Below are positions 1 to 64,000 of a stretch of 64,000 nucleotides of DNA, one piece after another. Numbering within the stretch: the stretch's first letter is position 1; each line of letters opens with the position of its first letter. The stretch spans positions 1 to 64,000 of the forward strand of contig JAMFSN010000309.1 of NCBI GenBank assembly GCA_026225295.1. Direction: 5' to 3'. The notes below the pieces were generated by a model. It saw nothing but the letters and a program-made list of their open reading frames with translations. It had not been told where the DNA came from and did no database searches. Position numbers and translations under genes: made by a program. This stretch comes from Frankia alni (GTDB lineage: Bacteria; Actinomycetota; Actinomycetes; Frankiales; Frankiaceae).

Positions 1-368
1 AACTGGGCCGGGTCGACGTAGAGCTCGGCCGCTGGCTCGCTACCCGGGCCGGTCGGATACGTCAACGGTTTGAGGGCTGAGTTCAGGACGCTGTCGCGGG
101 AGTCCCCCTCGATCCCACCCAGGGTCTCGCCCTCGTCCGGGGAGAAGGCGGCCACGTAGACCAGGCCGACGATGTTGCTCGCGGTGGAGTTGGTGATTGC
201 CGCGCCTCCGTAGGAGTGGCCGAGCGCCAACGCCGGACCGGGGATCTGCTCGATGGCGCTCGAGACGCACTGCGCGTCGGAGATCAAGCCGCGCAGCGGG
301 TTGACGATGGCCTCGCGGAGGGCGACGTGGCCTCGGTCATGACGATCTCCATCTGGAGCGGGTGGGAT
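1..368 (-). pseudogene. 5'-truncated alpha/beta-hydrolase relic, cut by left edge
   Basis: The minus strand is open from 368 to the left edge and encodes a clear alpha/beta-hydrolase segment. It contains the nucleophile elbow 'LALGHSYGGAAITN', then 'VGLVYVAAFSPDEGET' and 'ELYVDPAQF', as in esterases/hydrolases of about 240 residues. The family normally begins with a strand and an oxyanion 'VHGAF' motif about 35 residues further upstream. Here an in-frame TGA (369-371) precedes the homology, and no ATG or GTG lies before the conserved 'NPLRGL' segment. The N-terminus therefore seems lost. The C-terminus lies outside the window. A sequencing error is the alternative. Confidence 0.6.
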
Positions 369-1362
369 TCATAGCCCAGAATTTCAGCTGGCCCGGCAGC
401 CGGCTACCCCCGCGACCCGTCCGATTACCGGACGGCGGCCCGGGCCCAACCGTCAATTCACCCACGCGACCGGGTCGCTCCCGAGTCGTCACGCCGTTGG
501 CTGGGCGCGGCACCCGCGCCTGCTGGGCGACCAGATCCCATTCGTCCGATGACAACGTCGTGGCCCAGGTCGGATCCGACGGCGCCGGCCCGGCCGATCC
601 GGCCGCTTCTGCCGTGCAACCGGACGTTCGCATAGCGACGGCCGCGTACAGGTCCGGGTCGAGGAGGAAGTGGGAATAGGATCTTCTTTCGCCCATCGGG
701 TGCCGAAGACTTCGTGTCACCGGTCGGCGGCAGGACGGGCGCTCACGATTCCCGCAGGGTTGCACAGCTCGTCCGCATCCGGGGTTCTGTGACACAGCGC
801 CACAGGAACAGGAACTGTGACCGAACGTCGATATCGACGCCGACTTCACGATTCAGAAAATCTTCTGGTGACCTGGCTGTCAACCTCTCCTCGCCGTGCT
901 GGCACTGGGGAGGGAAGCCGAAACCGGCAATCGTCCGGGGTTCGGATACTCGACCGGTGGGGTGAGCTGAGCCTTTCCCGTCGCGTTGCGAACGGGCCCG
1001 TCGACCACCCGCCCCGATCGCGCGTATTCACCTGGAAGGATGCATCGCGGATCTCCGGTCGTTGATCGCCGAAAACGGCTAAACCTCGCAAATCACCACA
1101 TCTTCTTCGGTGTGGCGACCGACAACGCCATCCGGATCGCGGATTCCGACAAAGATCGGAATGGTCCAGGTCTTCCCGACGGGCCGCACCCTGACCAGGT
1201 TCTGATGGCGACGTTGACATCGAGTTCGACATCACGCTAGCCTCCGCCCGCCACCGTGATCGTGTGCTGACGACCTGGCAACGCCCGAAAGGTCGACCGT
1301 CCTCGGACCACATCGCCTGGCCTGCAATACGCACCACTCCTGCCAGGAAGGAAATCAGAACG
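369..1362. other. About 1 kb without a recognisable gene
   Basis: Open frames here give arginine/serine-rich, low-complexity translations typical of non-coding high-GC DNA, and none has a family motif. The stretch does hold two TCGA-type hexamer arrays (827-850 and 1213-1236) and the promoter of the transporter operon at its right end. Together with the truncated hydrolase to its left, it looks like decayed DNA plus a long upstream regulatory region. Confidence 0.5.
1214..1243 (+). promoter_or_regulatory. Promoter of the Liv-type transporter operon
   Basis: A perfect -35 TTGACA (1214-1219) is followed after 18 nt by TAGCCT (1238-1243), which fits the actinobacterial TANNNT -10. This predicts a start of transcription near 1250 and a leader of about 115 nt before the GTG/ATG at 1363/1366. 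The -35 is embedded in a hexamer-phased array (GTTGAC-ATCGAG-TTCGAC-ATCACG, 1213-1236), so a regulator binding the array would cover the promoter. Confidence 0.5.
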
Positions 1363-2586
1363 GTGATGCCTCAATTACAGAAGGTGCTCCGAACGGTCTG
1401 CGCGGCCGCAGCCGTCGCATTGATCGTCGGAGCATGCTCGTCCGGCGGCTCGTCCGGAAGCACCGCCGCGAGCTCACAGCCGGGCGGTTCGCCGATCAAG
1501 ATCGGCGCGATCTGCAGCTGCTCGGGTGCGCTCAGCGCGGAGGGCACGGCGCTCGCCTACAAGGCCTGGGTCGAAACCACCAACGCGGCGGGCGGAATCA
1601 ACGGCCACCCCGTCCAGCTCACCCTTGATGACGATGCCGGAAATCCGGGGAAGTCCACCACGTTCGCGCACAGCCTGGTGTCGAAGCATGTGCTGGCCAT
1701 CGTCGACATCACCAATAACGACGAGACCTGGGCCTCGTACGTCGCGTCCGCGCATATCCCGGTGATCGGCGCGGGTACCTCCACGACGCCGATGTACACC
1801 AACCCGGACTTCTACAGTGAGGGTCAGACCGAGGACGCGTTGTTCCCCTCGGTCATCGAGTCGGCCAAGGCGGCTGGGGCGACGAACCTCGGGCTCATTT
1901 ACTGCGCCGAGGCTGTGCAGTGCCAGGAGGGCATTGCTCCCCTGAAGGCCATCGGCCAGAAACTTGGACTGCCGGTCGCCTACGCCGGCGAAGTGGCCGC
2001 CACCGCTCCGAACTACACCGCGCAATGCCTCGCCGCGCGCCAGAAGAACGTGAAGGCTCTGTTCGTCGCCGACGTGACCTTCGTTGCCGAGAAGGTGGCC
2101 GCCGACTGCGCGCAGCAGGGTTACCACCCGATCTACGTCGTCGACGGAGAAATCCTGTCGGACGGATTCCGGACCGCTCCCGGCATCAAGGACAATCTGA
2201 TCTCGCCGTCGCCGAACCTGCCGTACATCGCCGACGCGCCGGCTGTCACGGCCATGAACGCGGCCCTGGACAGGTACGCGCCCGGCCTGCGGACCTCGAC
2301 CACCAAGTACACCGAGTTCGCCAGCGAAGGCTGGGTGTCCGGACTCCTGTTCGGGGCCGCCGCCAAGGCCGGCCAGCTCGGCGCGGGCGGCAGCACCCCA
2401 ACCTCGGAACAGCTGGTCAAGGGTCTGACCGCCTTGCACGGCGAAACGCTCGGCGGGATGGCTCCCCCGCTGACGTTCGTGTCGGGAAAGGCCAATCCCG
2501 TCGACTGCTGGTTCGTCACGGCTCTGAAGAACGGGGTCTACAGCACACCGAACGGCCTCAAGCCCTCCTGCGTAAACAACGGCTAG
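1363..2586 (+). CDS. ABC transporter substrate-binding lipoprotein (LivK type) 1
   Basis: Periplasmic-binding-protein fold type I (Peripla_BP_6). It is predicted to be anchored outside the membrane by a lipidated Cys and to deliver ligand to the Liv-type transporter that follows. The signal peptide has a hydrophobic core and lipobox 'LIVGACSSG', then a Ser/Gly linker and the mature start 'IKIGAICSCSGALS'. Several cysteines in the mature part could form disulfides. The start is GTG 1363 or the adjacent in-frame ATG 1366, behind AGGAAGGAAA; the length of about 406 residues is normal. The ligand is unknown. Branched-chain amino acids are the family default, but the catabolic surroundings favour an organic or hydrophobic acid. 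Confidence 0.88.
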   Translation: MMPQLQKVLRTVCAAAAVALIVGACSSGGSSGSTAASSQPGGSPIKIGAICSCSGALSAEGTALAYKAWVETTNAAGGINGHPVQLTLDDDAGNPGKSTTFAHSLVSKHVLAIVDITNNDETWASYVASAHIPVIGAGTSTTPMYTNPDFYSEGQTEDALFPSVIESAKAAGATNLGLIYCAEAVQCQEGIAPLKAIGQKLGLPVAYAGEVAATAPNYTAQCLAARQKNVKALFVADVTFVAEKVAADCAQQGYHPIYVVDGEILSDGFRTAPGIKDNLISPSPNLPYIADAPAVTAMNAALDRYAPGLRTSTTKYTEFASEGWVSGLLFGAAAKAGQLGAGGSTPTSEQLVKGLTALHGETLGGMAPPLTFVSGKANPVDCWFVTALKNGVYSTPNGLKPSCVNNG

Positions 2587-2603
2587 CCACCCATTTAAGA
2601 TCG

Positions 2604-2640
2604 CGCCGGCCGTGGGGGAGGGACGCCCCCACGGCCGGCG
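2604..2640 (+). terminator. Strong GC hairpin between binding-protein and permease genes
   Basis: A perfect 15-bp inverted repeat (2604-2618 and 2626-2640) with a 7-nt loop lies 17 nt after the stop of the binding-protein gene and 29 nt before the permease GTG. There is no U-tract, so it is more likely an attenuator or an RNA 3'-end stabiliser than a full terminator. Such hairpins often let the binding protein be made in excess over membrane subunits; this role is inferred. Confidence 0.6.
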
Positions 2641-2669
2641 TCGAGACGCAGCTGGAATCGGAGCGTCGC

Positions 2670-5474
2670 GTGCATCAGTTCCTACCCTTCGTTGTCATCG
2701 GACTCGCCAGCGGCGCGGTCTACGGCATGGCCGGCGTCGGGCTCGTCCTGACCTACAAAACGTCGGGAATTTTCAACTTCGGATACGGCGCCGTGGCCGC
2801 GCTCGACACATTCTTGTTTTACTTTCTGCACGTCGATCACGGACTACCCTGGCCGCTGGCCGCCCTGATCAGCGTGGGCGTTTTCGCACCGCTACTCGGC
2901 CTGGGACTCGAGGTGCTGGCGCGATCGCTCGACCGCGCCAGCGACACGATCAAGGTGGTCTCCACCGTCGGACTGATCCTGATGGTGGTCGCGCTCGGCC
3001 AGCTCTGGCACGGATCTACCGCGCCGGCGTTCCCGCATGTCCTGCCGCAGTCGACGGTGCGCCTGCTCGGAGTGAACATCACCTGGGAACAAATCATCGT
3101 CTTCGCGTTCTCGCTGGTGACCGCCGCCGCTCTCTACTGGTTCTTCCTGTCGGTACGGCTCGGCGTGGTCATGCGGGGCGTCGTGGACGACCCCGACCTG
3201 GTCGCCATGTGCGGCGACGACCCGGTGCTGGTCCGGCGCTGGGCGTGGATCATCGGGGCCGTCTTCGCCTCGGTGGCCGGTCTGATGCTCGCGCCGGCGC
3301 TGTCGCTCGACGGGGTCACCCTGACCGTCGCGGTCTTCGCGTCGTTCGGGGCGGCGGCGATCGGCTACTTCTCGAACCTGCCCCTGACCTTTGCCGGCGG
3401 CCTCGTCATCGGCGTGGCCGGCGCGATCGTGGACAAGTACGCCGCCACCGTCAGCTGGGTGGGTGGACTTCCGCCCAGCCTGCCGTTCCTCGTCCTGTTC
3501 GTGATCCTCATCGTCCTGCCCCGGCACCGGCTCACCGGCCGGCGGATCGCGGCGCCGGCCCCCATCCGCCGCTACTACCACGCACCGGTGCGCGTCCGGC
3601 TGACCGCGGGACTGATCGCCCTCGGTCTGCTGGCCATCGTGCCGGCCGTGCAGGACAGCCACGTCACCGTGTGGTCGGCCGCGCTGATCGACATCATCCT
3701 GTTCCTGTCACTGGGGCTGCTGGTGCGCCAATCGGGCCAGATCTCGCTGTGTCACCTCGGCTTCGCCGCGGTCGGCGCGGCGGCGTTCAGCCATTTCTCG
3801 GTGGGCCTTGGCCTGCCCTGGCTGCTGGCCGTGGTCCTGAGCACGCTGATCGCCATCCCGGTCGGCGCGATCGTCGCGGTGCCCGCGGTCCGGCTGTCCG
3901 GGATCTTCCTCGCCCTGGCGACCCTCGGGTTCGGGATTGTGCTCGAAGAGGTTTTCTACCCGCGCACGTTCATGTTCGGAACCACCTCGATCGGCATAGC
4001 GGATCCCCGACCGCAACTCGCGATCGGACGCTGGAACCTGGCCACCGACACGGGCTTCTACTACCTGACTCTCCTGATCGTCGTCCTGGTGGTGATCGCG
4101 GTCCTCGCCATCCGGCACGGCCGCCTCGGTCGGCTCCTCGAAGCGATGGCCGACTCACCGCTGGCGCTGGAAACGCACGGAACCACCTCGACCGTGCTGA
4201 AGGTGCTGGTGTTCTGCATCGCCGCCGCGCTGGCCTCGCTGGCCGGCGCCCTGACCGGAATGCTCTACCAGTACAGCGTCGGCACCTACTTCCTGTCGTT
4301 CAACTCCCTGACGCTGGTGGCGCTGGTGGTCATCATCACCGTGGGCGATCCCTGGTACGCCGTCCTCGCGGCCATCGGCTACGGCGTGATCCCCGGCTAC
4401 ATCAGCTCGGCGAACACCAGCACCTATCTGGAGCTGCTGTTCGGCGTGGGCGCGGTTGTCTCGGCGTACGGGACCCGGAGCCTGACGACGCCGGTCACCG
4501 TGCAGCGGTTCCTCAACCGGTTGGGCGGGAGCTCCACCCCGCCGGCTCTCCCCCGGCCGGCGAACCAACGGGACCCGGCCGCCGCCCCCACCGCACCCGC
4601 CGCCCTCACCGCACCCGGGGCAGCCCGGGCCCGGGCCAGCACCGGGAAGGGGCTCGAGGTGCGGAACCTCACGGTCCGGTTCGGCGGGGTCCGGGCCGTC
4701 GACGACATCAGCCTTGACGCCCCCACCGGACTCATCACCGGCCTGGTCGGTCCGAACGGAGCCGGCAAGACGACCACCTTCAATGCCTGCAGCGGGCTGA
4801 ACCGACCCGGCAGCGGCCGGATCCTCCTGCACGGCTCGGACGTGACGGACGAGGGCCCGGCGCAGCGGGCCCGCCACGGCCTCGGGCGCACCTTCCAGCG
4901 CGTCGAGTTGTTCAACAGTTTGACGGTCCGGCAGAACGTGGCGATGGGGCACGAAGCGTCCCTGGCGGGCCGCAACCCGCTGACCCAGATGTTCGGCTCG
5001 CGCACCGCGACGCGCGCGATCGCCATCGCGACCGCCGAGGCGCTCGCCCTCACCGGTATTGAACGCCTCGCCGACCAGCAGGTCGGACTGCTCCCGCTCG
5101 GGCAGCGGCGGCTGGTCGAGCTGGCCCGGGTGCTCGCCGGCCGGTTCGACCTGCTGTTGCTGGACGAGCCGTCGTCCGGTCTCGACGGTCCCGAGACGGA
5201 ACAGTTCGGCCGCGTCCTGAACGGTGTAGTGGACCGACGCGGGTGCGGGGTCCTGCTGGTCGAACACGACATGACCCTGGTGCGCACCGTCTGTGACCGC
5301 GTCTTCGTGCTCGATTTCGGGACCCTCATCTTCTCCGGTACGACCGACGAGATGGCGCGGTCGCCGCAGGTTCGCGCCGCCTACCTCGGTGACGGGGCCG
5401 TAGTCGGCTCCGGCGCATCGGACGTGCTCCTGGCTCAGACCAAGGGCGCGAGCGCGCCCGCCCCGAAGGAGTGA
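2670..5474 (+). CDS. LivH-LivM-LivG fusion: two permease domains plus ATPase in one chain
   Basis: A 934-residue protein joining three parts usually made separately. Residues 1-290 are a LivH-type permease ('GIFNFGYGAVAA' near 33-44). Residues 308-600 are a LivM-type permease ('RQSGQISLCHLGFAAVGA' near 353-370). After a Pro/Ala-rich linker (622-656) comes a LivG-type ATPase (661-905) with Walker A GPNGAGKT (694-701), Walker B LLLLDEP (828-834) and switch His866. The ABC signature is unusual, LPLGQRR (808-814), with Pro in place of the usual Ser. The start is GTG 2670 behind GGAG. No frameshift is seen, so the fusion is real in this sequence. It should pair with the separate LivF that follows by 7 nt. 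Confidence 0.9.
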   Translation: MHQFLPFVVIGLASGAVYGMAGVGLVLTYKTSGIFNFGYGAVAALDTFLFYFLHVDHGLPWPLAALISVGVFAPLLGLGLEVLARSLDRASDTIKVVSTVGLILMVVALGQLWHGSTAPAFPHVLPQSTVRLLGVNITWEQIIVFAFSLVTAAALYWFFLSVRLGVVMRGVVDDPDLVAMCGDDPVLVRRWAWIIGAVFASVAGLMLAPALSLDGVTLTVAVFASFGAAAIGYFSNLPLTFAGGLVIGVAGAIVDKYAATVSWVGGLPPSLPFLVLFVILIVLPRHRLTGRRIAAPAPIRRYYHAPVRVRLTAGLIALGLLAIVPAVQDSHVTVWSAALIDIILFLSLGLLVRQSGQISLCHLGFAAVGAAAFSHFSVGLGLPWLLAVVLSTLIAIPVGAIVAVPAVRLSGIFLALATLGFGIVLEEVFYPRTFMFGTTSIGIADPRPQLAIGRWNLATDTGFYYLTLLIVVLVVIAVLAIRHGRLGRLLEAMADSPLALETHGTTSTVLKVLVFCIAAALASLAGALTGMLYQYSVGTYFLSFNSLTLVALVVIITVGDPWYAVLAAIGYGVIPGYISSANTSTYLELLFGVGAVVSAYGTRSLTTPVTVQRFLNRLGGSSTPPALPRPANQRDPAAAPTAPAALTAPGAARARASTGKGLEVRNLTVRFGGVRAVDDISLDAPTGLITGLVGPNGAGKTTTFNACSGLNRPGSGRILLHGSDVTDEGPAQRARHGLGRTFQRVELFNSLTVRQNVAMGHEASLAGRNPLTQMFGSRTATRAIAIATAEALALTGIERLADQQVGLLPLGQRRLVELARVLAGRFDLLLLDEPSSGLDGPETEQFGRVLNGVVDRRGCGVLLVEHDMTLVRTVCDRVFVLDFGTLIFSGTTDEMARSPQVRAAYLGDGAVVGSGASDVLLAQTKGASAPAPKE

Positions 5475-5481
5475 GCGGCCG

Positions 5482-6177
5482 ATGCTGACCCTGCGATCCG
5501 TCACGGCCGGCTACGGCGGTGCGACGGTCCTGCGCGACGTCGATCTCACGGTCGCCGACGGAGAAGTGGTCGCGCTGCTGGGCGCCAACGGCGCCGGGAA
5601 GACGACCCTGCTCCGGCTGGCCACCGGCCTGCTCAAGCCCCAGGGCGGCCGGATCGAGTTCGCCGGCCGCGACCTCACCAACTCCCCGCCGCAGACCTTC
5701 GCCCGCCAGGGCATCTGTCTCCTGCCCGAGGGCCGGGGAATCTTTCCCTCGCTGACGGTCCGGGAGAATCTCGTTGTCCAGGCCCGCGGGCGCAATCTGG
5801 ACGCGTCGATAACAGCGGCCGCCGAGCTGTACCCGGTACTCGGAACGCGGCTGCGCCAGGCCGCCGGCAGCTTGTCCGGCGGCGAGCAGCAGATGCTCGC
5901 CCTCGCCCGGGCCTACATCACCCAACCCGCGCTCGTCCTGATCGACGAGGCATCGTTGGGTCTCGCCCCGCTGGCGGTCGATGCCATCTACGCCGCCCTG
6001 GGACGGCTGGTGGAACGGGGCGTCTCGCTGCTGGTCGTCGAGCAGTACGCGCAGAAGGCGCTGGCGATCGCCGACACGGTTTACGTACTCAACCAGGGCC
6101 GCATCACCCACACCGGCGCCGCTGACGGGATAAGCGCCGAAGAGATCTACGGCAAGTACCTCGGCATCGGCGCCTGA
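5482..6177 (+). CDS. livF: Branched-chain-type ABC transporter ATPase LivF
   Basis: The second ATPase of the Liv-type importer, 231 residues, normal for LivF. Walker A GANGAGKTT is at residues 34-42, the signature LSGGEQQ near 129-135, Walker B 'ALVLIDEASLGLAP' follows, and the family motif 'LPEGRGIFPSLTVREN' is intact. The expected dimer partner is the ATPase domain at the end of the fused permease gene just upstream. The two domains would then be unequal in their signature motifs, one canonical (here) and one degenerate. AAGGAG precedes the ATG, and the 7-nt spacing implies translation coupled to the upstream gene. Confidence 0.92.
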   Translation: MLTLRSVTAGYGGATVLRDVDLTVADGEVVALLGANGAGKTTLLRLATGLLKPQGGRIEFAGRDLTNSPPQTFARQGICLLPEGRGIFPSLTVRENLVVQARGRNLDASITAAAELYPVLGTRLRQAAGSLSGGEQQMLALARAYITQPALVLIDEASLGLAPLAVDAIYAALGRLVERGVSLLVVEQYAQKALAIADTVYVLNQGRITHTGAADGISAEEIYGKYLGIGA

Positions 6178-6245
6178 GCTGTGGCCGGCTAGGCTCACAC
6201 GACGGCCGGCGGCACCGCGCCGCTGGTACTGGGAGGAATACACCA

Positions 6246-7484
6246 ATGGAAATCCCCGGAAACTTATCGATGCGAGGGCTGGCGGTGATCATCACCGCTG
6301 CCATCGCGGCGACGTTTCTGGCCATTGGCTGTGACAGTCGGAGCGCGGCAAACGCGGGGACCGCAGGATGTCCAGCCGCTCCGGGGGTCAGCCCCAGGGA
6401 GATCACGACCGGGCTGCTGTATCCGGTCAGCGGACTCACCGCCTCGGCGTTGAGCGCGTACCGGGCCGGGGTGGACGCCCGTTTAGGGGTGGTCAACGCC
6501 GCCGGCGGCATCTACGGCCGGACAATCCACTACCAGTGGGGCGACGACCAGGGCCTGCCGCAGCGGAACCTCGTCGAGGCCCAGGACCTCGTCAACAACG
6601 GCCACGCATTTCTGATCCAGGAATTCACTCCCACTCCCCAGGGGTCAGCCCAATGGCTCAACAGTCAGGGCGTCCCCGTCGTCGGTACGTCGAACAACGA
6701 CACCTGGACCCGCTACCACAACATGTTCAGCTACTTCAACTTCGCCACCAGTAACGCGCAGTCGACAACCGCCTGGGGGAAATACGCCCAGGCTCAGGGC
6801 GTCAGGAAGGCCGTCATTCTGGTCTCAAAGGCATCCGAAGGCTCGGTCCCCGCGGGTAACGAACTCCGGCTGAGTCTCCAAGCGGCCGGAATCTCGACGC
6901 TGACCATCAACGCCGAGGCTGACATTGTCGACATCGCCGAGGTCGTCCGGGAGATCAGCGCGTCGGGCGCCGGGATGATCACCGGGATTCTGGACCCCAC
7001 AGAGTTCATCAAGATCGTACTCGCGGCGCGGGCCAGCATCCCGTCGATCAAGATCTTATCGCTGTTCGGCTACGACCCGGGAGTCTTCGCTGTCGGTCGC
7101 CAACTCGCGGGCATGGCCGTCGCCGTGGGTTTCACACCATTCGAACGCCCGGTTCCGGCCCAGAAAACGTTCCTGAACGCCATGGTCGAGTACGCCCCCG
7201 AGCAGCAGTTCGCGGACAACGAGATTTCTCTCGGCGGTTGGGCCGATACGGATCTGATGCTACGCGGGCTGCAAGCAGCCGGGCGTTGCCCCACCCGTCA
7301 GTCCTTCATGACGAATCTCCGCGCCGTGTCCGACTTCAGCGCTGACGGTCTGCTGTCGCCCGTCAATATGGGGACGATATTCGACCATCCCACGCTCTGC
7401 TTCTCATTCCTGCAGATCGGTCCCGATGGACACCGCTTCATCCCGTTCGGGGACAAGCCCCTGTGCGGCCAAAGCATAAGTTGA
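6246..7484 (+). CDS. ABC transporter substrate-binding lipoprotein 2
   Basis: Type I periplasmic-binding-protein of 412 residues with lipobox 'FLAIGCDS' and mature start 'CPAAPGVSPREITTGLLYP'. A GGGAGGA box sits 8 nt before the ATG. It is the last gene of the transporter operon and offers the pump a second ligand specificity. A close paralogue lies at 30061-31302, sharing blocks such as 'NMFSYFNFAT', 'GYDPGVFAVGRQLAGM' and 'CPTRQSFMTNLRAV'. Its 3' end overlaps the convergent TetR gene by 81 nt. Ligand unknown. Confidence 0.87.
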   Translation: MEIPGNLSMRGLAVIITAAIAATFLAIGCDSRSAANAGTAGCPAAPGVSPREITTGLLYPVSGLTASALSAYRAGVDARLGVVNAAGGIYGRTIHYQWGDDQGLPQRNLVEAQDLVNNGHAFLIQEFTPTPQGSAQWLNSQGVPVVGTSNNDTWTRYHNMFSYFNFATSNAQSTTAWGKYAQAQGVRKAVILVSKASEGSVPAGNELRLSLQAAGISTLTINAEADIVDIAEVVREISASGAGMITGILDPTEFIKIVLAARASIPSIKILSLFGYDPGVFAVGRQLAGMAVAVGFTPFERPVPAQKTFLNAMVEYAPEQQFADNEISLGGWADTDLMLRGLQAAGRCPTRQSFMTNLRAVSDFSADGLLSPVNMGTIFDHPTLCFSFLQIGPDGHRFIPFGDKPLCGQSIS

Positions 7485-8201
7485 CCGGCGCTGCCGGGTT
7501 GAGCCGGCGTCGGCGACCGTGCCGGCCTGGGCGAGCTCGTCGACCTGGTCGACCCCGTCACGGTGTGGCGCGAGGGCTGACGTGATCCACACCTGGCAGG
7601 TCTGTCGCACCCGACTCTTCTCGGTCAGGTGGGCATCGGTCAGGAGATTCGCCGCGACGCCCCGGACCAGACCCTGGAGCAGGACCGCTCCCGTCCAGGC
7701 ATCGACGTCGGCTCTGATCGAGCCGTCGCCCTGACCCTTCTCGATAAGTCCGGCCCAGCCGTCGCGGCTACGCCGGTCGGCGTCGAGCATTCCCTCCACC
7801 GACGCCTCGGCCGGGAAGGTGGCGCCCCACATGACGATCAGCGCCCGGTCGTCGCTGCTGGGATTTTCGAACCGCCGCAGGTAGGTGTCGACCGTCGTTC
7901 GCAGGAGGTCGAGCGCGGACAGATCCTCGACGGGGCGGCCGTCCGCTTTGACGGCGGCCCAGCTCGCGTCGTCGATCTGGTTCTGCGCCCTTTGCGCGAG
8001 TCGGGCCACGAGGGCGTCCTTGGACCCGAAATGGTGGGTCGGAAGCCCACGGCTGGCCCCGGCGCGCTCCCCGATGCGCGCCAGCGAGGCGCGTTCGACG
8101 CCCCGTTCGGCCACCAGTTCGGCGGCCGCGTCCAGCAGGGCCTCCTCGGACTCGTTCCGCCGTTCGACCTGCGTCCGGCGGCGGGGAGCAGCGGCATTCA
8201 T
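7404..8201 (-). CDS. TetR-family transcriptional regulator
   Basis: A 265-residue repressor with an N-terminal TetR helix-turn-helix ('LLDAAAELVAERGVERASLARIGERAG', recognition helix near 'GLPTHHFGSKDALVARL'). It is divergent from the amidohydrolase gene at 8318 and so likely controls it; an inverted repeat at 8224-8243 in the shared gap is the candidate operator. The protein is longer than the usual 190-220 residues because of a polar C-terminal tail that runs into the 3' end of the binding-protein gene on the other strand. That 81-nt overlap may reflect a lost original stop codon. Confidence 0.85.
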   Translation of the reverse strand: MNAAAPRRRTQVERRNESEEALLDAAAELVAERGVERASLARIGERAGASRGLPTHHFGSKDALVARLAQRAQNQIDDASWAAVKADGRPVEDLSALDLLRTTVDTYLRRFENPSSDDRALIVMWGATFPAEASVEGMLDADRRSRDGWAGLIEKGQGDGSIRADVDAWTGAVLLQGLVRGVAANLLTDAHLTEKSRVRQTCQVWITSALAPHRDGVDQVDELAQAGTVADAGSTRQRRSTYALAAQGLVPERDEAVSIGTDLQE

Positions 8202-8223
8202 GGCGACATAGTACCGATACTTG

Positions 8224-8243
8224 CTTGCTATTCAACCAGCAAG
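8224..8243. promoter_or_regulatory. Candidate TetR operator
   Basis: Perfect inverted repeat CTTGCT-N8-AGCAAG in the 116-nt gap between the divergent TetR and amidohydrolase genes, 23 nt upstream of the TetR start codon. A neighbouring direct repeat (TTGCTTGCT) adds a further half-site. Position and symmetry fit autoregulation and control of the divergent gene. Confidence 0.5.
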
Positions 8244-8317
8244 TTTGTTACGGTGCATCCCGGCCGGGCGCGCCGGTCTCCGGGGGTGTACCAGCGGAAA
8301 CGGGAGGATGCGGAGCG

Positions 8318-10045
8318 ATGGCCTTCTACGACATCGTCATCAAGGGGGGCACCGTCATTGACGGGCTCCGTACGCCTCGCTACAAGGCCGATGTGGCGAT
8401 CAAGGACGGCAAGATCGCTCAGATCGGGCTCATCGACGCCGCCGAGGGAGCCGAGGTGGTCGACGCCGCCGGCAAGGTTGTCGCCCCCGGCATCGTCGAC
8501 ATCCATACCCACTACGACAGCCAGCTCTTCTGGGACCCGTGGTGCACGATGTCGGGGTGGCACGGGGTCACCACCGTGCTGATCGGCAACTGCGGGTTCG
8601 GTTTCGCCCCCTGCCGACCGGAGGACCAGGACCGCACGATGCTCAGCCTGTCCCGCAACGAGGCGGTGCCGATCAAGACCATGCGGGCCGGCATGCCCTG
8701 GGACTGGGTCACCTACCCCGAGTTCCTCGACAGCGTCGACCGGACACCCAAGGGCGTCAACGTGATGTCGCTGGTGCCGCTGGCCCCGCTCTACACCTAC
8801 GTGGTCGGCGTGGACAAGGCCAAACGGGACCGGGCGTCCGACGACGAGCTGGAGACGATGTGCCAGCTCCTCCTGGAGGGGATGGCGGCCGGCGGCTGCG
8901 GGTGGAGTTCGCAGATCTCGGGCGACATGTTCAATGTCCAGCTCGACTACGACGGTTCACCGATGGTCACCGACATGATGACCGAGCGCGAGGTCACGGC
9001 GTTCGCGCGAGCGCTGCGCACGATCGGCCGGGGCACCACCCAGATCACCGGGCAGCTCGACACGGCGGCGCTGATCGCCCGCGAGAGCGGCCGCCCGATC
9101 ATCTGGAACGCGCTGGCACCGACCGGGTCGGTGAACCAGCACGGCGAGTCACAGTTCCCCCACCTGGCGACCATCGACCGCCTGGACGAGCTGAACGAGC
9201 AGGAGGGTCTGCGCGTTTTCGCATCGGCTCAGATCGTGCGCTTCCAGTCCGAAATCGTGCTGGAGAACTACAACCTCATGGACATCTTCCCGGCCTGGAA
9301 GGACGCCGGCCTCGGCACGCTCGAGGAGAAGATCGCCAAGTTTGCCGACCCCGACCGTCGACCGGCGTTGCGGGCCGCGATCGACGAGCTGGACGGCGGC
9401 TTCGGCGCGGCCCGCTACCCGCTGGCCGAGATCACCGTCAACTGGATCACCAGTGATGCCAAGAATGCCCTGGCGCTCAAGGAGCGCTACGAGGGGTTCA
9501 CCATCGGCGAGATCGCGGCTCGCGAAGACAAGCACCTGGCCGACGCCCTGCTCGACATCGCCGTGGCCGGCGACCTCAACGTGGGGTTCGGCACGACGAT
9601 GATCGACATGGACACCCAGGCGGTCAAGGAGGTGGCGTCCTGCTCGGTGGCGTTGCCCGGCATCAGCGACGGCGGCGCGCACACCAAGTTCGTCACCACG
9701 GCCCGGTTCGGCACCGAACTGCTCGGCCACTGGGTCCGCGAGCACGACGTCATGTCCCTCGAAGAAGCGCACTGGCGCCTGTCCGCCTACCCGGCGCTGG
9801 CCGTCGGGCTGCGTGACCGGGGTTCGCTCGCCGAGGGAAGGGCGGCGGACGTCATCGTCTACGACCCCGACACCGTCGACGCCCTGCCCCAGGAGCGGCT
9901 GTTCGACTACCCGGCCGACGAGTGGCGGCTGGTCCAGAAGGCCGTCGGCTACGACCGGATCATCGTGAACGGCCGGACGACCTTCATCAATGGCGTCTGC
10001 ACCGACGAGACGCCCGGCAAGCTGCTGCGGCACGGCACCGCATAG
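8318..10045 (+). CDS. Amidohydrolase, N-acyl-D-amino-acid deacylase-like
   Basis: A 575-residue metal-dependent hydrolase of the amidohydrolase-3/D-aminoacylase group. The N-terminal beta-sandwich motif 'DIVIKGGTVIDG' is followed by the metal site 'DIHTHYDS' (residues 61-68) and a late 'DGGAHTKF' segment. The C-terminal 'GSLAEGRAADVIVYDPDTV' is typical of the superfamily. GGGAGGA lies upstream of ATG 8318. Substrate not predictable: in this setting it could hydrolyse an amide, lactam or imide of the imported compound. It is followed by a second, unrelated-fold amidohydrolase after a 19-nt gap, so the pair is an operon. Confidence 0.85.
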   Translation: MAFYDIVIKGGTVIDGLRTPRYKADVAIKDGKIAQIGLIDAAEGAEVVDAAGKVVAPGIVDIHTHYDSQLFWDPWCTMSGWHGVTTVLIGNCGFGFAPCRPEDQDRTMLSLSRNEAVPIKTMRAGMPWDWVTYPEFLDSVDRTPKGVNVMSLVPLAPLYTYVVGVDKAKRDRASDDELETMCQLLLEGMAAGGCGWSSQISGDMFNVQLDYDGSPMVTDMMTEREVTAFARALRTIGRGTTQITGQLDTAALIARESGRPIIWNALAPTGSVNQHGESQFPHLATIDRLDELNEQEGLRVFASAQIVRFQSEIVLENYNLMDIFPAWKDAGLGTLEEKIAKFADPDRRPALRAAIDELDGGFGAARYPLAEITVNWITSDAKNALALKERYEGFTIGEIAAREDKHLADALLDIAVAGDLNVGFGTTMIDMDTQAVKEVASCSVALPGISDGGAHTKFVTTARFGTELLGHWVREHDVMSLEEAHWRLSAYPALAVGLRDRGSLAEGRAADVIVYDPDTVDALPQERLFDYPADEWRLVQKAVGYDRIIVNGRTTFINGVCTDETPGKLLRHGTA

Positions 10046-10064
10046 CGGCCAGCGAGGAGACGAC

Positions 10065-11282
10065 ATGACCAGGACCGGTGCCACCAGCGCGAAGCTGTTC
10101 GACGCGGACAACCACTACTGGGAGACGAGCGACGCGTTCACCCGTCACCGCGACCCGAAGTTCAAAGACCGCGGGGTCCAGCTCCAGGAGGTCGACGGGG
10201 TCCTGCGGTACCTGGTCGACGGCGTGCAGACCGAATGGCTGCCCGGGCCGGCCGACGTCCACCCGCGCCCGCTGCCCGGCGCTTTCCTGGACTACTTCCA
10301 GGGTGGCACCGCGCAGGACGTCTTTTACTCCGGGTTCACCGAGCAGCCCTCCGACCACCCGGACTGGTATGAGCGCGACGCCCGCCTCACGGTGATGAAC
10401 TCTCAGGGCCTCGACGCGGTCTGGCTGTTCCCTTCCCAGGGGGTGGTGATCGAGCCGCTGTTGCACACCGACATCGAGGCGGCGATCGAGTGCTACCGCG
10501 CCTTCAACCGGTGGCTCGAGGAGCAGTGGGGGTTCGCCTACCAGGACCGCGTTTTCGCGGTCCCGTACATCACCATGTGCGATCCCGACGAGACGGTGCG
10601 AGAGCTCCGGTGGTGCCTCGACCACGGCGCCCGGGTCGTGAACGTCCGGCACGGCGCCGCCGTCACCCGGGACGGAAACCGGTCCCCGGCCGACCCGATG
10701 TTCGACCGCTTCTGGCACCTGGCCGCCGAGGCGGGCGTGGTGGTCGCCACGCACGACGGCCCGGACGAGACCTACACGCCGGTGCACGAGCTGATGAGCG
10801 AGGTCTGGGGCGAAGCCCACATGGGCGGCATCGCGCCGGGCGACACCCTGCGCCTCGGCCAGTCGTCGACGTTCTCGGGACTCACCAAGCACCGGACCGT
10901 CCACGACTTCGCCTACGTCCTGGTCGCCCACCGGCTCTTCGAGCGATTCCCGAAACTGAAGGTCGCCTACATCGAGAACGGCTGCGCCTGGGTGCCCTCG
11001 CTGCTGCTGGCCCTGGACTACCTGGCCCACGGCGGAGGCTTCAAGACCAGCCCCCGCGACCAGTTCATCGAACACTGCTGGGTCGCGCCCTTCGTCGAGG
11101 AAGACGTCCGCGACCTGGCCCGGCACCTGCCGGTCGAGCGGATCCTGTTCGGCTCCGACTGGCCCCACGGCGAGGGCTTCCCGGCCCCGAAGGACTTCCT
11201 GGCCAACGTCGCCGGCTTCACCGCGACCGAACAGCAACGCATCATGTACGACAACGCGCGCGAGCTCACCTTTCCCCGCTGA
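10065..11282 (+). CDS. Amidohydrolase-2 family metal-dependent hydrolase/decarboxylase 1
   Basis: A TIM-barrel protein of 405 residues in the amidohydrolase-2 (ACMSD-like) family. The first metal motif is 'DADNHYWE' (residues 13-20), and the last strand carries 'LFGSDWPHGEG'. Members act as decarboxylases or C-C/C-N hydrolases; the reaction here is unknown. GAGGAGA precedes ATG 10065. It shares its N-terminal pattern (DxDNHYxE...DAFTR...GVQ) with the gene at 38999-40189, so the two are paralogues. A third member of the family is at 23714-24919. Confidence 0.85.
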   Translation: MTRTGATSAKLFDADNHYWETSDAFTRHRDPKFKDRGVQLQEVDGVLRYLVDGVQTEWLPGPADVHPRPLPGAFLDYFQGGTAQDVFYSGFTEQPSDHPDWYERDARLTVMNSQGLDAVWLFPSQGVVIEPLLHTDIEAAIECYRAFNRWLEEQWGFAYQDRVFAVPYITMCDPDETVRELRWCLDHGARVVNVRHGAAVTRDGNRSPADPMFDRFWHLAAEAGVVVATHDGPDETYTPVHELMSEVWGEAHMGGIAPGDTLRLGQSSTFSGLTKHRTVHDFAYVLVAHRLFERFPKLKVAYIENGCAWVPSLLLALDYLAHGGGFKTSPRDQFIEHCWVAPFVEEDVRDLARHLPVERILFGSDWPHGEGFPAPKDFLANVAGFTATEQQRIMYDNARELTFPR

Positions 11283-11299
11283 CGTCCTTGGCGCGACCC

Positions 11300-11331
11300 G
11301 GCCGAGGTGCGACGGGGCCGAGGTGCGACGG
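11300..11331. repeat. Tandem 16-nt duplication
   Basis: Two exact head-to-tail copies of a 16-nt unit beginning GGCCGAGGTG, in the short gap between convergent genes. It is probably a slippage product; no regulatory role is evident. Confidence 0.7.
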
Positions 11332-11344
11332 GGCGAAACGGGCG

Positions 11345-12124
11345 TCACTCACCGTCCGTTTGGATGAGCCTGGCCCGCCACCGGCCGATCTGGTCGGGCG
11401 TCGCGCCGTTGGCGGTCAGGAATCCGGCCACGCCGCCCGGGGCGGCGGCAACGGTGTCGAGCACCCGGCCGATGGCCCGCGGGTCGATCGCGAACGCCGA
11501 CCCGGACGTTCGCCCCGGCGCGGCCGATTCGCTCAGGTGCCGGTATTCCTCCCGTTGGCTCAAGGCCGCGCGGACCTTGTCGATCCGCTGGGCGGTGGCG
11601 AGGTAATCGGCGACGATCGCGTCGCGTTCAACGCCGGCCAGGGCGAGCAGGACCGAGGTCACGATGCCGGTCCGGTCCTTGCCCGCGGCACAGTGCACCA
11701 ACGCCGGGGTTCGCTCTCCCGACACCAGGAACGCCAGGATGCGCACGAGACCCGGGCCGGCCGTCTCGAGCATGAACGCGTAGAAGCTGGAGTAGTCGTC
11801 GCCGATCCGTTCCCGCAGGCTGTTCGGGTCGGTGAGGCCGGTGGCATCGAGCAACGGCTCGTGCATCCAGGTGATGCCCGCCGGGGAGAACCATTCGGCG
11901 GCCCGCGGGCGCTCGAAGGCCGCGCGCAGGTCCACGACGCCCCGCAGACCGACGTCATCGCGCAGCAGCGCGACATCGGCGGTCGTCAGCCCGTCGACAT
12001 TGTCGCCCCGCAGCAGCACCCGGGGACGGACGACGCCTCCGGCCGCGGGCAGGCCGCCCAGGTCCCGGACGTTGTGCGCCCCGGTGAGGTCGATCCACCG
12101 GGGTACGTGCGGTGCGGTGGTCAC
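11345..12124 (-). CDS. Tyrosine/serine protein phosphatase (Y_phosphatase3 family)
   Basis: A 259-residue protein with the CX5R signature 'VHCAAGKDRTG' (Cys145, Arg151) and the N-terminal 'NVRDLGGLP' motif characteristic of the PtpB/Y_phosphatase3 group. These enzymes dephosphorylate proteins or phosphoinositides through a Cys nucleophile. The start is GTG 12124. It is the last gene of a minus-strand series whose other members are acyl-CoA and kinase genes. Whether it removes phosphate groups added by the neighbouring APH-type kinases is only speculation. Confidence 0.85.
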   Translation of the reverse strand: MTTAPHVPRWIDLTGAHNVRDLGGLPAAGGVVRPRVLLRGDNVDGLTTADVALLRDDVGLRGVVDLRAAFERPRAAEWFSPAGITWMHEPLLDATGLTDPNSLRERIGDDYSSFYAFMLETAGPGLVRILAFLVSGERTPALVHCAAGKDRTGIVTSVLLALAGVERDAIVADYLATAQRIDKVRAALSQREEYRHLSESAAPGRTSGSAFAIDPRAIGRVLDTVAAAPGGVAGFLTANGATPDQIGRWRARLIQTDGE

Positions 12125-12238
12125 CGGACCGACCCTAGAACCGGACTATGAACCGGGGACGAACAGCTGACCACCAGCCGGGATGGGCATCATGTGCGGG
12201 TCCGGATGACAGGCTCCCGCGGCGACCGCAGGGCTCGG

Positions 12239-13894
12239 TCAGCCCGTGGACAGCAGGGGGTGCCGGCCGGCCGCCTGCTGCCTGAGCGTCGCTTTTATGA
12301 TTTTCCCGGTGGAGGTGCGGGGAAAGTCGTCCACGGTATCCACGTATTCGGGGACCTTCTGGCGACCGAGGCCCGCGTCGAGCAGGAGCTGGCGGACGGA
12401 GGCGAACGCGGGAGCGGGCGAGCCCGGCGCCAGCCGGATGACCGCGCACGGCTTCTCGCCGAACCGGGCGTCCGGGACGGCGACCACGGCGACTTCCAGC
12501 ACTTCCGGAAGCACCTTCAGGATCAGTTCTTCGACCTCGGCGGCGCTGATGTTCTCACCACCGCGGATGATGATGTCCTTCTTCCGGTCGGTGATGGTCA
12601 GGCAGCCGGCTTCGTCCAGAATGCCCACGTCTTCGGTGCGGTACCACCCGGCGGCGTCGAAGAAAGCCGCGGTCAGCGCCGGCTCCGTGTAACCCAGACA
12701 GCAGTCCGGACCCCTCGACCAGATCTCCCCCGGCTGTCCCTCGGCAACCAGCTGGCCGTCCTCGTCGAGCAATTTGATCTCGACGCCGGCCAGCGGACGA
12801 CCATCGGTCCGCAACCGCGCGTGCTCCCCGTCCTCATGCCGCGATCCGGTGATCGACGGATGTTCCGTCGACCCGTACATCCGGACCACGGAAACGCCCG
12901 CCGAAAAAGCCCGCTCCGTGACCGCGGGCGGCACCGCCGCTCCACCCAACCCGACGTAGCGCAGATACCGCAGATGCTCCGGGGTCAGGTCCGGGTGATC
13001 GAGCAGGCTGGTCAGAAAGTAGGTCGCGCCCGATCCGGCTGACAACTGGAATTCCAGCATCGTGGCCAGCACCCGGGCCGGGTCCCAGACATCGATCAGG
13101 TTGACCGGTTGTCCCCGCAGGATCGGGATCAGCAACGCACCCAGCATGCCCATGAAATGACCCACCGGCGTACCGGTCAAGGACGGTAGCCCGCCGCCGG
13201 CCTCCATGTCACCCAACTGACGCACCTCGGCGCCGAGCGTCTGATGGGAATGGACGACTCCCTTGGGATCAGCGGTCGTGCCCGAGGTGTAGGCCACCAG
13301 AGCCGGGGCGTTCGGGTCCGCGGTGGTGATCTCCGCGAGCGGGCGGGCGTCCTCCAGCGTCTCGAAGGCGATCGCGTTCGCGGGCAGGGCGGCGTCGCCG
13401 GCCCCGACCACGGCCACCACCGTGAGGGCCGGGAGATCGTCGCAGACGATCGGCAGATCGTTCAGATAGTCCCGTCGCCCGAACCTGGCCGCCGTCACGA
13501 ACGCGACCACGTCCGTACGGCGCAGGATGAAGGACACCTCCTTCGGCCCGTAGAAGTGCACGATCGGCACCACCACCGCGCCCAGGAAGGTCGTCGCGTA
13601 AAACACGACGGCGGCCTCCGACCAGTTGGGGAGCTGAAACGCCACCGCGTCTCCCGGCCGCACGCCGCGGGCCGACAGCGACCCCGCGAGCGCCAGCGCC
13701 CTGGCCCGCAGGTCGGTGAAACTGCCTTCCCACGGCCGCTCCATGGAATGAATCCGGAAGGTCTGATCGCCGTGTTGGACGAGAGCCCGATCGATCTTCT
13801 CGCCCAACGTCAGATCATCCCACAGACCTTCCTTCCGCCAGCGTTCCGTCACATGATCGGCGAGAGGTCTGATTGTCCACCGCTGCGCAGCCAC
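12239..13894 (-). CDS. AMP-dependent acyl-CoA synthetase
   Basis: ANL-superfamily ligase of 551 residues that activates a carboxylic acid as acyl-AMP and then acyl-CoA. Visible motifs are 'ALVAYTSGTTADPKGVVHSH' (ATP loop), 'VRMYGSTEHPSITGS', 'WYRTEDVGILDEAG', 'ITDRKKDIIIRGGENIS' and the catalytic Lys in 'FPRTSTGKIIKATL'. It resembles cyclohexanecarboxylate/medium-chain ligases. GTG 13894 is chosen because CGAGGAGA lies just upstream; the open frame extends further but without family similarity. The gene follows the APH-type kinase with a 46-nt gap. Confidence 0.9.
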   Translation of the reverse strand: MAAQRWTIRPLADHVTERWRKEGLWDDLTLGEKIDRALVQHGDQTFRIHSMERPWEGSFTDLRARALALAGSLSARGVRPGDAVAFQLPNWSEAAVVFYATTFLGAVVVPIVHFYGPKEVSFILRRTDVVAFVTAARFGRRDYLNDLPIVCDDLPALTVVAVVGAGDAALPANAIAFETLEDARPLAEITTADPNAPALVAYTSGTTADPKGVVHSHQTLGAEVRQLGDMEAGGGLPSLTGTPVGHFMGMLGALLIPILRGQPVNLIDVWDPARVLATMLEFQLSAGSGATYFLTSLLDHPDLTPEHLRYLRYVGLGGAAVPPAVTERAFSAGVSVVRMYGSTEHPSITGSRHEDGEHARLRTDGRPLAGVEIKLLDEDGQLVAEGQPGEIWSRGPDCCLGYTEPALTAAFFDAAGWYRTEDVGILDEAGCLTITDRKKDIIIRGGENISAAEVEELILKVLPEVLEVAVVAVPDARFGEKPCAVIRLAPGSPAPAFASVRQLLLDAGLGRQKVPEYVDTVDDFPRTSTGKIIKATLRQQAAGRHPLLSTG

Positions 13895-13940
13895 AGGTCT
13901 CCTCGTCACGGTTGTCGTTTTTGCGAAAAGCCCACAAACA

Positions 13941-14984
13941 TCACAGAAGGTCCAGCGAGTCGAGGTCGCGGATCGCGGCACACGAGCGGCGGGCCATCGC
14001 CAGGAACATCGCATCGGAGCCCGGGCTGCGCTCGCCGGTGGCGTAGGCGGCGCCGATCATGGTGACCATCGGGCCCTGCAGCTGCCCGAGGCGGTAGTCC
14101 TCGAAACACCGTTCGGCGCTGTAGCCGGCGACGCCCCGCTTGACGAGCGCCGCGTGGTACGTGCCGACGAGGTGCCGCTCGACGGCCCGTCGATCCTCGA
14201 CCCGCAGACTGGTACCGAGGAAGAACGCCAGATCGCGGCCCGCGGGAGCGACGACCAGCGTCTGCCAGTCCACGACGACCGCTCCCCCGCCGCCGTCCGG
14301 CGGGAAGAGCAGGTTGTCGAGCCGGTAGTCGCCGTGCACGACCGTGAACGGCTCGGGCCGAGCCAGCTGCCAGGCGCCGACCGCCGCCGCCGACCGCCGC
14401 AGGATGTCGGCCTCGGCGGGCTCGAGGTCCGCGCTGTACCGGCTGAGGAACTGTTCGGCGGCCGCCGTGACGATCCCGCCGAGAAGATCGGCGCCCGCCT
14501 CCGTCGGCCGGGGCAGGAAAGGCAGCGCAAAGATCGAGTCGTCGTTCCACCGCGGCGCGTGCAGCGCCACCAGGTTGTCGACGGCATCCTCGGCCTGCGC
14601 GACCGAACAGCCCTCGGCCTGCACGCCCGGCACCAGCGGCGCGAGATCGTCCAGCAGCAGCGTGAAAGAAAGCCCGTCCGGAGCGATCGCGGCATACCAG
14701 CACCGAGGGGTGCGGACCTCAACCGTGGCGGCGATCTCGGCGTAGAAGCCGACTTCCCGCCGGTAGCCGTTACGGACCCGGTGGCGCGCCGCCTGATCGC
14801 CGGCGGCGAGTTTCGCCACCACGGTCGCCGGCCCCTCGTCGGCGTCGATCCGCAGCCGGTAGGCCACGCCGGTCTGGCCGGTGCCCACCCGCTGCGCGGT
14901 GACCGACCGGACGTCGAGCTGCAGCGCGTTCGACAGCCACTGCGGACTCAGGGCCTCGACGTGGTCGACGACCTCGACGCTCAC
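13941..14984 (-). CDS. APH-family phosphotransferase (LvaA/ACAD10-kinase type) 1
   Basis: A 347-residue kinase-fold protein with catalytic loop 'VVHGDYRLDNLLF' (Asp and Asn) and metal-binding 'VVVDWQTLVVAPAGRDLAFF'. Antibiotic kinases share this fold, but in actinobacterial lipid operons these proteins more likely phosphorylate hydroxyacyl-CoA intermediates, as shown for LvaA of Pseudomonas and the kinase domain of ACAD10/11. The 4-nt ATGA overlap with the upstream LLM gene shows tight coupling. Function by analogy only. Confidence 0.8.
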   Translation of the reverse strand: MSVEVVDHVEALSPQWLSNALQLDVRSVTAQRVGTGQTGVAYRLRIDADEGPATVVAKLAAGDQAARHRVRNGYRREVGFYAEIAATVEVRTPRCWYAAIAPDGLSFTLLLDDLAPLVPGVQAEGCSVAQAEDAVDNLVALHAPRWNDDSIFALPFLPRPTEAGADLLGGIVTAAAEQFLSRYSADLEPAEADILRRSAAAVGAWQLARPEPFTVVHGDYRLDNLLFPPDGGGGAVVVDWQTLVVAPAGRDLAFFLGTSLRVEDRRAVERHLVGTYHAALVKRGVAGYSAERCFEDYRLGQLQGPMVTMIGAAYATGERSPGSDAMFLAMARRSCAAIRDLDSLDLL

Positions 14985-16087
14985 GAACGGCTCCGGCCGG
15001 GGTTGGCCGGCTGGCCGCCCACGCGAGTCGGCCGCACGGCGCGGTAGGCCGGCAGGATCGGCGCCAGTTCAGCGGGAGTGGCACCGTGGAGGATCACGCT
15101 GTCGACCCCGAGGTCGAACTGGTGGGTGATCGCGGCGGCGCACTGCTCGGGCGTACCGGTGGCCGCGACCGCCATCCACTCCGGCGGCAGCAAGGTCGCC
15201 AGGTAGCGAAGTTCGTCGGGGGTGGCCAGCGCATCGAAGGCGCCGCGAAAGGACTGCCGGAACGGATCGGACCGGAAGCGTTCGAGTACGGCCGGATCCC
15301 ACCCATTGACCGACACCAGCAGATCGCCGTACCCCTGCAGGTAGGACGCGAGACGACCGACCGTCTTCTTCAGTCGGGCGTCCTCGTCGATGTGGTCACC
15401 GACGGTGGCGAGCACCGACCACACCCGCACCCTGGCCGGGTCGCGGCCGGCCTGCTCGGCGCCCCGGCGGACCGCCGCCACCGCCTTCGTGACCGCTTCG
15501 TCGCTGTAGAAGGTGTGCAGGACGACCGCGTCCATGCAGCGGCCGGCCAGCTCGAGCGTCTTCTCTCCGAGCGCCACCAACAGCACAGGAATGTCTTCAT
15601 CCAGTTCCGGGGCCAGTTGCAGCCACGGGTAGCTACCGGCCGGGCCGTCGTGGTTGACGACCGCGTCGCCCCGCCACAGTCGGCGAAAGATAGCGACGGT
15701 GTCTTCGAGCTGGGCCCCGGTGATCGGCTTCAACCCGATGGCGCGAAACATGCGGTCGAATCCGCGACCGAGCCCGAGCGCGAAACGACCGCCGCTCAGG
15801 CGGTTCATGGTGGTGGCAAAGGCTGCTGTGACCAAGGGATGGCGGGTGTTGTGATTGGTGGCGGCCGTCGCGATACCCAGCGTGTTGCTGACGGCCGCCG
15901 CGGCGCCGGACAAAGCCGCAGCTTCCTTCACGTTGAAGCGCTCGGAGATGAACGCGGCGCCGAGTCCGAGGTCCTCGCCGGCGCGCACCTCCTCGACCAG
16001 GTCGCCCGGCGTGTCGCTGTGCCCGGCGAGGGTGTAGAAACCCAGCTCAGTGAGCTTCCCGACGTCGGCGGGATCAGCTACCGACAT
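14981..16087 (-). CDS. LLM-class F420-dependent oxidoreductase
   Basis: A luciferase-like (TIM-barrel) protein of 368 residues. Typical segments include 'GFYTLAGHSDTPGDL', 'AAFISERFNVKEAAALSGAAA', 'ATAATNHNTRHPLVTAAFA' and 'GGRFALGLGRGFD'. It is close in layout to the F420-using subfamily of actinomycetes. It probably moves hydride to or from a ketone, alcohol or enoyl group of the pathway substrate. ATG 16087 follows a G-rich box, and its stop overlaps the start of the downstream kinase gene. The cofactor assignment is from family membership. Confidence 0.85.
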   Translation of the reverse strand: MSVADPADVGKLTELGFYTLAGHSDTPGDLVEEVRAGEDLGLGAAFISERFNVKEAAALSGAAAAVSNTLGIATAATNHNTRHPLVTAAFATTMNRLSGGRFALGLGRGFDRMFRAIGLKPITGAQLEDTVAIFRRLWRGDAVVNHDGPAGSYPWLQLAPELDEDIPVLLVALGEKTLELAGRCMDAVVLHTFYSDEAVTKAVAAVRRGAEQAGRDPARVRVWSVLATVGDHIDEDARLKKTVGRLASYLQGYGDLLVSVNGWDPAVLERFRSDPFRQSFRGAFDALATPDELRYLATLLPPEWMAVAATGTPEQCAAAITHQFDLGVDSVILHGATPAELAPILPAYRAVRPTRVGGQPANPGRSRS

Positions 16088-16156
16088 CGTCGAGCCCCCT
16101 CCCCCGATGCGAAATGACCACGACCAGCGGCCACCTGTGGATCACCTGCTCGACGG

Positions 16157-16546
16157 TTAACCAAGATTGCCATCCGCGATCGCACCGTTGACGTGATCCA
16201 TAAGCTTCTCCAGGGCGGCGGCCGGGTTCAACTCCAGAACCACGCTCGGCTCGTCATAGATCACCGTGTGCCCGGCCGGGAAGAAGTAGACATCGCCCGC
16301 GCCCGCGACCTCGTCCGGCCAGTCGGTGCCGGGATACACGGCCCGCATGCGACCTGAGAAAACATAGCCGTAGTGCGGGCACTGGCAGACCCCGCCGGGT
16401 AGACCCTTATAAACGGGGGTGCAGTCGACCGCCGGGACCTCCGTGTATCCCACCTCCAGATCGCCCCACCGGACCGACCGGAATCCGGTGTGCGGCCAGC
16501 GACCCCCGCCGTTTTGCGGAAGGTCGGTCGGCTTCATGACAGGCAT
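16157..16546 (-). CDS. Small cupin-domain protein
   Basis: A 129-residue protein starting 'MPVMKPTDLPQNGGG' behind a strong GGAGGA box. It has a single beta-barrel cupin pattern: 'CQCPHYGYVFSGRMRAVYPG' followed by 'GDVYFFPAGHTVIYDEP', where the histidines and acidic residues could bind a metal. An upstream open stretch in the same frame has no homology and is rejected. It may be an isomerase, a sensor or a quercetinase-like enzyme; the substrate is not predictable. It sits between the kinase and LLM genes. Confidence 0.8.
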   Translation of the reverse strand: MPVMKPTDLPQNGGGRWPHTGFRSVRWGDLEVGYTEVPAVDCTPVYKGLPGGVCQCPHYGYVFSGRMRAVYPGTDWPDEVAGAGDVYFFPAGHTVIYDEPSVVLELNPAAALEKLMDHVNGAIADGNLG

Positions 16547-16608
16547 TGTTATCCTCCGGATTTCAGGCGGCGCCCGGGCAACGGCTGGCCGCGCGTAGTG
16601 GCGGTTGG

Positions 16609-17691
16609 TCAGGGCCCGACGGCCGCGAAGGCATCGTGGTCGTCGGCAGCGGTCCCGAGACGTTCCAGGAGCACGCGGGTCACGGCCGGCTCGACCTTGA
16701 GGGTGATGCCCCACAGGTAGAAGCCGTGGAGGATGCCCCGCCGGATGCCCTGCCGGGCCTCGTCCCACGACGGGGCGTCGACGCCGGCGAGGGACAGCTG
16801 CTCCAGGTAGTGACGCAGGAGCGGTTCTTCAGCGCTCCGGCGGTCAGCGACCGTCAGCGCGGATGCGAGGTGGTAGCCCACGTCGATGTACCACGGCCCC
16901 CGCTGCACCAACTGCCAGTCCAGGAACGACGGCCGGCCGGCGCCGTCCAGGTAGACGTTGCCGACGTGGGGGTCACCGTGGATCACCGACCAGGGCTCCG
17001 CGGTGACCGCCTGCGCGGCCAGGACGCGGTAGGCGTCGACCAGGCGCTGGGCATCCCGCGTCCGCTCGGGCACGCCCGCGCCGATGTCGCTCTCGAAGTT
17101 CCCGCGGATTTCCGTGAGCCCCCGCCCCAGCAGGTAGTGGCGCAACCGCGACTCCAGCCACGGCACAGCGGTGACCGCCGGGTCGCCCCAGGTCGAGGCG
17201 TGCAGCCGGGCCAACTGGGTCAGGCTTTCGGCGGCCTGGTCCGGCGAGTACTCGCTGCGCCCGTCCAGAAAGGTCGCGCCGTCGGCGACGACGTCCTCGG
17301 TGATGACGACGCCGCTGTAGGTCTGGGGGTCGATGTCGGCGTAGACGCTGCGCAGCGTGCGTACCTTGGTCGCGGCAGCCAGATCCCGGTAGAAACGGAC
17401 CTCCGGCTCACCGGCCCGCCGAGCGTCGCGACCCTCGGCGGTGAAATAGCCCTTGGCGCACAGGTGGGGCGACAGCCCGGCGGGGACACCACCAGCGCAT
17501 TCGATCCGGAACCGCGCATTGGTGGACACCCGGCTGATCACCGGCCCCGGGGTGACAGCAGTTACCTCGATACCGGGAAATCTGGTGCCCAGCGCTGAGC
17601 TGAGCCATCGGGGAGACAGCAGCTCCCCGAGGCTGTCCGGCACTTCCGGCCGCTTTTCATCAGATTGGTTGTCGGACCGCACATCGGGCAC
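16609..17691 (-). CDS. APH-family phosphotransferase 2
   Basis: A 360-residue kinase-fold protein with the catalytic loop 'SVIHGDPHVGNVYLD' and metal motif 'SFLDWQLVQRGPWYIDVGYHL'. Its architecture resembles that of the gene at 13941, and it lies in the same minus-strand cluster, but the two sequences are divergent, suggesting different substrates. GTG 17691 is preferred (GGGGAG upstream). A longer reading from 17829 adds a Pro/Arg-rich tail overlapping the upstream binding-protein gene and seems unlikely. A hydroxyacyl-CoA kinase role is inferred from context. Confidence 0.78.
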   Translation of the reverse strand: MPDVRSDNQSDEKRPEVPDSLGELLSPRWLSSALGTRFPGIEVTAVTPGPVISRVSTNARFRIECAGGVPAGLSPHLCAKGYFTAEGRDARRAGEPEVRFYRDLAAATKVRTLRSVYADIDPQTYSGVVITEDVVADGATFLDGRSEYSPDQAAESLTQLARLHASTWGDPAVTAVPWLESRLRHYLLGRGLTEIRGNFESDIGAGVPERTRDAQRLVDAYRVLAAQAVTAEPWSVIHGDPHVGNVYLDGAGRPSFLDWQLVQRGPWYIDVGYHLASALTVADRRSAEEPLLRHYLEQLSLAGVDAPSWDEARQGIRRGILHGFYLWGITLKVEPAVTRVLLERLGTAADDHDAFAAVGP

Positions 17692-17792
17692 TGCGACTCC
17701 CCTCGGCTGGGCTTCACCACGCGGCGCGGCGCGTCGAGGCGGGGCGGGTTCGGGTTCGGGCCGCTCCGCCTCGACGCGAGGTTCTGCCGCCG

Positions 17793-19034
17793 TTACTGGC
17801 TGACGCTCTGGCCGGTGGGAGCACCGCACACCGGGTCCGCGCCGGGGACGAGCTTGAAGTCCTTGCCGACCAACCTGGTGAAGTAGAGGCAGTTGTCCGC
17901 CCCACCTATGAGGTTCTCGCGGTCGTTGGTGTTATCCGGATGGTCGCCGTACAGGCCACCGGCGGTGAATGCCGTGATCTTGGACAAAGAGGTAATCAGA
18001 GAGGCCTGACTCGGATTCGAGCCCGCGCCCTTAAGGCCCTGCACCAGCAGCAGGACCGATGCGTATCCGTCGTATTCAGGGAGCGTGGGAACGGTGGTGA
18101 CGCCGACCTGGGCCAGCGCCGCCTGGAACGCCTTGGTGGCCGGGGTGTTCATCTGGACCGGCTCCATCTGCAGGGTGTAGTACACATTCTGCGCGGCGTC
18201 GAGGGCACCCGCGCCGGCCTGCAGGATGTCGGCGCCGTAGCCGATCGGGAGCACCGCCGCCTTCAGGTTTACGCCTTGCTGCCGCAGGGCGCTGATCAGT
18301 GCGTACGACGTGTTGGGGTCGACCTCGAGGGCGATCGCGTTCACACCGGCCTTCTTCATCGCGAGCGCCACCGGCTGTACGTCAGTACTGCCGAACGGGA
18401 ACTTCGCATTGACGTAGCCGGCCTTCAGTCCGGCCGCCTGCGCTGACAAGGCGGCGGTCTTCGCGGAATCAGCCGACGAAGGCGAGATGTTGTAGCCGAG
18501 CGACCCGACGTTCGTCGCACCAACGATCTTGAAGAACTTACCCACGGTCGTCGCGACCTTCTCGACGTGCAGGGCGCCGTAGACCGAGAACATGTTCTTG
18601 CTCGTGGTCCACTCCGGTCCGTCTTCGGCCGCGCCGACCACCGGGACGTGATGCGCGGTGAGGTAGGCGGAGGCGGCGAAGGTGAGCGCCGAATGTGCTA
18701 TGACCGCCGTCACGTGCTTCTGGGTCACCAGCTTCTGCGCACCGGACAGGGCCCCGGCGGGTGACGTGCCGGTGTCGGCGACGACGTACTTGATCGTGTA
18801 ACCGTCCTGGGCGGCCACGGTGACGCCGGCCTTGATGCCATTGATCACCGACTTGTTGCCGGACGCGGCCACACCCGTCAGATCGGTTAACACGCCCACC
18901 GTGTAGGTGGGCCGGCCCGAGGATCCCGAGGATCCTTTCGACCCGGACGAACCGCTGCTGCCGCAGGCGGCCGCCGTGGCCGCGGTGGCCATCACCGCCA
19001 GCGCCACAACGATCTTTGACCTGGTACCGCGCAT
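17793..19034 (-). CDS. ABC transporter substrate-binding lipoprotein 3
   Basis: Type I binding protein of 413 residues. The start 'MRGTRSKIVVALAVMATAA' gives a signal peptide with lipobox 'TAAACGSS' and a Ser/Gly/Lys linker, then 'YTVGVLTDLTGVAASGN'. ATG 19034 is behind GGTGGGAGAAG. It is the first gene of the minus-strand operon and has no permease or ATPase genes near it. It therefore probably feeds the transporter at 2670-6177 or one elsewhere. It is only distantly similar to the other three binding proteins. Confidence 0.87.
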   Translation of the reverse strand: MRGTRSKIVVALAVMATAATAAACGSSGSSGSKGSSGSSGRPTYTVGVLTDLTGVAASGNKSVINGIKAGVTVAAQDGYTIKYVVADTGTSPAGALSGAQKLVTQKHVTAVIAHSALTFAASAYLTAHHVPVVGAAEDGPEWTTSKNMFSVYGALHVEKVATTVGKFFKIVGATNVGSLGYNISPSSADSAKTAALSAQAAGLKAGYVNAKFPFGSTDVQPVALAMKKAGVNAIALEVDPNTSYALISALRQQGVNLKAAVLPIGYGADILQAGAGALDAAQNVYYTLQMEPVQMNTPATKAFQAALAQVGVTTVPTLPEYDGYASVLLLVQGLKGAGSNPSQASLITSLSKITAFTAGGLYGDHPDNTNDRENLIGGADNCLYFTRLVGKDFKLVPGADPVCGAPTGQSVSQ

Positions 19035-19307
19035 TCTTCTCCCACCCTCACAGGTTGCCGATGCCGACCGTCGGTCGGACCATCTCAACAGAGGTCGATG
19101 CAGGTCACCGCGGGTTCAGGCGGACGGCCGACCGCGGGGGCACGGCGGGCCTCCATGAGGGGTCGAACGCTGGCACTGGGCCAGGGCGATGTCAACCTCA
19201 ACGTCGAGTTTGAAAACAGGGGGGTTCCTCTTACGAGAGTCTCGTTCTACTGTGGCGCGACACGGCGGCTCTCCACAAGGCCGCGGCCAACGAGCGGGAG
19301 GTAGCTG
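19035..19307. promoter_or_regulatory. Divergent promoter region with palindrome and hexamer array
   Basis: This 273-nt gap separates the divergent binding-protein and CaiB operons. It contains the array GTCAAC-CTCAAC-GTCGAG-TTTGAA (19191-19214), a palindrome ACGAGA-G-TCTCGT (19233-19245) and a TANNNT box TACTGT (19248-19253) facing the CaiB operon. The palindrome abuts the -10 and could be the operator of the TetR encoded at the end of that operon (27849-28517). Confidence 0.45.
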
Positions 19308-20516
19308 GTGGAGGCGGGCGCATTCGACGGGTTACGCGTGGTTGAGCTGGCCCAGTGGGTGTTCGTCCCGGTGGCCGGGGCGCTCATGGCTGACTGGGGC
19401 GCGGACGTCGTACGGGTCGAGCGTCCGGAGGGTGACCCGTACCGGGGTCTGGCGACCCAGGGCATCGGGACCGACAGCGGCGGGGTCAATCTGTCCTTGG
19501 CCCTGGCGAACCGGGGGAAGCGGTCGATCGCCCTTGACCTGCGCACCGGCGAGGGTCGGGCGGCGTTGGACCGGTTGTTGGCGACGGCGGACGTGTTCCT
19601 GACCAACGTCCGGCCGGCCGCGTTGGGTCGGCTGGGGTTGGACGCCGACGCGCTCGCCGAGCGTTTCCCGCGGCTGGTCTATGCCCGGGGGCATGGGTTC
19701 GGGGTCCGGGGGCCGGGGGCCGACCGGCCGGGGTATGACTCGTCGGCGTTCTGGGCCCAGGGTGGGATGGCGCACGTGCTGACCCCACCCGACCGCGACC
19801 TGCCGATCAACCAGCGGGGGGCGATGGGCGACCGGAACGCGGCGATGGCGTTGGCGTTCGGGATGGCGGCCGCCCTGCTGCGCCGGGAACGGACCGGTCG
19901 GGGTTCGGTCGTCGACGTGTCGTTGCTGGCCACGGCGATGTGGACGCTGTCCTCGGATGTGCTGTCGGCGCTGGCCGGGGGCCAACCGCGGGCGGTGTCC
20001 GGGTCGGCCGGCCCGAATCCGCTGGTGGGCGCGTACCGGACGAAGGACGGCCGCCACATCCAGCTGGTGTTCCTGCAGTCCGACCGGTACTGGGCGCCGT
20101 TCTGCCGGCTGATCGGGCGCGACGACCTGATCGACGATCCGCGGTTCGCCGATCTGGCCGCCCGGGGCGAGAACCGGGCCGCGTGCGTCGCCGAGATCCA
20201 GGCGGCGTTCGCCGGGCGGACCCTCGCCGAGTGGAAGGATCTCCTCGCGCGGATCGACGCGCCGTGGGCCCCGGTGCAGGCCGTGGAGGAACTGCTGACC
20301 GACCCCCAGGTCCTGGCCAACGGCTACCTCGGCGAGGTCGATGACGGGAACGGTCCGAAGTATTCGTTGCCGACCGTCCCGGTCCAGTTCGACGAGCACC
20401 CCCCCGTGATGCGCCGGGCGCCGGAACACGGCGAACACACCGAAACAGTGCTCCTCGAACTGGGTTACTCCTGGGACCAGATCGCCGAGCTCAAGGACGC
20501 CGGAGCCATCCCGTGA
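19308..20516 (+). CDS. CaiB/BaiF-family CoA transferase 1
   Basis: A 402-residue class III CoA-transferase, which moves CoA between carboxylic acids. It starts 'GLRVVELAQWVFVPVAGALMADWGADVVRVE', the family N-terminus. The region of the catalytic Asp is 'GYDSSAFWAQGG', followed by 'GRGSVVDVSLLATAMW'. GTG 19308 stands 7 nt after GGGAGG. First gene of a ten-gene plus-strand operon. Its stop overlaps the next start by 4 nt. It probably recycles CoA from a product to the incoming acid. Confidence 0.9.
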   Translation: MEAGAFDGLRVVELAQWVFVPVAGALMADWGADVVRVERPEGDPYRGLATQGIGTDSGGVNLSLALANRGKRSIALDLRTGEGRAALDRLLATADVFLTNVRPAALGRLGLDADALAERFPRLVYARGHGFGVRGPGADRPGYDSSAFWAQGGMAHVLTPPDRDLPINQRGAMGDRNAAMALAFGMAAALLRRERTGRGSVVDVSLLATAMWTLSSDVLSALAGGQPRAVSGSAGPNPLVGAYRTKDGRHIQLVFLQSDRYWAPFCRLIGRDDLIDDPRFADLAARGENRAACVAEIQAAFAGRTLAEWKDLLARIDAPWAPVQAVEELLTDPQVLANGYLGEVDDGNGPKYSLPTVPVQFDEHPPVMRRAPEHGEHTETVLLELGYSWDQIAELKDAGAIP

Positions 20517-20956
20517 CCCCCACGCCGACGCGCCCGCTCCCGGTTCCGGATGAGCAGTCCGCCCCGTTCTGGGCGGCGGCCGCCCGCCACATCCTGACCG
20601 TGGCCCGCTGTTCGGCGTGTGGGCTGTATACGGTGCCGCCCGACCAGGTCTGCCCGCACTGCCGGACCACCGACCCGGCGTTCAGCTTTGAGCCGGTCAG
20701 CGGCCGGGGCGTGGTGCGGTCCTGGACGGTCGTCCGCCAATCGTTCCTACCTGGCTTCGCCGACCAGGTGCCGTTCGTGCTGGTCGATGTGGAACTGGCC
20801 GAGCAGGCGCAGCTGCGGCTGATCGGCCGGCTCCTGGACGGCCCGGACACCGCCCTGCACGCCGGTGACCCGGTCACGGTGGGGTTCGAAGACCTGGCCG
20901 ACGGCGTCGCGGTCCCGGCGTTCACCCTGGCGGGCCCCGCGGGCGGTGTCGCGTGA
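20513..20956 (+). CDS. DUF35 zinc-ribbon/OB-fold protein
   Basis: A 147-residue protein with a rubredoxin-like zinc ribbon (CxxC at 33-36 and CxxC at 47-50) followed by an OB-fold ('GRGVVRSWTVVRQSF'). DUF35 proteins pair with thiolase-fold partners. In steroid side-chain degradation the Ltp2-DUF35 complex is a retro-aldolase. The adjacent, overlapping gene encodes just such a thiolase-like protein, so a heteromeric aldolase is likely here. All four zinc-binding cysteines are present. Confidence 0.88.
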   Translation: MTPTPTRPLPVPDEQSAPFWAAAARHILTVARCSACGLYTVPPDQVCPHCRTTDPAFSFEPVSGRGVVRSWTVVRQSFLPGFADQVPFVLVDVELAEQAQLRLIGRLLDGPDTALHAGDPVTVGFEDLADGVAVPAFTLAGPAGGVA

Positions 20957-22155
20957 GCGGCCGGTTACGGGCCGGCGGCCAGGTAGCCGTGGTCGGTTAC
21001 GCCCACAGCCCGGTCACCCGGCACGCCGGCCGGCCGCTGGGGGCGGTGGCGGTCGACACCGCCCGGGCCGCGATTGTCGACGCCGGGCTGGAGGTGGGCC
21101 AGGTCGACGGGTTCGTCACCTCGGCGCTGTTCCCGACCGCCGGTTCCCACGCGGTCGTCGACGGCGAAAGCCTGGTCTCAGCGGACTGGCTGGCCGCCCA
21201 CCTGGGCACCATCCCCCGCTATGTGGCCGGGTTCCAGGGCATCGGACAGATCCCCGGGATGGTCGGCCTGGCGGTCAACGCCGTGGCCAGCGGCGCCGCC
21301 GACTACGTGCTGCTGCACCGGGCCCTGCACAACCCGACCGGCAGATACCACGGCAACCCGATGACGACCGTGGCCGGCGCCCAGCAGTGGACGGCGCCGC
21401 AGGGTTTTTTCGGCCCGCTGTCGATGATCGCCCTGCCCTACACCGAATACCTCCAACGCTACCGGGCCGACCGCGACGCGATGGCCGCCGTCCTCGTGGA
21501 GGCCCGTAAGAACGGCGCCCGGATCCCCTGGTCCTACTGGTACAAGCAGCCGCTGACCGCGGAGGAGTACCGCGCCGCGCCGATGCTCAGCGACCCGATC
21601 GGCCGGTTCGACTGCGACCTTCCCGTCGACGGCGTCGCCGCCTTCATCCTCACGTCGGCGCAGCGGGCCCGCGACCTGCCCCACCGACCGGTGTACGTCG
21701 CCGGCTACGCCAGCAGCCCACCCCCACCCCGCCGGCTGCCGCTGCACTGGCCGCTCGACGACATCATGACCGGCGGCGCCGAAACCGCCCGCCGGCTGTG
21801 GGACAGCGCCGGGATCCGGCCCACCGACGTCGACCTCCCGCAGGTCTACGACGGCTTCTCCCCGTTTGTCTGGTTCTGGCTCGAAGCCCTCGGTTTCTGC
21901 CCGGTCGGCGAAGCCCACCGGTTCATCCAGGACGGCGGCATCGACAGCGACAACCCGACCGCGCTCCCCGCGCTCTCGGGCGGCGGCGCGCTGGGCAACG
22001 GCCGCATGCACGGCATCCCCCAGATGCTCGAGTGCTACCTCCAACTCGCCGGCCGGGCCGGCGACCGCCAACGCGAGCAGGCCACCGTCGGCGTCGCCTG
22101 CCACTCCTCCCCCCACTACGGCGGCGCCGTCGCCTACACCAGCGAGCCCGGATGA
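20953..22155 (+). CDS. Thiolase-like protein (Ltp2/SCP-x type), probable aldolase subunit
   Basis: Thiolase-fold protein of 400 residues beginning 'VAVVGYAHSPVTRHAGRPLG'. The position of the nucleophilic Cys in true thiolases is replaced ('GFQGIGQIPGMVGLAV', near 93-108), so a classical thiolase reaction is unlikely. 'QVYDGFSPFVWFWLEALGFC' (297-316) and 'CHSSPHYGGA' (383-392) are kept, the first holding a Tyr of the kind proposed as catalytic in Ltp2. GTG start overlapping the DUF35 gene by 4 nt. Likely releases a short aldehyde or ketone from a beta-hydroxyacyl-CoA. Confidence 0.82.
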   Translation: MSGRLRAGGQVAVVGYAHSPVTRHAGRPLGAVAVDTARAAIVDAGLEVGQVDGFVTSALFPTAGSHAVVDGESLVSADWLAAHLGTIPRYVAGFQGIGQIPGMVGLAVNAVASGAADYVLLHRALHNPTGRYHGNPMTTVAGAQQWTAPQGFFGPLSMIALPYTEYLQRYRADRDAMAAVLVEARKNGARIPWSYWYKQPLTAEEYRAAPMLSDPIGRFDCDLPVDGVAAFILTSAQRARDLPHRPVYVAGYASSPPPPRRLPLHWPLDDIMTGGAETARRLWDSAGIRPTDVDLPQVYDGFSPFVWFWLEALGFCPVGEAHRFIQDGGIDSDNPTALPALSGGGALGNGRMHGIPQMLECYLQLAGRAGDRQREQATVGVACHSSPHYGGAVAYTSEPG

Positions 22156-22215
22156 CGACCGGCCCGCCCAGGACCGACCTTGACAGCGTTTTCACCCCAG
22201 GAAGGGAACGAGCCC

Positions 22216-23685
22216 GTGGCTGATCTGATCGCGGAACGACGGACCTACGTGGCGGGCCGGTGGGTGGAGGGCGACGAGACCCTGGCCGTGGAGAACCCGG
22301 CCGACGAGACGATCGCGGCGGAGGTGGGCGTCACCCCGCTGGTCGAGATCAACCGGGCCGTCGTCGAGGCCCGGCGCAGCTTCGACGCCGGGGTGTGGGC
22401 CGACCTCCCGGCGATCGAGCGGGCCCGGATCCTGCGTGTCTTCTTCGACCACGTGGAGACGACGCACGAGCAGCTCGTCGCCACGATGATCGCCGAGGCC
22501 GGGCAGCCGACCGTGTTTGCCGAGTACGCGCAGTTCACCGCCGGTCTGGCGGTGGCCCGGGCCACGATCGACCTGTACCTGTCCCTTGCCCATGAGGAGC
22601 ACAACCCGGTCCCGGTCGATGACCTGATCCGGGGCCGGGTGGCGCTGAGCCTGCGGCGGTACGAGCCGGTCGGGGTGGTGTCGGCGATCACCCCGTACAA
22701 CGGGGCGATCATCATGGCGTTCCAGAAGCTGGCTCCGGCGCTGATGGCCGGTAATTCGGTGATTCTGCGGCCGAGCCCGCTCACCCCGATCTCCTCCCTG
22801 GTGTTCGGGGCGGCGGCGGAGGCGGCCGGGCTGCCGGCCGGCGTCCTGAGCGTCGTGGTCGAAGCGGGAGCGGCCGGCGCCGCGCTGATGACCACCCATC
22901 CGGCCGTCGACCTGGTCTCGTTCACCGGCTCGACGGGGGTCGGGCGGCAGATCCTGGCCCAGGCCGCGCCGACCGTGAAGCGGGTCGCGCTCGAGCTGGG
23001 CGGCAAATCGGCCCAGATCTACCTCCCGGACGCCGTGTCGCGGGTCGCGGGCGGCGCGGCGGCGGTGGTGGCCATGACCTCCGGCCAGGCCTGCGTGGCC
23101 GCCACGAGGATGCTCGTCCCGCAGGAGAGCAAGGACGAGGTCATCGACGCGGTGACCCGCACCTACGCCGCATTGAAGGTCGGCGCCCCCACCGACCCGG
23201 CCACCACGATGGGCCCGCTCATCAGCGCCGCCGCCCGCGAACGGGTCGAACGGTTTATCGCCGTGGCCGAACAGCACGGCGGCAAGGTCGCCGCCGGCGG
23301 TGGCCGGCCGTTCGGGCTCGAGCGCGGCTACTACGTCGAGCCGACCGTGCTGGACCTGCCCGACAACGCCAACCCGGCCGCCCAGCAGGAGATCTTCGGG
23401 CCGGTCATCGCCATCCTGGGCTACCGCGACCTCGACGACGCCGTCCGGATCGCCAACGACAGCGAGTACGGACTGTCCGGGCAGGTCTACGGCGCCGACG
23501 TCGCCGCGGCCACCGCGGTCGCCCGCCGGCTGCGGACCGGCGCGGTCAGTGTCAACGCCAGCCTGTTCAGCGCCTACGCCCCCAGCGGCGGCTACAAGCA
23601 GAGCGGCCTGGGCCGCGAGCGCGGCGTCGAGGGCATCCGGGCCTTCCAGGAAGTCAAGCACCTGCTCATCGGTGAACTCCGCTGA
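22216..23685 (+). CDS. NAD(P)-dependent aldehyde dehydrogenase 1
   Basis: A 489-residue ALDH. Key features are 'ITPYNGAIIMAFQKLAPALMAGN', the cofactor turn 'FTGSTGVGR', the general base in 'LELGGKSAQ', the nucleophile in 'SGQACVAATRMLV' and 'EIFGPVIAILGY'. The usual 'PWN' is 'PYN' here. GTG 22216 is chosen because AGGAAGGGA precedes it. It would oxidise an aldehyde released by the thiolase-like aldolase or by alcohol oxidation. Part of the CaiB operon. Confidence 0.9.
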   Translation: MADLIAERRTYVAGRWVEGDETLAVENPADETIAAEVGVTPLVEINRAVVEARRSFDAGVWADLPAIERARILRVFFDHVETTHEQLVATMIAEAGQPTVFAEYAQFTAGLAVARATIDLYLSLAHEEHNPVPVDDLIRGRVALSLRRYEPVGVVSAITPYNGAIIMAFQKLAPALMAGNSVILRPSPLTPISSLVFGAAAEAAGLPAGVLSVVVEAGAAGAALMTTHPAVDLVSFTGSTGVGRQILAQAAPTVKRVALELGGKSAQIYLPDAVSRVAGGAAAVVAMTSGQACVAATRMLVPQESKDEVIDAVTRTYAALKVGAPTDPATTMGPLISAAARERVERFIAVAEQHGGKVAAGGGRPFGLERGYYVEPTVLDLPDNANPAAQQEIFGPVIAILGYRDLDDAVRIANDSEYGLSGQVYGADVAAATAVARRLRTGAVSVNASLFSAYAPSGGYKQSGLGRERGVEGIRAFQEVKHLLIGELR

Positions 23686-23713
23686 ACGCCTACCCCCAAG
23701 GGAAGGATTGATC

Positions 23714-24919
23714 ATGACCTCCGATCTGTCGCTGGACTGGCTGATCTCGGTCGACGACCACGTGCTGGAGCCCGCGAACCTGTGGGTCGACCGGGTCGCG
23801 AAGGCCGACCGCGACCGCGCCCCGCACATGGAGTTCGACGCCACCGGCATGGACTTCTGGGTGTACGACGGCAAGAAGTACCCCAGCTCCGGACTGTCCG
23901 CCGTGGCCGGGAAGGAAAAGGAAGAGTTCAGCCCCGAGCCGCTGCGCTACAGCGAGATGCGACCCGGCTGTTACGACCCGAAGGCCCGCCTGGCCGACAT
24001 GGACCAGGCCGGGATCCTCGCGTCGCTGTGTTTCCCGACCATCACCCGGTTCTGCGGGCAGCTGTTCATGGAAACCAGCGACCGCGAATTCGGCTTCCAG
24101 TGCCTGCAGGCCTACAACGACTGGATGATCGAGGAATGGGCCGGCGCGGCGCCCGGCCGTTACATCCCACTGATGTTGATCCCGATGTGGGACCCGCCGC
24201 TGGCCGCGAAGGAAATGGAGCGGTGCGCGGCCCGGGGGGTGACCGCGTTCGCGTTCTCGGAGAACCCCGAACCGCTGGGCCTGCCGACCATCCACGACAA
24301 GAACCGCTACTGGGATCCGGTGATGGCCGCCGCGAACGACCTGGAGATGGTCGTCTCGATGCACGTCGGTTCCTCGTCCCAACTCCCCCAGATCGCCCGG
24401 GACGCCCCGTTCATGGCCAACCTGACCTGGGGGGCCTCCCGGACGTCGGGCACGATGCTGGCCTGGCTGTTCAGCGGCATGTTCCAGCGCTACCCGAAGC
24501 TCAAGATCGCCCTGTCCGAGGGGGAGATCGGCTGGATCCCCTACTTCCTGGAGCGGGCCGAGCAGGTTCTCGACAAGCAGCGGTACTGGGTCCAGCGCGG
24601 CGTGACGTTCTCCGATCACGCGGGGAGCACGGTCGACCTCAACACCCTCAACATCCGGGACACCTTCCGGGACCACGTCTTCGGGTGCTTCATCGAGGAC
24701 GCGCACGGAATCGCGAGCCTCGGGGAAATCCCCGAAGACAACGTGATGTGTGAAACCGACTACCCGCACTCGGATTCGACCTGGCCGAACTGCATCACCG
24801 TGGTCAAGAACCTGATCTCCCATCTGCCGGCCGAAACCCAGTACAAGCTGCTGCGCGGCAACGCCGAACGGCTCTACCGGTTCACCCCGGCCCAGCCGCC
24901 CGTCCTCGCCGGAGCCTGA
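23714..24919 (+). CDS. Amidohydrolase-2 family metal-dependent hydrolase/decarboxylase 2
   Basis: A 401-residue TIM-barrel protein with N-terminal metal motif 'ISVDDHVLEP' (11-20), a central His in 'VSMHVGSSSQ' and a late metal Asp/His in 'CETDYPHSDSTWP'. This is the more common actinobacterial branch of the amidohydrolase-2 family often found beside acyl-CoA genes. Probably a decarboxylase or ring-opening hydrolase; substrate unknown. The context, between an aldehyde dehydrogenase and a P450 redox module, suggests action on an oxidised ring or beta-keto acid. Confidence 0.85.
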   Translation: MTSDLSLDWLISVDDHVLEPANLWVDRVAKADRDRAPHMEFDATGMDFWVYDGKKYPSSGLSAVAGKEKEEFSPEPLRYSEMRPGCYDPKARLADMDQAGILASLCFPTITRFCGQLFMETSDREFGFQCLQAYNDWMIEEWAGAAPGRYIPLMLIPMWDPPLAAKEMERCAARGVTAFAFSENPEPLGLPTIHDKNRYWDPVMAAANDLEMVVSMHVGSSSQLPQIARDAPFMANLTWGASRTSGTMLAWLFSGMFQRYPKLKIALSEGEIGWIPYFLERAEQVLDKQRYWVQRGVTFSDHAGSTVDLNTLNIRDTFRDHVFGCFIEDAHGIASLGEIPEDNVMCETDYPHSDSTWPNCITVVKNLISHLPAETQYKLLRGNAERLYRFTPAQPPVLAGA

Positions 24920-24920
24920 C

Positions 24921-25175
24921 ATGGCCGGCCCCGCCCAGGTCACCGTCACTGTCGACCGGGCCCGGTGCATGGGAACCGGTATCTGCGTCGAGTTCGCCCC
25001 GGGCACCTTCGCCCACGACGACCAGGCCAAAGCGATCGTCCTGAGCCCGTCGGACGACCCGACCGACATCATCGCCTCCGCGGTGGAGGCGTGCCCCACC
25101 GGCGCACTGCACCTGGGGCCCGAAGAACCCGAAGAACCCGAAGGATCCGAAAAGCGTGAAGAGGTAGAAAGGTGA
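24921..25175 (+). CDS. [3Fe-4S] ferredoxin of a P450 system
   Basis: An 84-residue ferredoxin with three cluster cysteines, Cys16 and Cys22 in 'RCMGTGICVEFAPG' and Cys58 in 'ACPTGAL'. Position 19, which holds the fourth Cys in [4Fe-4S] proteins, is Thr, so a [3Fe-4S] cluster is expected. It probably passes electrons to the P450 encoded at 26100. The C-terminus (67-84) is an unusual Glu/Pro-rich tail encoded by a short GAAGAACCC repeat. Start one nucleotide after the upstream stop. Confidence 0.9.
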   Translation: MAGPAQVTVTVDRARCMGTGICVEFAPGTFAHDDQAKAIVLSPSDDPTDIIASAVEACPTGALHLGPEEPEEPEGSEKREEVER

Positions 25176-25975
25176 CCGGCATGACACAGGGCAGCAGAAC
25201 GCTCGACGGCAAGATCGCCGTGGTCATGGGCGCCGGCGGCGGCGTCGGCCGGACCACGGCGGAGCGGTTCGCCGAGGAAGGCGCCCGGGTGGTCGCCGCC
25301 GACATCAACCTCGAAGCCGTCAAGGAAACCGTCCGCGCCATCGAGGCGGCCGGCGAAACGGGTCTGGCCGTCGCCTGCGACGTCTCCCGCGAGGACGACG
25401 TCGCCGCCGCCATCGCCGCGGCGGTCGACCAGTTCGGCCGGATCGACATCATCTTCAACAACGTCGGCATCCCGACCCCGCGGCTGGGGACCATCCTCGA
25501 GGACCACACCGCCGAGGACTTCCAACGCCTGGTCGCGGTCAACTTCGGGGGGGTCTTCAACGGCTGCAAACAGGCCGTCCTCCAGTTCAAACGCCAGGGC
25601 GGCGGCGGCGTCATCCTCAACACCGGCTCCGTGGCCGGCCTCGTCGCCTGGGGCGGCTCCGTCTACGGCGCCACCAAAGGCGCCGTCCACCAACTGACCC
25701 GGGCGGTCGCCATCGAGGGCGCACCGTTCAACATCCGGGCCAACGCCATCTGCCCGGCCAGCATGCCCTTCACCGGCTTCTTCACCGCCGGCGGCCTACC
25801 CGACGGTGACGAGGCCCGGGCCCAGGCCGCGAAGCAGGCCGCCGCGAACCATCCCCTCGGCCGGGCCATCACCGCGCAGGACTGCGCCGAAGCCGCCGTC
25901 TACCTGGTGTCCGACCGCGCGGCCAACATCACCGGCGTCCTGCTCCCGATCGACGGCGGATACGTGGCCCGATGA
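25172..25975 (+). CDS. Short-chain dehydrogenase/reductase (SDR)
   Basis: A classical 267-residue SDR. It has the nucleotide-binding motif 'VVMGAGGGVGR', an Asp-type NAD preference ('VVAADINLEA'), 'IIFNNVG', the active site Ser in 'LNTGSVAGL' and the 'YGATK' Tyr/Lys pair, ending 'ITGVLLPIDGGYVAR'. It likely oxidises a hydroxyl group of the substrate to a ketone. The start is GTG 25172 (4-nt overlap) or ATG 25181. The gene lies between ferredoxin and P450 genes, forming an oxidation cassette. Confidence 0.9.
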   Translation: MTGMTQGSRTLDGKIAVVMGAGGGVGRTTAERFAEEGARVVAADINLEAVKETVRAIEAAGETGLAVACDVSREDDVAAAIAAAVDQFGRIDIIFNNVGIPTPRLGTILEDHTAEDFQRLVAVNFGGVFNGCKQAVLQFKRQGGGGVILNTGSVAGLVAWGGSVYGATKGAVHQLTRAVAIEGAPFNIRANAICPASMPFTGFFTAGGLPDGDEARAQAAKQAAANHPLGRAITAQDCAEAAVYLVSDRAANITGVLLPIDGGYVAR

Positions 25976-26030
25976 GGGGACCGGAAGTGCGAGTCCAGGT
26001 GATGACCGAGGAACGAAGTCGGTGCCGGAA

Positions 26031-26043
26031 GCGGGGTCCCCGC
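26031..26043. promoter_or_regulatory. Palindrome upstream of P450 gene
   Basis: GCGGGG-T-CCCCGC lies in the 124-nt gap before the P450 gene, the largest gap inside this operon. It could be an operator, an internal hairpin or chance in GC-rich DNA. Confidence 0.25.
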
Positions 26044-26099
26044 GTATCGCGAAGCGATGGGTGGGGCGCGCCGGTTCCCCGAGCATTGAAGGATGTCCG

Positions 26100-27356
26100 A
26101 TGAGTGGTGTGAGCCCGACTGAGACCCTCGACCCCGCCCGGGTCCGGGAACTGTTCGATCTGCGCAGCAGCTACAACGCCTTCATGGGCGGCGGTTACCA
26201 GGAGGATCCGTATCCGACCTGGCACCGGTTGCGGGAAGAGGCCGCGGTGCATCCGGGGGTGGTCCACACGCTGACCGGCTACGACGGACAGGCGTTCTTC
26301 GCCGGGCTACCGTTCGAGGACCGCCCGCACTTCTCCGCTTTCAGCTACGCCGCGTGCGACGCCGCCTACCGCGACGCCGAGGTGTTCGCCTCCGCGACCG
26401 AACCGGTCGATCCGAACGTCGGATCGCCGAATCCGCTCAACAGCATGCTGTCGATGGGCGGAACCCGTCACCGTCAGTACCGGGCGCTCGTCCAGCCGTC
26501 GTTCGTGCCCAACAAGGCCCAGTGGTGGATCCGCAATTGGATTGAACAGACCGTTCATCTTCTGATTGACAACGTCGTCGATCAGGGTCGGGCCGAACTC
26601 AACGTCGACTTCTGCGCCGCCATCCCGGTCCTCACCATCACCGGCAGCTTCGGCGTTCCGGTCGACCAGGCCCTCGACATCCGGGCCGCGCTGAGCCAAC
26701 CGGACAAGATCGTGGGAATGATCAAGCCGATCGTCGCCGCCCGGCGGGAGTCGCCTCAGGACGACCTGATCAGCATCCTGGTCGAGGCTGAGCTCGCCGA
26801 CGAGCACGGGGTGACCCAGCGGCTCACCGACGCCGAGATCTACTCATTTGTGCTCCTCCTGCTCTCCGCCGGTAGCGGCACCACCTGGAAGCAGATGGGC
26901 ATCACCCTGACCGCGCTGCTGCAACGGCCCGACGTTCTGCGCGCGGTGTCCGAGGACCGGGCGCTGCTCGCCCCGGCCATCGAGGAAGCGCTGCGCTGGA
27001 CGCCGACCGACCCGATGTTCTCCCGCTACACAACCCGGGACGTCGACTTCTACGGCGTGCACATCCCCGAGGGGTCGGTGCTGCACCTGTGCCTGGGCGC
27101 CGCCAACCGGGACCCGGCCCGCTGGGACCGCCCCGACGACTACGACATCACCCGGACCCGGCGGCCGTCGTTCGCCTTCGGTGGCGGGGTCCACGTCTGC
27201 CTGGGTATGCACGTGGCCCGGGCCGAAATGCGCGTCGGGATCAGCGCCCTGCTCGACCGGCTCCCGAACCTGCGACTCGACCCGGACGCGGAGGCGCCCC
27301 GCTTCGTCGGCATGTACGAGCGGGGCGCCACCGAGATCCCCGTCGTCTTCGGCTGA
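26100..27356 (+). CDS. Cytochrome P450 1
   Basis: A 418-residue bacterial P450 with the heme loop 'FAFGGGVHVCLGMHVAR' (Cys367) and ExxR at 296-299. The I-helix reads AGSGTT (257-262): the acidic residue that normally precedes the conserved Thr is Gly260, which may affect proton delivery. Ferredoxin and SDR genes lie upstream in the operon, but no ferredoxin reductase is in the window. It presumably hydroxylates the imported acid or its CoA ester. ATG 26100 was taken as the start because 'MSGVSPTETLDPARV' begins the recognisable protein. Confidence 0.9.
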   Translation: MSGVSPTETLDPARVRELFDLRSSYNAFMGGGYQEDPYPTWHRLREEAAVHPGVVHTLTGYDGQAFFAGLPFEDRPHFSAFSYAACDAAYRDAEVFASATEPVDPNVGSPNPLNSMLSMGGTRHRQYRALVQPSFVPNKAQWWIRNWIEQTVHLLIDNVVDQGRAELNVDFCAAIPVLTITGSFGVPVDQALDIRAALSQPDKIVGMIKPIVAARRESPQDDLISILVEAELADEHGVTQRLTDAEIYSFVLLLLSAGSGTTWKQMGITLTALLQRPDVLRAVSEDRALLAPAIEEALRWTPTDPMFSRYTTRDVDFYGVHIPEGSVLHLCLGAANRDPARWDRPDDYDITRTRRPSFAFGGGVHVCLGMHVARAEMRVGISALLDRLPNLRLDPDAEAPRFVGMYERGATEIPVVFG

Positions 27357-27417
27357 CCAGGCCGACCGGTACGGACAGCTACCTGGAACGACCGATATCC
27401 GCGAAAGGAGATCTTTC

Positions 27418-27852
27418 ATGACCGAATCGAATTACGAGGCTCCCGACCTCCTCCTCGTCGGGGACGCCCACATCGCCCGCTACCGGGAGACCAACGGCGA
27501 GGTCGGCTACGAATGGAACGGCGTACGGACCCTGCTATTGACCACCACCGGTCGTCGCACGGGCCAGCCCCGCACCTCCGCGCTCATCTTCGGCCGCGAC
27601 GGCGACGACTACCTCGTCGTGGCGTCCACCGGTGGGGCACCCAAACACCCGGCCTGGTACCTCAACCTCACCGAGCGGCCCGACGCTGAGATCCAGGTCC
27701 GCGCCGACCACCTGAAGGTCGTGGCCCGCACGGCGTCCGACGCGGAGAAGCCGCGGCTGTGGAAGATCGTAACGGAGGTCTGGCCGAACTACGACGTGTA
27801 CCAAGGCCGCACCGAGCGGTCCATACCGGTCGTGGTGCTATCACCATCGTGA
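27418..27852 (+). CDS. F420-dependent nitroreductase family protein (Ddn-like)
   Basis: A 144-residue split-barrel flavin/deazaflavin protein. 'LLLTTTGRRTGQPRTSALIFG', 'YLVVASTGGAPKHPAWYLNL' and 'IPVVVLSP' are hallmarks of the Ddn/FDR-A family, which uses F420H2 to reduce quinones, enones and nitro groups. GAAAGGAG is 7 nt before the ATG. With the LLM enzyme it argues that the host makes F420. It may reduce a double bond of the substrate ring. Confidence 0.88.
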   Translation: MTESNYEAPDLLLVGDAHIARYRETNGEVGYEWNGVRTLLLTTTGRRTGQPRTSALIFGRDGDDYLVVASTGGAPKHPAWYLNLTERPDAEIQVRADHLKVVARTASDAEKPRLWKIVTEVWPNYDVYQGRTERSIPVVVLSPS

Positions 27853-28517
27853 GCGCCAGTAACGTCACCAACATGCCCTGGGCCGAGCACGCCGCCGATC
27901 GATCACCAATGGTCCAGCGCTACCGGCTACGCAGCGTGCAGCAGATGCGGGTTCTGGTGGAGGCAGCGAAGCGCCTGATCGATGAGAAGGGCAACCGTTT
28001 CACGACTCAGGAACTCGTCAAAGAGGCCGGCGTCGCGATGCAGACCTTCTACCGCCACTTCGCCGGAAAAGATCATCTTCTCATCGCCGTCATCGAAGAT
28101 CTCACTACCGAGCAGGTCGCGCTGTCGGAGGAAGCAACCCGCGACCTGCCGGACCCGCTGGTCCGCCTTCGCCATCACGTCATGGCGACCTTGACGTCGC
28201 TGGACGCCTCTGGAAAAGAGGGCACCGGACCGCGGTTTGTCACCGCCGAACATTGGCGGCTCCACCAGCTTCACCCCGAGGACATGGCTCACGCCACCCA
28301 GTCCTTCACCGACCTCACGGCCCGCGAACTGCGGGCCGCGCAGGCGGCCGGCCTGGTGACCTCGACCGACATCGACGGGGATGCGGCGCTGGTGACCAAG
28401 CTGGTCACCGCCGTCTATCACCACTACGCATTTGCGAAGGCCGATAAGCCAGCTGAATTGATCGCCGAGAAAGTGTGGGCATTTTGTCTGGGTGGCATCG
28501 GGGGAAAGATCGACTAG
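27849..28517 (+). CDS. TetR-family regulator of the CaiB operon
   Basis: A 222-residue regulator with N-terminal helix-turn-helix ('FTTQELVKEAGVAMQTFYRHFAGKDHLLIAVIEDL'). GTG 27849 overlaps the preceding stop by 4 nt; ATG 27873 is an alternative. As the last coupled gene of the operon, it probably senses a pathway intermediate and represses the promoter near 19250, where the palindrome 19233-19245 is the candidate site. Confidence 0.85.
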   Translation: MSASNVTNMPWAEHAADRSPMVQRYRLRSVQQMRVLVEAAKRLIDEKGNRFTTQELVKEAGVAMQTFYRHFAGKDHLLIAVIEDLTTEQVALSEEATRDLPDPLVRLRHHVMATLTSLDASGKEGTGPRFVTAEHWRLHQLHPEDMAHATQSFTDLTARELRAAQAAGLVTSTDIDGDAALVTKLVTAVYHHYAFAKADKPAELIAEKVWAFCLGGIGGKID

Positions 28518-28577
28518 CGTGACAGGAAGCATTGCCAGACGCTGGAGGCGTTCATCGGGCCCGACAAGCTCGATGCG

Positions 28578-28856
28578 ATGCGGGACCAGGGGCTGTGGAC
28601 CTTGGAGGAATTCAGCCCGCCGCGCCGTCCGGAGGTCCGGCGGCAGCTGGGGAACCGGCTGCACTTCCACCTCCAGGCGGAGCCCGCCCCGCCGATCGCC
28701 GTAAGGCTGTCCGCCCGGCAGCGCGACGTGGCCGCCCTGATCGCCGAGGGTTGCTCGAACCGGCAGATCGCCGCGGCCCTCCGTATCAGCGTCGATACCG
28801 CGAAACATCATGTAGGGGACGCGATGGACATCGAGGTCACAGTGGTTGACCGGTAG
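28578..28856 (+). CDS. Small LuxR-type HTH protein or fragment
   Basis: A 92-residue frame with a recognisable LuxR/GerE DNA-binding helix-turn-helix: 'LSARQRDVAALIAEGCSNRQ' then 'IAAALRISVDTAKHHVGD'. There is no receiver or sensor domain. It is in the same frame as the TetR gene just upstream, from which it is separated only by the TAG at 28515-28517 and a sense stretch. It could be a free-standing regulator, or the 3' remnant of a larger one. No good ribosome site is seen. Confidence 0.45.
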   Translation: MRDQGLWTLEEFSPPRRPEVRRQLGNRLHFHLQAEPAPPIAVRLSARQRDVAALIAEGCSNRQIAAALRISVDTAKHHVGDAMDIEVTVVDR

Positions 28857-28859
28857 GGG

Positions 28860-29175
28860 TTACTTGGCGCGATGGGCGCGCAGTGGCGCCTTGAGTACCT
28901 TGCCCATGGCGTTAGGTGGAGCGACGAAACGATCCGGATCTTCCGTCAACGCTGGTGCACCGACAGAGCGCGCGCGACGAAGTCCGTCAGGTCGGCGGCG
29001 CCGAGATCGTCCCCGACCACGTCGGGCGACGACGCGCCGCGGACCGGCGCTGCGCCAGCCACATCTCCGCAAACCGACCAGCTCTGAAGCCCAGTGCCGC
29101 GATCGAGGTTTCCGGTTCGAGATCCGGGTCCGCCAACCCCCGCTGCCGCAACCCGCGGAGTGATTTAACGAGTCT
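28860..29175 (-). pseudogene. Relics of a TetR regulator and an acyl-CoA ligase
   Basis: On the minus strand, 29051-29175 encodes 'RGLADPDLEPETSIAALGF' and 'AGRFAEMWLAQ', matching the C-terminal domain of TetR proteins such as that at 38275-39033 ('ALGAMVARFAELWLVQGY'). About 28860-29020 encodes, in shifting frames, 'AADLTDFVARAL' and then 'NAMGKVLKAPLRAHRAK' followed by a stop, the last strand and catalytic-Lys region of AMP-forming ligases. Both are truncated and out of frame with each other, so they are decayed remains. Confidence 0.6.
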
Positions 29176-29335
29176 GGGGCGAGCACGTCGCCGCTGCTCC
29201 ATCCCTATTTCCTCAATGCTTTTGTCAAACCGTGAGACGTTTTCAATCACGCAGAATACCGATGTCGACACGCACGTCAAGCTTGGTCCGACCGCCCACC
29301 GGGGAAGCGCCCCGCACAGCGCTGACTGAACGGTT

Positions 29336-29368
29336 CGCCCGGGTCAACGTCAAACGTTGACCCGGGCG
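29336..29368. terminator. Perfect 15-bp palindromic hairpin
   Basis: CGCCCGGGTCAACGT and its exact reverse complement are separated by CAA. There is no T-tract on either side. It could be a bidirectional transcription-stop or RNA-end hairpin, or the binding site of a dimeric protein. It stands alone in DNA without genes, which makes its perfect conservation notable. Confidence 0.5.
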
Positions 29369-30060
29369 TTCGGCGCTGGAGACGCACCGGGGATCGTCGT
29401 GCATCACCCACTTCGCACATCCCCCGGCCTTGCGCCGCAACTCCTCGGCTCCCCTATCGATCTGCGCTGAAGCAACACGGGATCCTTGCCGCCGGCCGGG
29501 AGGCTGAGAGAACCACGGACCGGTCCGATGTCGACATCGATATCGAGGCAGCACTACACTCACGATTCCAGTACCTGGCCGGAACAGCACGTCGAGGTCC
29601 GCCAGACAGGAGTCGGCTGCGAACGCGAACGAGGGGATCGAGATGGCGCGCTGCTCCGCTCCCCGGCCGCGCCGAGCCGACGGGATTCATCTGGTCACCC
29701 GGCCGGCGTTCGCCGTTCGAACGCGAGTGGCAATCTTCGAGGTCAACCTGGGAATCAGCTGGGAGCCGAGCCCCACCGACCCGGTTCCCCTGAATGTACG
29801 GCCAGGTCACGCGACCTCTTCGAGGAGGGCGGTACAGCGGCTCAGGATCGGCACCCGTTCGTCACTACCGCCGTCGCCACGGGCACCGTCTCCTCCGGCG
29901 GCCGGAGTTCCTCAACCACCACGACGATCGGGACAACAGACGAGCTATTCGGCCGGCTGGCGCTACCCGTTTGGTGCCCCGTCTCTATGCCCTCAAGCCA
30001 CCCACAGATCACACTACTCACAACGGTCGTCCCCCACGACGCACCGAGAGGCCTACACCG

Positions 30061-31302
30061 ATGGAAATCCGCGACGCACGACCGGCCCGAGCATTGACGC
30101 TGTCCGTCACCGCTGCAATCGCCGCGGCGTTTCTGGTCAGCGGATGTGACTCTGCGAGTCCGACGGCTACCTCGCTCGCGCGATGCCCGGCTGCGCCGGG
30201 TGTCAGCCCGAGCCACATCGCGACTGGTTTACTTTATCCAGTTCGGGGACTCGCGGCTCAGACGCTCGGCCCCTACCGGGCCGGGGTCGATGCCCGCCTG
30301 GGCGCGGCCAATGCGAGCGGCGGTGTGTATGGCCGGACAGTCAACTACCAATGGGCGGACGACCAAGGCCAGCCTCAGCAGAATCTGGCTGCGGCGCGGA
30401 GCCTCGTGACCAGTGAGGTATTTGCGATCCAGGAGTTCAGCCCTGCGCCCCAGGGCTCAGCACAGTGGCTGAACGCCCAGGGCGTCCCGGTCGTCGGTAC
30501 GTCGAACAATCCGGTCTGGAGCCAGTACCGCAACATGTTCAGCTACTTCAACTTCGCGACCGACAATACACACTCAACTACAACCTGGGGCAAGTACGCC
30601 AAGAGCCAGGGGGCCACGAAAGCGGCAATTCTCGTCTCGAAAGCATCCGACGGATCCGTGCCGGCCGCCGATCAACTCCAGTTGAGTCTCCGATCGGCCG
30701 GGATCTCGACGGTAACGATTAATGCTGAGCCCAATATCCTCGACGTCCCGACCGTGGTGCGAGAGATCAGAAACTCCGGGGCCGATCTGATCACCGGAGT
30801 CCTGGAACCCGCAGATTTCATCAAGATTGCGCTCACCGCGCGGGCCACCCTGCCCGCAATAAAGATCTTGTCACTGATCGGCTATGACCCGGGGGTCTTC
30901 GCCGTCGGGCGGCAGCTCGCAGGAATGAGCGTCGCGGTGGGCTACACCCCCTTCGAACGCCCGATCCCGGCCCATAAGGTCTTCTTGAACGCCATGGTCC
31001 AGTACGCTCCCCAGCAGCAGCCTGCGGCCAACGAGATCTCCCTCATCGGCTGGGTGGACGCAGATCTCATGCTCCGCGGACTGGCGGCCGCCGGTCGATG
31101 CCCCACCCGTCAGTCGTTCATGACCAATCTCCGCGCCGTACGCGATTTCAGCGCTGATGGCCTACTTGCCTCGCCGGTGAACATGAAAACCATCTTTGGT
31201 GAACCAACGCTCTGCTACTCATTCATGCAGATCGGCCCCCAAGGTGACCGGTTCGTCCCCGTTGGGGACAAGCCACTTTGTGGCGACAGTATTGGCAAGT
31301 GA
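30061..31302 (+). CDS. ABC transporter substrate-binding lipoprotein 4 (paralogue of 2)
   Basis: A 413-residue type I binding protein with lipobox 'FLVSGCDS'. It is a clear duplicate of the protein at 6246-7484: the two start 'MEI', share 'CPAAPGVSP', 'TGLLYPV', 'QGVPVVGTSNN', 'GYDPGVFAVGRQLAGM' and 'CPTRQSFMTNLRAV', and end alike. GAGAGG precedes the ATG. There is no permease beside it. It stands alone upstream of the c-di-GMP protein, so it may use the distant Liv-type pump or act in sensing. Confidence 0.87.
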   Translation: MEIRDARPARALTLSVTAAIAAAFLVSGCDSASPTATSLARCPAAPGVSPSHIATGLLYPVRGLAAQTLGPYRAGVDARLGAANASGGVYGRTVNYQWADDQGQPQQNLAAARSLVTSEVFAIQEFSPAPQGSAQWLNAQGVPVVGTSNNPVWSQYRNMFSYFNFATDNTHSTTTWGKYAKSQGATKAAILVSKASDGSVPAADQLQLSLRSAGISTVTINAEPNILDVPTVVREIRNSGADLITGVLEPADFIKIALTARATLPAIKILSLIGYDPGVFAVGRQLAGMSVAVGYTPFERPIPAHKVFLNAMVQYAPQQQPAANEISLIGWVDADLMLRGLAAAGRCPTRQSFMTNLRAVRDFSADGLLASPVNMKTIFGEPTLCYSFMQIGPQGDRFVPVGDKPLCGDSIGK

Positions 31303-31564
31303 ACCCTCGGTGAGGTGACCGGAGAGCGGGCCGGCGCCGCGGATCGCGCGGGCCGTGATCCCGCGTCGCCCGGCCATCGCCGGGGGACGAGGGCCCTGGA
31401 CTGCCCCGCACGGCCCCACGACCGCCCAGAATCCCGCTGGAGAACCATCGCCGCGCGGCCCCCGTCGCGCCGGCGGCGACTCCGTCGCTCACCGCCGGGT
31501 CATCCGGCGGCTTCACCCGAACAGGGGGATGGTCCCCTACCGGGAGACAACCACAGTCGATTAC

Positions 31565-31588
31565 TCAGCGTAATCATTAAAACGCTGA
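31565..31588. promoter_or_regulatory. Inverted repeat just upstream of the GGDEF gene
   Basis: TCAGCGT-N10-ACGCTGA, perfect over 7 bp per arm, in a short AT-richer patch that ends 2 nt before the proposed ATG 31591. It could be an operator overlapping the promoter or, if the true start is further downstream, lie at the transcription start. Confidence 0.4.
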
Positions 31589-31590
31589 TC

Positions 31591-34500
31591 ATGGCCGGTT
31601 GGTGCGAGGCTGACCAGGTGGTGCGGGGGGTGCGCGGTCCGGGCAAGGCTCTCGTGGGCCTCATGGTCCGTCGCGGACGGTCCCTACGGTGGGCTCCGCT
31701 GCTGGTGTGGGTGGTGGCGGCGGGGGTGGTGGGCGGTCTGCTGCTGGCGGAGGGACAGCTGAGCCTGGCCTCGGCGGAACGCGCCCGGGTGGAGCAGCGC
31801 GGGCATCTGGTCGAGCAGACCGCCGCGTATGCCTCAGTGACAGCCGACCCGGTCTTGACCCGCACGATCCTGGCCGCCGAGCCCCTGTCGCCGACCGACC
31901 CCGCCCTCGACACAACGTTGCTGGGGCTGAACAGTCAGACCCCCCAGGGCGATCCGATCATTTTGACCCAGATCCGCAACCGCTCGGGACGTCCGCTCGT
32001 AGCGGTGCCGCCGGGCCGGTCGGTGCCGATCACCGATCTCGGTCCGGCGTGGGAGGTGGCCCGGGCCGGCGGTTCCGCGCTGTCACCGGTGTTCCGCCTG
32101 AACGGCGCGGTGCGGCGAGCAGTGGTGGTCGCGCTCGGTCCGGCCGGCCGGACCTGGGGCGTGGCGGTGCAGGTCGCCGACGAGAAGGTCCCGCAAAGTT
32201 TCGACGAGAACCTCCAGGGACTCGGGGCATCACCGGGTGGCCAGTCTGATCTGGACCCCCGGGGGGTCGCGATCGTGTCGTGGGATCCGGCTCTGCGCGG
32301 GCGCCGGCTCGTCGAGCCGGCGCAGCTGACCGGGGTGCGGGCGGGGACCTTCGCGCACTGGACGAATGGAACGGGGAGCCACGAGGTCCTGACCGTCGCC
32401 ACACGGCAGGCCACGACGGGCTACTACACGATTTTCCAGCAACCGACCTCGGCGCTGTTTTCGGACCTGCGGGCCCGGCAACGGCTGGTGGATCTGCGGC
32501 TGTTGGCCGTATTGGGAGTCGGGCTCGGAGCGCTGCTGCTGTTCGGGGCGTGGCGGATGCGGACCGTCGCACACGCCCAGGCCCGCGTCCGCGCGCTGCT
32601 GCTGCACTCCCGGGACCTGATCCTCGTGGTGGGCTCGGACCGGACGATGACGTTCGTCAGCCCGGCCGTGGAGAAACTGCTTGGCTACCCGGCCCAGGAA
32701 TGGCGGGGACAACGGCTGTCTCAATTCGCCGACCCCGCGGACGACGGTCGGATCGCCGGCCTCATCGCGGGGAGCCCGCCCGGCCGGACCCGGGTGGAGC
32801 GGGACGTGCGACTGCGCAACGCCGACGGCACGCTGCGATGGTTCGATCTGGAGGCCAGCGACCTGCGCGACCGGTCCGAGATCGACGGGATCCTGGTCAC
32901 CGGCCACGAGATCGGCGCGCGCAAAACCCTGCAGGACCGGCTCGCCTACGAGGCCAGCCACGACCCGCTGACCGGCCTGGCGAACCGGGACGTCTTCGCC
33001 AACCGCCTGGAGACGGCACTGGAGTCCGCGAAACGGGCCGGCCCGGACGGGGCACCGGTAGCGGTACTGATGGTGGATCTGGACCTCTTCAAGTCCGTCA
33101 ACGACACCTGGGGTCATCCGGTCGGGGACCGGGTTCTGGAGGTCGTGACGGCCCGGTTGGCCTCGGCGGTGCGCCCGGGCGACCTGGTCGCCCGGTACGG
33201 CGGCGACGAATTCGCGGTTCTGCTACCCGCCACCACCGGGCCGCGGGCCCGCCTGATCGCGGACCGGATCCGCCGGGCGGTCCGGGCCCCGATCAGCATC
33301 GACAACCTCGTGCTAACGGTAGACGCGAGCCTCGGCATCGCCGTGTCCAGCGCCGCGGCCAACCACCCCGGTCAGCTCGTGCGCGCGGCCGACCAGGCCA
33401 TGTACCAGGCCAAGCAAGGCGGACGCACCCGCGCCGAAACCACATTCCCGGCAGGGCCGGAACCCACCGCACCACCAGCTCGAACCGCACCACCAGCCCG
33501 CACCCCGCCCACCCCGCCGCACCCAGCGTCCGCGGCCACCGCCCGACCGGAGCCCGGCGAGGCCGCACCGGCCCGCGCGACGTTAACCGGATCGACCCCG
33601 CCGGCCAACCGTCCGACCGGACCGGCGCACATCCAGGTGAACGGCACCGGACATTCACCCGAGCGGAGTTCGCGAGGGGTGAGCCGGTGGATTCCGCTGG
33701 TCGTTGCCGCCCTGGTCATCCTGGCTGTTGCCGCGGCCGGATCACAGGTGGTCAGTTCCGCGCAGACCTCCGCCGAACACAAGCGGATCGCCGAACGGAC
33801 CGCCCTGACCGCCCGGGTCGCCACCAACACCGTGGTCTCGGCCGGCCGGGTCCTCACTCCGGCGCTCAACAGCGTCCCCTGGTCGTTGACGAACGTCGCC
33901 CGCGACCGGGCCCTCCTGGGAATCCTCAAAGGTAATCCGAGCCTCGGCGTCGATCCGGTGGTCGCGCTCGCCCGCCTCGACGGCACGACCATCGCCCAGC
34001 TACCACCAGCGGCGAGGCTGCCACTCGGTCCTGGCGCCCCGGCCTGGACCGCTGCCCTGGCCGGAACCGCCGGACTCACCAACACCGTCTACAGCGTCGG
34101 CGCCTGGCGCGCGTATTACGCCGTCCCGATCCTGCGCGCCGGCCGGACCACCGCCGTCCTCGTCTTTGGCGTCGATCTCAGGACCATCTACGCCCAGGCG
34201 GCCTTCAAGGCGATCGGTGGCCTGGGTACCGGCCCCGGCGGCCTCGTCGATGTGGACCCGACCGGGCGGGCGAGTCTGGCCTGGAGTCCCGCTCTCATCG
34301 GGAGACCCGTCGTCCCGGCCGCCGACCTTCCCCCCGGCAACGACGCCCGGCGGATCTACCCGCCCCGTACCGCTGGCCTGGTCACCATCGCCGCGGCCGT
34401 TCCCGGGCCGGATCCCCGCCGGTATGTCGTGTTCCAGCAGCCGGCGTCCGTGCTGTTCCGAGACATCCGGGTGGGATGGCTGTCCCGCGACCTGGGTCTG

Positions 34501-35430
34501 TTCCTGATCGTCGCGCTCACCCTCGGCGCGCTGACCTTCCTGGACACCCGACGCGAGCGGACCGCCCGCCACGCCGAAGAACGCCTGACCGCCCTGCTGC
34601 ACAACGCCCACGACATCTTTGTCGTCATCGATGACGAGCGCGTCGCCTTCGTCAGCTCCGCCATCGACACTCTGCTGGGCTGGGACCCCGAGTCGCTGTT
34701 CAACGCGGACATCTCCACGCTCGTCCACCCCGACGACCTCGACCGGCTACGCGCCTTCGCCCGCACGGTCCGCCGGACCGGCTCCGACACCACCCGCGAC
34801 CTCCGCCTCCGGGCCACCGACGGGACCTACCGCTGGTTCGACCTCGACGCCACCGACCTGCACGCCAACCGCCGCATCCGGGGAACCCTGGCAACCTGCC
34901 ATGAAACCAGCGACCGCAAGCGCCTGTCCGACGAACTGACCTACCGAGCCGGCCACGACCCCCTCACCGACCTGGCCAACCGCGCCCATTTCACCCGCCG
35001 CCTCGACGCCGTCGCGGCGGCCGGCGACGTCGGCGAGCGGTTCGCCGTCCTGTTCGTCGACCTCGACAACTTCAAACCCGTCAACGACACCTACGGACAC
35101 GCGACCGGCGACGACGTCCTCCGCGTCCTTGGAAACCGCCTGCAGGCGGCGGGGCGCGGTGCCGACGTCGTCGCCCGCCTCGGCGGCGACGAGTTCGCCC
35201 TCATCCTGACCGAAACCGACGAAACCGACGCCCGCCGCGTCGCGAAACGCCTCCTCGACGTCATCCGCGAGCCCATCGCCGTCAGCGGCATCATCCTGCA
35301 CGTCGACGCCACCATCGGCGTCGCGATCGCCGCCGCCGGCCGCCAACCACCCGAAACCGTGGTCCGCGACGCCGATCGGGCCATGTACCAGGGCAAAGAA
35401 ACCGGCCGGGGCCGGTACATCATCGCCTGA
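31591..35430 (+). CDS. Tandem membrane sensor-PAS-GGDEF protein (double diguanylate cyclase)
   Basis: A 1279-residue protein made of two similar halves. Half 1: TM helix 34-54, extracytoplasmic sensor about 55-300, TM 302-320, PAS 330-445, GGDEF domain 450-612. A Pro-rich linker (618-690) joins half 2: TM 699-720, sensor, TM 967-985, PAS 995-1110, GGDEF domain 1112-1279. Both active sites are exact GGDEF (537-541 and 1198-1202), and both have the inhibitory RxxD I-site five residues upstream (RPGD 528-531, RGAD 1189-1192). The halves share 'FQQP' segments and 'RWFDL' PAS motifs. So both should make c-di-GMP under feedback control. No EAL domain. The start is uncertain: ATG 31591 has no clear ribosome site, and in-frame GTG 31621 is possible. 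Confidence 0.85.
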   Translation: MAGWCEADQVVRGVRGPGKALVGLMVRRGRSLRWAPLLVWVVAAGVVGGLLLAEGQLSLASAERARVEQRGHLVEQTAAYASVTADPVLTRTILAAEPLSPTDPALDTTLLGLNSQTPQGDPIILTQIRNRSGRPLVAVPPGRSVPITDLGPAWEVARAGGSALSPVFRLNGAVRRAVVVALGPAGRTWGVAVQVADEKVPQSFDENLQGLGASPGGQSDLDPRGVAIVSWDPALRGRRLVEPAQLTGVRAGTFAHWTNGTGSHEVLTVATRQATTGYYTIFQQPTSALFSDLRARQRLVDLRLLAVLGVGLGALLLFGAWRMRTVAHAQARVRALLLHSRDLILVVGSDRTMTFVSPAVEKLLGYPAQEWRGQRLSQFADPADDGRIAGLIAGSPPGRTRVERDVRLRNADGTLRWFDLEASDLRDRSEIDGILVTGHEIGARKTLQDRLAYEASHDPLTGLANRDVFANRLETALESAKRAGPDGAPVAVLMVDLDLFKSVNDTWGHPVGDRVLEVVTARLASAVRPGDLVARYGGDEFAVLLPATTGPRARLIADRIRRAVRAPISIDNLVLTVDASLGIAVSSAAANHPGQLVRAADQAMYQAKQGGRTRAETTFPAGPEPTAPPARTAPPARTPPTPPHPASAATARPEPGEAAPARATLTGSTPPANRPTGPAHIQVNGTGHSPERSSRGVSRWIPLVVAALVILAVAAAGSQVVSSAQTSAEHKRIAERTALTARVATNTVVSAGRVLTPALNSVPWSLTNVARDRALLGILKGNPSLGVDPVVALARLDGTTIAQLPPAARLPLGPGAPAWTAALAGTAGLTNTVYSVGAWRAYYAVPILRAGRTTAVLVFGVDLRTIYAQAAFKAIGGLGTGPGGLVDVDPTGRASLAWSPALIGRPVVPAADLPPGNDARRIYPPRTAGLVTIAAAVPGPDPRRYVVFQQPASVLFRDIRVGWLSRDLGLFLIVALTLGALTFLDTRRERTARHAEERLTALLHNAHDIFVVIDDERVAFVSSAIDTLLGWDPESLFNADISTLVHPDDLDRLRAFARTVRRTGSDTTRDLRLRATDGTYRWFDLDATDLHANRRIRGTLATCHETSDRKRLSDELTYRAGHDPLTDLANRAHFTRRLDAVAAAGDVGERFAVLFVDLDNFKPVNDTYGHATGDDVLRVLGNRLQAAGRGADVVARLGGDEFALILTETDETDARRVAKRLLDVIREPIAVSGIILHVDATIGVAIAAAGRQPPETVVRDADRAMYQGKETGRGRYIIA

Positions 35431-35470
35431 GGGCCAACCGTCTGCCCCGTCGCTCAGGCGGCCACCGGAC

Positions 35471-35569
35471 CGCGATCTGCTCGGTGACCGCAGCCTCGTC
35501 GCCGACGATCACCACATCGCCGGGCTGGGGCGCACCCTCACGGCCCAGCATCTCCCGATCCGACGGAAG
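35471..35569 (-). pseudogene. Relic of an LLM-oxidoreductase C-terminus
   Basis: Between the convergent GGDEF and thiolase genes, the minus strand reads 'LPSDREMLGREGAPQPGDVV' then 'IVGDEAAVTEQIA'. This matches the C-terminal 'YRAMLDREG...VGDEAxV' block common in actinobacterial LLM-class F420 oxidoreductases. Only about 33 residues remain, without upstream domain or start codon. It implies that a complete LLM gene once followed the thiolase. Confidence 0.5.
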
Positions 35570-35625
35570 ACGGTTGTCGACCCCGTACCGCTGCCGCCGT
35601 CGGCCCGCTCACCGGGCGCCGGCTC

Positions 35626-36837
35626 TCAGTCCAGCCGCTCGAAGACTGCCGCGATTCCCTGACCGCCGCCGATGCAGAGCGTCTCCAACCCGTACCGGGC
35701 GCCCCGCCGGTGCATTTCCCGCAGCATCGTGGCCAGGATCCGCCCGCCCGTCGCGGCCACCGGGTGCCCCAGCGAGATCCCCGAACCATTCACGTTGAGG
35801 CGGTCGAAATCCGACTCGGCAAAACCCCACTCCCGGGTACAGGCCAGAACCTGGGCCGCGAACGCCTCGTTCAGCTCGATCAGGTCCATGTCGGCCAGTT
35901 TCAGACCGGCGCGTTCGAGGGCCTTCGCCGTCGCCGGGACCGGTCCGATCCCCATCCTTTCGGGACCGACCCCGGCCACCGCCCAACCCACCAGCCGGGC
36001 CAGCGGCCGCAGGCCGAGCCGCTCCGCCGCGGCGGGATGCGTCACGACGCAGGCGGCGGCACCGTCATTCTGACCGCTGGAGTTCCCGGCCGTCACCGTC
36101 GCGGCCGGATCGGACCGGCCCAGAATCGCGCGCAACGACGCCAGCTTCTCGATGGTCGAATCCGGACGCGGATGCTCATCGACGTCGACCACGACATCGC
36201 CCTTACGGCCGGCCACCGACACCGGAATGATCTCTTCAGCGAACCGGCCGGCGGCCTGGGCGTCGACGGCCCGCTGGTGCGAACGCAACGCAAACTCATC
36301 CTGTTCGGCGCGGGAGATTCCGAACTCCCGGCGAAGGTTCTCCGCCGTTTCGATCATCCCACCCGGAACCGGGAAATGAACACCGCCAGCCGTGGTCCGG
36401 CCCCGCGCCAGCGCGTCCTGCAGCGTGACCGAACCGCCCCGGGTCCCCCACCGCATCTCCGTCGAATAGAAAGCCGCGTTGCTCATGCTCTCCGCACCAC
36501 CGGCAATCACCGTGTCCGCGACCCCGGTCTGGACCTGCATCGCGGCGGTGACCACCGCCTGCACCCCGGACCCGCAGCGGCGATCCAGCTGCAGGCCAGG
36601 AACCTCCACGCCGAGCCCGGCGTCGAGGGCGACCACCCGCCCCAGAGCCGGCGCCTCCATGGTCGGATAACAGGAACCGAACAGCACGTCGTCGATGTCC
36701 GAGCCACCCAGACCGGTCCGGTCGAGCAGACCCCGCACGACCGCGGCCCCCAGCTCGTGGGCAGCCAACCCCTTCAGAGCGCCGCCGTAGCCACCGACCG
36801 CGCTGCGTACCGGCTCACAGATCACCGCTGTCCGCAT
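35626..36837 (-). CDS. Acetyl-CoA acyltransferase (thiolase), catalytically complete
   Basis: A 403-residue thiolase that cleaves 3-ketoacyl-CoA or condenses acyl-CoAs. It keeps the nucleophile Cys88 in 'LDRRCGSGVQAV', 'GGAESMS', 'NEAFAAQ', the His in 'GSGISLGHPVAATG' and the second Cys in 'LCIGGGQGIA'. It is the only one of four thiolase-fold genes in the window with the full set. ATG 36837 follows GGGAGGGAAG. It is downstream of a CaiB gene on the same strand (26-nt gap), so the two are probably co-transcribed. Confidence 0.93.
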   Translation of the reverse strand: MRTAVICEPVRSAVGGYGGALKGLAAHELGAAVVRGLLDRTGLGGSDIDDVLFGSCYPTMEAPALGRVVALDAGLGVEVPGLQLDRRCGSGVQAVVTAAMQVQTGVADTVIAGGAESMSNAAFYSTEMRWGTRGGSVTLQDALARGRTTAGGVHFPVPGGMIETAENLRREFGISRAEQDEFALRSHQRAVDAQAAGRFAEEIIPVSVAGRKGDVVVDVDEHPRPDSTIEKLASLRAILGRSDPAATVTAGNSSGQNDGAAACVVTHPAAAERLGLRPLARLVGWAVAGVGPERMGIGPVPATAKALERAGLKLADMDLIELNEAFAAQVLACTREWGFAESDFDRLNVNGSGISLGHPVAATGGRILATMLREMHRRGARYGLETLCIGGGQGIAAVFERLD

Positions 36838-36863
36838 ACTTCCCTCCCCCACTGAAACGGGCA

Positions 36864-38078
36864 CTAACCGACGACGCCCTTGACCTTGAGATCCACGACC
36901 GCGTCCCAGTCGAAACCCAGTTCCGCGAGGATCGCGTCGCCATGTTCGTTCAGCTCGGGGGCCCGGCCCGGCGGGGCCGCTTCCTCGTCGAACTGGACCG
37001 GCGCGGCCACCAACTGGAACGGATTGCCGTTGGCCGCTTTCACGCCCTGGATATAGCCATTGGCCTGCGCCTGCGGATCCGCGGCGGTTTCCAGAGTGGT
37101 CTGCGCGACCGCCCACTGGCCGCTGAACTCACTCAGCCGCGAGCGCCACTCCTGGACCGTGCCCTGAGCGAATACCTCGCGCAGCAGCTCGGTGGCTTCG
37201 GCCGCGTGGGCGCTGATCGACGCGTGGTCGACGAAACGAGGATCGTCGACCAGTTCGGTCCGCCCGATGATCTGACACAGTTCCGACCAGTATCTGGTCA
37301 CCTGCAGGCAGGAGAATGAGAGGAACCGCCCGTCGCTGGTCCGGTAATTCGCGACCAGCGGATTGCCGGTCCGCCCACCGGGCGGTTGCCCCCAGGGGGT
37401 GTTCAGTTGCAGGGACAGTGCGATCCCCTGCCCCATGGACCACATACCCACGCCGAGCAGCGACACATCTACCGTGGTGGCCTGGCCGGTGCGCCCCCGG
37501 TGATAGAGGGCCCCCATGAGACCCCCGGCAATGGTCAGCGCGCCGATGGAGTCACCGAATCCGGGAGCGGGCGGAAAGAGCAGGCCCTCCGCCTCCGGCT
37601 CCTGGAGGGCCATCGCGATGCCGGCCCGGCTCCAGAACGACAGGAAGTCGTACGATCCGCGGTCGGCATCCGGGCCCCGCTCCCCCTGCCCGATCCCGCG
37701 GGCGTAGATGATGTCGGGATTGTGCGCCCGAATGTCGTCGACGTCGATCTTCAATTTGCTGCGGACACTGGGCAGTTTGTTGGTCAGGAAGATGTCGCTG
37801 GTCTTGACCAGCTGGTAAAGGATGTCCAGGCCTTCCTCCGACCGCAGGTCGAGAGCCAGACTCTTCTTGCCGCGGTTGGAGTGCTCGAGAAGGACGTGCA
37901 CGCCTCCCGCGATCGGGGCGGTGCCGGTCGACGCGAGACCTCGCATCGCGTCGCCGCGCTCCACGTGCTCGATCTTGATGACCTCCGCGCCCCAGTCGGC
38001 GAGCAGTGCCGAGGCCGCGGGGACGAAGGTGTGCTCGGCCACCTCGAGGATGCGAACGCCTTCCATTACTGCTGTCAT
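36864..38078 (-). CDS. CaiB/BaiF-family CoA transferase 2
   Basis: A 404-residue class III CoA-transferase starting 'MTAVMEGVRILEVAEHTFVP' with a GGGAGGA box. Family blocks 'ASALLADWGAEVIKIEHVERGD', 'NRGKKSLALDLRSEEG', 'GSYDFLSFWSRAG' (catalytic Asp region) and 'TTVDVSLLGVGMWSMGQG' are present. It is a paralogue of the gene at 19308 and paired with the thiolase. The upstream 196-nt gap holds a promoter and a hexamer array. Confidence 0.9.
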   Translation of the reverse strand: MTAVMEGVRILEVAEHTFVPAASALLADWGAEVIKIEHVERGDAMRGLASTGTAPIAGGVHVLLEHSNRGKKSLALDLRSEEGLDILYQLVKTSDIFLTNKLPSVRSKLKIDVDDIRAHNPDIIYARGIGQGERGPDADRGSYDFLSFWSRAGIAMALQEPEAEGLLFPPAPGFGDSIGALTIAGGLMGALYHRGRTGQATTVDVSLLGVGMWSMGQGIALSLQLNTPWGQPPGGRTGNPLVANYRTSDGRFLSFSCLQVTRYWSELCQIIGRTELVDDPRFVDHASISAHAAEATELLREVFAQGTVQEWRSRLSEFSGQWAVAQTTLETAADPQAQANGYIQGVKAANGNPFQLVAAPVQFDEEAAPPGRAPELNEHGDAILAELGFDWDAVVDLKVKGVVG

Positions 38079-38195
38079 GCCGTCCTCCCGCGTCGCGTGG
38101 TGATCGATGACATCTCGGCGGACCGGCGGCGACCAGTACGTTCGCGATCCGCGATCGTCGCGTCGCTCAGGGGCCACGACCTCACCAAACACCAA

Positions 38196-38251
38196 GTCGA
38201 CGTCGACCTCGATATTGATTTGACCTTAACGGTGGCGTGGATCGGTGGCAA
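38196..38251 (-). promoter_or_regulatory. Promoter of the CaiB-thiolase unit with adjacent hexamer array
   Basis: On the minus strand, TTGCCA (38251-38246) and TAAGGT (38228-38223) are 17 nt apart, a reasonable sigma-70-type promoter for the CaiB gene. The array GTCGAC-GTCGAC-CTCGAT-ATTGAT-TTGACC (38196-38225 on the plus strand) starts in the -10 and covers the transcription start, an ideal place for a repressor. Confidence 0.45.
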
Positions 38252-38274
38252 CCGAAGGTTGAACCGACAATGCG

Positions 38275-39033
38275 CTACGCCGGCCCGTCGTTGCCCGGGT
38301 ATGGCGGTGGTTCCTCCTTCATGCCGAGCGCGTTCGCCCACAGAATGGTGAGCTGCTCCACCGCCTCGTCGAAGTCGTAGTCGCGATAGCCCTGGACCAA
38401 CCAGAGTTCCGCGAAACGGGCGACCATCGCGCCCAGGGCGTCGGCGGCCAGGGGCGGGTCGAGACGCCGGTCCACGGCTCCCTGTGCCTGCAGCTGCCGG
38501 ATCCCTCGTTCGGCCCGTTCGACGAAATGCTTCATCGTCGCCATACGGGCCGCATTTACCGGCCCGTCGTATCGCGAGACCCCCTCGATCACGCCCATGA
38601 TCGCGGCTTCGTCGCGGTAACGCCCGAGATACCGGCGGTTCGCCCTCCGGATGCGCTCCCAGGCGGTGTCCCGCGGCCCACCGTGGGTCGATCCGTGCTC
38701 AGGCGGCGCGGTCAGACGTTCCTCCTGCGCCGCCGCGACTTCCCGGAACAGCTGTTCCTTGGATTCGAAGTAGTGGTAAAAGGTGCCCAGCGCGATGTCC
38801 GCGGTTTCGGTGATGTCCGCGATTCTGGATTCGAGGAAACCGTCGCGCTCGAACACAATCTTGGCCGCGTTGATCAGGCGGCTCCGCGTCTGCGCGCCCT
38901 TACGCGAACGAGGGCCGCCGGCCCGGGATGCCGGGGTCCCGGGCACGGTCGTTCCGGACACGGTCGTTCGGGCGCCGGCCCGCGTCGGGCCGGCCGGCTC
39001 AGACGAGCGGGATGTCGAGGAGGTCACAGGCAT
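38275..39033 (-). CDS. TetR-family transcriptional regulator
   Basis: A 252-residue repressor. HTH 'LINAAKIVFERDGFLESRIADITETADIALGTF' with recognition part 'YHYFESKEQLFREV'; C-terminal domain 'GAMVARFAELWLVQGY'. ATG 39033 overlaps the 3' end of the upstream amidohydrolase gene by 35 nt. The first 45 residues are a low-complexity Ser/Thr/Gly segment, and a start further in is possible. It probably controls the neighbouring CaiB-thiolase unit and/or amidohydrolase. Confidence 0.8.
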   Translation of the reverse strand: MPVTSSTSRSSEPAGPTRAGARTTVSGTTVPGTPASRAGGPRSRKGAQTRSRLINAAKIVFERDGFLESRIADITETADIALGTFYHYFESKEQLFREVAAAQEERLTAPPEHGSTHGGPRDTAWERIRRANRRYLGRYRDEAAIMGVIEGVSRYDGPVNAARMATMKHFVERAERGIRQLQAQGAVDRRLDPPLAADALGAMVARFAELWLVQGYRDYDFDEAVEQLTILWANALGMKEEPPPYPGNDGPA

Positions 39034-40189
39034 TCTCTCGGGCGATCTTCTGGACGTCCTGGTCGGGCAGCTTCGCCAGCGAGTCGGTCACGAAGTCGGC
39101 CGGCGCGCGGGTGCCTTCGGCGTGCGGCCAGTCCGAGCCGAGCAGCAGGCGGTCGACCCGGGCGTCGGCGGCGATTTCGTCAATGCGGTCCTCCCAGAAC
39201 GGAGTGATCCAGACGTGCTCGCCGAAGACGGCCCGCGGTTCGTCCCTGAAGTACCCCGGATTCCGGTTGGCGGCATCGTCCAGGCGGTGGAGGAGGTCGG
39301 CGACCCACGAGGCGCCGTTTTCGACGCTGGCCAACCGGAGGCCGGGAAAGCGCTCGAAGATCTTGTGACACAGCGCCGCCGCATAGAAGTCGCTGACCGC
39401 GCGGGCCTTCGTCACGATGCCCCGCAGCGGGGAGCGGAACAGGGCACTCTCCCCCGCGCCGGGCTCCCACATCTGGACCAGCGCGTCGTAGCCGTCGACG
39501 CCCGCGTGGGTGGCCACGGGTACGCGGGATTCGGCGGCCAGTCCCCAGAAGCGGTCGTAGACCGGATCGAACGGTGAGCGGTACCCGCCGGGCACCGGGA
39601 CCGGGGCATTCCTGACGTTCACCGCCACCGCGCCGGCGTCGAGCACCCGCTGCAGTTCGGCGACGGCCACCTCCGGATCAAGAAGTGAAACATACGGCAC
39701 GGCAAACAGTCGGCCCTGGTAGCGGTAGCCCCAGTCCTCCGCAAGCCAGCGATTGAAGGCTCGGAAAACCTCGCCGCAGGCCGTGGGATCGTGCTGGAGC
39801 GCGGCTTCGATGCCGACGCCGAGCGTCGGGAACAGCAGTGCGGCGGCGACCCCCTGCCCGTCCATGACCGTCAGCCGGGCATCGCGGTCCCGGTACTCGG
39901 GCCGTATCGGTTCCAGGTCACCGAAGGCCTCGGTGATGCCCTGCCGGCCGGGATTCCCGCGATACCAGTCGAACAGCGCGCCGGGCCGCGCGACCGGGTC
40001 GAACGTGGGGTTGGCGATGTAGGAGTTGACCGTCCCCCCGACGAGAAGGCGGCGACGGCCGTTGACCTCCGCCCACTGGACACCCCGGCCGCGCAGCGAC
40101 CGGTCCTGGTACCGCGTGAAGGCGTCGTCCGCCTCGTAGTAGTGGTTGTCGAAGTCGAAGATCCACGGTTGGGGCGGTTGCTCCGGCAC
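38999..40189 (-). CDS. Amidohydrolase-2 family metal-dependent hydrolase/decarboxylase 3
   Basis: A 396-residue TIM-barrel hydrolase. The first metal motif 'DFDNHYYEADDAFTRY' (12-27) and late 'LLLGSDWPHAEG' match the gene at 10065-11282, its paralogue. GTG 40189 is chosen because GGAGGG lies 7 nt upstream; the longer frame reads through the divergent promoter. Divergent from a FadE pair, with which it may share regulation by the array at 40254-40283. Substrate unknown. Confidence 0.84.
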   Translation of the reverse strand: MPEQPPQPWIFDFDNHYYEADDAFTRYQDRSLRGRGVQWAEVNGRRRLLVGGTVNSYIANPTFDPVARPGALFDWYRGNPGRQGITEAFGDLEPIRPEYRDRDARLTVMDGQGVAAALLFPTLGVGIEAALQHDPTACGEVFRAFNRWLAEDWGYRYQGRLFAVPYVSLLDPEVAVAELQRVLDAGAVAVNVRNAPVPVPGGYRSPFDPVYDRFWGLAAESRVPVATHAGVDGYDALVQMWEPGAGESALFRSPLRGIVTKARAVSDFYAAALCHKIFERFPGLRLASVENGASWVADLLHRLDDAANRNPGYFRDEPRAVFGEHVWITPFWEDRIDEIAADARVDRLLLGSDWPHAEGTRAPADFVTDSLAKLPDQDVQKIARENACDLLDIPLV

Positions 40190-40248
40190 GATCGACCTCC
40201 CTCCGAATGCGGCTGGGAACTGCTTGACGCTAGCTCGTCCTCGCTCCC

Positions 40249-40283
40249 AGACTATCGAAATCGAGTCCGAAGTCGAGAATTCG
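40249..40283 (-). promoter_or_regulatory. Promoter and hexamer array between amidohydrolase and FadE genes
   Basis: On the plus strand the array reads ATCGAA-ATCGAG-TCCGAA-GTCGAG-AATTCG (40254-40283). Read on the minus strand it supplies CTCGAC (40277-40272) and, after 17 nt, TAGTCT (40254-40249), a plausible promoter for the amidohydrolase gene. A nearby ACGCTAGC (40227-40234) is also found beside the array upstream of the transporter operon (1234-1241). Confidence 0.4.
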
Positions 40284-40295
40284 TGGGAGTAGACA

Positions 40296-41312
40296 CTGAG
40301 CACCACCGACGACGACATCGACCAGCTCCGGTCCGCCCTGCGGGGAGCGCTCGGCACCGCCAAGGCGAGCGGGACGCCGGCCCCCGACGGCGACTGGCGG
40401 CGCGGCTGGCCGGGCCTCGCCGATCTCGGCGTCACCGGGTTCTGCGTACCCGAGAACCGGGGGGGCTTCGGCCTGCGGATCGACGCCGCGGTCGCGACGG
40501 CCGTGGAGTTCGGCGCCGTGCTCCACGGCGCACCCTATGCCGGGCTGACGACCAGTGCCCACGCCTTGGCGGCCGCGCCGGACGACGGCGCCGCCGCCCA
40601 CCTCCTGGCCGGCATCCTGACCGGCGAACGCATCTGCGCCCTGGGGCTCGCCGGTCCTGATGCCCGCGTCGCCCGGCTCATCGACGGCGCGGCCCGGGCA
40701 GACGCGCTGCTCCTGGTCGACCGCTACTCCTCCGCCCTGACGCTCTTCCCGGATCGGCACGGCTGGAGCGCCGAGCCGGCGCGGGACGACTTCGACGTCA
40801 GCCGAACCTGTTCCACCGTCACCGTTGACCGCGGGGAAGGTCATCGCCTCGCGACCGACGGCCGCGCCTTCGGGCTGTACCGCCTTCTTCTCGCGGCCGA
40901 CGCCGTGGGCTGCGTACAAACCGTGCTGGACCGAACCGTCGCGTACAGCGCCCAGCGTCACGCGTTCGGCCGTCCGATCGGCGGCTTCCAGGCGGTCCAG
41001 CACCGCCTCGTCGATCACACCGTGCGCGCCCGGGGGATGGCCCTCGCGGTCGCCGAAGCGGCCCGGTCGCTGTCTTCTGAGGATGGGCCCCGGGCGGCGC
41101 GATCCGTCGCGGTCGCCGGGGTGAGCGTGAACTCCGCCGCCACGCACATCATTCACGACCTGCTGCAACTCACCGGAGCGATCGGCTTCACCTGGGAGTA
41201 CGGCCTGCATTTCCACGAACGCCGCGCCCACCAGGACGCCCGGCTGGCCGGGAATCCCCGGGCCGCCCTACGGTCGCTCGCCGAGCTCGAGGAGTGGACC
41301 CGTGCCCGCTGA
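40296..41312 (+). CDS. Acyl-CoA dehydrogenase, short (beta-type) subunit; apparent CTG start
   Basis: A FadE-family protein of about 338 residues, partner of the next gene. The C-terminal half has 'QTVLDRTVAYSAQRHAFGRP' followed by 'IGGFQAVQHRLVDH' and 'QLTGAIGFTWEYGLHF', typical of these subunits. The FAD-binding 'SEPxxGSD' motif is absent, as in the degenerate subunits of ChsE1-ChsE2-type heterotetramers. The conserved N-terminus ('WPGLADLGVTGFCVPENRGG') lies upstream of the first ATG/GTG/TTG. The only fitting initiation is CTG 40296 ('STTDDDIDQLRSAL'), 6 nt after GGGAG. GTG 40503 would delete the N-domain. Confidence 0.82.
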   Translation: MSTTDDDIDQLRSALRGALGTAKASGTPAPDGDWRRGWPGLADLGVTGFCVPENRGGFGLRIDAAVATAVEFGAVLHGAPYAGLTTSAHALAAAPDDGAAAHLLAGILTGERICALGLAGPDARVARLIDGAARADALLLVDRYSSALTLFPDRHGWSAEPARDDFDVSRTCSTVTVDRGEGHRLATDGRAFGLYRLLLAADAVGCVQTVLDRTVAYSAQRHAFGRPIGGFQAVQHRLVDHTVRARGMALAVAEAARSLSSEDGPRAARSVAVAGVSVNSAATHIIHDLLQLTGAIGFTWEYGLHFHERRAHQDARLAGNPRAALRSLAELEEWTRAR

Positions 41313-42498
41313 CACCACGCCCGCTGACATCCGGTCCGCTGACATCGACGGCTACCGCGACCAGGTCCGGGGGTTCATCGCCGACCGCGGCGTCCCGATG
41401 CCCGGGGAAGGCGTGCGCGTCCCGAGGGACGCCGAGCAGGAACGGGCCGTCCGGGCCTGGCTGCGGTCGCTGTACGAGGCGGGGTATCTCGGGGCCGGCT
41501 GGCCAGCGCAGTGGGGCGGCCGGCCCGACCACCGCCCGATCCACGACCTCGTCCTGATGGAGGAGCTCATCCGGGCGGACGCCTACCGGCCCCTCGACCA
41601 GACGATGCTGGCCAGCCACGCCCTCATCGAGTTCGGCAGCGACGCCCAGAGGCGCGAGCTGCTGCCCCGCATCCGCGGCGGCGAGCACATCTGGTGCCAA
41701 CTGTTCAGCGAGCCCGAGACCGGCAGCGACCTGGCCTCCCTGCGGACCCGCGCCGAGCCCGACGGCGACGGCTTCGTGGTCACCGGCCAGAAGATCTGGA
41801 GCACCGACGCCCAGTGGGCCGACATGGGGATGCTGGTCGCGCGGACGGACCCGAGCATCAACCGGCACGCCGGGATCACCGCGTTCGTCGTGCCCATGAA
41901 CCTTCCGGGCATCGAGGTCCGACCGATCCGGGAAATGACCGGCCTGGCCGAATTCTGCGAAGTCTTCCTCGACCGGGTCCGCCTCGACGCCTCCCACATC
42001 CTGGGTGAGGTGGGCGGCGGGTGGCAGGTGGTGACCTCCGGCCTGGCCTCCGAACGCGCCTTCGTCGGCGCCAACGCGGTGCAGCTCGAGCGGATGTTCG
42101 CCGACCTGGTCGCCCTGGCCGCCGGCGCCCGGCTACCCGACGGCACCGCGGCCATCGAGCACGAAGACGTCCAGGCGCAGCTGGCCGACGCGCTCGTCCG
42201 GGTGGAGGAGGTGAAGCTGATCGTGCGCGACACCGTCGATCGCATCCTGATCGACAACGAGCACCCGAGCGACGGCCCGGTGGCCAAACTCGCCTACACC
42301 GAACTCAACGTGGCGCTGTGCGAACGGGCAATGGACCTCATCGCGTCCGCGGCGTCCATCGACGACAGCATCGCCGACATCGCCGACCGCTGGCAGCACA
42401 ACTTCCTCTGGAGCCGGGCCCTGACCATCTCGGGCGGGGCTTCCGAGATCATCCGCGGCATCATCGGCCGCCAGCTGCTGGGCCTCCCCCGGGCCTGA
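41302..42498 (+). CDS. Acyl-CoA dehydrogenase, FAD-binding (alpha-type) subunit
   Basis: A 398-residue FadE protein with the complete flavin motif 'FSEPETGSDLASLRT', 'GQKIWSTDAQWADMGMLVART' and the C-terminal 'GGASEIIRGIIGRQLLGLPR'. It introduces the alpha-beta double bond in an acyl-CoA. GTG 41302 overlaps the partner gene by 11 nt, as expected for an obligate heteromer. Electron acceptor (ETF) genes are not in the window. Confidence 0.9.
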   Translation: MPADTTPADIRSADIDGYRDQVRGFIADRGVPMPGEGVRVPRDAEQERAVRAWLRSLYEAGYLGAGWPAQWGGRPDHRPIHDLVLMEELIRADAYRPLDQTMLASHALIEFGSDAQRRELLPRIRGGEHIWCQLFSEPETGSDLASLRTRAEPDGDGFVVTGQKIWSTDAQWADMGMLVARTDPSINRHAGITAFVVPMNLPGIEVRPIREMTGLAEFCEVFLDRVRLDASHILGEVGGGWQVVTSGLASERAFVGANAVQLERMFADLVALAAGARLPDGTAAIEHEDVQAQLADALVRVEEVKLIVRDTVDRILIDNEHPSDGPVAKLAYTELNVALCERAMDLIASAASIDDSIADIADRWQHNFLWSRALTISGGASEIIRGIIGRQLLGLPRA

Positions 42499-42556
42499 CC
42501 GCGGTTGCCCGGGCGGGGAGAGCCGCCTCAGCCCGGCCCTGGCGCTACCGGTCCGG

Positions 42557-44140
42557 TCAACGGGATTGCAGCCGGGGCGCCAGATCGCGGGCCTTCGCCG
42601 GTGACTCCATCACCAGTCGTGAACGGACCACCTTCCCCGATGCCGTTCGCGGCAGAGGTTCGTCCCACCGGACGAGCTGCTCCGGCAGCTTGCGCGTCGC
42701 GACTCCCTGGGCCAGCAGATAGGCGACGAGGTCCTCGAGCGTGAGGGTGGCCCCGTCGACGGGGTGGACCGCGACAGCCAGGTGTTCACCGGTCGCGGCG
42801 TCGGGCACCGCGAATGATGCGTGTTCAGCCGCACCGGGCCAGCCGGCCAGCAGGGCGTCGATTTCGTTGAGCGAGATCTTGAGACCGTTGCGATTCACGA
42901 TTTCCTTCAACCGGCCGACGACGGTCAACCGGCCCCGGTGGATCTCGACCTGGTCACCGGTGCGGTACCAGCCTTCCTCGAAGGCGGTGTCGTTGTCGGC
43001 CGGGTCGAGGTAGCCGAGGAACAGGCTCGGCCCCCGCAGGAGGCCCTCCGACCGATCCTGGGTGGAACCGACCCGCACCACGCTGCCCGGCAGCAGCGCG
43101 CCGTCGTCGGACAGCCGCCGCTCCCGGTCATCGGAGGCCAGGCTGCCCGAGAAGTTCGGTGCCTCCGACGACCCGTAGACGCGGGCGATCGTGATCCCGA
43201 AGGTGTCGGTGGCCAGCTCGAGGAGCGGCCGCGGCAGCATCGCGCCGCCCAGGGCCAGCGTCCGCAGGCTGATCTCCGGTTCCGACCTCGCCTCAGCCGC
43301 GCGCAGCAGGCGCTCGGCGACGACCGGGGCGCCACCGAGCAGGGTCGCGCCGACGGCGTTCAGCCGGGCCAGGGTTTCCACCGGCTCGAAGCGATCCTCG
43401 AGCACCAGCGTGGCGTGCTGGTCCGCGGCCAGGTGGACCTGCATCAGGCCGGTGATGCTGGTCAGCGGACTGACCAGGAACGCGACCGTGTTCTCGTCCG
43501 CCGAGGTGATCGCGGCCATATTGGCGGCCCCGACGGTCAGGGTGTCGAGTGAGTGGACGACCCCCTTGGGCCGGCCGGTGGTGCCGGAGGTGAACAGGAT
43601 GACCGCGGCCCGGTCGCGATCCGGCTCGGCCCAGCTCGTCGCCGGCGGTCCCGGGACCGCCGGCCCGGATCGGCCCGCGAACAGCTCCAGCGGCACCACC
43701 GCGCCCGGGGCCAGCTCGGGGGCCAGCCGCTCGGCCTCGGCCGCGGGGATCAGGACCCGGGAACCCGCCGGGAGAGCGTCGAGGGCGGCCCGCAGGTCAG
43801 CCGCACCACAGCGTCGGTCGAGCACGGCGACCGTGACCCCGGCCCGCAGGAGGGCGTGATAGGCGACGACCCCGGGCCGGGTGTTGCCGGCGACCAGGAC
43901 CGCGGCGCTGCCCGCGCGCAGGTCCCGAGCCTCCAGGGTCGCCAGCCCGCCGGCGACCGCGCCGGCCAGCTCCGCGTGGGTGAGCTGGCCGTCGTTGTCC
44001 ACGAGGGCCGGGGCCGTGCCCCGGTGGGCGGCGGCCGCCTCGACGCCGTCCCTCAACGCGCGGTGGCCCCACCAGCCGGCCGAGCGATAGTGCCGGACGC
44101 GCTCCAGGGGGGCCCGCGGGAACCGGTCCAAGGCGGCCAT
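42557..44140 (-). CDS. AMP-dependent acyl-CoA synthetase
   Basis: A 527-residue ANL ligase. 'AVILFTSGTTGRPKGVVHS' is the ATP loop; 'VYGSSEAPNFSGS', 'WYRTGDQVEIHRGRLTVVGR', 'NRNGLKISLNEID' and the catalytic Lys in 'PRTASGKVVRSRL' are all present. ATG 44140 (or in-frame GTG 44152) directly follows the stop of the hydratase gene, so the two form an operon. The substrate is unknown; the N-domain is shortened relative to long-chain FadDs. Confidence 0.87.
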   Translation of the reverse strand: MAALDRFPRAPLERVRHYRSAGWWGHRALRDGVEAAAAHRGTAPALVDNDGQLTHAELAGAVAGGLATLEARDLRAGSAAVLVAGNTRPGVVAYHALLRAGVTVAVLDRRCGAADLRAALDALPAGSRVLIPAAEAERLAPELAPGAVVPLELFAGRSGPAVPGPPATSWAEPDRDRAAVILFTSGTTGRPKGVVHSLDTLTVGAANMAAITSADENTVAFLVSPLTSITGLMQVHLAADQHATLVLEDRFEPVETLARLNAVGATLLGGAPVVAERLLRAAEARSEPEISLRTLALGGAMLPRPLLELATDTFGITIARVYGSSEAPNFSGSLASDDRERRLSDDGALLPGSVVRVGSTQDRSEGLLRGPSLFLGYLDPADNDTAFEEGWYRTGDQVEIHRGRLTVVGRLKEIVNRNGLKISLNEIDALLAGWPGAAEHASFAVPDAATGEHLAVAVHPVDGATLTLEDLVAYLLAQGVATRKLPEQLVRWDEPLPRTASGKVVRSRLVMESPAKARDLAPRLQSR

Positions 44141-44154
44141 CTGCTCACCCACCG

Positions 44155-44943
44155 TCAGACCGACCCCGCGCGCTGCAGCATCTTCCGCAGATTGCCCCGG
44201 AAGGCGGGCTCGTCGAAGGACGCCGATTCGCGGTCGAGCGCGCCCGCCAGCAGCGACCCGACCGCCTGGTGCAGCGCGTTGTTGAGCAGCGCCTTGGTCT
44301 CGGTCACCGCCTGCGGCGGCAGGACCGCGAGGCGGTTGGCCAGCTCGAGGGCCACGGTCAGGGACTGGCCCCGGGGGACGACCCGGTTGGCCAGGCCCAG
44401 TCGCAACGCCTCGTCGGCCGGCAGCCGGTCGCCGAGCAGGATGAACTCCTTGGCGCGCAGCAGGCTGGTCAGCAGGGGCCAGGTCAGCGCCCCGCCGTCG
44501 GCGGCCACCAGACCCAACGCCACGTGCGGGTCGGCGAAGTAGGCCTGTTCTTCGATGACCACCAGGTCGCTCATGGCCGCGAGGCTGCACCCGAGACCGA
44601 CCGCCGGGCCGTTGACGGCCGCGACGATGGGGACGCGTACCGAGGTCATGCCCCGCACGATGTCCGCCGCCTCGCTCATGATCTCGTCCCGCAGGTCCAC
44701 GTCCCGGACCATCCGGTCGAGCAGGCCGAGATCGCCCCCGGCCGAGAAGGCCTTCCCCGACCCGGTGAGGACGACCGCCCGGATGTCGGGGGCCGCGGCA
44801 AGCTCCGGCCACAGCCGGGCCAGGGAGCGGTGCAGCGTCTCGTCGGCCGCGTTGAACGCCTCCGGTCGGTTCAAGGTCACGACCCGGACCGGGCCCCGGT
44901 CCTCCACCAGCACCGGGCCGCTCACCCGCGGGTCATCGACCAT
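44155..44943 (-). CDS. Enoyl-CoA hydratase/isomerase family protein 1
   Basis: A 262-residue crotonase-fold protein. The oxyanion-hole parts 'FSAGGDLGLLDRM' and 'GPAVGLGCSLAAMSD' are recognisable. The two catalytic Glu of true hydratases are not obvious: the second region reads 'DPHVALGLVAADGG' where hydratases have 'PE'. It may therefore be an isomerase, hydrolase or other crotonase-fold enzyme. ATG 44943 is behind GAGGAG; divergent from a FadE pair. Confidence 0.83.
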   Translation of the reverse strand: MVDDPRVSGPVLVEDRGPVRVVTLNRPEAFNAADETLHRSLARLWPELAAAPDIRAVVLTGSGKAFSAGGDLGLLDRMVRDVDLRDEIMSEAADIVRGMTSVRVPIVAAVNGPAVGLGCSLAAMSDLVVIEEQAYFADPHVALGLVAADGGALTWPLLTSLLRAKEFILLGDRLPADEALRLGLANRVVPRGQSLTVALELANRLAVLPPQAVTETKALLNNALHQAVGSLLAGALDRESASFDEPAFRGNLRKMLQRAGSV

Positions 44944-44983
44944 GACACTCCTCTATTCATGTGAACGGTGCGAACCTTCAACA

Positions 44984-45012
44984 TTGCGTCGACCTTCGCA
45001 TCCTTCTATGTT
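44984..45012 (+). promoter_or_regulatory. Promoter giving a probable leaderless FadE mRNA
   Basis: TTGCGT (44984-44989) and TATGTT (45007-45012) are separated by exactly 17 nt. The expected transcription start, 7-8 nt later, coincides with ATG 45020, and no ribosome-binding site precedes it. A hexamer array (GTTGAC-GTCAAT-GTCGCA, 45010-45027) covers the -10 and the start codon. The opposite strand carries TTGAAG-N17-GAATAG for the divergent hydratase gene. Confidence 0.45.
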
Positions 45013-45019
45013 GACGTCA

Positions 45020-46198
45020 ATGTCGCACTTCGTGAGCCCTGAAGATCCTCTTCGTGACGACCAGCCGGCGTACGCGGCGGCGTTCGAGGGGTGGCTGGCC
45101 GCCGGGCCGGCCGCCTTTCGGGATGCCGCGCGGCCGATCGTCTCATCCGAACGGCGCGCGGCCGCCACCCGCGAGCTGATGCGGACCTTGTTCGACGACG
45201 GGTGGTCCCGGTACGGGTGGCCCACGCCGGCGGGCGGGCTCGGAGGCGACATCATGCACCGGGCCGCGATGTGGGAGGCCCTGGCCCGCCACGGTCTTCC
45301 CACGATGGCGATGTTCGAACACCTCGAGATCCTGGCCCCCACCCTCGTCGCCATGGGTCGACCCGCGTTTGTCGCCCAGGTGCTGCCGACGTTCCTGCGT
45401 GGGCAGGAATGCTGGTCACAGGGGTTCTCCGAACCGGATGCCGGCTCGGACCTGGCCAGCCTGCGCACCCGGGCCGTCCCGATCGACGGCGGCCACGTCA
45501 TCACCGGCCGGAAGATCTGGACGAGCTGGGCCGGCTACGCGCGCTGGTGCCTCGTGCTGGCCCGGACCGGAAGCGTCGAGGACCGCCACCGGGGTCTGAC
45601 CGCGTTCGCGGTCGACCTGCGCTCCCCGGGCGTCGAGGTCCGGGCGATCGGACAGGCCAACGGCACCGACGAACTGGCCGAGGTCACCTTCGACGGCGTG
45701 CCGGTCGGGCCCGACCGGGTCATCGGCGACCTCGGCGGGGGCTGGCGGGTCGCGATGCACATCCTGAGCCACGAGCGGGGAACGTTCGCCTGGTTCCGGC
45801 ACTGTCTCCTGCAGGGGTACCTGTCCGGGGCCCTCGAGACGGGGTCGCCGGCCGGCGCGCCGGAGTTCGGGTCGCCGGCCGGTGACGGGGCCCTGGGACA
45901 GGCCGTGCTCGACCTGGCCGCCGTCCGGGCCGCCAGCTACGCGGGTCTGCGCGCGCAGGCCGCCGACGCGCCGCTCGGCGTCCGGGCCCCGTTCGTGAAG
46001 CTGCTCCTGTGCGCCGCTGAGCGCTCGCTCAACGACTGGGTCCTGGAGAGCGATCCGACCCTCGCGCTCGGCGTCGGTGACGACCACGCCGCGGTGGCCT
46101 GGCAGGAATACCTGTTCTCCCGCATCGTCACCGTCTACGGGGGGTCCCAGCAGATGCAGCTCGACACCATCGCCAAACAAGTTCTGCGACTGCCGTGA
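45020..46198 (+). CDS. Acyl-CoA dehydrogenase, FAD-binding subunit
   Basis: A 392-residue FadE protein with 'GFSEPDAGSDLASLRT', 'GRKIWTSWAGYARWCLVLART' and the end 'VYGGSQQMQLDTIAKQVLRLP'. ATG 45020 gives 'MSHFVSPEDPLRDD'; a second in-frame ATG at 45008 lies inside the -10. It forms the second FadE pair with the next gene, again with a 4-nt overlap. A Gly/Ser/Pro insertion ('GSPAGAPEFGSPAGDG') in the C-terminal helical domain is unusual. Confidence 0.88.
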   Translation: MSHFVSPEDPLRDDQPAYAAAFEGWLAAGPAAFRDAARPIVSSERRAAATRELMRTLFDDGWSRYGWPTPAGGLGGDIMHRAAMWEALARHGLPTMAMFEHLEILAPTLVAMGRPAFVAQVLPTFLRGQECWSQGFSEPDAGSDLASLRTRAVPIDGGHVITGRKIWTSWAGYARWCLVLARTGSVEDRHRGLTAFAVDLRSPGVEVRAIGQANGTDELAEVTFDGVPVGPDRVIGDLGGGWRVAMHILSHERGTFAWFRHCLLQGYLSGALETGSPAGAPEFGSPAGDGALGQAVLDLAAVRAASYAGLRAQAADAPLGVRAPFVKLLLCAAERSLNDWVLESDPTLALGVGDDHAAVAWQEYLFSRIVTVYGGSQQMQLDTIAKQVLRLP

Positions 46199-47193
46199 AC
46201 GCCGCCCTGGACGGCGTCGACGACCCGTTCCTCGAAGCCGCGGGCCAAGCGCTCCGCGCCGCGGGCGACGGCCCGGACCCGTTGACCGCGCTGGGGTGGT
46301 GGGACCTGCTGCCAGATCTCGGCGACCGCGACGTGCGCGCCGCCGCCCTGGCTCTGTTCCGCGCCCACGGCCGCGAACTGAGCTCGTCCGTCGCGCTGGG
46401 CGCGTTGCTGGCCCAGCCCTTCCGGGCCTCGGCGCCGGCCGCTCCGGGGACGCTCGTCGCCACGATCGCGTCATCAGCGCCCGGCCGCGGTGCCCGGCTG
46501 CTGGTCGTCGGCGATGTGCGGGGAAAGGTCCTGCTGATCGACCGGCCGGGGCACGGCGCGGACCTCGTCGCCGCGAGCGACCTGGAACTGCGGCCGCTGG
46601 CCCCGGCCGGGGGGCTGGCGATCCACGAGGTCCCGGTCGGCGGGGTCGAGCCGGACCGGTCCGCCCGCCTCGGCGTGATCGCCGAACGGGAAGCCGCGCC
46701 CGCCCGGGTCCGGGCCCGGTTTCTCGGCCGCCTGGCCGTGGCCTGGGAGATCCTCGGCGCGGCCGAGTCGGCGCTGGCCCTGGCGGTCACCTACGCCGGC
46801 CACCGCGAACAGTTCGGCCGCCCGATCGGCACGTTCCAGGCGGTCCGCCACCTCCTGGCCTGGGCCCGCACCGACTGCGCCGCGTTGGGAAGCGTAGCCG
46901 CCCTCGCGACCAGCCTCGACGAGCTCGCTCCGGCCCGTTACGACGAGGTGGTGAAAGCCCTGGCCGGTCGGAACGGACGGCGGATCTGCGAACAGGCCCT
47001 CCAGGTGCTGGGGGCCGTCGGCTTCACCACGGAGCACCGTCACCACGCCTACCACGGCCGCGTTCTGGCTCTGGATGCGCTGCTCGGCTCATCGGCCGAG
47101 CTGACCCACGGGTTGGGGGCCTGGGTGCGGGAGACCGGGACCGACCCCTCCGTCCCGGCCGCGACGCTCTGGAGCAGCCCGGACCGTTCCTAG
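46195..47193 (+). CDS. Acyl-CoA dehydrogenase, short (beta-type) subunit
   Basis: A 332-residue FadE-family protein lacking the 'SEPxxGSD' flavin motif but keeping 'VTYAGHREQFGRPIGTFQAV' and 'QVLGAVGFTTEHRHHAYHG'. GTG 46195 overlaps the upstream partner by 4 nt. It is convergent with the third FadE pair. Likely the non-FAD-binding half of an alpha2-beta2 dehydrogenase. Confidence 0.86.
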   Translation: MNAALDGVDDPFLEAAGQALRAAGDGPDPLTALGWWDLLPDLGDRDVRAAALALFRAHGRELSSSVALGALLAQPFRASAPAAPGTLVATIASSAPGRGARLLVVGDVRGKVLLIDRPGHGADLVAASDLELRPLAPAGGLAIHEVPVGGVEPDRSARLGVIAEREAAPARVRARFLGRLAVAWEILGAAESALALAVTYAGHREQFGRPIGTFQAVRHLLAWARTDCAALGSVAALATSLDELAPARYDEVVKALAGRNGRRICEQALQVLGAVGFTTEHRHHAYHGRVLALDALLGSSAELTHGLGAWVRETGTDPSVPAATLWSSPDRS

Positions 47194-47228
47194 CCCAGCT
47201 GCTCGGCAGGTAGGGGATCACCACGACC

Positions 47229-48509
47229 TCAGCGCCGGCCATCGGTACGGGCGGTGGACGAGTTCCGGACTTCCCGGAACGGGATGTTCCGATCGAGGGT
47301 GCGTTCCCGCGGCATCCCCAGAACGCGCTCGCTGACGACGTTGCGGGCCATCTCGGTGGTGCCGCCGGCGATGCTGGCCATCTGCCGGGTCAGGTAGCTG
47401 ATGCCCCGACTGCCCAGCTCCTCGTCCGGCGCGCCCCAGGCCACGGCGCGGGGACCGGCCAGGTCGAACGCGATCGTGTTGAGCTGGGCCGCGACGACCC
47501 CGTGCATCAGGCGGCTGACCGAGGCCAGCTGGTCCGAGGCGGTACCGGCGGCGATGGCCGCGTGCACCCGGCGGTCGAGTTCCCGGACCGCCACCGTGAG
47601 GGCGTGCGCCTCCCCGACAAGCTCCCGGGCCCGCGGATCATCCCGTCGGCCGGCCTGCTCGGCCAGGCTCAGCAGGCTGGCCCCGGACTCGCCCCGAGCG
47701 CCGTCCGCCCCGCGCGCCGGCCGGATCGTGAGCGGTGACGAGGCGTAGGTGCGCTCGTGGAACAGCCAACGGGTGACGACGGTCCACCCGTCGTCGACCC
47801 CGCCGATGCGGGCGCTGTCCGGGACCCGGACGTCGGTCATGAACTCCTGGCAGAACTCCTTGCTGCCGTCGAGCATCTCAATGCGGGAGATCTCGATGCC
47901 GGGCTGGTGGATGGGCAGCATGAAGACGGTGAGCCCGCGGTGCTTGGGGACGTCGGAGTTGGTCCGGGCCAGGCACAGGCCCCAGTCCGACCACCAGGCG
48001 CCGGTGGTCCAGATCTTCGAGCCGTTGATGATCCACTCGTCGCCCTCCCGGACGGCGGTCGTCTGCGCTCCGGCGACGTCCGAGCCGGAACCCGGTTCGG
48101 ACAGGAACTGCATCCACAGCTGCTCGCCGCGCAGGATCGCGGGAAGGTGGGCGATCTTCTGCTCGTGGGTCCCGAACTCCAGGATGACCGCGGCGCACGG
48201 CGTCATGGTCGGAACCTGCAACCGCCACGGATACGCGTAGCCGACCAGCTCCTCGTTGAACGCGGCGGCGTGGGCGGGCGTGAGGCCCAGGCCGCCGTAC
48301 CCGGTCGGGAAGCAGATGCCGGCCAGGCGGCCGTCCCAGAGCTGTCGCTGCCACCGGCGTTCGGTGGCCACCTCGGCCAGTTCCTCCTCATCGGATCCCG
48401 CCGTCCGCCGGCCGAAACCGCCGGAGGAGGTCGGCGGGAGGTTCCCCGCCAGCCAGCGGCGGGCGCGAAGCCGGAAGTCCTCGACCGATTCGGTGCCGTC
48501 CACGCTCAT
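47229..48509 (-). CDS. Acyl-CoA dehydrogenase, FAD-binding subunit
   Basis: A 426-residue FadE protein: 'FLSEPGSGSDVAGAQTTAV', 'GSKIWTTGAWWSDWGLCLART' and 'YLTRQMASIAGGTTEMARNV' are typical of the large subunit of actinobacterial heteromeric dehydrogenases. ATG 48509 overlaps the stop of the upstream FadE gene by 4 nt. Last gene of a minus-strand unit that may start at the lactonase gene (50669). Confidence 0.9.
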   Translation of the reverse strand: MSVDGTESVEDFRLRARRWLAGNLPPTSSGGFGRRTAGSDEEELAEVATERRWQRQLWDGRLAGICFPTGYGGLGLTPAHAAAFNEELVGYAYPWRLQVPTMTPCAAVILEFGTHEQKIAHLPAILRGEQLWMQFLSEPGSGSDVAGAQTTAVREGDEWIINGSKIWTTGAWWSDWGLCLARTNSDVPKHRGLTVFMLPIHQPGIEISRIEMLDGSKEFCQEFMTDVRVPDSARIGGVDDGWTVVTRWLFHERTYASSPLTIRPARGADGARGESGASLLSLAEQAGRRDDPRARELVGEAHALTVAVRELDRRVHAAIAAGTASDQLASVSRLMHGVVAAQLNTIAFDLAGPRAVAWGAPDEELGSRGISYLTRQMASIAGGTTEMARNVVSERVLGMPRERTLDRNIPFREVRNSSTARTDGRR

Positions 48510-49678
48510 GCCGTGGCCTTTCTCTCGCTGCCGAGATCGGTGGTCAGCCGGCCACGATCCTCAAGGAGGGTCGCCAACCGCAGCCGGTGTTCCCGCACGG
48601 TTCCCAACAGCGCGCTGCCCAGGGTGACCCGGCGCAGGTAGAGGTGCAGGTCGTGTTCGAAGGTCAGGCCGATTCCGCCGTGCAGCTGGACGCAGTCCTG
48701 CGCCAGCTCGGGGCCGTAGTGCCCGACGTAGGCCTTCGCCACACTGACGAGCTCCGCGCTGTCGCCCGCGTCCGTGGCCACCGCGTCCACGGCCGCGTCG
48801 ACGACCGCGTGACTGGCCTCCAGCCACATCTTCAGGTCCGCGAAGCGGTGCTTGAGGGCCTGGTAGGAGTCGAGCGGCCGGCCGAACGAGTAGCGGTCGG
48901 CGGCCCAGGCGACGGTCAGCTCGAACGCCGTGTCCAGCGCGCCGACCATCTCCGCGGTCTGGATGGCCAGGGCCACGTGCAGCTGCCGGTCGACCTCCGC
49001 GGGGGCTGATTCGGCCGACCCGACGACGCCGTCGGCGGGGACCCGAACATCCCGGAAGTCGACGAGGGCGAACCGGCGGGACACATCCAACGTCTGCAGC
49101 GGCGTAACCGTGACACCTGGGCTGGTGGCCGGGACCAGCAGCTGAATCAGACCCGTTGCGGTGCGCGCGGTGACCAGGAACAGGTCGGCCTGGGCACCGT
49201 GCTCGACCGGGGCCTTCTCACCCGTGAGCAGCCAGTCACCGCCGTCGGCGACCGCGGTCGCGGCGATCTGACCCAGTCCGTCGCCCGGCGGTGGCTCACT
49301 GAAACACCACGCGACGATCGCGTCCCCGTCCGCTATCCGGCCCAGGACGGCCCGGGCCGGTGCCCCGCCCGCGCGGGACAGGGCAAAGGCCGCGACGTTG
49401 GTGGTCAACAGTGGGCCCGGGGCCGCGTGCCGCCCGAATTCCTGCGCCACGAGCGCCAGGTCCCGCAGGCCGTTCCCGCTGACGCTGCCGCCACCGTATT
49501 CCTCACCGATCAGCAGCGACGTCCACCCCAGCTCCGTCCCGGTCTTCCAGAACGACGGGTCATAACCCTCCGGCCGGTCCCGAAGCGCCCTCCGGACCGG
49601 GCCCGGAAGTCCGTCCTGCAGGAACTTGCGGGTCGTGTCGACAAAAAGCTGCTGATCAGACGTCAGGCCCGTGTTCAT
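48506..49678 (-). CDS. Acyl-CoA dehydrogenase, partner subunit
   Basis: A 390-residue FadE protein with a full N-terminal domain ('FWKTGTELGWTSLLIGEEYG'), 'WCFSEPPPGDGLGQIAATA' in place of the SEPxxGSD motif and 'QDCVQLHGGIGLTFEHDLHL'. ATG 49678 is 7 nt after GGGAG. It is the least degenerate of the three partner subunits, so it may still contribute to flavin binding. It forms the third FadE pair with the following gene. Confidence 0.88.
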   Translation of the reverse strand: MNTGLTSDQQLFVDTTRKFLQDGLPGPVRRALRDRPEGYDPSFWKTGTELGWTSLLIGEEYGGGSVSGNGLRDLALVAQEFGRHAAPGPLLTTNVAAFALSRAGGAPARAVLGRIADGDAIVAWCFSEPPPGDGLGQIAATAVADGGDWLLTGEKAPVEHGAQADLFLVTARTATGLIQLLVPATSPGVTVTPLQTLDVSRRFALVDFRDVRVPADGVVGSAESAPAEVDRQLHVALAIQTAEMVGALDTAFELTVAWAADRYSFGRPLDSYQALKHRFADLKMWLEASHAVVDAAVDAVATDAGDSAELVSVAKAYVGHYGPELAQDCVQLHGGIGLTFEHDLHLYLRRVTLGSALLGTVREHRLRLATLLEDRGRLTTDLGSERKATA

Positions 49679-49782
49679 CTAAGGCTCCCACTCCTTTCCA
49701 CACCCGTGATCGGCTCCACTGGTGACCGGCCTCGGCGGTGAGCCCAGCCGACCCCGGCCACGAGCACCGTGTCCAGCATTCT

Positions 49783-49833
49783 CCTGAGGCAGTCCGGCTC
49801 CTAAGGCACTCCGGCGCCTAAGGCACTCCGGCG
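49783..49833. repeat. Three tandem 17-nt copies spanning a stop codon
   Basis: Two identical 17-nt units (49800-49816, 49817-49833; unit begins CCTAAGGCAC) and a third degenerate copy (49783-49799, 14 of 17 matching). The unit contains the last codons and the stop of the SMP-30 gene. Because 17 is not a multiple of three, the duplication does not extend the protein. Confidence 0.75.
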
Positions 49834-50669
49834 CCGGGTACGCGGACCCGCACCGTCCCGATCGTCGAGGTGCGGGCGCCGTCCAGGTTCGAGGCGCTCC
49901 AGTCGGTCGCGGACAACAGGAAGAGGGTCCGGCGGTCCTCTCCCCCGAGGGCGCAGGCGATGGCCATCTGCTCGCCGGTGGGGATCCGGTCGCTGATCTC
50001 CCCGCCCGGCAGAACCCGCCGGAACTCGTGCGCGAGCGGGAAACCGGCCCAGATGCCGCCTTCCGCGTCAAGGGCGATCCCGTCCGGAGCCGCGTCCGGG
50101 GTGGTCGCCACGACGCGCCGGCCGCCGAGGTTCATGCGGCTGTCGATGTCGAACGCCGTGAACCGGCGGCCTTTGGATTCGGCCACGATGAGGGTGCGGC
50201 CGTCCGGCGAGATCACCGAACCATTCGGAAAGTCCAGGCCGTCGGCCGCAACCGCGGTTGCACCGTCCGGCGCGACCCGCAGGAGCAGCCCGGCGCCCGG
50301 TTCCGTGTTGTAGCTGCCGACAAAGGCGGTGCCGCCCGGCGTGACGACCATGTCGTTCAGCTCGTCGGGGACCAGGTGGTCCAGCCGGGCGTGGACCGAG
50401 GACGACCCGTCGGGGCCCAGGCGCAGCAGCGCCCGGTCGGCCATCGAGACGATCAGGACGGAACCATCCGGAAGGAAGCCGAGGCCCGAGGGTTTCTGGC
50501 CGGGCAGCTCCAGCACCCGGACGGTCTCGCCGAGCAGGGTCGTCGTGTAGACCGCCTCGCCGTGCATGTCCGAGAACCAGAGCTTTCCGTTCCGCCAGCG
50601 CGGGCCCTCCGCAAAAACGAACCCCTCAGCAAGGAACGAGGGGCGGGTTCCCGGCTCGAGCACGGTCAT
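49818..50669 (-). CDS. SMP-30/gluconolactonase family protein
   Basis: A 283-residue six-bladed beta-propeller. The metal-binding Glu is in 'FAEGPRWRNGKLWFSD', followed by 'PSGLGFLPDGSVLIV', 'ELNDMVVTPGGTAFVGSYN' and 'FPNGSVISPDGRTLIVAE' (Asn ligand) and 'PDGIALDAEGGIWAG' (Asp ligand). It would hydrolyse a lactone, such as one formed after Baeyer-Villiger or hydroxy-acid chemistry. ACAGGAGG precedes ATG 50669. It probably leads the unit with the third FadE pair. Confidence 0.9.
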   Translation of the reverse strand: MTVLEPGTRPSFLAEGFVFAEGPRWRNGKLWFSDMHGEAVYTTTLLGETVRVLELPGQKPSGLGFLPDGSVLIVSMADRALLRLGPDGSSSVHARLDHLVPDELNDMVVTPGGTAFVGSYNTEPGAGLLLRVAPDGATAVAADGLDFPNGSVISPDGRTLIVAESKGRRFTAFDIDSRMNLGGRRVVATTPDAAPDGIALDAEGGIWAGFPLAHEFRRVLPGGEISDRIPTGEQMAIACALGGEDRRTLFLLSATDWSASNLDGARTSTIGTVRVRVPGAGVP

Positions 50670-51006
50670 CTCTGCCTCCTGTCCAGCGGGTGCAAGCCGT
50701 ACCGGTCGTTCGGAGGGACGGGCCGGTCCTCGCACCGGTCCGCCGGTCCGCCGGGCCGCGCCCCACCGCGGGCCGCGCAGTGCCCACCAACGCCGGCCCG
50801 GGCCCCGAAAGCCCGGCTCACCAAGGCCGGGTGCGCCCGGCCCCCGCGGTCAGGACCACCCCGATCCACGGATCCGTGAGCGCATGATGGGCGAAGATGA
50901 CGTCGACGTCAAGATCGCGCCCAGGGTGCCGGTCCCCGTGCTCCATCGCCACCTCCGGGCGGCCACACCGAGGGCACCCACCGCCGGCTCGCCCGCCCGA
51001 CGAGGT
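50670..51006. other. 337-nt gap without a gene
   Basis: The region is very GC-rich and its translations are Pro/Arg-rich with no family motif. Its one distinct element is a perfect 14-bp palindrome, TGACGTCGACGTCA (50898-50911), related to the hexamer arrays elsewhere and located upstream of the lactonase gene. Confidence 0.5.
50898..50911. promoter_or_regulatory. Perfect 14-bp palindrome TGACGTCGACGTCA
   Basis: Self-complementary over its full length, about 230 nt upstream of the lactonase start and 95 nt past the TetR stop. It combines the TGACGTCA and GTCGAC elements seen in the arrays upstream of other operons. A candidate regulator site. Confidence 0.4.
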
Positions 51007-51642
51007 TCAGTGGTCCGGTGTCAGCGCCGGGCCTACCCACCGTCGGAGATACCGGCGCAGCTCGCTGCCGGAGCGGGGTGTTTCCAGTGGTGCGACGATC
51101 ATGGACTGAATGATCCGGAGCAGGAACTCGACCAGTTCATCGAGTGCGCGATCGTCGTAGCCGAGAGCGGCCCAGTCAACGCGTGTGCCCAGGAGGATCT
51201 TCCGGCATCGCGTGATGGCCGTGGGGGTCAACATCCGGCGGCTGAACAGTTCGGCCCGACCACTGGTGAGCAGGAGGGTGAGGAGAAGCTCGTACGGCAG
51301 CTGCTCGATGACAAAGGCAGCCGATTCGACCAGCAGGTCGGTCGGGTCGTCGGCGGTCTCCGTGACCGCCCGCATCCGCGCGACCCAGCCGTCCAGGGCC
51401 AGGTCGGCGACGTCGGTGAACAGGTCCTCGGTGCTGGTGAAGTAGCGGTAGACGGTCCGGCGGGTGATGCCGAGCTCGAGGGCGACGCCGGACAGCGTCG
51501 TCTGCGCCGCACCGCTGCGCTCGATGCACCGGACGGCCGCGTCGAGGATGCGCTGGCGCGCGTCGCTGTCATCCGTAGGCGGCGAGCCGCCCCAGCCTCT
51601 ACGCCCCAACGCCGGTTGACTTTCGCGCGGCCATGGGCCCAC
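51007..51642 (-). CDS. TetR-family regulator divergent from CYP142-like P450
   Basis: A 211-residue repressor with HTH 'ILDAAVRCIERSGAAQTTLSGVALELGITRRTV' and 'YRYFTSTEDLFTDVADL'. It reads from GTG 51642, or from a start slightly further in, and faces the P450 operon across a 70-nt gap containing two overlapping palindromes (51650-51673). It probably represses itself and the 51713-63097 operon. Confidence 0.85.
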   Translation of the reverse strand: MGPWPRESQPALGRRGWGGSPPTDDSDARQRILDAAVRCIERSGAAQTTLSGVALELGITRRTVYRYFTSTEDLFTDVADLALDGWVARMRAVTETADDPTDLLVESAAFVIEQLPYELLLTLLLTSGRAELFSRRMLTPTAITRCRKILLGTRVDWAALGYDDRALDELVEFLLRIIQSMIVAPLETPRSGSELRRYLRRWVGPALTPDH

Positions 51643-51649
51643 TCTAGCT

Positions 51650-51673
51650 CAAGATACATCTTGTCAGATGTGT
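51650..51673. promoter_or_regulatory. Overlapping palindromes, candidate TetR operator
   Basis: CAAGAT-AC-ATCTTG (51650-51663) is a perfect 14-bp palindrome. It overlaps ATACATCT-TGTC-AGATGTGT (51654-51673), symmetric at 7 of 8 positions. Both lie between the divergent TetR and P450 genes, so two repressor dimers could bind side by side. Confidence 0.55.
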
Positions 51674-51712
51674 GTAATCAGACGGCAGTTATGGTCGCCG
51701 GTTCGGAGGGTG

Positions 51713-52924
51713 ATGGACAGCACGGAGAACCTCATCGACCTGGTGGACGGCGCCTTCTGGGGGCGCAACCCGCACGACGAGCTCGCCTGGCTGCGGACCA
51801 ACGCGCCGGTGTGGCGCGATCCGCGCACCGGGGTGTGGGGAATCGCCACCTACGAGCTCGTCAAGTACGTCTCCACCCACCCGCGGCTGTTCAGTAGCGC
51901 GGGCGGAATCCGACCGGACCAGGACCCCGTGCCGATGATGATCGACATGGACGACCCGGGGCACTGGCAGCGGCGGAAGCTGGTGAACAAGGGCTTCACG
52001 CCCAAGCGGGTGGACGAGAAGGAGGCGTCGATCCGCGGGACGATCGACGCGATCATCGATGGCGTGTGCGAGCGCGGCCAGTGCGACCTGGTCTGGGACA
52101 TCGCGGCCTGGCTCCCGCTGATCGTCATCGCCGACGAGCTGGGCGTGGACCCGGCCGACCGCGAGCAGCTGCTGCGGTGGAGCGAGGCGATGATGGGCGC
52201 CCTCGGGCAGCGCTCCGACGAGGCGATGCAGGCCGCCGCCACGGCCTTCGGCGGCTACTACGCCTTCGCCACCCGGGCGATCGAGTCTCGGCGGGGGTGC
52301 CCGGCCGACGATCTCATGAGCGTCCTGGTGCACGCCGAGGTCGACGGCGACCGTCTCGACGACGGCGAGATCGTCAGCGAGTCGCTGCTCATCCTGAACG
52401 GCGGCGACGAGACGACGCGGCACGTCATCTCCGGGGGGGTCTACGAGCTGCTCCGCGAGCCCCACCACTGGGAGGCGCTCCGGCGCGACCGAACCCTGAT
52501 CCCCTCGGCCGTCGAGGAGATGCTGCGCTGGGTGAGCCCGATCAAGAACATGGCCCGCACCGCGACCACCGATGTCGAGCTCGCCGGTCAGCGGATCGCC
52601 GCCGGCGACACACTGCTCCTGCTCTACCCCTCGGCCAACCGCGATGAGACCGTGTTCGCCGACCCGTTCCGGTTCGACATCCATCGCCGCCCGAACGAAC
52701 ACGTGGCCTTCGGGTTCGGCCCCCACTTCTGCCTCGGGGCGAACCTCGCGCGGCTTGAGCTGCGCGTGGTTCTCGAGCAGCTCCTCGACCGGTTGCCCGA
52801 TCTCGCACTGGCCGAAAGCAAGGAGCCACGCCACCGGGCCGCGAACTTCGTCAGCGGCTACGAGAGCGTGCCGGTGCGGTTCACCGCCACCCGACCGGCC
52901 GGCGTCCAGACGGTGCGCCGGTGA
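51713..52924 (+). CDS. Cytochrome P450 2, CYP142-like
   Basis: A 403-residue P450. Heme loop 'FGFGPHFCLGANLARLEL' (Cys340), I-helix 'GGDETT' (230-235), ExxR at 269-272. The segments 'GGIRPDQDPVPMMIDMDDPG' (64-83), 'RRKLVNKGFTPKRV', 'LNGGDETTRH', 'IKNMARTATTD' and 'RAANFVSGYESVPVRF' match mycobacterial CYP142, which oxidises the terminal methyl of the cholesterol side chain to a carboxylate. ATG 51713 has GGAGGG close by. First gene of a nine-gene operon rich in steroid-type side-chain enzymes. Confidence 0.88.
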   Translation: MDSTENLIDLVDGAFWGRNPHDELAWLRTNAPVWRDPRTGVWGIATYELVKYVSTHPRLFSSAGGIRPDQDPVPMMIDMDDPGHWQRRKLVNKGFTPKRVDEKEASIRGTIDAIIDGVCERGQCDLVWDIAAWLPLIVIADELGVDPADREQLLRWSEAMMGALGQRSDEAMQAAATAFGGYYAFATRAIESRRGCPADDLMSVLVHAEVDGDRLDDGEIVSESLLILNGGDETTRHVISGGVYELLREPHHWEALRRDRTLIPSAVEEMLRWVSPIKNMARTATTDVELAGQRIAAGDTLLLLYPSANRDETVFADPFRFDIHRRPNEHVAFGFGPHFCLGANLARLELRVVLEQLLDRLPDLALAESKEPRHRAANFVSGYESVPVRFTATRPAGVQTVRR

Positions 52925-52978
52925 CAGCGCCGTTAGTGGTCCCGACCACAATCATCCACCGAGCCTGAGGAGACCGCT

Positions 52979-53776
52979 GTGCCGCAGGTACTCGTCGAAC
53001 GCAATGGCCCGATCATGCAGCTCACCCTCAACCGCCCCCAGCGGCTCAACGCCATCACCAGCACCATGCTCGCCACCATCGTCGATGCGTGCGCCGAGGC
53101 CGCTGCTGACGACGGCATCCGCTGCATCGTGATCACCGGCGCCGACGGTAACTTCTCGGCGGGCGCCGATCTCCGGGCCATGGCGGGCGACCCCGACAAC
53201 GAGGGGGCAGCCGACCTGGCCCAGCGGCGGATCACCGACTCGAGGTACGTCGAACGGGGTTTCCTCAAGATCGGCCGACCCCCGAAGCCGATCATCGCGG
53301 CCGTCGAGGGGGTGTGCGTCGCCGGCGGAACCGAGATACTCCTCGGCAGCGACATTCGGGTGGCCGGCCGTGGCGCTCGCTTCGGTCTGTCCGAAGCCCG
53401 CTGGTCGCTGTACCCGAACATGGGCTCCGCTGTCCGCCTTCCCCGGCAGATCTCCTACACCAGGGCCGCTGAGATCCTGCTGACCGGCCGGCACTTCTCG
53501 GCCGAAGAGGCAGAGCGGATCGGCTTGATCGGGCACGTCGTCGACGACGGCCAGGCGCTCACCGAGGCCGGCCGGATCGCCGATCAGATCTGCGCGAACG
53601 GGCCACTCGCGGTCGAGGCGATCCTGGCGACGATCCGGGAAACGTCGGGCCTGACCGAGGACGAGGGTTTCGCCAGGGAACTGGAACGAAGCCGCGCGGT
53701 GTTCGCTTCCGAGGACGCCCAAGAGGGCCCGCGGGCGTTCACCGAGAAGCGCACACCGAACTTCCAGCGCCGATGA
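52979..53776 (+). CDS. Enoyl-CoA hydratase 2
   Basis: A 265-residue crotonase. 'FSAGADLRAMAGD' and 'GVCVAGGTEILLGSDI' form the oxyanion hole; Glu in 'GGTEIL' and Glu in 'GLSEARWSLYPNMG' occupy the two catalytic positions, so true hydratase activity is likely. GTG 52979 follows TGAGGAGA. It would hydrate the enoyl-CoA made by a FadE pair. Second gene of the operon. Confidence 0.9.
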   Translation: MPQVLVERNGPIMQLTLNRPQRLNAITSTMLATIVDACAEAAADDGIRCIVITGADGNFSAGADLRAMAGDPDNEGAADLAQRRITDSRYVERGFLKIGRPPKPIIAAVEGVCVAGGTEILLGSDIRVAGRGARFGLSEARWSLYPNMGSAVRLPRQISYTRAAEILLTGRHFSAEEAERIGLIGHVVDDGQALTEAGRIADQICANGPLAVEAILATIRETSGLTEDEGFARELERSRAVFASEDAQEGPRAFTEKRTPNFQRR

Positions 53777-53864
53777 TCTGGACCGGCGGTATCACCCGCA
53801 CGCCGCACCGATCCGGAAAGCCCCGAGTGCGGGCGATCCGCCCCGCCAATCCTGAGAAAGGACC

Positions 53865-55019
53865 ATGTCCATGCTGACTACTCTCTCGCGGCCGGTGTCC
53901 GAGCTCTTTCCGCGGGTGTCCGCCCTGGTGAAATCGCGTCGCACGGAATACGCCGAGGCGACGATGCGGATACCCATGGAGAATTACCGCGATCCCGAGA
54001 TCCTCCGGGCCGAGCGCCAGCACGTCCTCGGGGCCAGCCCGGTGGTGCTCGCCCCGAGCGCCGCCCTGCGCGACGACGGTGACTACCTCACCCGGCAGTT
54101 GCCCGACGGCCGATCCGTCATTGTCGTCCGCGGCCCGGGCGGCACCGCGCGCGTGCTGGTGAACACCTGCCGGCACCGCGGCGCCCGGGTGGCCGAGGGC
54201 TCCGGCTGCGCCCGCCGATTTACCTGCGCTTACCACGGGTGGAGCTACGACACCACGGGTGGGCTCGTCGGTCAGCCCGGCCGGCCGGGCTTCGACGACG
54301 TGGATCAGGCCGAGCTCGGCCTCACGGAGCTGCCGAGCGAGGAGAGCTTCGGCTTCGTGTGGCTCGTGCCGGCCGGCTCGCCGGGAGTCACTGCCCATCT
54401 GGGCACCTTCGCGGAGCCCCTCGGGAGCTACGACTACGCCTCCTTCGAGGCGAACGCCACCATGGAGGTGGAGCTGCCCGCCAACTGGAAGTGCGTGCTC
54501 GAGGCATTCTTCGAGACGTACCACTTCCCGTTCGTGCACGGCAACTCGATGGTGGGGCAGGGCACGATCGGCAACGTCGTGTCGTTCGATTCCTACGGGC
54601 TCCATGCACGGCTCGGCGTTCCGGGGATCACGATGCAGAACCTCCCCGAGGACGCCACCCCCGAAGACATTCACATGAGCGTCCTGTATTTCGTCTATCC
54701 GAACCTGGTCATCGCCAACACCGTCCTCGGCTGCGAGCTGATCGAGGTGCGGCCGGCCGGCTCCCCGGATCGGTCCGTGCTGCGGCATACGTTTCTCAGC
54801 AAGGTCGACCCCGCGCTGATCGGCGTCCACAACAACGAGGAATACCTTAAGGCCATCCGCGCAATCCTGCGCGACGAGGACGGACCCGTGATTTCCTCGT
54901 CAGGTGGCGGTATCAGGGACGCGGCGCATGACTTCGTGCTGCTGGGCCGGAACGAGCCTGGGTGTCAGCACATCCACCGGCAGATCCAATCCGCTCTCGC
55001 CCAGTCCGTCGCCGGATAG
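53865..55019 (+). CDS. Rieske non-heme iron oxygenase, large subunit
   Basis: A 384-residue oxygenase. The Rieske [2Fe-2S] ligands are Cys102/His104 ('NTCRHRGARV') and Cys121/His124 ('CAYHGWSY'). The mononuclear iron ligands are His220 and His225 in 'FFETYHFPFVHG', with Glu217 as the residue that bridges the two centres, where Asp is usual. It hydroxylates a ring or alkyl position. No reductase or small subunit is encoded nearby, so partners must be elsewhere. AAAGGA precedes the ATG. Confidence 0.9.
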   Translation: MSMLTTLSRPVSELFPRVSALVKSRRTEYAEATMRIPMENYRDPEILRAERQHVLGASPVVLAPSAALRDDGDYLTRQLPDGRSVIVVRGPGGTARVLVNTCRHRGARVAEGSGCARRFTCAYHGWSYDTTGGLVGQPGRPGFDDVDQAELGLTELPSEESFGFVWLVPAGSPGVTAHLGTFAEPLGSYDYASFEANATMEVELPANWKCVLEAFFETYHFPFVHGNSMVGQGTIGNVVSFDSYGLHARLGVPGITMQNLPEDATPEDIHMSVLYFVYPNLVIANTVLGCELIEVRPAGSPDRSVLRHTFLSKVDPALIGVHNNEEYLKAIRAILRDEDGPVISSSGGGIRDAAHDFVLLGRNEPGCQHIHRQIQSALAQSVAG

Positions 55020-55074
55020 CAGCGGTCACGCCCAGCCGCTCGGCTGAGGCATTTCGGGAGGAGGAAGCCGCGAG

Positions 55075-56634
55075 ATGAAGGACCTGTACCGTCCGATGTT
55101 CCTGCCCGATCTCTTGATCAGGGCCTTGGAAAGAAATGGCCACCGACCCGCGGTGCATATTGGTGGCGAGCTGCGTTCGTCGTACGAAATGCGCGACGAG
55201 ATCAGCCGCTACGGGCAGGCTTTCCGGGCCCGGGGCCTGGCGCGGGGCGCCGGGGTGGCGACGCTGTCGAAGAACCGCGTCGAGGTGCTGTTCTCGATGG
55301 GTGCCGTGATGGTGTCCGGGTGCCGGAACACCGCGTTGCATCCGCTCGGCTCGCTCGAGGATCACGCCTACATCCTCGAGGATGCCGGCATCGAAGCGCT
55401 GTTGTTCGATCCGTCCTTCACCGAGCACGTGCGACAGCTCGGCCAGCGCCTGCCCGGTCTGCGGCTGCTCTCGTACGGGGACGCAGCGGTCGGTGAGGAC
55501 CTGATCAGCCTGGCGGCGACCTTCTCGCCGCAGGCCCTGGTGGCTCCCGCGGTGGACTCCGAGGACATCTCGGCTCTGGCGTACACGGGTGGCACCACCG
55601 GCCGGCCCAAGGGCGTGATGGCCACCTACCGCAGCAGCGCCGCGATGGCGCAGATCATGGTGTCGGAGTGGCAGTGGCCGGACGAGGTCCGCCACCTTGT
55701 GTGCACGCCGTTGAGCCACGCCGGCTCGTCGATCTTCGTGCCGTTGCAGCTGCGGGGCGCGACGATGTTCGTGCTGCCGGCGTTCGAGGCGGGAGCGGTT
55801 CTCGAGGCGATCGAGCGGCACCGCATCACGACCGTGATGCTCGTCCCCTCGATGATCTACGCCCTTCTTGATCATCCGAAGTTCGCGGAGACGGATCTGT
55901 CGAGCCTGCAGTCGGTGTACTACGGCGGGTCGGCCATCTCCCCGACCCGCCTGCGGGAAGCGATCAGGAAGCTGGGTCCCGTCTTCGTCCAGTTCTTCGG
56001 GCAGACCGAGGCGCCCATGACCCTTTGTGTCCTGCGTAAGGAGGAACACCTCGTCGACGACCCGGCGCGGTTGGCGACCTGCGGGCGCCCGGTTCCCTGG
56101 GCCCGCGTGGCGCTGCTCGACGACGACGGCCACGAGGTGGCGAAGGGGGAACCCGGCGAGCTGTGCGTACGCGGTCCGCTGGTGATGAGGGGCTACTGGA
56201 ACAAAGCGGAGGAGACGGCGCAGGCCCTGGAGGGTGGGTGGCTGCACACCGGCGACGTCTGCCGGGAGGACGAGCAGGGGTTCCTCACGATCGTGGACCG
56301 CAAGAAGGACATGATCGTATCGGGCGGGTTCAACCTGTTTCCCCGCGAGATCGAGGATGTGATCTCCCGGCACCCCGCGGTCGCGGCCGTGGCCGTGGTC
56401 GGCGTCCCGGACGAGAAGTGGGGCGAGGCGGTCAAGGCGGTCGTCGTCGCCCGGCCCGGCCAGGACATCGACGCCGCGGAGCTCATCTTGCTCGTGAAAG
56501 CGCACAAGGGCGCTCACCACGCGCCGAAGTCGATCGACGTGGTCGACGCGATCCCGGTCAGCCCGCTGGGCAAACCCGACAAGAAGGCTCTGCGCGCACG
56601 CTACTGGGCCGGCGCGGACCGGCTTGTCCACTGA
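55075..56634 (+). CDS. AMP-dependent acyl-CoA synthetase
   Basis: A 519-residue ANL ligase with 'ALAYTGGTTGRPKGVMATY', 'FFGQTEAPMTLCVL', 'GWLHTGDVCREDEQGFLTIV', 'DRKKDMIVSGGFNLFPREIE' and 'PVSPLGKPDKKALR' (catalytic Lys). It is of the FadD3/FadD13-like length. GGGAGGAGG lies upstream of ATG 55075. It likely activates the acid formed by P450 oxidation. Confidence 0.9.
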   Translation: MKDLYRPMFLPDLLIRALERNGHRPAVHIGGELRSSYEMRDEISRYGQAFRARGLARGAGVATLSKNRVEVLFSMGAVMVSGCRNTALHPLGSLEDHAYILEDAGIEALLFDPSFTEHVRQLGQRLPGLRLLSYGDAAVGEDLISLAATFSPQALVAPAVDSEDISALAYTGGTTGRPKGVMATYRSSAAMAQIMVSEWQWPDEVRHLVCTPLSHAGSSIFVPLQLRGATMFVLPAFEAGAVLEAIERHRITTVMLVPSMIYALLDHPKFAETDLSSLQSVYYGGSAISPTRLREAIRKLGPVFVQFFGQTEAPMTLCVLRKEEHLVDDPARLATCGRPVPWARVALLDDDGHEVAKGEPGELCVRGPLVMRGYWNKAEETAQALEGGWLHTGDVCREDEQGFLTIVDRKKDMIVSGGFNLFPREIEDVISRHPAVAAVAVVGVPDEKWGEAVKAVVVARPGQDIDAAELILLVKAHKGAHHAPKSIDVVDAIPVSPLGKPDKKALRARYWAGADRLVH

Positions 56635-56658
56635 AACCCGGCTGGTGGAGGAGGAAGT

Positions 56659-58104
56659 ATGACCATTACGAAGGACACCCTTTACATCGGCGGCGAGTGG
56701 GTGCGCCCGCGGGGCTCCGGCACGATCGATGTCATCTCCCCGCACACCGAGGAGCTCGTGGCGACGGTCCCCGAAGCCGACGAGGGCGACATCGACCGGG
56801 CCGTCGGCGCGGCGCGCCGGGCCTTCGACGAGGGTCCGTGGCCCCGCACCGCGCCCAAGGACCGCGCCGAGGTGATCCGGGCCATCAGCGCGGCCATCAA
56901 GGACCGGGCGCAGGAGTTCGCGGACACCGCGACCCGGGAGATGGGTTCGCCCAACGGTTTCGCCCTCATGGGCAACGTCTACGCGTCGACGCTCGTCCTG
57001 GACGGATTCGCCAGCCTCGTCGACACGTTCGCTTTCGAGGAGGAACGGCCGGGCCTCCTGGGGATGTCCCGGGTCGTGAAACAGCCGGTCGGGGTGAGCG
57101 CCGCCATCGCGCCCTGGAACGTGCCCCTGTTCATCATCGCGATGAAACTCGGCGCCGGCCTGGGCGCCGGATCGACCATGGTCGTCAAGTCGGCGCCCGA
57201 GTCGCCGCTCACCGGCTATCTGCTGGCCGAGGTGCTCGACACGGTCGGGCTGCCGCCCGGCACCGTGAGTGTGATCACGGCCGGTCGCGAGGCGAGCGAG
57301 GCACTGGTCCGCCACCCCGGGATCGACAAGGTCTCGTTCACCGGCAGCACCGCCGTCGGCCGCCGCATCGGGGGCATCTGCGGCGAGCAGCTCAAGCGCT
57401 GCACGCTCGAGCTCGGCGGCAAGTCGGCGGCGATCATGTTGGACGACGCCGACCTGTCGCGGGCCGTCCCCGAGCTGCTCCCGGCGGCGTTCATGAACAG
57501 CGGCCAGGCGTGCGTCGCGCAGACCCGGGTGCTCGTGCCCCGCGACCGGCATGACGAGGTGGTGGCGGCCCTCGCCGAAGCGGTCGGCGCGATCAAGGTC
57601 GGCGACCCCGCGGACCCGGGGACGTTCGTCGGGCCGCTCGTGGCCGAACGCCAACGCACCCGGGTCGAAGGGCTCATCGAAGCCGGCGTCAACGAGGGGG
57701 CCCGGCTCGTCCTCGGCGGCGGCCGACCCGCTGAGCTTCCTCGCGGCTGGTACGTCGAGCCGACCCTGTTCGCCGAGGTCGACAACGGCATGCGCATCGC
57801 GCGGGAGGAGATCTTCGGCCCGGTGCTGTCGGTGCTGCCCTACGACAGTGAGGACGAGGCCGTCCGCATCGCCAACGACTCGCCGTACGGGCTTTCCGGC
57901 TCGGTCTGGACCAGCGACATCGAGCGCGGCGTGGCACTGGGGAAGCGCGTTCGCACCGGAACCTTCGCAATCAACTCCGGAGCGGTGATCGACCTCCTGA
58001 ATCCCTTCGGCGGTTTCAAGCAGTCCGGCCTCGGCCGCGAACTCGGTCGCGAGGGTCTTGAGGCGTACCTCGAAACCCAGACCATCATCCCGCCCGCGGG
58101 ATGA
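56659..58104 (+). CDS. NAD(P)-dependent aldehyde dehydrogenase 2
   Basis: A 481-residue ALDH: 'IAPWNVPLFIIAMKLGAGLG', 'FTGSTAVGRRIGG', the Glu in 'LELGGKSAAIM' and the Cys in 'NSGQACVAQTRVLV' are canonical. GGAGGAGGAAG stands directly before ATG 56659. It follows the ligase gene by 24 nt. It would oxidise an aldehyde released from the side chain, or the P450 product, to an acid. Confidence 0.92.
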   Translation: MTITKDTLYIGGEWVRPRGSGTIDVISPHTEELVATVPEADEGDIDRAVGAARRAFDEGPWPRTAPKDRAEVIRAISAAIKDRAQEFADTATREMGSPNGFALMGNVYASTLVLDGFASLVDTFAFEEERPGLLGMSRVVKQPVGVSAAIAPWNVPLFIIAMKLGAGLGAGSTMVVKSAPESPLTGYLLAEVLDTVGLPPGTVSVITAGREASEALVRHPGIDKVSFTGSTAVGRRIGGICGEQLKRCTLELGGKSAAIMLDDADLSRAVPELLPAAFMNSGQACVAQTRVLVPRDRHDEVVAALAEAVGAIKVGDPADPGTFVGPLVAERQRTRVEGLIEAGVNEGARLVLGGGRPAELPRGWYVEPTLFAEVDNGMRIAREEIFGPVLSVLPYDSEDEAVRIANDSPYGLSGSVWTSDIERGVALGKRVRTGTFAINSGAVIDLLNPFGGFKQSGLGRELGREGLEAYLETQTIIPPAG

Positions 58105-58164
58105 GTGACTCACCGGTAACTCGCGGCGACGCCTGACGCCCACCGTCGATTGTCGAGGAATCCT

Positions 58165-59154
58165 ATGACCAGGTTCGTTGAAAGCACCATCACATTCCCG
58201 TACAAGCGATCACTGGGGCCCGTGACGGGGGCATTCATGACCGCGCTCGCGGAAAAGCGCATTCTGGGCATACGCAATGGGGCGGCGGTGCTGGTGCCAC
58301 CGATGGAATGGGATCCCGCCTCCGGCGCCGAGCTGGCCGCCGACCTCGTGGAGGTCGGCCCGGCGGGCACCGTCGAGTCGTGGACCTGGGTACCGGTGCC
58401 GACGGAACAGCATCCGCTCGAGAAGCCCTTCGCGTTCGCCTTCATCCGCCTGGACGGCGCGTCCTGCCCGTTGCTGCACGCGGTGGACGCCGGGTCGCCC
58501 GCGGCGGTTTTTGAGGGCCTGCGGGTGGCGCCGCGTTGGCGGGGGCGCCGGGTCGGCCACATCACCGACATCCAGTGCTTCGTACCCGGCGAGACGTCCG
58601 AAGTCGACGGCCCCGACGTGGAGTCGACGGGACAGCCGGTCGAGCTGATGGACTACACGGCCTCGGTCACCTACAGCACGCCGGTACTGGCGATGGCCGA
58701 TCGGGCCGTGGCGGCGACCCGGGAACAGCGGCTGACCGGGCTACGCTGTCCGGCCTGTGAGCGGGTGTACTTCGGCGGCGACCGGCCGTACTGCCCGGTC
58801 GACGCGGTCGAGCTCGGCCCGGACGCGGAGATCGACCTCCCGAGCACGGGAACCCTCACCAACTTCATCGTGGTCGAACCGGTGCGCTATCCGGGCCAGA
58901 CCGCGACCGAGCCGTTCGCGCGGGTCTTCGTCCTGCTCGACGACTCCGACGTGGTGCTCACCTATCAGCCCGTGATCGACCTGCCGGTCGACGAGATCCG
59001 CGTGGGGATCCGGGTCACGGCCGGGTGGGCCCCGATCGACGCCCCGGTCGACAACGTCAGCGGTATCGGCCGCCCGCTGGGCAGCCTGCTCGGGTGGACA
59101 CCCAGCGGAGAACCGGACGTCAACGACCCCGACCTCGTGAACCGGATCTACTGA
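58165..59154 (+). CDS. Double-length DUF35/OB-fold protein
   Basis: A 329-residue protein with two OB-fold-like halves. The N-terminal half (1-140) lacks a zinc ribbon. The C-terminal half begins with one, 'LRCPACERVYFGG...YCPVD' (Cys195, Cys198, Cys210), whose fourth ligand is not Cys but Asp213 or absent. It is followed by two thiolase-like genes with start/stop overlaps, so a three-part complex is likely, on the model of DUF35-Ltp2 aldolase. CGAGGAA lies before ATG 58165. Confidence 0.82.
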   Translation: MTRFVESTITFPYKRSLGPVTGAFMTALAEKRILGIRNGAAVLVPPMEWDPASGAELAADLVEVGPAGTVESWTWVPVPTEQHPLEKPFAFAFIRLDGASCPLLHAVDAGSPAAVFEGLRVAPRWRGRRVGHITDIQCFVPGETSEVDGPDVESTGQPVELMDYTASVTYSTPVLAMADRAVAATREQRLTGLRCPACERVYFGGDRPYCPVDAVELGPDAEIDLPSTGTLTNFIVVEPVRYPGQTATEPFARVFVLLDDSDVVLTYQPVIDLPVDEIRVGIRVTAGWAPIDAPVDNVSGIGRPLGSLLGWTPSGEPDVNDPDLVNRIY

Positions 59155-60212
59155 TGACCGCGAACGAAACCCCCGGCACAAGCACGGACCTGGCCGTCGT
59201 CGGGTGGGCCCAGGCCGCGATTTCGCGCCGGACCGATCAGACCGAGACCCAGATGCTGATGAGCGCCATCACCGACGCGTTGACCCCGTTGGGGCTGACC
59301 CGGGCCGATGTCGACTTCACGTGTCTGGGGTCGTGCGACTACATCACCGGGCAGGCGTTCTCGTTCGTCGCCAACCTCGACGCGATCGGTGCCTGGCCCC
59401 CGAAACGCGACTCTCACGTCGAGATGGACGGCGCCTGGGCGCTGTACGAGGCGTGGCTCCGGCTGCACGAGGGCGACATCGAGATCGCGGTCGTGACCGG
59501 GTCGGGCCGATCCTCGACCGGCGACCCGTCGCTGATCTACCCGATGGAGATGGATCCTTATGTGCTGGCCCCGCTGGGGGCTGACCTGGTCACGTTCGCC
59601 GCCCTGCAGGCCCGGGCGGTGATCTCCGCCGGTCTCGCCGATGAACGGGCCATGGCCGAGGTGGCGGTCCGGAGCCGGGGCACCGGGACCGTCGAGGAGC
59701 TGCTGGCCGGCGAGTACGTGCGCGAGCCGTTGCGGCGTCATGACCTGCCACCCATCACGGACGGCGCCGTGGCCATGGTGTTGGCGACCGGCGACCGGGC
59801 CCGTCAGCTCGTCGAGCGCCCCGCCTACATCACCGGGTTCGACCACCGGACCGAATGTCACAACCCGGCGTTCCGGCGGCTTGACGACTCGCCGTCCACC
59901 CGCATCGCGGCCCGGGAGGCGGGACTCGACGACCGCGGTCTGAACGGTCGCGGGGTCGAGGTCGCCGAGCTGCAGGCCTCGTTCACGCACGAAGAGCTGC
60001 TGCTGCGCCACGTCCTGGGACTGGGCGACGACGTGGCCGTCAACCCGTCGGGCGGCGCGCTGCGGGCCAACCCGATCATGGCGACCGGCCTGGCCCGTAT
60101 CGGTTACGCGGCCGACCACGTCTTCGGCGGCGGTACCCGGGCACTGGCCCACGCGACGAGTGGGCCGTGCCTGCAGCAGAACCTGATCTGTGTGCTGGAG
60201 GGTCGGTCATGA
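59154..60212 (+). CDS. Thiolase-like protein lacking the nucleophilic Cys (a)
   Basis: A 352-residue thiolase-fold protein ('LAVVGWAQAAISRRTDQTET'). The nucleophile region reads 'SHVEMDGAWALYEAW' with no Cys. The C-terminal 'NPSGGALRANPIMATGLARI' and 'LIC' end of SCP-x/Ltp proteins is kept. ATG 59154 overlaps the DUF35 stop. Its shape suggests an Ltp-type aldolase or a structural partner of the next gene. Confidence 0.82.
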   Translation: MTANETPGTSTDLAVVGWAQAAISRRTDQTETQMLMSAITDALTPLGLTRADVDFTCLGSCDYITGQAFSFVANLDAIGAWPPKRDSHVEMDGAWALYEAWLRLHEGDIEIAVVTGSGRSSTGDPSLIYPMEMDPYVLAPLGADLVTFAALQARAVISAGLADERAMAEVAVRSRGTGTVEELLAGEYVREPLRRHDLPPITDGAVAMVLATGDRARQLVERPAYITGFDHRTECHNPAFRRLDDSPSTRIAAREAGLDDRGLNGRGVEVAELQASFTHEELLLRHVLGLGDDVAVNPSGGALRANPIMATGLARIGYAADHVFGGGTRALAHATSGPCLQQNLICVLEGRS

Positions 60213-61369
60213 TTCCCTGTGCGGTCGTCGGCGTCGGCCAGACCCACCACAAGTCGCGGCGACGCGACGTGTCCTTCGGTGGTCTGGTGCGGGAGGCCGT
60301 GTTCCGGGCCCTCGACGACGCCCGGATGACCATGGCCGACATCGACGCGGTCGTCCTCGGCAAGGCGCCGGACCTGTTCGAGGGAGTGATGAAGCCGGAG
60401 CTGTACCTCTCGGATGCTCTCGGCGCGGTGGGCAAGCCCATGTTCAGGGTTCACACGGCCGGCTCCGTGGGGGGGACGACCGGGCTGGTCGCGGCCTCGC
60501 ACGTGCGGGCCGGTAAGCACCGCACCGTGCTCGCCGTCGCCTTCGAGAAGCAGTCCGAGGGCAATGCCCAGTTCGCCCTGGGCAGCGGGCGGGGCGCCTC
60601 GCTGGGGGCCGGCGGCTCGTTCGCTCCCTTCGTCCGCGCCTACATCCAGCGCAGCGGCGCGCCGGAGCACATCGGGTGGACGGTTGCGGTCAAGGACCGC
60701 CTCAACGCGCTGAAGAACCCCTACGCCCACCTGAAGATCGAGGACATCTCGATCGAGAAGGTGCGGAACTCCCCCATGATGTGGGACCCGATCCGGTATC
60801 TGGAATCCTGCCCGTCGTCCGACGGCGCCTGCGCGGTGGTCATCACCGACGCGGACGGTGCCCAGGCCGCCACGGCCGCCGGCCGTCCGCCGGCCTGGAT
60901 CCTGGGCATGTCGTCGCGCAGCGAAGCGGGCAGCTTCCCGGGCCGTGACCCGGTCCGACCGCGGGCGGGCCTGCAGTGCGCCGAGGACGTGTACCAGGAA
61001 GCCGGCATCACGAACCCGCGTGAGCAGATCGACATGGCCGAGCTGTACGTGCCGTTCTCCTGGCACGAACCGATCTGGCTGGAAGCCCACCATCTCGCCG
61101 ACGAGGGCGAGGGCTGGAAGATGATCGACGACGGCCAGACCGAGATCGGCGGCTCGTTTCCGGTCAACTGCTCCGGTGGTGTGCTGTCGACCAACCCGAT
61201 CGGGGCCTCGGGCCTGCTGCGTTTCGCCGAGGCGGCCAACCAGGTCCGCGGCGCCGCCGGCGACCACCAGGTCGACGGCGCCCAGGTCGCCCTGGCCATG
61301 GCCTACGGCGCCCAGAGCCAGTACTTCTCCATGTGGATCGTCGCCAACCGCCTGCAGCCTTTCGGCTAG
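60209..61369 (+). CDS. Thiolase-like protein lacking the nucleophilic Cys (b)
   Basis: A 386-residue thiolase-fold protein. It has 'CAVVGVGQTHHKSRRRDVSF', 'FRVHTAGSVGGTTGLVAASH' where a thiolase has its Cys, 'AFEKQSEGNAQFALGSGRGA' and 'NCSGGVLSTNPIGASGLLRF'. ATG 60209 overlaps the upstream stop by 4 nt. This sequence type is found in actinobacterial steroid and lipid clusters. Together with the preceding two genes it probably forms a heteromeric C-C lyase. Confidence 0.83.
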   Translation: MIPCAVVGVGQTHHKSRRRDVSFGGLVREAVFRALDDARMTMADIDAVVLGKAPDLFEGVMKPELYLSDALGAVGKPMFRVHTAGSVGGTTGLVAASHVRAGKHRTVLAVAFEKQSEGNAQFALGSGRGASLGAGGSFAPFVRAYIQRSGAPEHIGWTVAVKDRLNALKNPYAHLKIEDISIEKVRNSPMMWDPIRYLESCPSSDGACAVVITDADGAQAATAAGRPPAWILGMSSRSEAGSFPGRDPVRPRAGLQCAEDVYQEAGITNPREQIDMAELYVPFSWHEPIWLEAHHLADEGEGWKMIDDGQTEIGGSFPVNCSGGVLSTNPIGASGLLRFAEAANQVRGAAGDHQVDGAQVALAMAYGAQSQYFSMWIVANRLQPFG

Positions 61370-61423
61370 GAAACCTGAGATGAGAGGCTTGATGTCTACG
61401 CCCAAACGCTCTTCGAGGTGCCG

Positions 61424-63097
61424 ATGACCGTTCAGAGGACCAGCGGCCACAACCTTGCCGCGGTGAGCGAAGCGGTTGCCGAAGGAGTCCCCGATCGAAC
61501 CGCCATCGTGTTCCGCGACCGGCGCTTCACCCACGCACAGTTGGCCGCCCGCACCCGGCAGCTCGCCCACGCCCTGCACGATCGTGGCCTCGGCGCGCGA
61601 CCGGAGGGGCGTCGCGGCCTCGCGCCGCACGAATCCCACCAGGACCATCTCGCCATCTACGCCTACAACGGCAATGAGTACCTCGAGGCGATGATCGGGG
61701 CCTTCAAGGCGCGCGTCGTCCCGGTGAACGTGAACTACCGGTACGTCGCCGAGGAACTGCTCTACGTCCTCGCGAACAGCGCCGCGAAAGGGATCGTCTA
61801 CCAGTCGGCGTTCGCTCCGACGCTGGCCGAGGTGCTGCCCGATCTGCCGGCGGCGCGGGTTCTGCTGCAGGTGGACGACGGCTCCGGCGCCGAGCTGCTC
61901 CCCGGCGCCGAGTGGTACGAGGAGGCACTCGCCGACGCCCCGACCACCCTTCCGGAATGGGCGACGGAATGGTCGCCGCACGACCGCTACCTCGTCTACA
62001 CCGGTGGCACCACCGGGCTACCCAAGGGCGTGCTGTGGCGTCACGGCGACGCCCACCGCACGGCGATGGGTGGGCGCAATCCCCTGACCCGGCAACCATG
62101 GGAAACGCTACCGGAGCTCACCGCGTTCGCGGCGACGAACCCGGCACCGCACGTGGCGTTGGCGGCGTCTCCGTACATGCACGGCGCTGGTCACTGGACG
62201 GCCTTTCTCGCCCTGAACCAGGGCGGGACGGTGGTGATCCAGGACAATGTCGAGCGCCTCGATCCGGCCGATCTGTGCTCCGTGATCGATCGGGAGCAGG
62301 TGACCTACCTGCAGATAATCGGCGACGCGTTCGCCCGTCCGATCGCCGACGAAATGGAGCGGGCCGGCTATGACCTGTCGTCCCTGCGCACCATCCAGTC
62401 CGGCGGCGCGGCCCTGACGTCAACGGTGACGGCCCGACTCCTCGCGCGCCTGCCCACGGCGAGGCTCGTCGAGAGCCTCGGCTCGTCGGAGGGCGGCGGT
62501 CAGGCCCTGCAGGTGATCACGGCCGGCGGAACGAATACAGCCGGGGCCTTTTCTCCCACCGAGGGATCGGTGGTCGTGGCCGCCAACTTCGAGCGGGTGC
62601 TCAGCCCGGGCGAAGACGAGATCGGGTGGCTGACCAAGCGCGGCGACATCCCGCTCGGGTATCTCGGTGATCCGGACCGGACGGCTCGCACCTTCCCCAC
62701 CATCGCCGGCGAGCGGATGGTGGTCCCCGGCGACCGGGCCCAGTGGCTCGCCGACGGCACCATCAGACTCCTCGGCCGCGACTCGGCGACCGTCAACTCG
62801 GGTGGGGAGAAGATCTTCACCGAGGAGGTGGCGGCCGCGATCATCGCGCATCCCGATGTCTCCGACGTCGTGGTCGCTTCACGGCCATCGGAGCGGTGGG
62901 GCCAGGAGGTCGTGGCGATCGTGGCGCTGCGCGACGGCGCCCGCGCGTCGCGGGACGATCTCGCCGAGGAAGCCGCCCGGCACGTCGCCCGTTACAAGCT
63001 GCCGAAGGCCTGGGTGTTCGTCGATGCCATCCAGCACACGAGTATCGGGAAGGCTGACCACCGCTGGGCCGCGAAGGTGGCCGCGACCGCGAGCTGA
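61424..63097 (+). CDS. FadD19-like acyl-CoA synthetase
   Basis: A 557-residue ligase with 'YLVYTGGTTGLPKGVLWRHG', 'SLGSSEGGGQALQVI', 'IPLGYLGDPDRTARTFPTI', 'ATVNSGGEKIFTEEVAAAI' and the end 'TSIGKADHRWAAK'. 'LWRH' after the ATP loop and 'GKADHRWA' are shared with FadD17/FadD19, ligases for steroid side-chain acids in mycobacteria. ATG 61424 (GTG 61418 also possible) lies after CGAGG. Last gene of the P450 operon. Confidence 0.88.
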   Translation: MTVQRTSGHNLAAVSEAVAEGVPDRTAIVFRDRRFTHAQLAARTRQLAHALHDRGLGARPEGRRGLAPHESHQDHLAIYAYNGNEYLEAMIGAFKARVVPVNVNYRYVAEELLYVLANSAAKGIVYQSAFAPTLAEVLPDLPAARVLLQVDDGSGAELLPGAEWYEEALADAPTTLPEWATEWSPHDRYLVYTGGTTGLPKGVLWRHGDAHRTAMGGRNPLTRQPWETLPELTAFAATNPAPHVALAASPYMHGAGHWTAFLALNQGGTVVIQDNVERLDPADLCSVIDREQVTYLQIIGDAFARPIADEMERAGYDLSSLRTIQSGGAALTSTVTARLLARLPTARLVESLGSSEGGGQALQVITAGGTNTAGAFSPTEGSVVVAANFERVLSPGEDEIGWLTKRGDIPLGYLGDPDRTARTFPTIAGERMVVPGDRAQWLADGTIRLLGRDSATVNSGGEKIFTEEVAAAIIAHPDVSDVVVASRPSERWGQEVVAIVALRDGARASRDDLAEEAARHVARYKLPKAWVFVDAIQHTSIGKADHRWAAKVAATAS

Positions 63098-63124
63098 CGA
63101 ATCCCCGCCGGGCCCGAGCCGGTC

Positions 63125-64000
63125 CTAGGACAGCTGCTCGGCCGCTTCCCGGGCGATCGAGGCGAGTAGCCGCGTCTTGGCCTCGAGTTGGCGGGCCCGG
63201 TCGGGGTCGGTGCCGGCGACCCTGACCCGCGCCCCGGCCATGATCACCGCCATCTTGAGGGTGGCCAGGGCCACGTAGAAGCTGATGTCGTCGAGATCGC
63301 GCTTACTGGCCCGCGCGTAGCGCTCGAGCAGTTCGTCGGTGGTTCCGAAGCCGGGATTCGACCGGTGGGCCTGGGTGCCGGTCCAGATCGACTCGGCGAT
63401 CTCGCCCCAGTACAGGACGAGCAGACCGACATCGGCGAGCGGGTCGCCCAGCGTCGACAGTTCCCAGTCCAGGACGCCGGCCATGGTGGTCGCCGGGTCC
63501 CGGCGGAAGATCGTGTTGTTGAACGAATAGTCGCCGTGCACGATGGCCGGCGCGCTCTGAGCCGGGAGGGAGGATCCCAGCCGCCGGACCGTTTCGTCGA
63601 TGTCGGGGACCTCGGCGAACCGGGTCGCCTCCCACTGCCGGGTCCACCGGCGGACCTGCCGTTCGAGGAAACCCGCGGGGCGCCCGAACGTCTCCAGACC
63701 GACCGCGGCCGGGTCGACGGCGTGCAGCGCGGCCAGGACGTCGATGAGTTCGTCGGTGCAGGCCCGGGCCTGCACCGCGTCGAGATGGGTGACGTCGTCG
63801 GCCGACCGGAACACGATGCCGTCGAGCCGGTCCATCAGGTAGAACGGCGTCCCCAGCACGCTGGGGTCAGCACACGTGCGGATCACCCGCGGGACGGGAA
63901 CGTCGGTGGCGCCCAGCGCCTGCAGCACCGTCCATTCCCGCTCCATGTCATTCGACGTGGCGGTGACGAACGCCGGCGGGCGACGCAGGATCCAGTCGTC
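63125..64000 (-). CDS. APH-family phosphotransferase 3, partial at right edge
   Basis: A kinase-fold protein open to the window edge. The frame continues past the internal ATG at 63946 with 'DDWILRRPPAFVTATSNDME', the typical glycine-loop-proximal strand, so the true start is outside. Catalytic loop 'IVHGDYSFNNTIF' and metal motif 'VLDWELSTLGDPLADVG' match the LvaA/ACAD10-kinase group more closely than the other two in this window. Convergent with the FadD19-like gene (27-nt gap). Confidence 0.88.
   Translation of the reverse strand, partial: DDWILRRPPAFVTATSNDMEREWTVLQALGATDVPVPRVIRTCADPSVLGTPFYLMDRLDGIVFRSADDVTHLDAVQARACTDELIDVLAALHAVDPAAVGLETFGRPAGFLERQVRRWTRQWEATRFAEVPDIDETVRRLGSSLPAQSAPAIVHGDYSFNNTIFRRDPATTMAGVLDWELSTLGDPLADVGLLVLYWGEIAESIWTGTQAHRSNPGFGTTDELLERYARASKRDLDDISFYVALATLKMAVIMAGARVRVAGTDPDRARQLEAKTRLLASIAREAAEQLS

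Follow-up and report, generated by a model that had tools for sequence, protein, structure and literature searches.

Phased hexamer arrays in the intergenic DNA of the locus

The window (the whole stretch of 64,000 nucleotides analysed here) forms part of a contig of 148,844 bp, C403, and carries eight predicted operators in its intergenic DNA. Two of them, at 825..850 (24.1 bits) and 1205..1236 (26.5 bits), lie upstream of the binding-protein gene 1384-2586(+), the first with a long leader and the second followed by ACGCTAGCCT, which is -10-like. A third, at 19189..19214 (27.1 bits), is located between the divergent genes for a binding protein (17793-19034(-)) and a CaiB-type CoA-transferase (19308-20516(+)), and an inverted copy of it is present at C403:73002-73027. 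The site at 29528..29549 (26.1 bits) falls in a gene-poor stretch (28857-30405). The highest-scoring site in the window, at 38194..38225 (32.3 bits), lies between a TetR gene (38275-38946(-)) and a CaiB-type gene (36864-38066(-)), and a weak site at 40252..40283 (16.0 bits) separates a divergent pair encoding an amidohydrolase (38999-40189(-)) and an acyl-CoA dehydrogenase (40503-41312(+)). Further along, the site at 45008..45029 (23.0 bits) is positioned between an enoyl-CoA hydratase-like gene (44155-44943(-)) and a divergent gene starting near 45020(+), whose predicted start it overlaps; an orthologous arrangement is present in L059. The last site, at 50894..50915 (19.9 bits), is upstream of the gene 49818-50669(-) and 103 bp downstream of another TetR gene (51007-51609(-)).

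An earlier note had described nine intergenic arrays of NTYRAN hexamers in these regions, and all nine strings are indeed present. A home-made gene finder based on codon usage served to predict the genes in the window, the remainder being taken as intergenic DNA (7.2 kb). In this DNA there are 16 pairs of TYRA words at a lag of 6, compared to a mean of 0.8 in dinucleotide shuffles (z 17), nine at a lag of 12, and five at a lag of 18 (0.8 in shuffles in both cases). Runs of three NTYRAN units occur six times, compared to 0.015 in shuffles, and are absent from the 56.7 kb of coding DNA in the window. The 6-nt phase is thus far commoner in intergenic DNA than in either of the controls that the earlier note had suggested. 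At a threshold of 12 bits, a matrix trained on 97 sites from other genomes only, which supplied the scores given above, returned eight intergenic sites in the window. Each of them is one of the nine arrays described, and there were no further ones; 0.027 shuffled positions above 15 bits would be expected. The ninth array, at 29264..29287, reaches only 9.7 of the 12 bits required for listing and was rejected as an operator.

The series extends beyond the window. On the same contig, sites are found at 67156, 67279, 69355, 73002, 75459, 79251, 103640, and 108447, and the matrix scan detected no intergenic sites on it past 108.5 kb. Genome-wide statements are based on pattern searches and on individual stretches of the genome. 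The 5.78-Mb genome has nine occurrences of the fourfold pattern, six of them on this contig, and none of a reversed control pattern. The stretches examined elsewhere contain 13 more intergenic sites of at least 15 bits, several of which adjoin genes resembling those for amidohydrolases, P450s, short-chain dehydrogenases, and binding proteins (named by sequence likeness), and one stretch (C40) combines such a site with a gene for a TetR protein of the subfamily designated class A below. About 29 intergenic sites have been seen in this genome so far.

A bounded palindrome built of self-complementary units

The architecture of the sites identifies the arrays as a predicted palindromic operator of 22-28 bp, AATRTYRAYRTCGAYRTYRAYATT, with definite limits. 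When 89 kb of intergenic DNA was subjected to motif discovery by expectation maximization (EM), with random words as the starting point, a fixed number of sites, and an order-3 background, the hexamer motif came first and was dyad-symmetric; since the regions had been chosen around arrays, this test was blind to the pattern and not to the choice of region. An unconstrained EM search drifted to a general 3-base periodicity and was dropped. The symmetrised profile of 45 non-redundant sites has a single dyad and fades after about 14 bp, placing the limit of conservation about 12-14 bp to each side. Among 115 sites, TYRA units are present at -6, 0, and +6 in 89%, 92%, and 92%, respectively, at -12 and +12 in about 30%, and at -18 and +18 in 2-3%. 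Seen as half-sites, four ANNT units spaced exactly 6 bp apart (-9, -3, +3, and +9) are intact in 79%, 97%, 92%, and 83% of these sites, with a sharp drop outside. This corresponds to the four half-sites in two overlapping palindromes that characterise operators of the QacR and DarR type.

Because TYRA is self-complementary, the same array is both a direct repeat and a palindrome. The proposal in the earlier note that the sites consist of direct repeats rather than a TetR palindrome is therefore not upheld, given that the information lies within about 14 bp of a single dyad. Some arrays exceed the core since about one third of the sites have an extra TYRA unit at one end, but the fixed centre and fixed ends are those of a bounded palindrome. 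More generally, self-complementary units can give a palindromic operator the look of a direct repeat.

Target genes and promoter placement

The genes that follow the sites are consistent with a role in acyl-CoA-type catabolism. In sums that count orthologous promoters more than once, Amidohydro_2 proteins are enriched among the first genes after a site (26/132 compared to 3/127, P 6e-6), as are Peripla_BP_6 proteins (13 compared to 3, P 0.02). Other first genes encode acyl-CoA ligases, acyl-CoA dehydrogenases, luciferase-like monooxygenases, SDR proteins, thiolases, P450s, and TetR proteins, families that are common throughout the islands. Together with the conservation between genomes described below, these targets support the view, already put forward in the earlier note, of a regulon-wide operator before genes of this kind.

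The median distance from site to start codon is 117 bp. When sites are oriented by their target, and with orthologous promoters again counted more than once, -10-like TANNNT hexamers accumulate in the interval 15-28 bp downstream of the dyad, with peaks that a TYRAC unit precedes by 17-18 bp. The words GGCTA and GCTAG are enriched about 4.5-fold within 15-45 bp of sites and are probably the -10 region. The sequence ACGCTAGC, noted earlier as shared by two sites, is no special repeat, since it occurs 22 times in the genome; it was rejected as a separate element, being one form of this enriched -10-like set. The simplest reading of the spacing is that the putative operator covers the -35 and the spacer.

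Distribution and conservation across genomes

The putative operator recurs across the Frankiaceae and is also present in other actinobacteria. In related genomes the arrays are likewise intergenic and adjoin similar genes, and the islands examined extend to further genera of the family. Across all islands examined, which were picked for having matches, 116 sites of at least 18 bits are intergenic and 10 are coding (0.65 compared to 0.014 per kb). At a thiolase promoter, a 24-nt operator block is identical in three genomes while the flanks have diverged. At a second promoter compared across genera, most substitutions in the operator exchange C with T or G with A and thereby preserve TYRA. The conservation in orthologous promoters that the earlier note had set as a test is borne out.

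Class A proteins are encoded in 20 of 35 genomes of the family, and the location of exact 22-bp matches follows their presence. All 20 such matches are coding in four Frankiaceae genomes without class A, whereas 14 of 21 are intergenic in two genomes with it (Fisher P 4e-6; one of the 14 is counted twice in overlapping stretches). Exact-pattern counts across genomes were not used alone, because coding repeats of the Val-Asp type match the pattern and make such counts misleading. A covariance-model scan was mixed with coding matches and served only to locate islands.

The motif also accompanies more distant relatives of class A. With the Frankiaceae-trained matrix, 39 sites were found near relatives of at least 50% identity (0.0 in shuffled sequence), often preceding the TetR gene by 60-260 bp, 24 near those of 43-49% identity (0.15 shuffled), and 17 near those below 43% (0.35 shuffled). 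These loci include representatives of Streptomyces, Nocardia, Gordonia, Actinomadura, Blastococcus, Pseudonocardia, Geodermatophilus, and the Acidimicrobiia. A de novo search restricted to the non-Frankiaceae loci returned ATTGACGTCGACGTCAATAT. At the Pseudonocardia and Geodermatophilus loci, the site precedes the matched TetR gene by about 85-260 bp, and the neighbouring genes are unlike those of the Frankiaceae islands. On the tree of TetR proteins, the presence of the operator clusters, requiring 12 changes compared to 19.4 after shuffling, with none of 500 shuffles as low.

A TetR subfamily as candidate regulator

The regulator of these sites is most likely the class A TetR subfamily, one copy of which is encoded in the window at 38275-38946(-), with a GTG start at 38946 assigned by inspection. 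The protein has an N-terminal TetR helix-turn-helix (TetR_N, 43.6 bits against a cut-off of 24, E 2.5e-11), and its AlphaFold2 model (pLDDT 86) has the all-helical TetR fold with nine helices. The top PDB matches of the model are TetR proteins, the nearest being a Rhodococcus TetR, EthR, FasR, Bacillus FadR, and an archaeal FadR. No curated NCBIfam equivalog model, those for KstR, FadR, and FasR included, gave a match reaching its cut-off, and the best hit is to a ScbR-type model (57 bits against 150).

In the first islands studied, all 11 class A members, from four genera, lie within 36-794 bp of the dyad motif, as expected of TetR proteins acting on palindromes near their own and neighbouring genes. 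The median distance to a site is 157 bp for class A genes, while the 25 TetR genes outside class A have a median of 3.3 kb (Mann-Whitney P 6e-6). The operator nearest to the class A gene of the window is 71 bp from it, on the downstream side facing the CaiB gene rather than in the promoter of the class A gene itself. The same islands also house several class A paralogs and other TetR families, and the co-occurrence with operators could partly be an effect of the whole island, since class A and the target genes travel together. Proximity, autoregulatory position, and presence or absence across genomes nonetheless make class A the best supported candidate.

Proposed mechanism and alternatives

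Taken together, these observations make it probable that the arrays are operators of an uncharacterised family of TetR repressors, class A, which would control islands of acyl-CoA or beta-oxidation-type genes and often their own genes. The half-site spacing suggests two dimers per operator. One dimer would occupy the half-sites at -9 and +3 and the other those at -3 and +9, with half-sites 12 bp apart within each dimer and dimer centres 6 bp apart, and therefore on nearly opposite faces of the DNA. Together they would cover the -35 and spacer of acyl-CoA catabolic promoters, where a TYRAC unit may itself act as the -35, and the bound repressor would block RNA polymerase until released by an acyl-CoA-like intermediate of the pathway. 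Repression rather than activation, direct binding, the stoichiometry, and an acyl-CoA-like ligand are all features that we infer. The bounded palindrome of four half-sites is compatible with cooperative binding of the two dimers.

A broader and more tentative proposal, to which we give slightly less than even weight, is that an unnamed TetR subfamily extending from the Frankiaceae to the Acidimicrobiia reads a 6-bp-periodic operator in which the half-sites, four in number, all resemble one another; as a result, two dimers would interlock at a 6-bp offset. Several paralogous repressors per genome may share this one operator code, coordinating many catabolic promoters and islands.

The strongest competing explanation, which we regard as rather unlikely, is that a single class A dimer sits over the TCGA dyad and uses the outer TYRA units as its half-sites, the 6-bp phase being a mere by-product of the palindrome. 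A single palindrome is typical for most TetR proteins, the outer units are 12 bp apart, and the dyad is well defined. However, the central TCGA, which would then lie between the half-sites, is the most conserved part of the site, and a full third unit is left unexplained, whereas two interlocked dimers would explain the conserved centre. It is improbable that the sites belong instead to another regulator of the islands, from a different TetR group or a different family, that travels with class A. Several other TetR genes do reside in the islands and island genes co-occur, but class A alone is consistently adjacent to the sites, and the motif accompanies class A in other families, at loci with different neighbouring genes.

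Very little weight attaches to the model originally proposed, in which an oligomerising regulator polymerises along head-to-tail hexamers. The exact 6-bp phase and the existence of runs of 3-6 units are in its favour, but the sequence is palindromic, and an array without a fixed centre is at odds with unit occupancy that is about 90% around one fixed dyad and drops to about 30% at a distance of 12 bp and to 2-3% at 18 bp, so that open-ended polymerisation is disfavoured. Chance, or the coding-type (Val/Ile-Asp) hexamer periodicity of a GC-rich genome, has a negligible claim: such strings do arise in coding DNA, as the 20 of 20 coding matches in the four genomes without class A attest, but the sites in the window lie between genes and far exceed the levels in both shuffles and coding DNA, and this excess, with the retention of sites between genomes while flanks diverge, refutes such an origin for the eight supported sites.

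Comparison with known systems

While TetR control of acyl-CoA catabolism is already known, literature searches that covered few subscription journals retrieved nothing relevant on the operator strings, on a TetR regulon in Frankia, or on TetR hexameric repeats, and no description of the class A subfamily, its operator, or its regulon was found in this literature. Using nothing but sequence, the analysis links an operator code to its likely regulator in several families of actinobacteria, and defines a large predicted acyl-CoA catabolic regulon in the Frankiaceae. It opens a direct route to looking for the inducer of the pathway and to testing how TetR dimers may interlock on 6-bp-phased DNA.

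Among the closest known systems is FadRSa of Sulfolobus acidocaldarius, which represses a 30-kb beta-oxidation cluster via a dyad-symmetric motif, binds in two stoichiometries, the larger with two dimers in a QacR-like manner, and has its DNA binding weakened by acyl-CoA (PMC6449355). It shares with class A a TetR protein, a beta-oxidation cluster, and a dyad motif, and is close to the class A model in the fold search. However, it is archaeal, its 16-bp motif is of another kind with only four genomic sites, and the passages drawn on describe no 6-bp-phased half-sites (PMC6449355).

DarR of mycobacteria and rhodococci and QacR bind as a dimer of dimers on overlapping palindromes with four half-sites per operator, DarR being a c-di-AMP sensor with the operator ATACT(N)4AGTAT (PMC10636190). 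The four half-sites and overlapping palindromes are the likeness to class A, for which this binding mode would be an analogy; DarR and class A belong to different sequence groups. RptR acts on tandem short palindromes (TAGCTA) over the core promoter, two intact copies sufficing to repress, and controls restriction-modification islands through 9-bp repeat units (PMC12255303). The operator described here likewise consists of tandem short palindromes and probably overlaps the promoter, but its units are of 6 bp and its predicted targets are in acyl-CoA catabolism.

The actinobacterial steroid and fatty-acid regulons of KstR and KstR2 resemble the present one in TetR control of CoA-ester catabolism with many targets, but class A proteins score 20-27 bits on the KstR model (three proteins among the matches listed), for which the cut-off is 280. 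KstR operators are different palindromes. The best-characterised fold neighbours of the class A model are EthR (TM 0.73 by query length, about 17% identity), FasR, and Bacillus FadR, all of low sequence identity to class A. The EthR operator also has TYRA words, at another spacing. EthR binds cooperatively, as an octamer, to its operator (PMC5403819).

The fourfold operator array, made up of hexamers in a 6-bp phase, occurs both at 19189-19214 in the window and at 73002-73027 of C403, the contig that carries the window. The two copies are identical over 22 nt, are inverted relative to each other, and each lies upstream of one of two paralogous substrate-binding-protein genes (17793-19034 on the minus strand and C403 73182-74423 on the plus strand), which suggests that promoter and gene were duplicated as a unit. 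For another binding-protein ORF (30406-31302), the Peripla_BP_6 match begins only at profile position 69; probably either the start of this ORF is truncated or the ORF is frameshifted.

Three further TetR genes of the acyl-CoA catabolic island (window 51007-51609, C403 76724-77362, and C403 90504-91166) form two groups separate from class A, the candidate repressor subfamily. Two of the three are more than 1 kb from the nearest operator and may use separate sites of their own.

The 1270-aa protein encoded at 31618-35430 contains two GGDEF and two PAS stretches and is apparently a diguanylate cyclase with an internal duplication. A 92-aa ORF (28578-28856), whose sole domain is a LuxR-type GerE, may be a gene remnant; it is followed by a gene-poor stretch reaching 30405.
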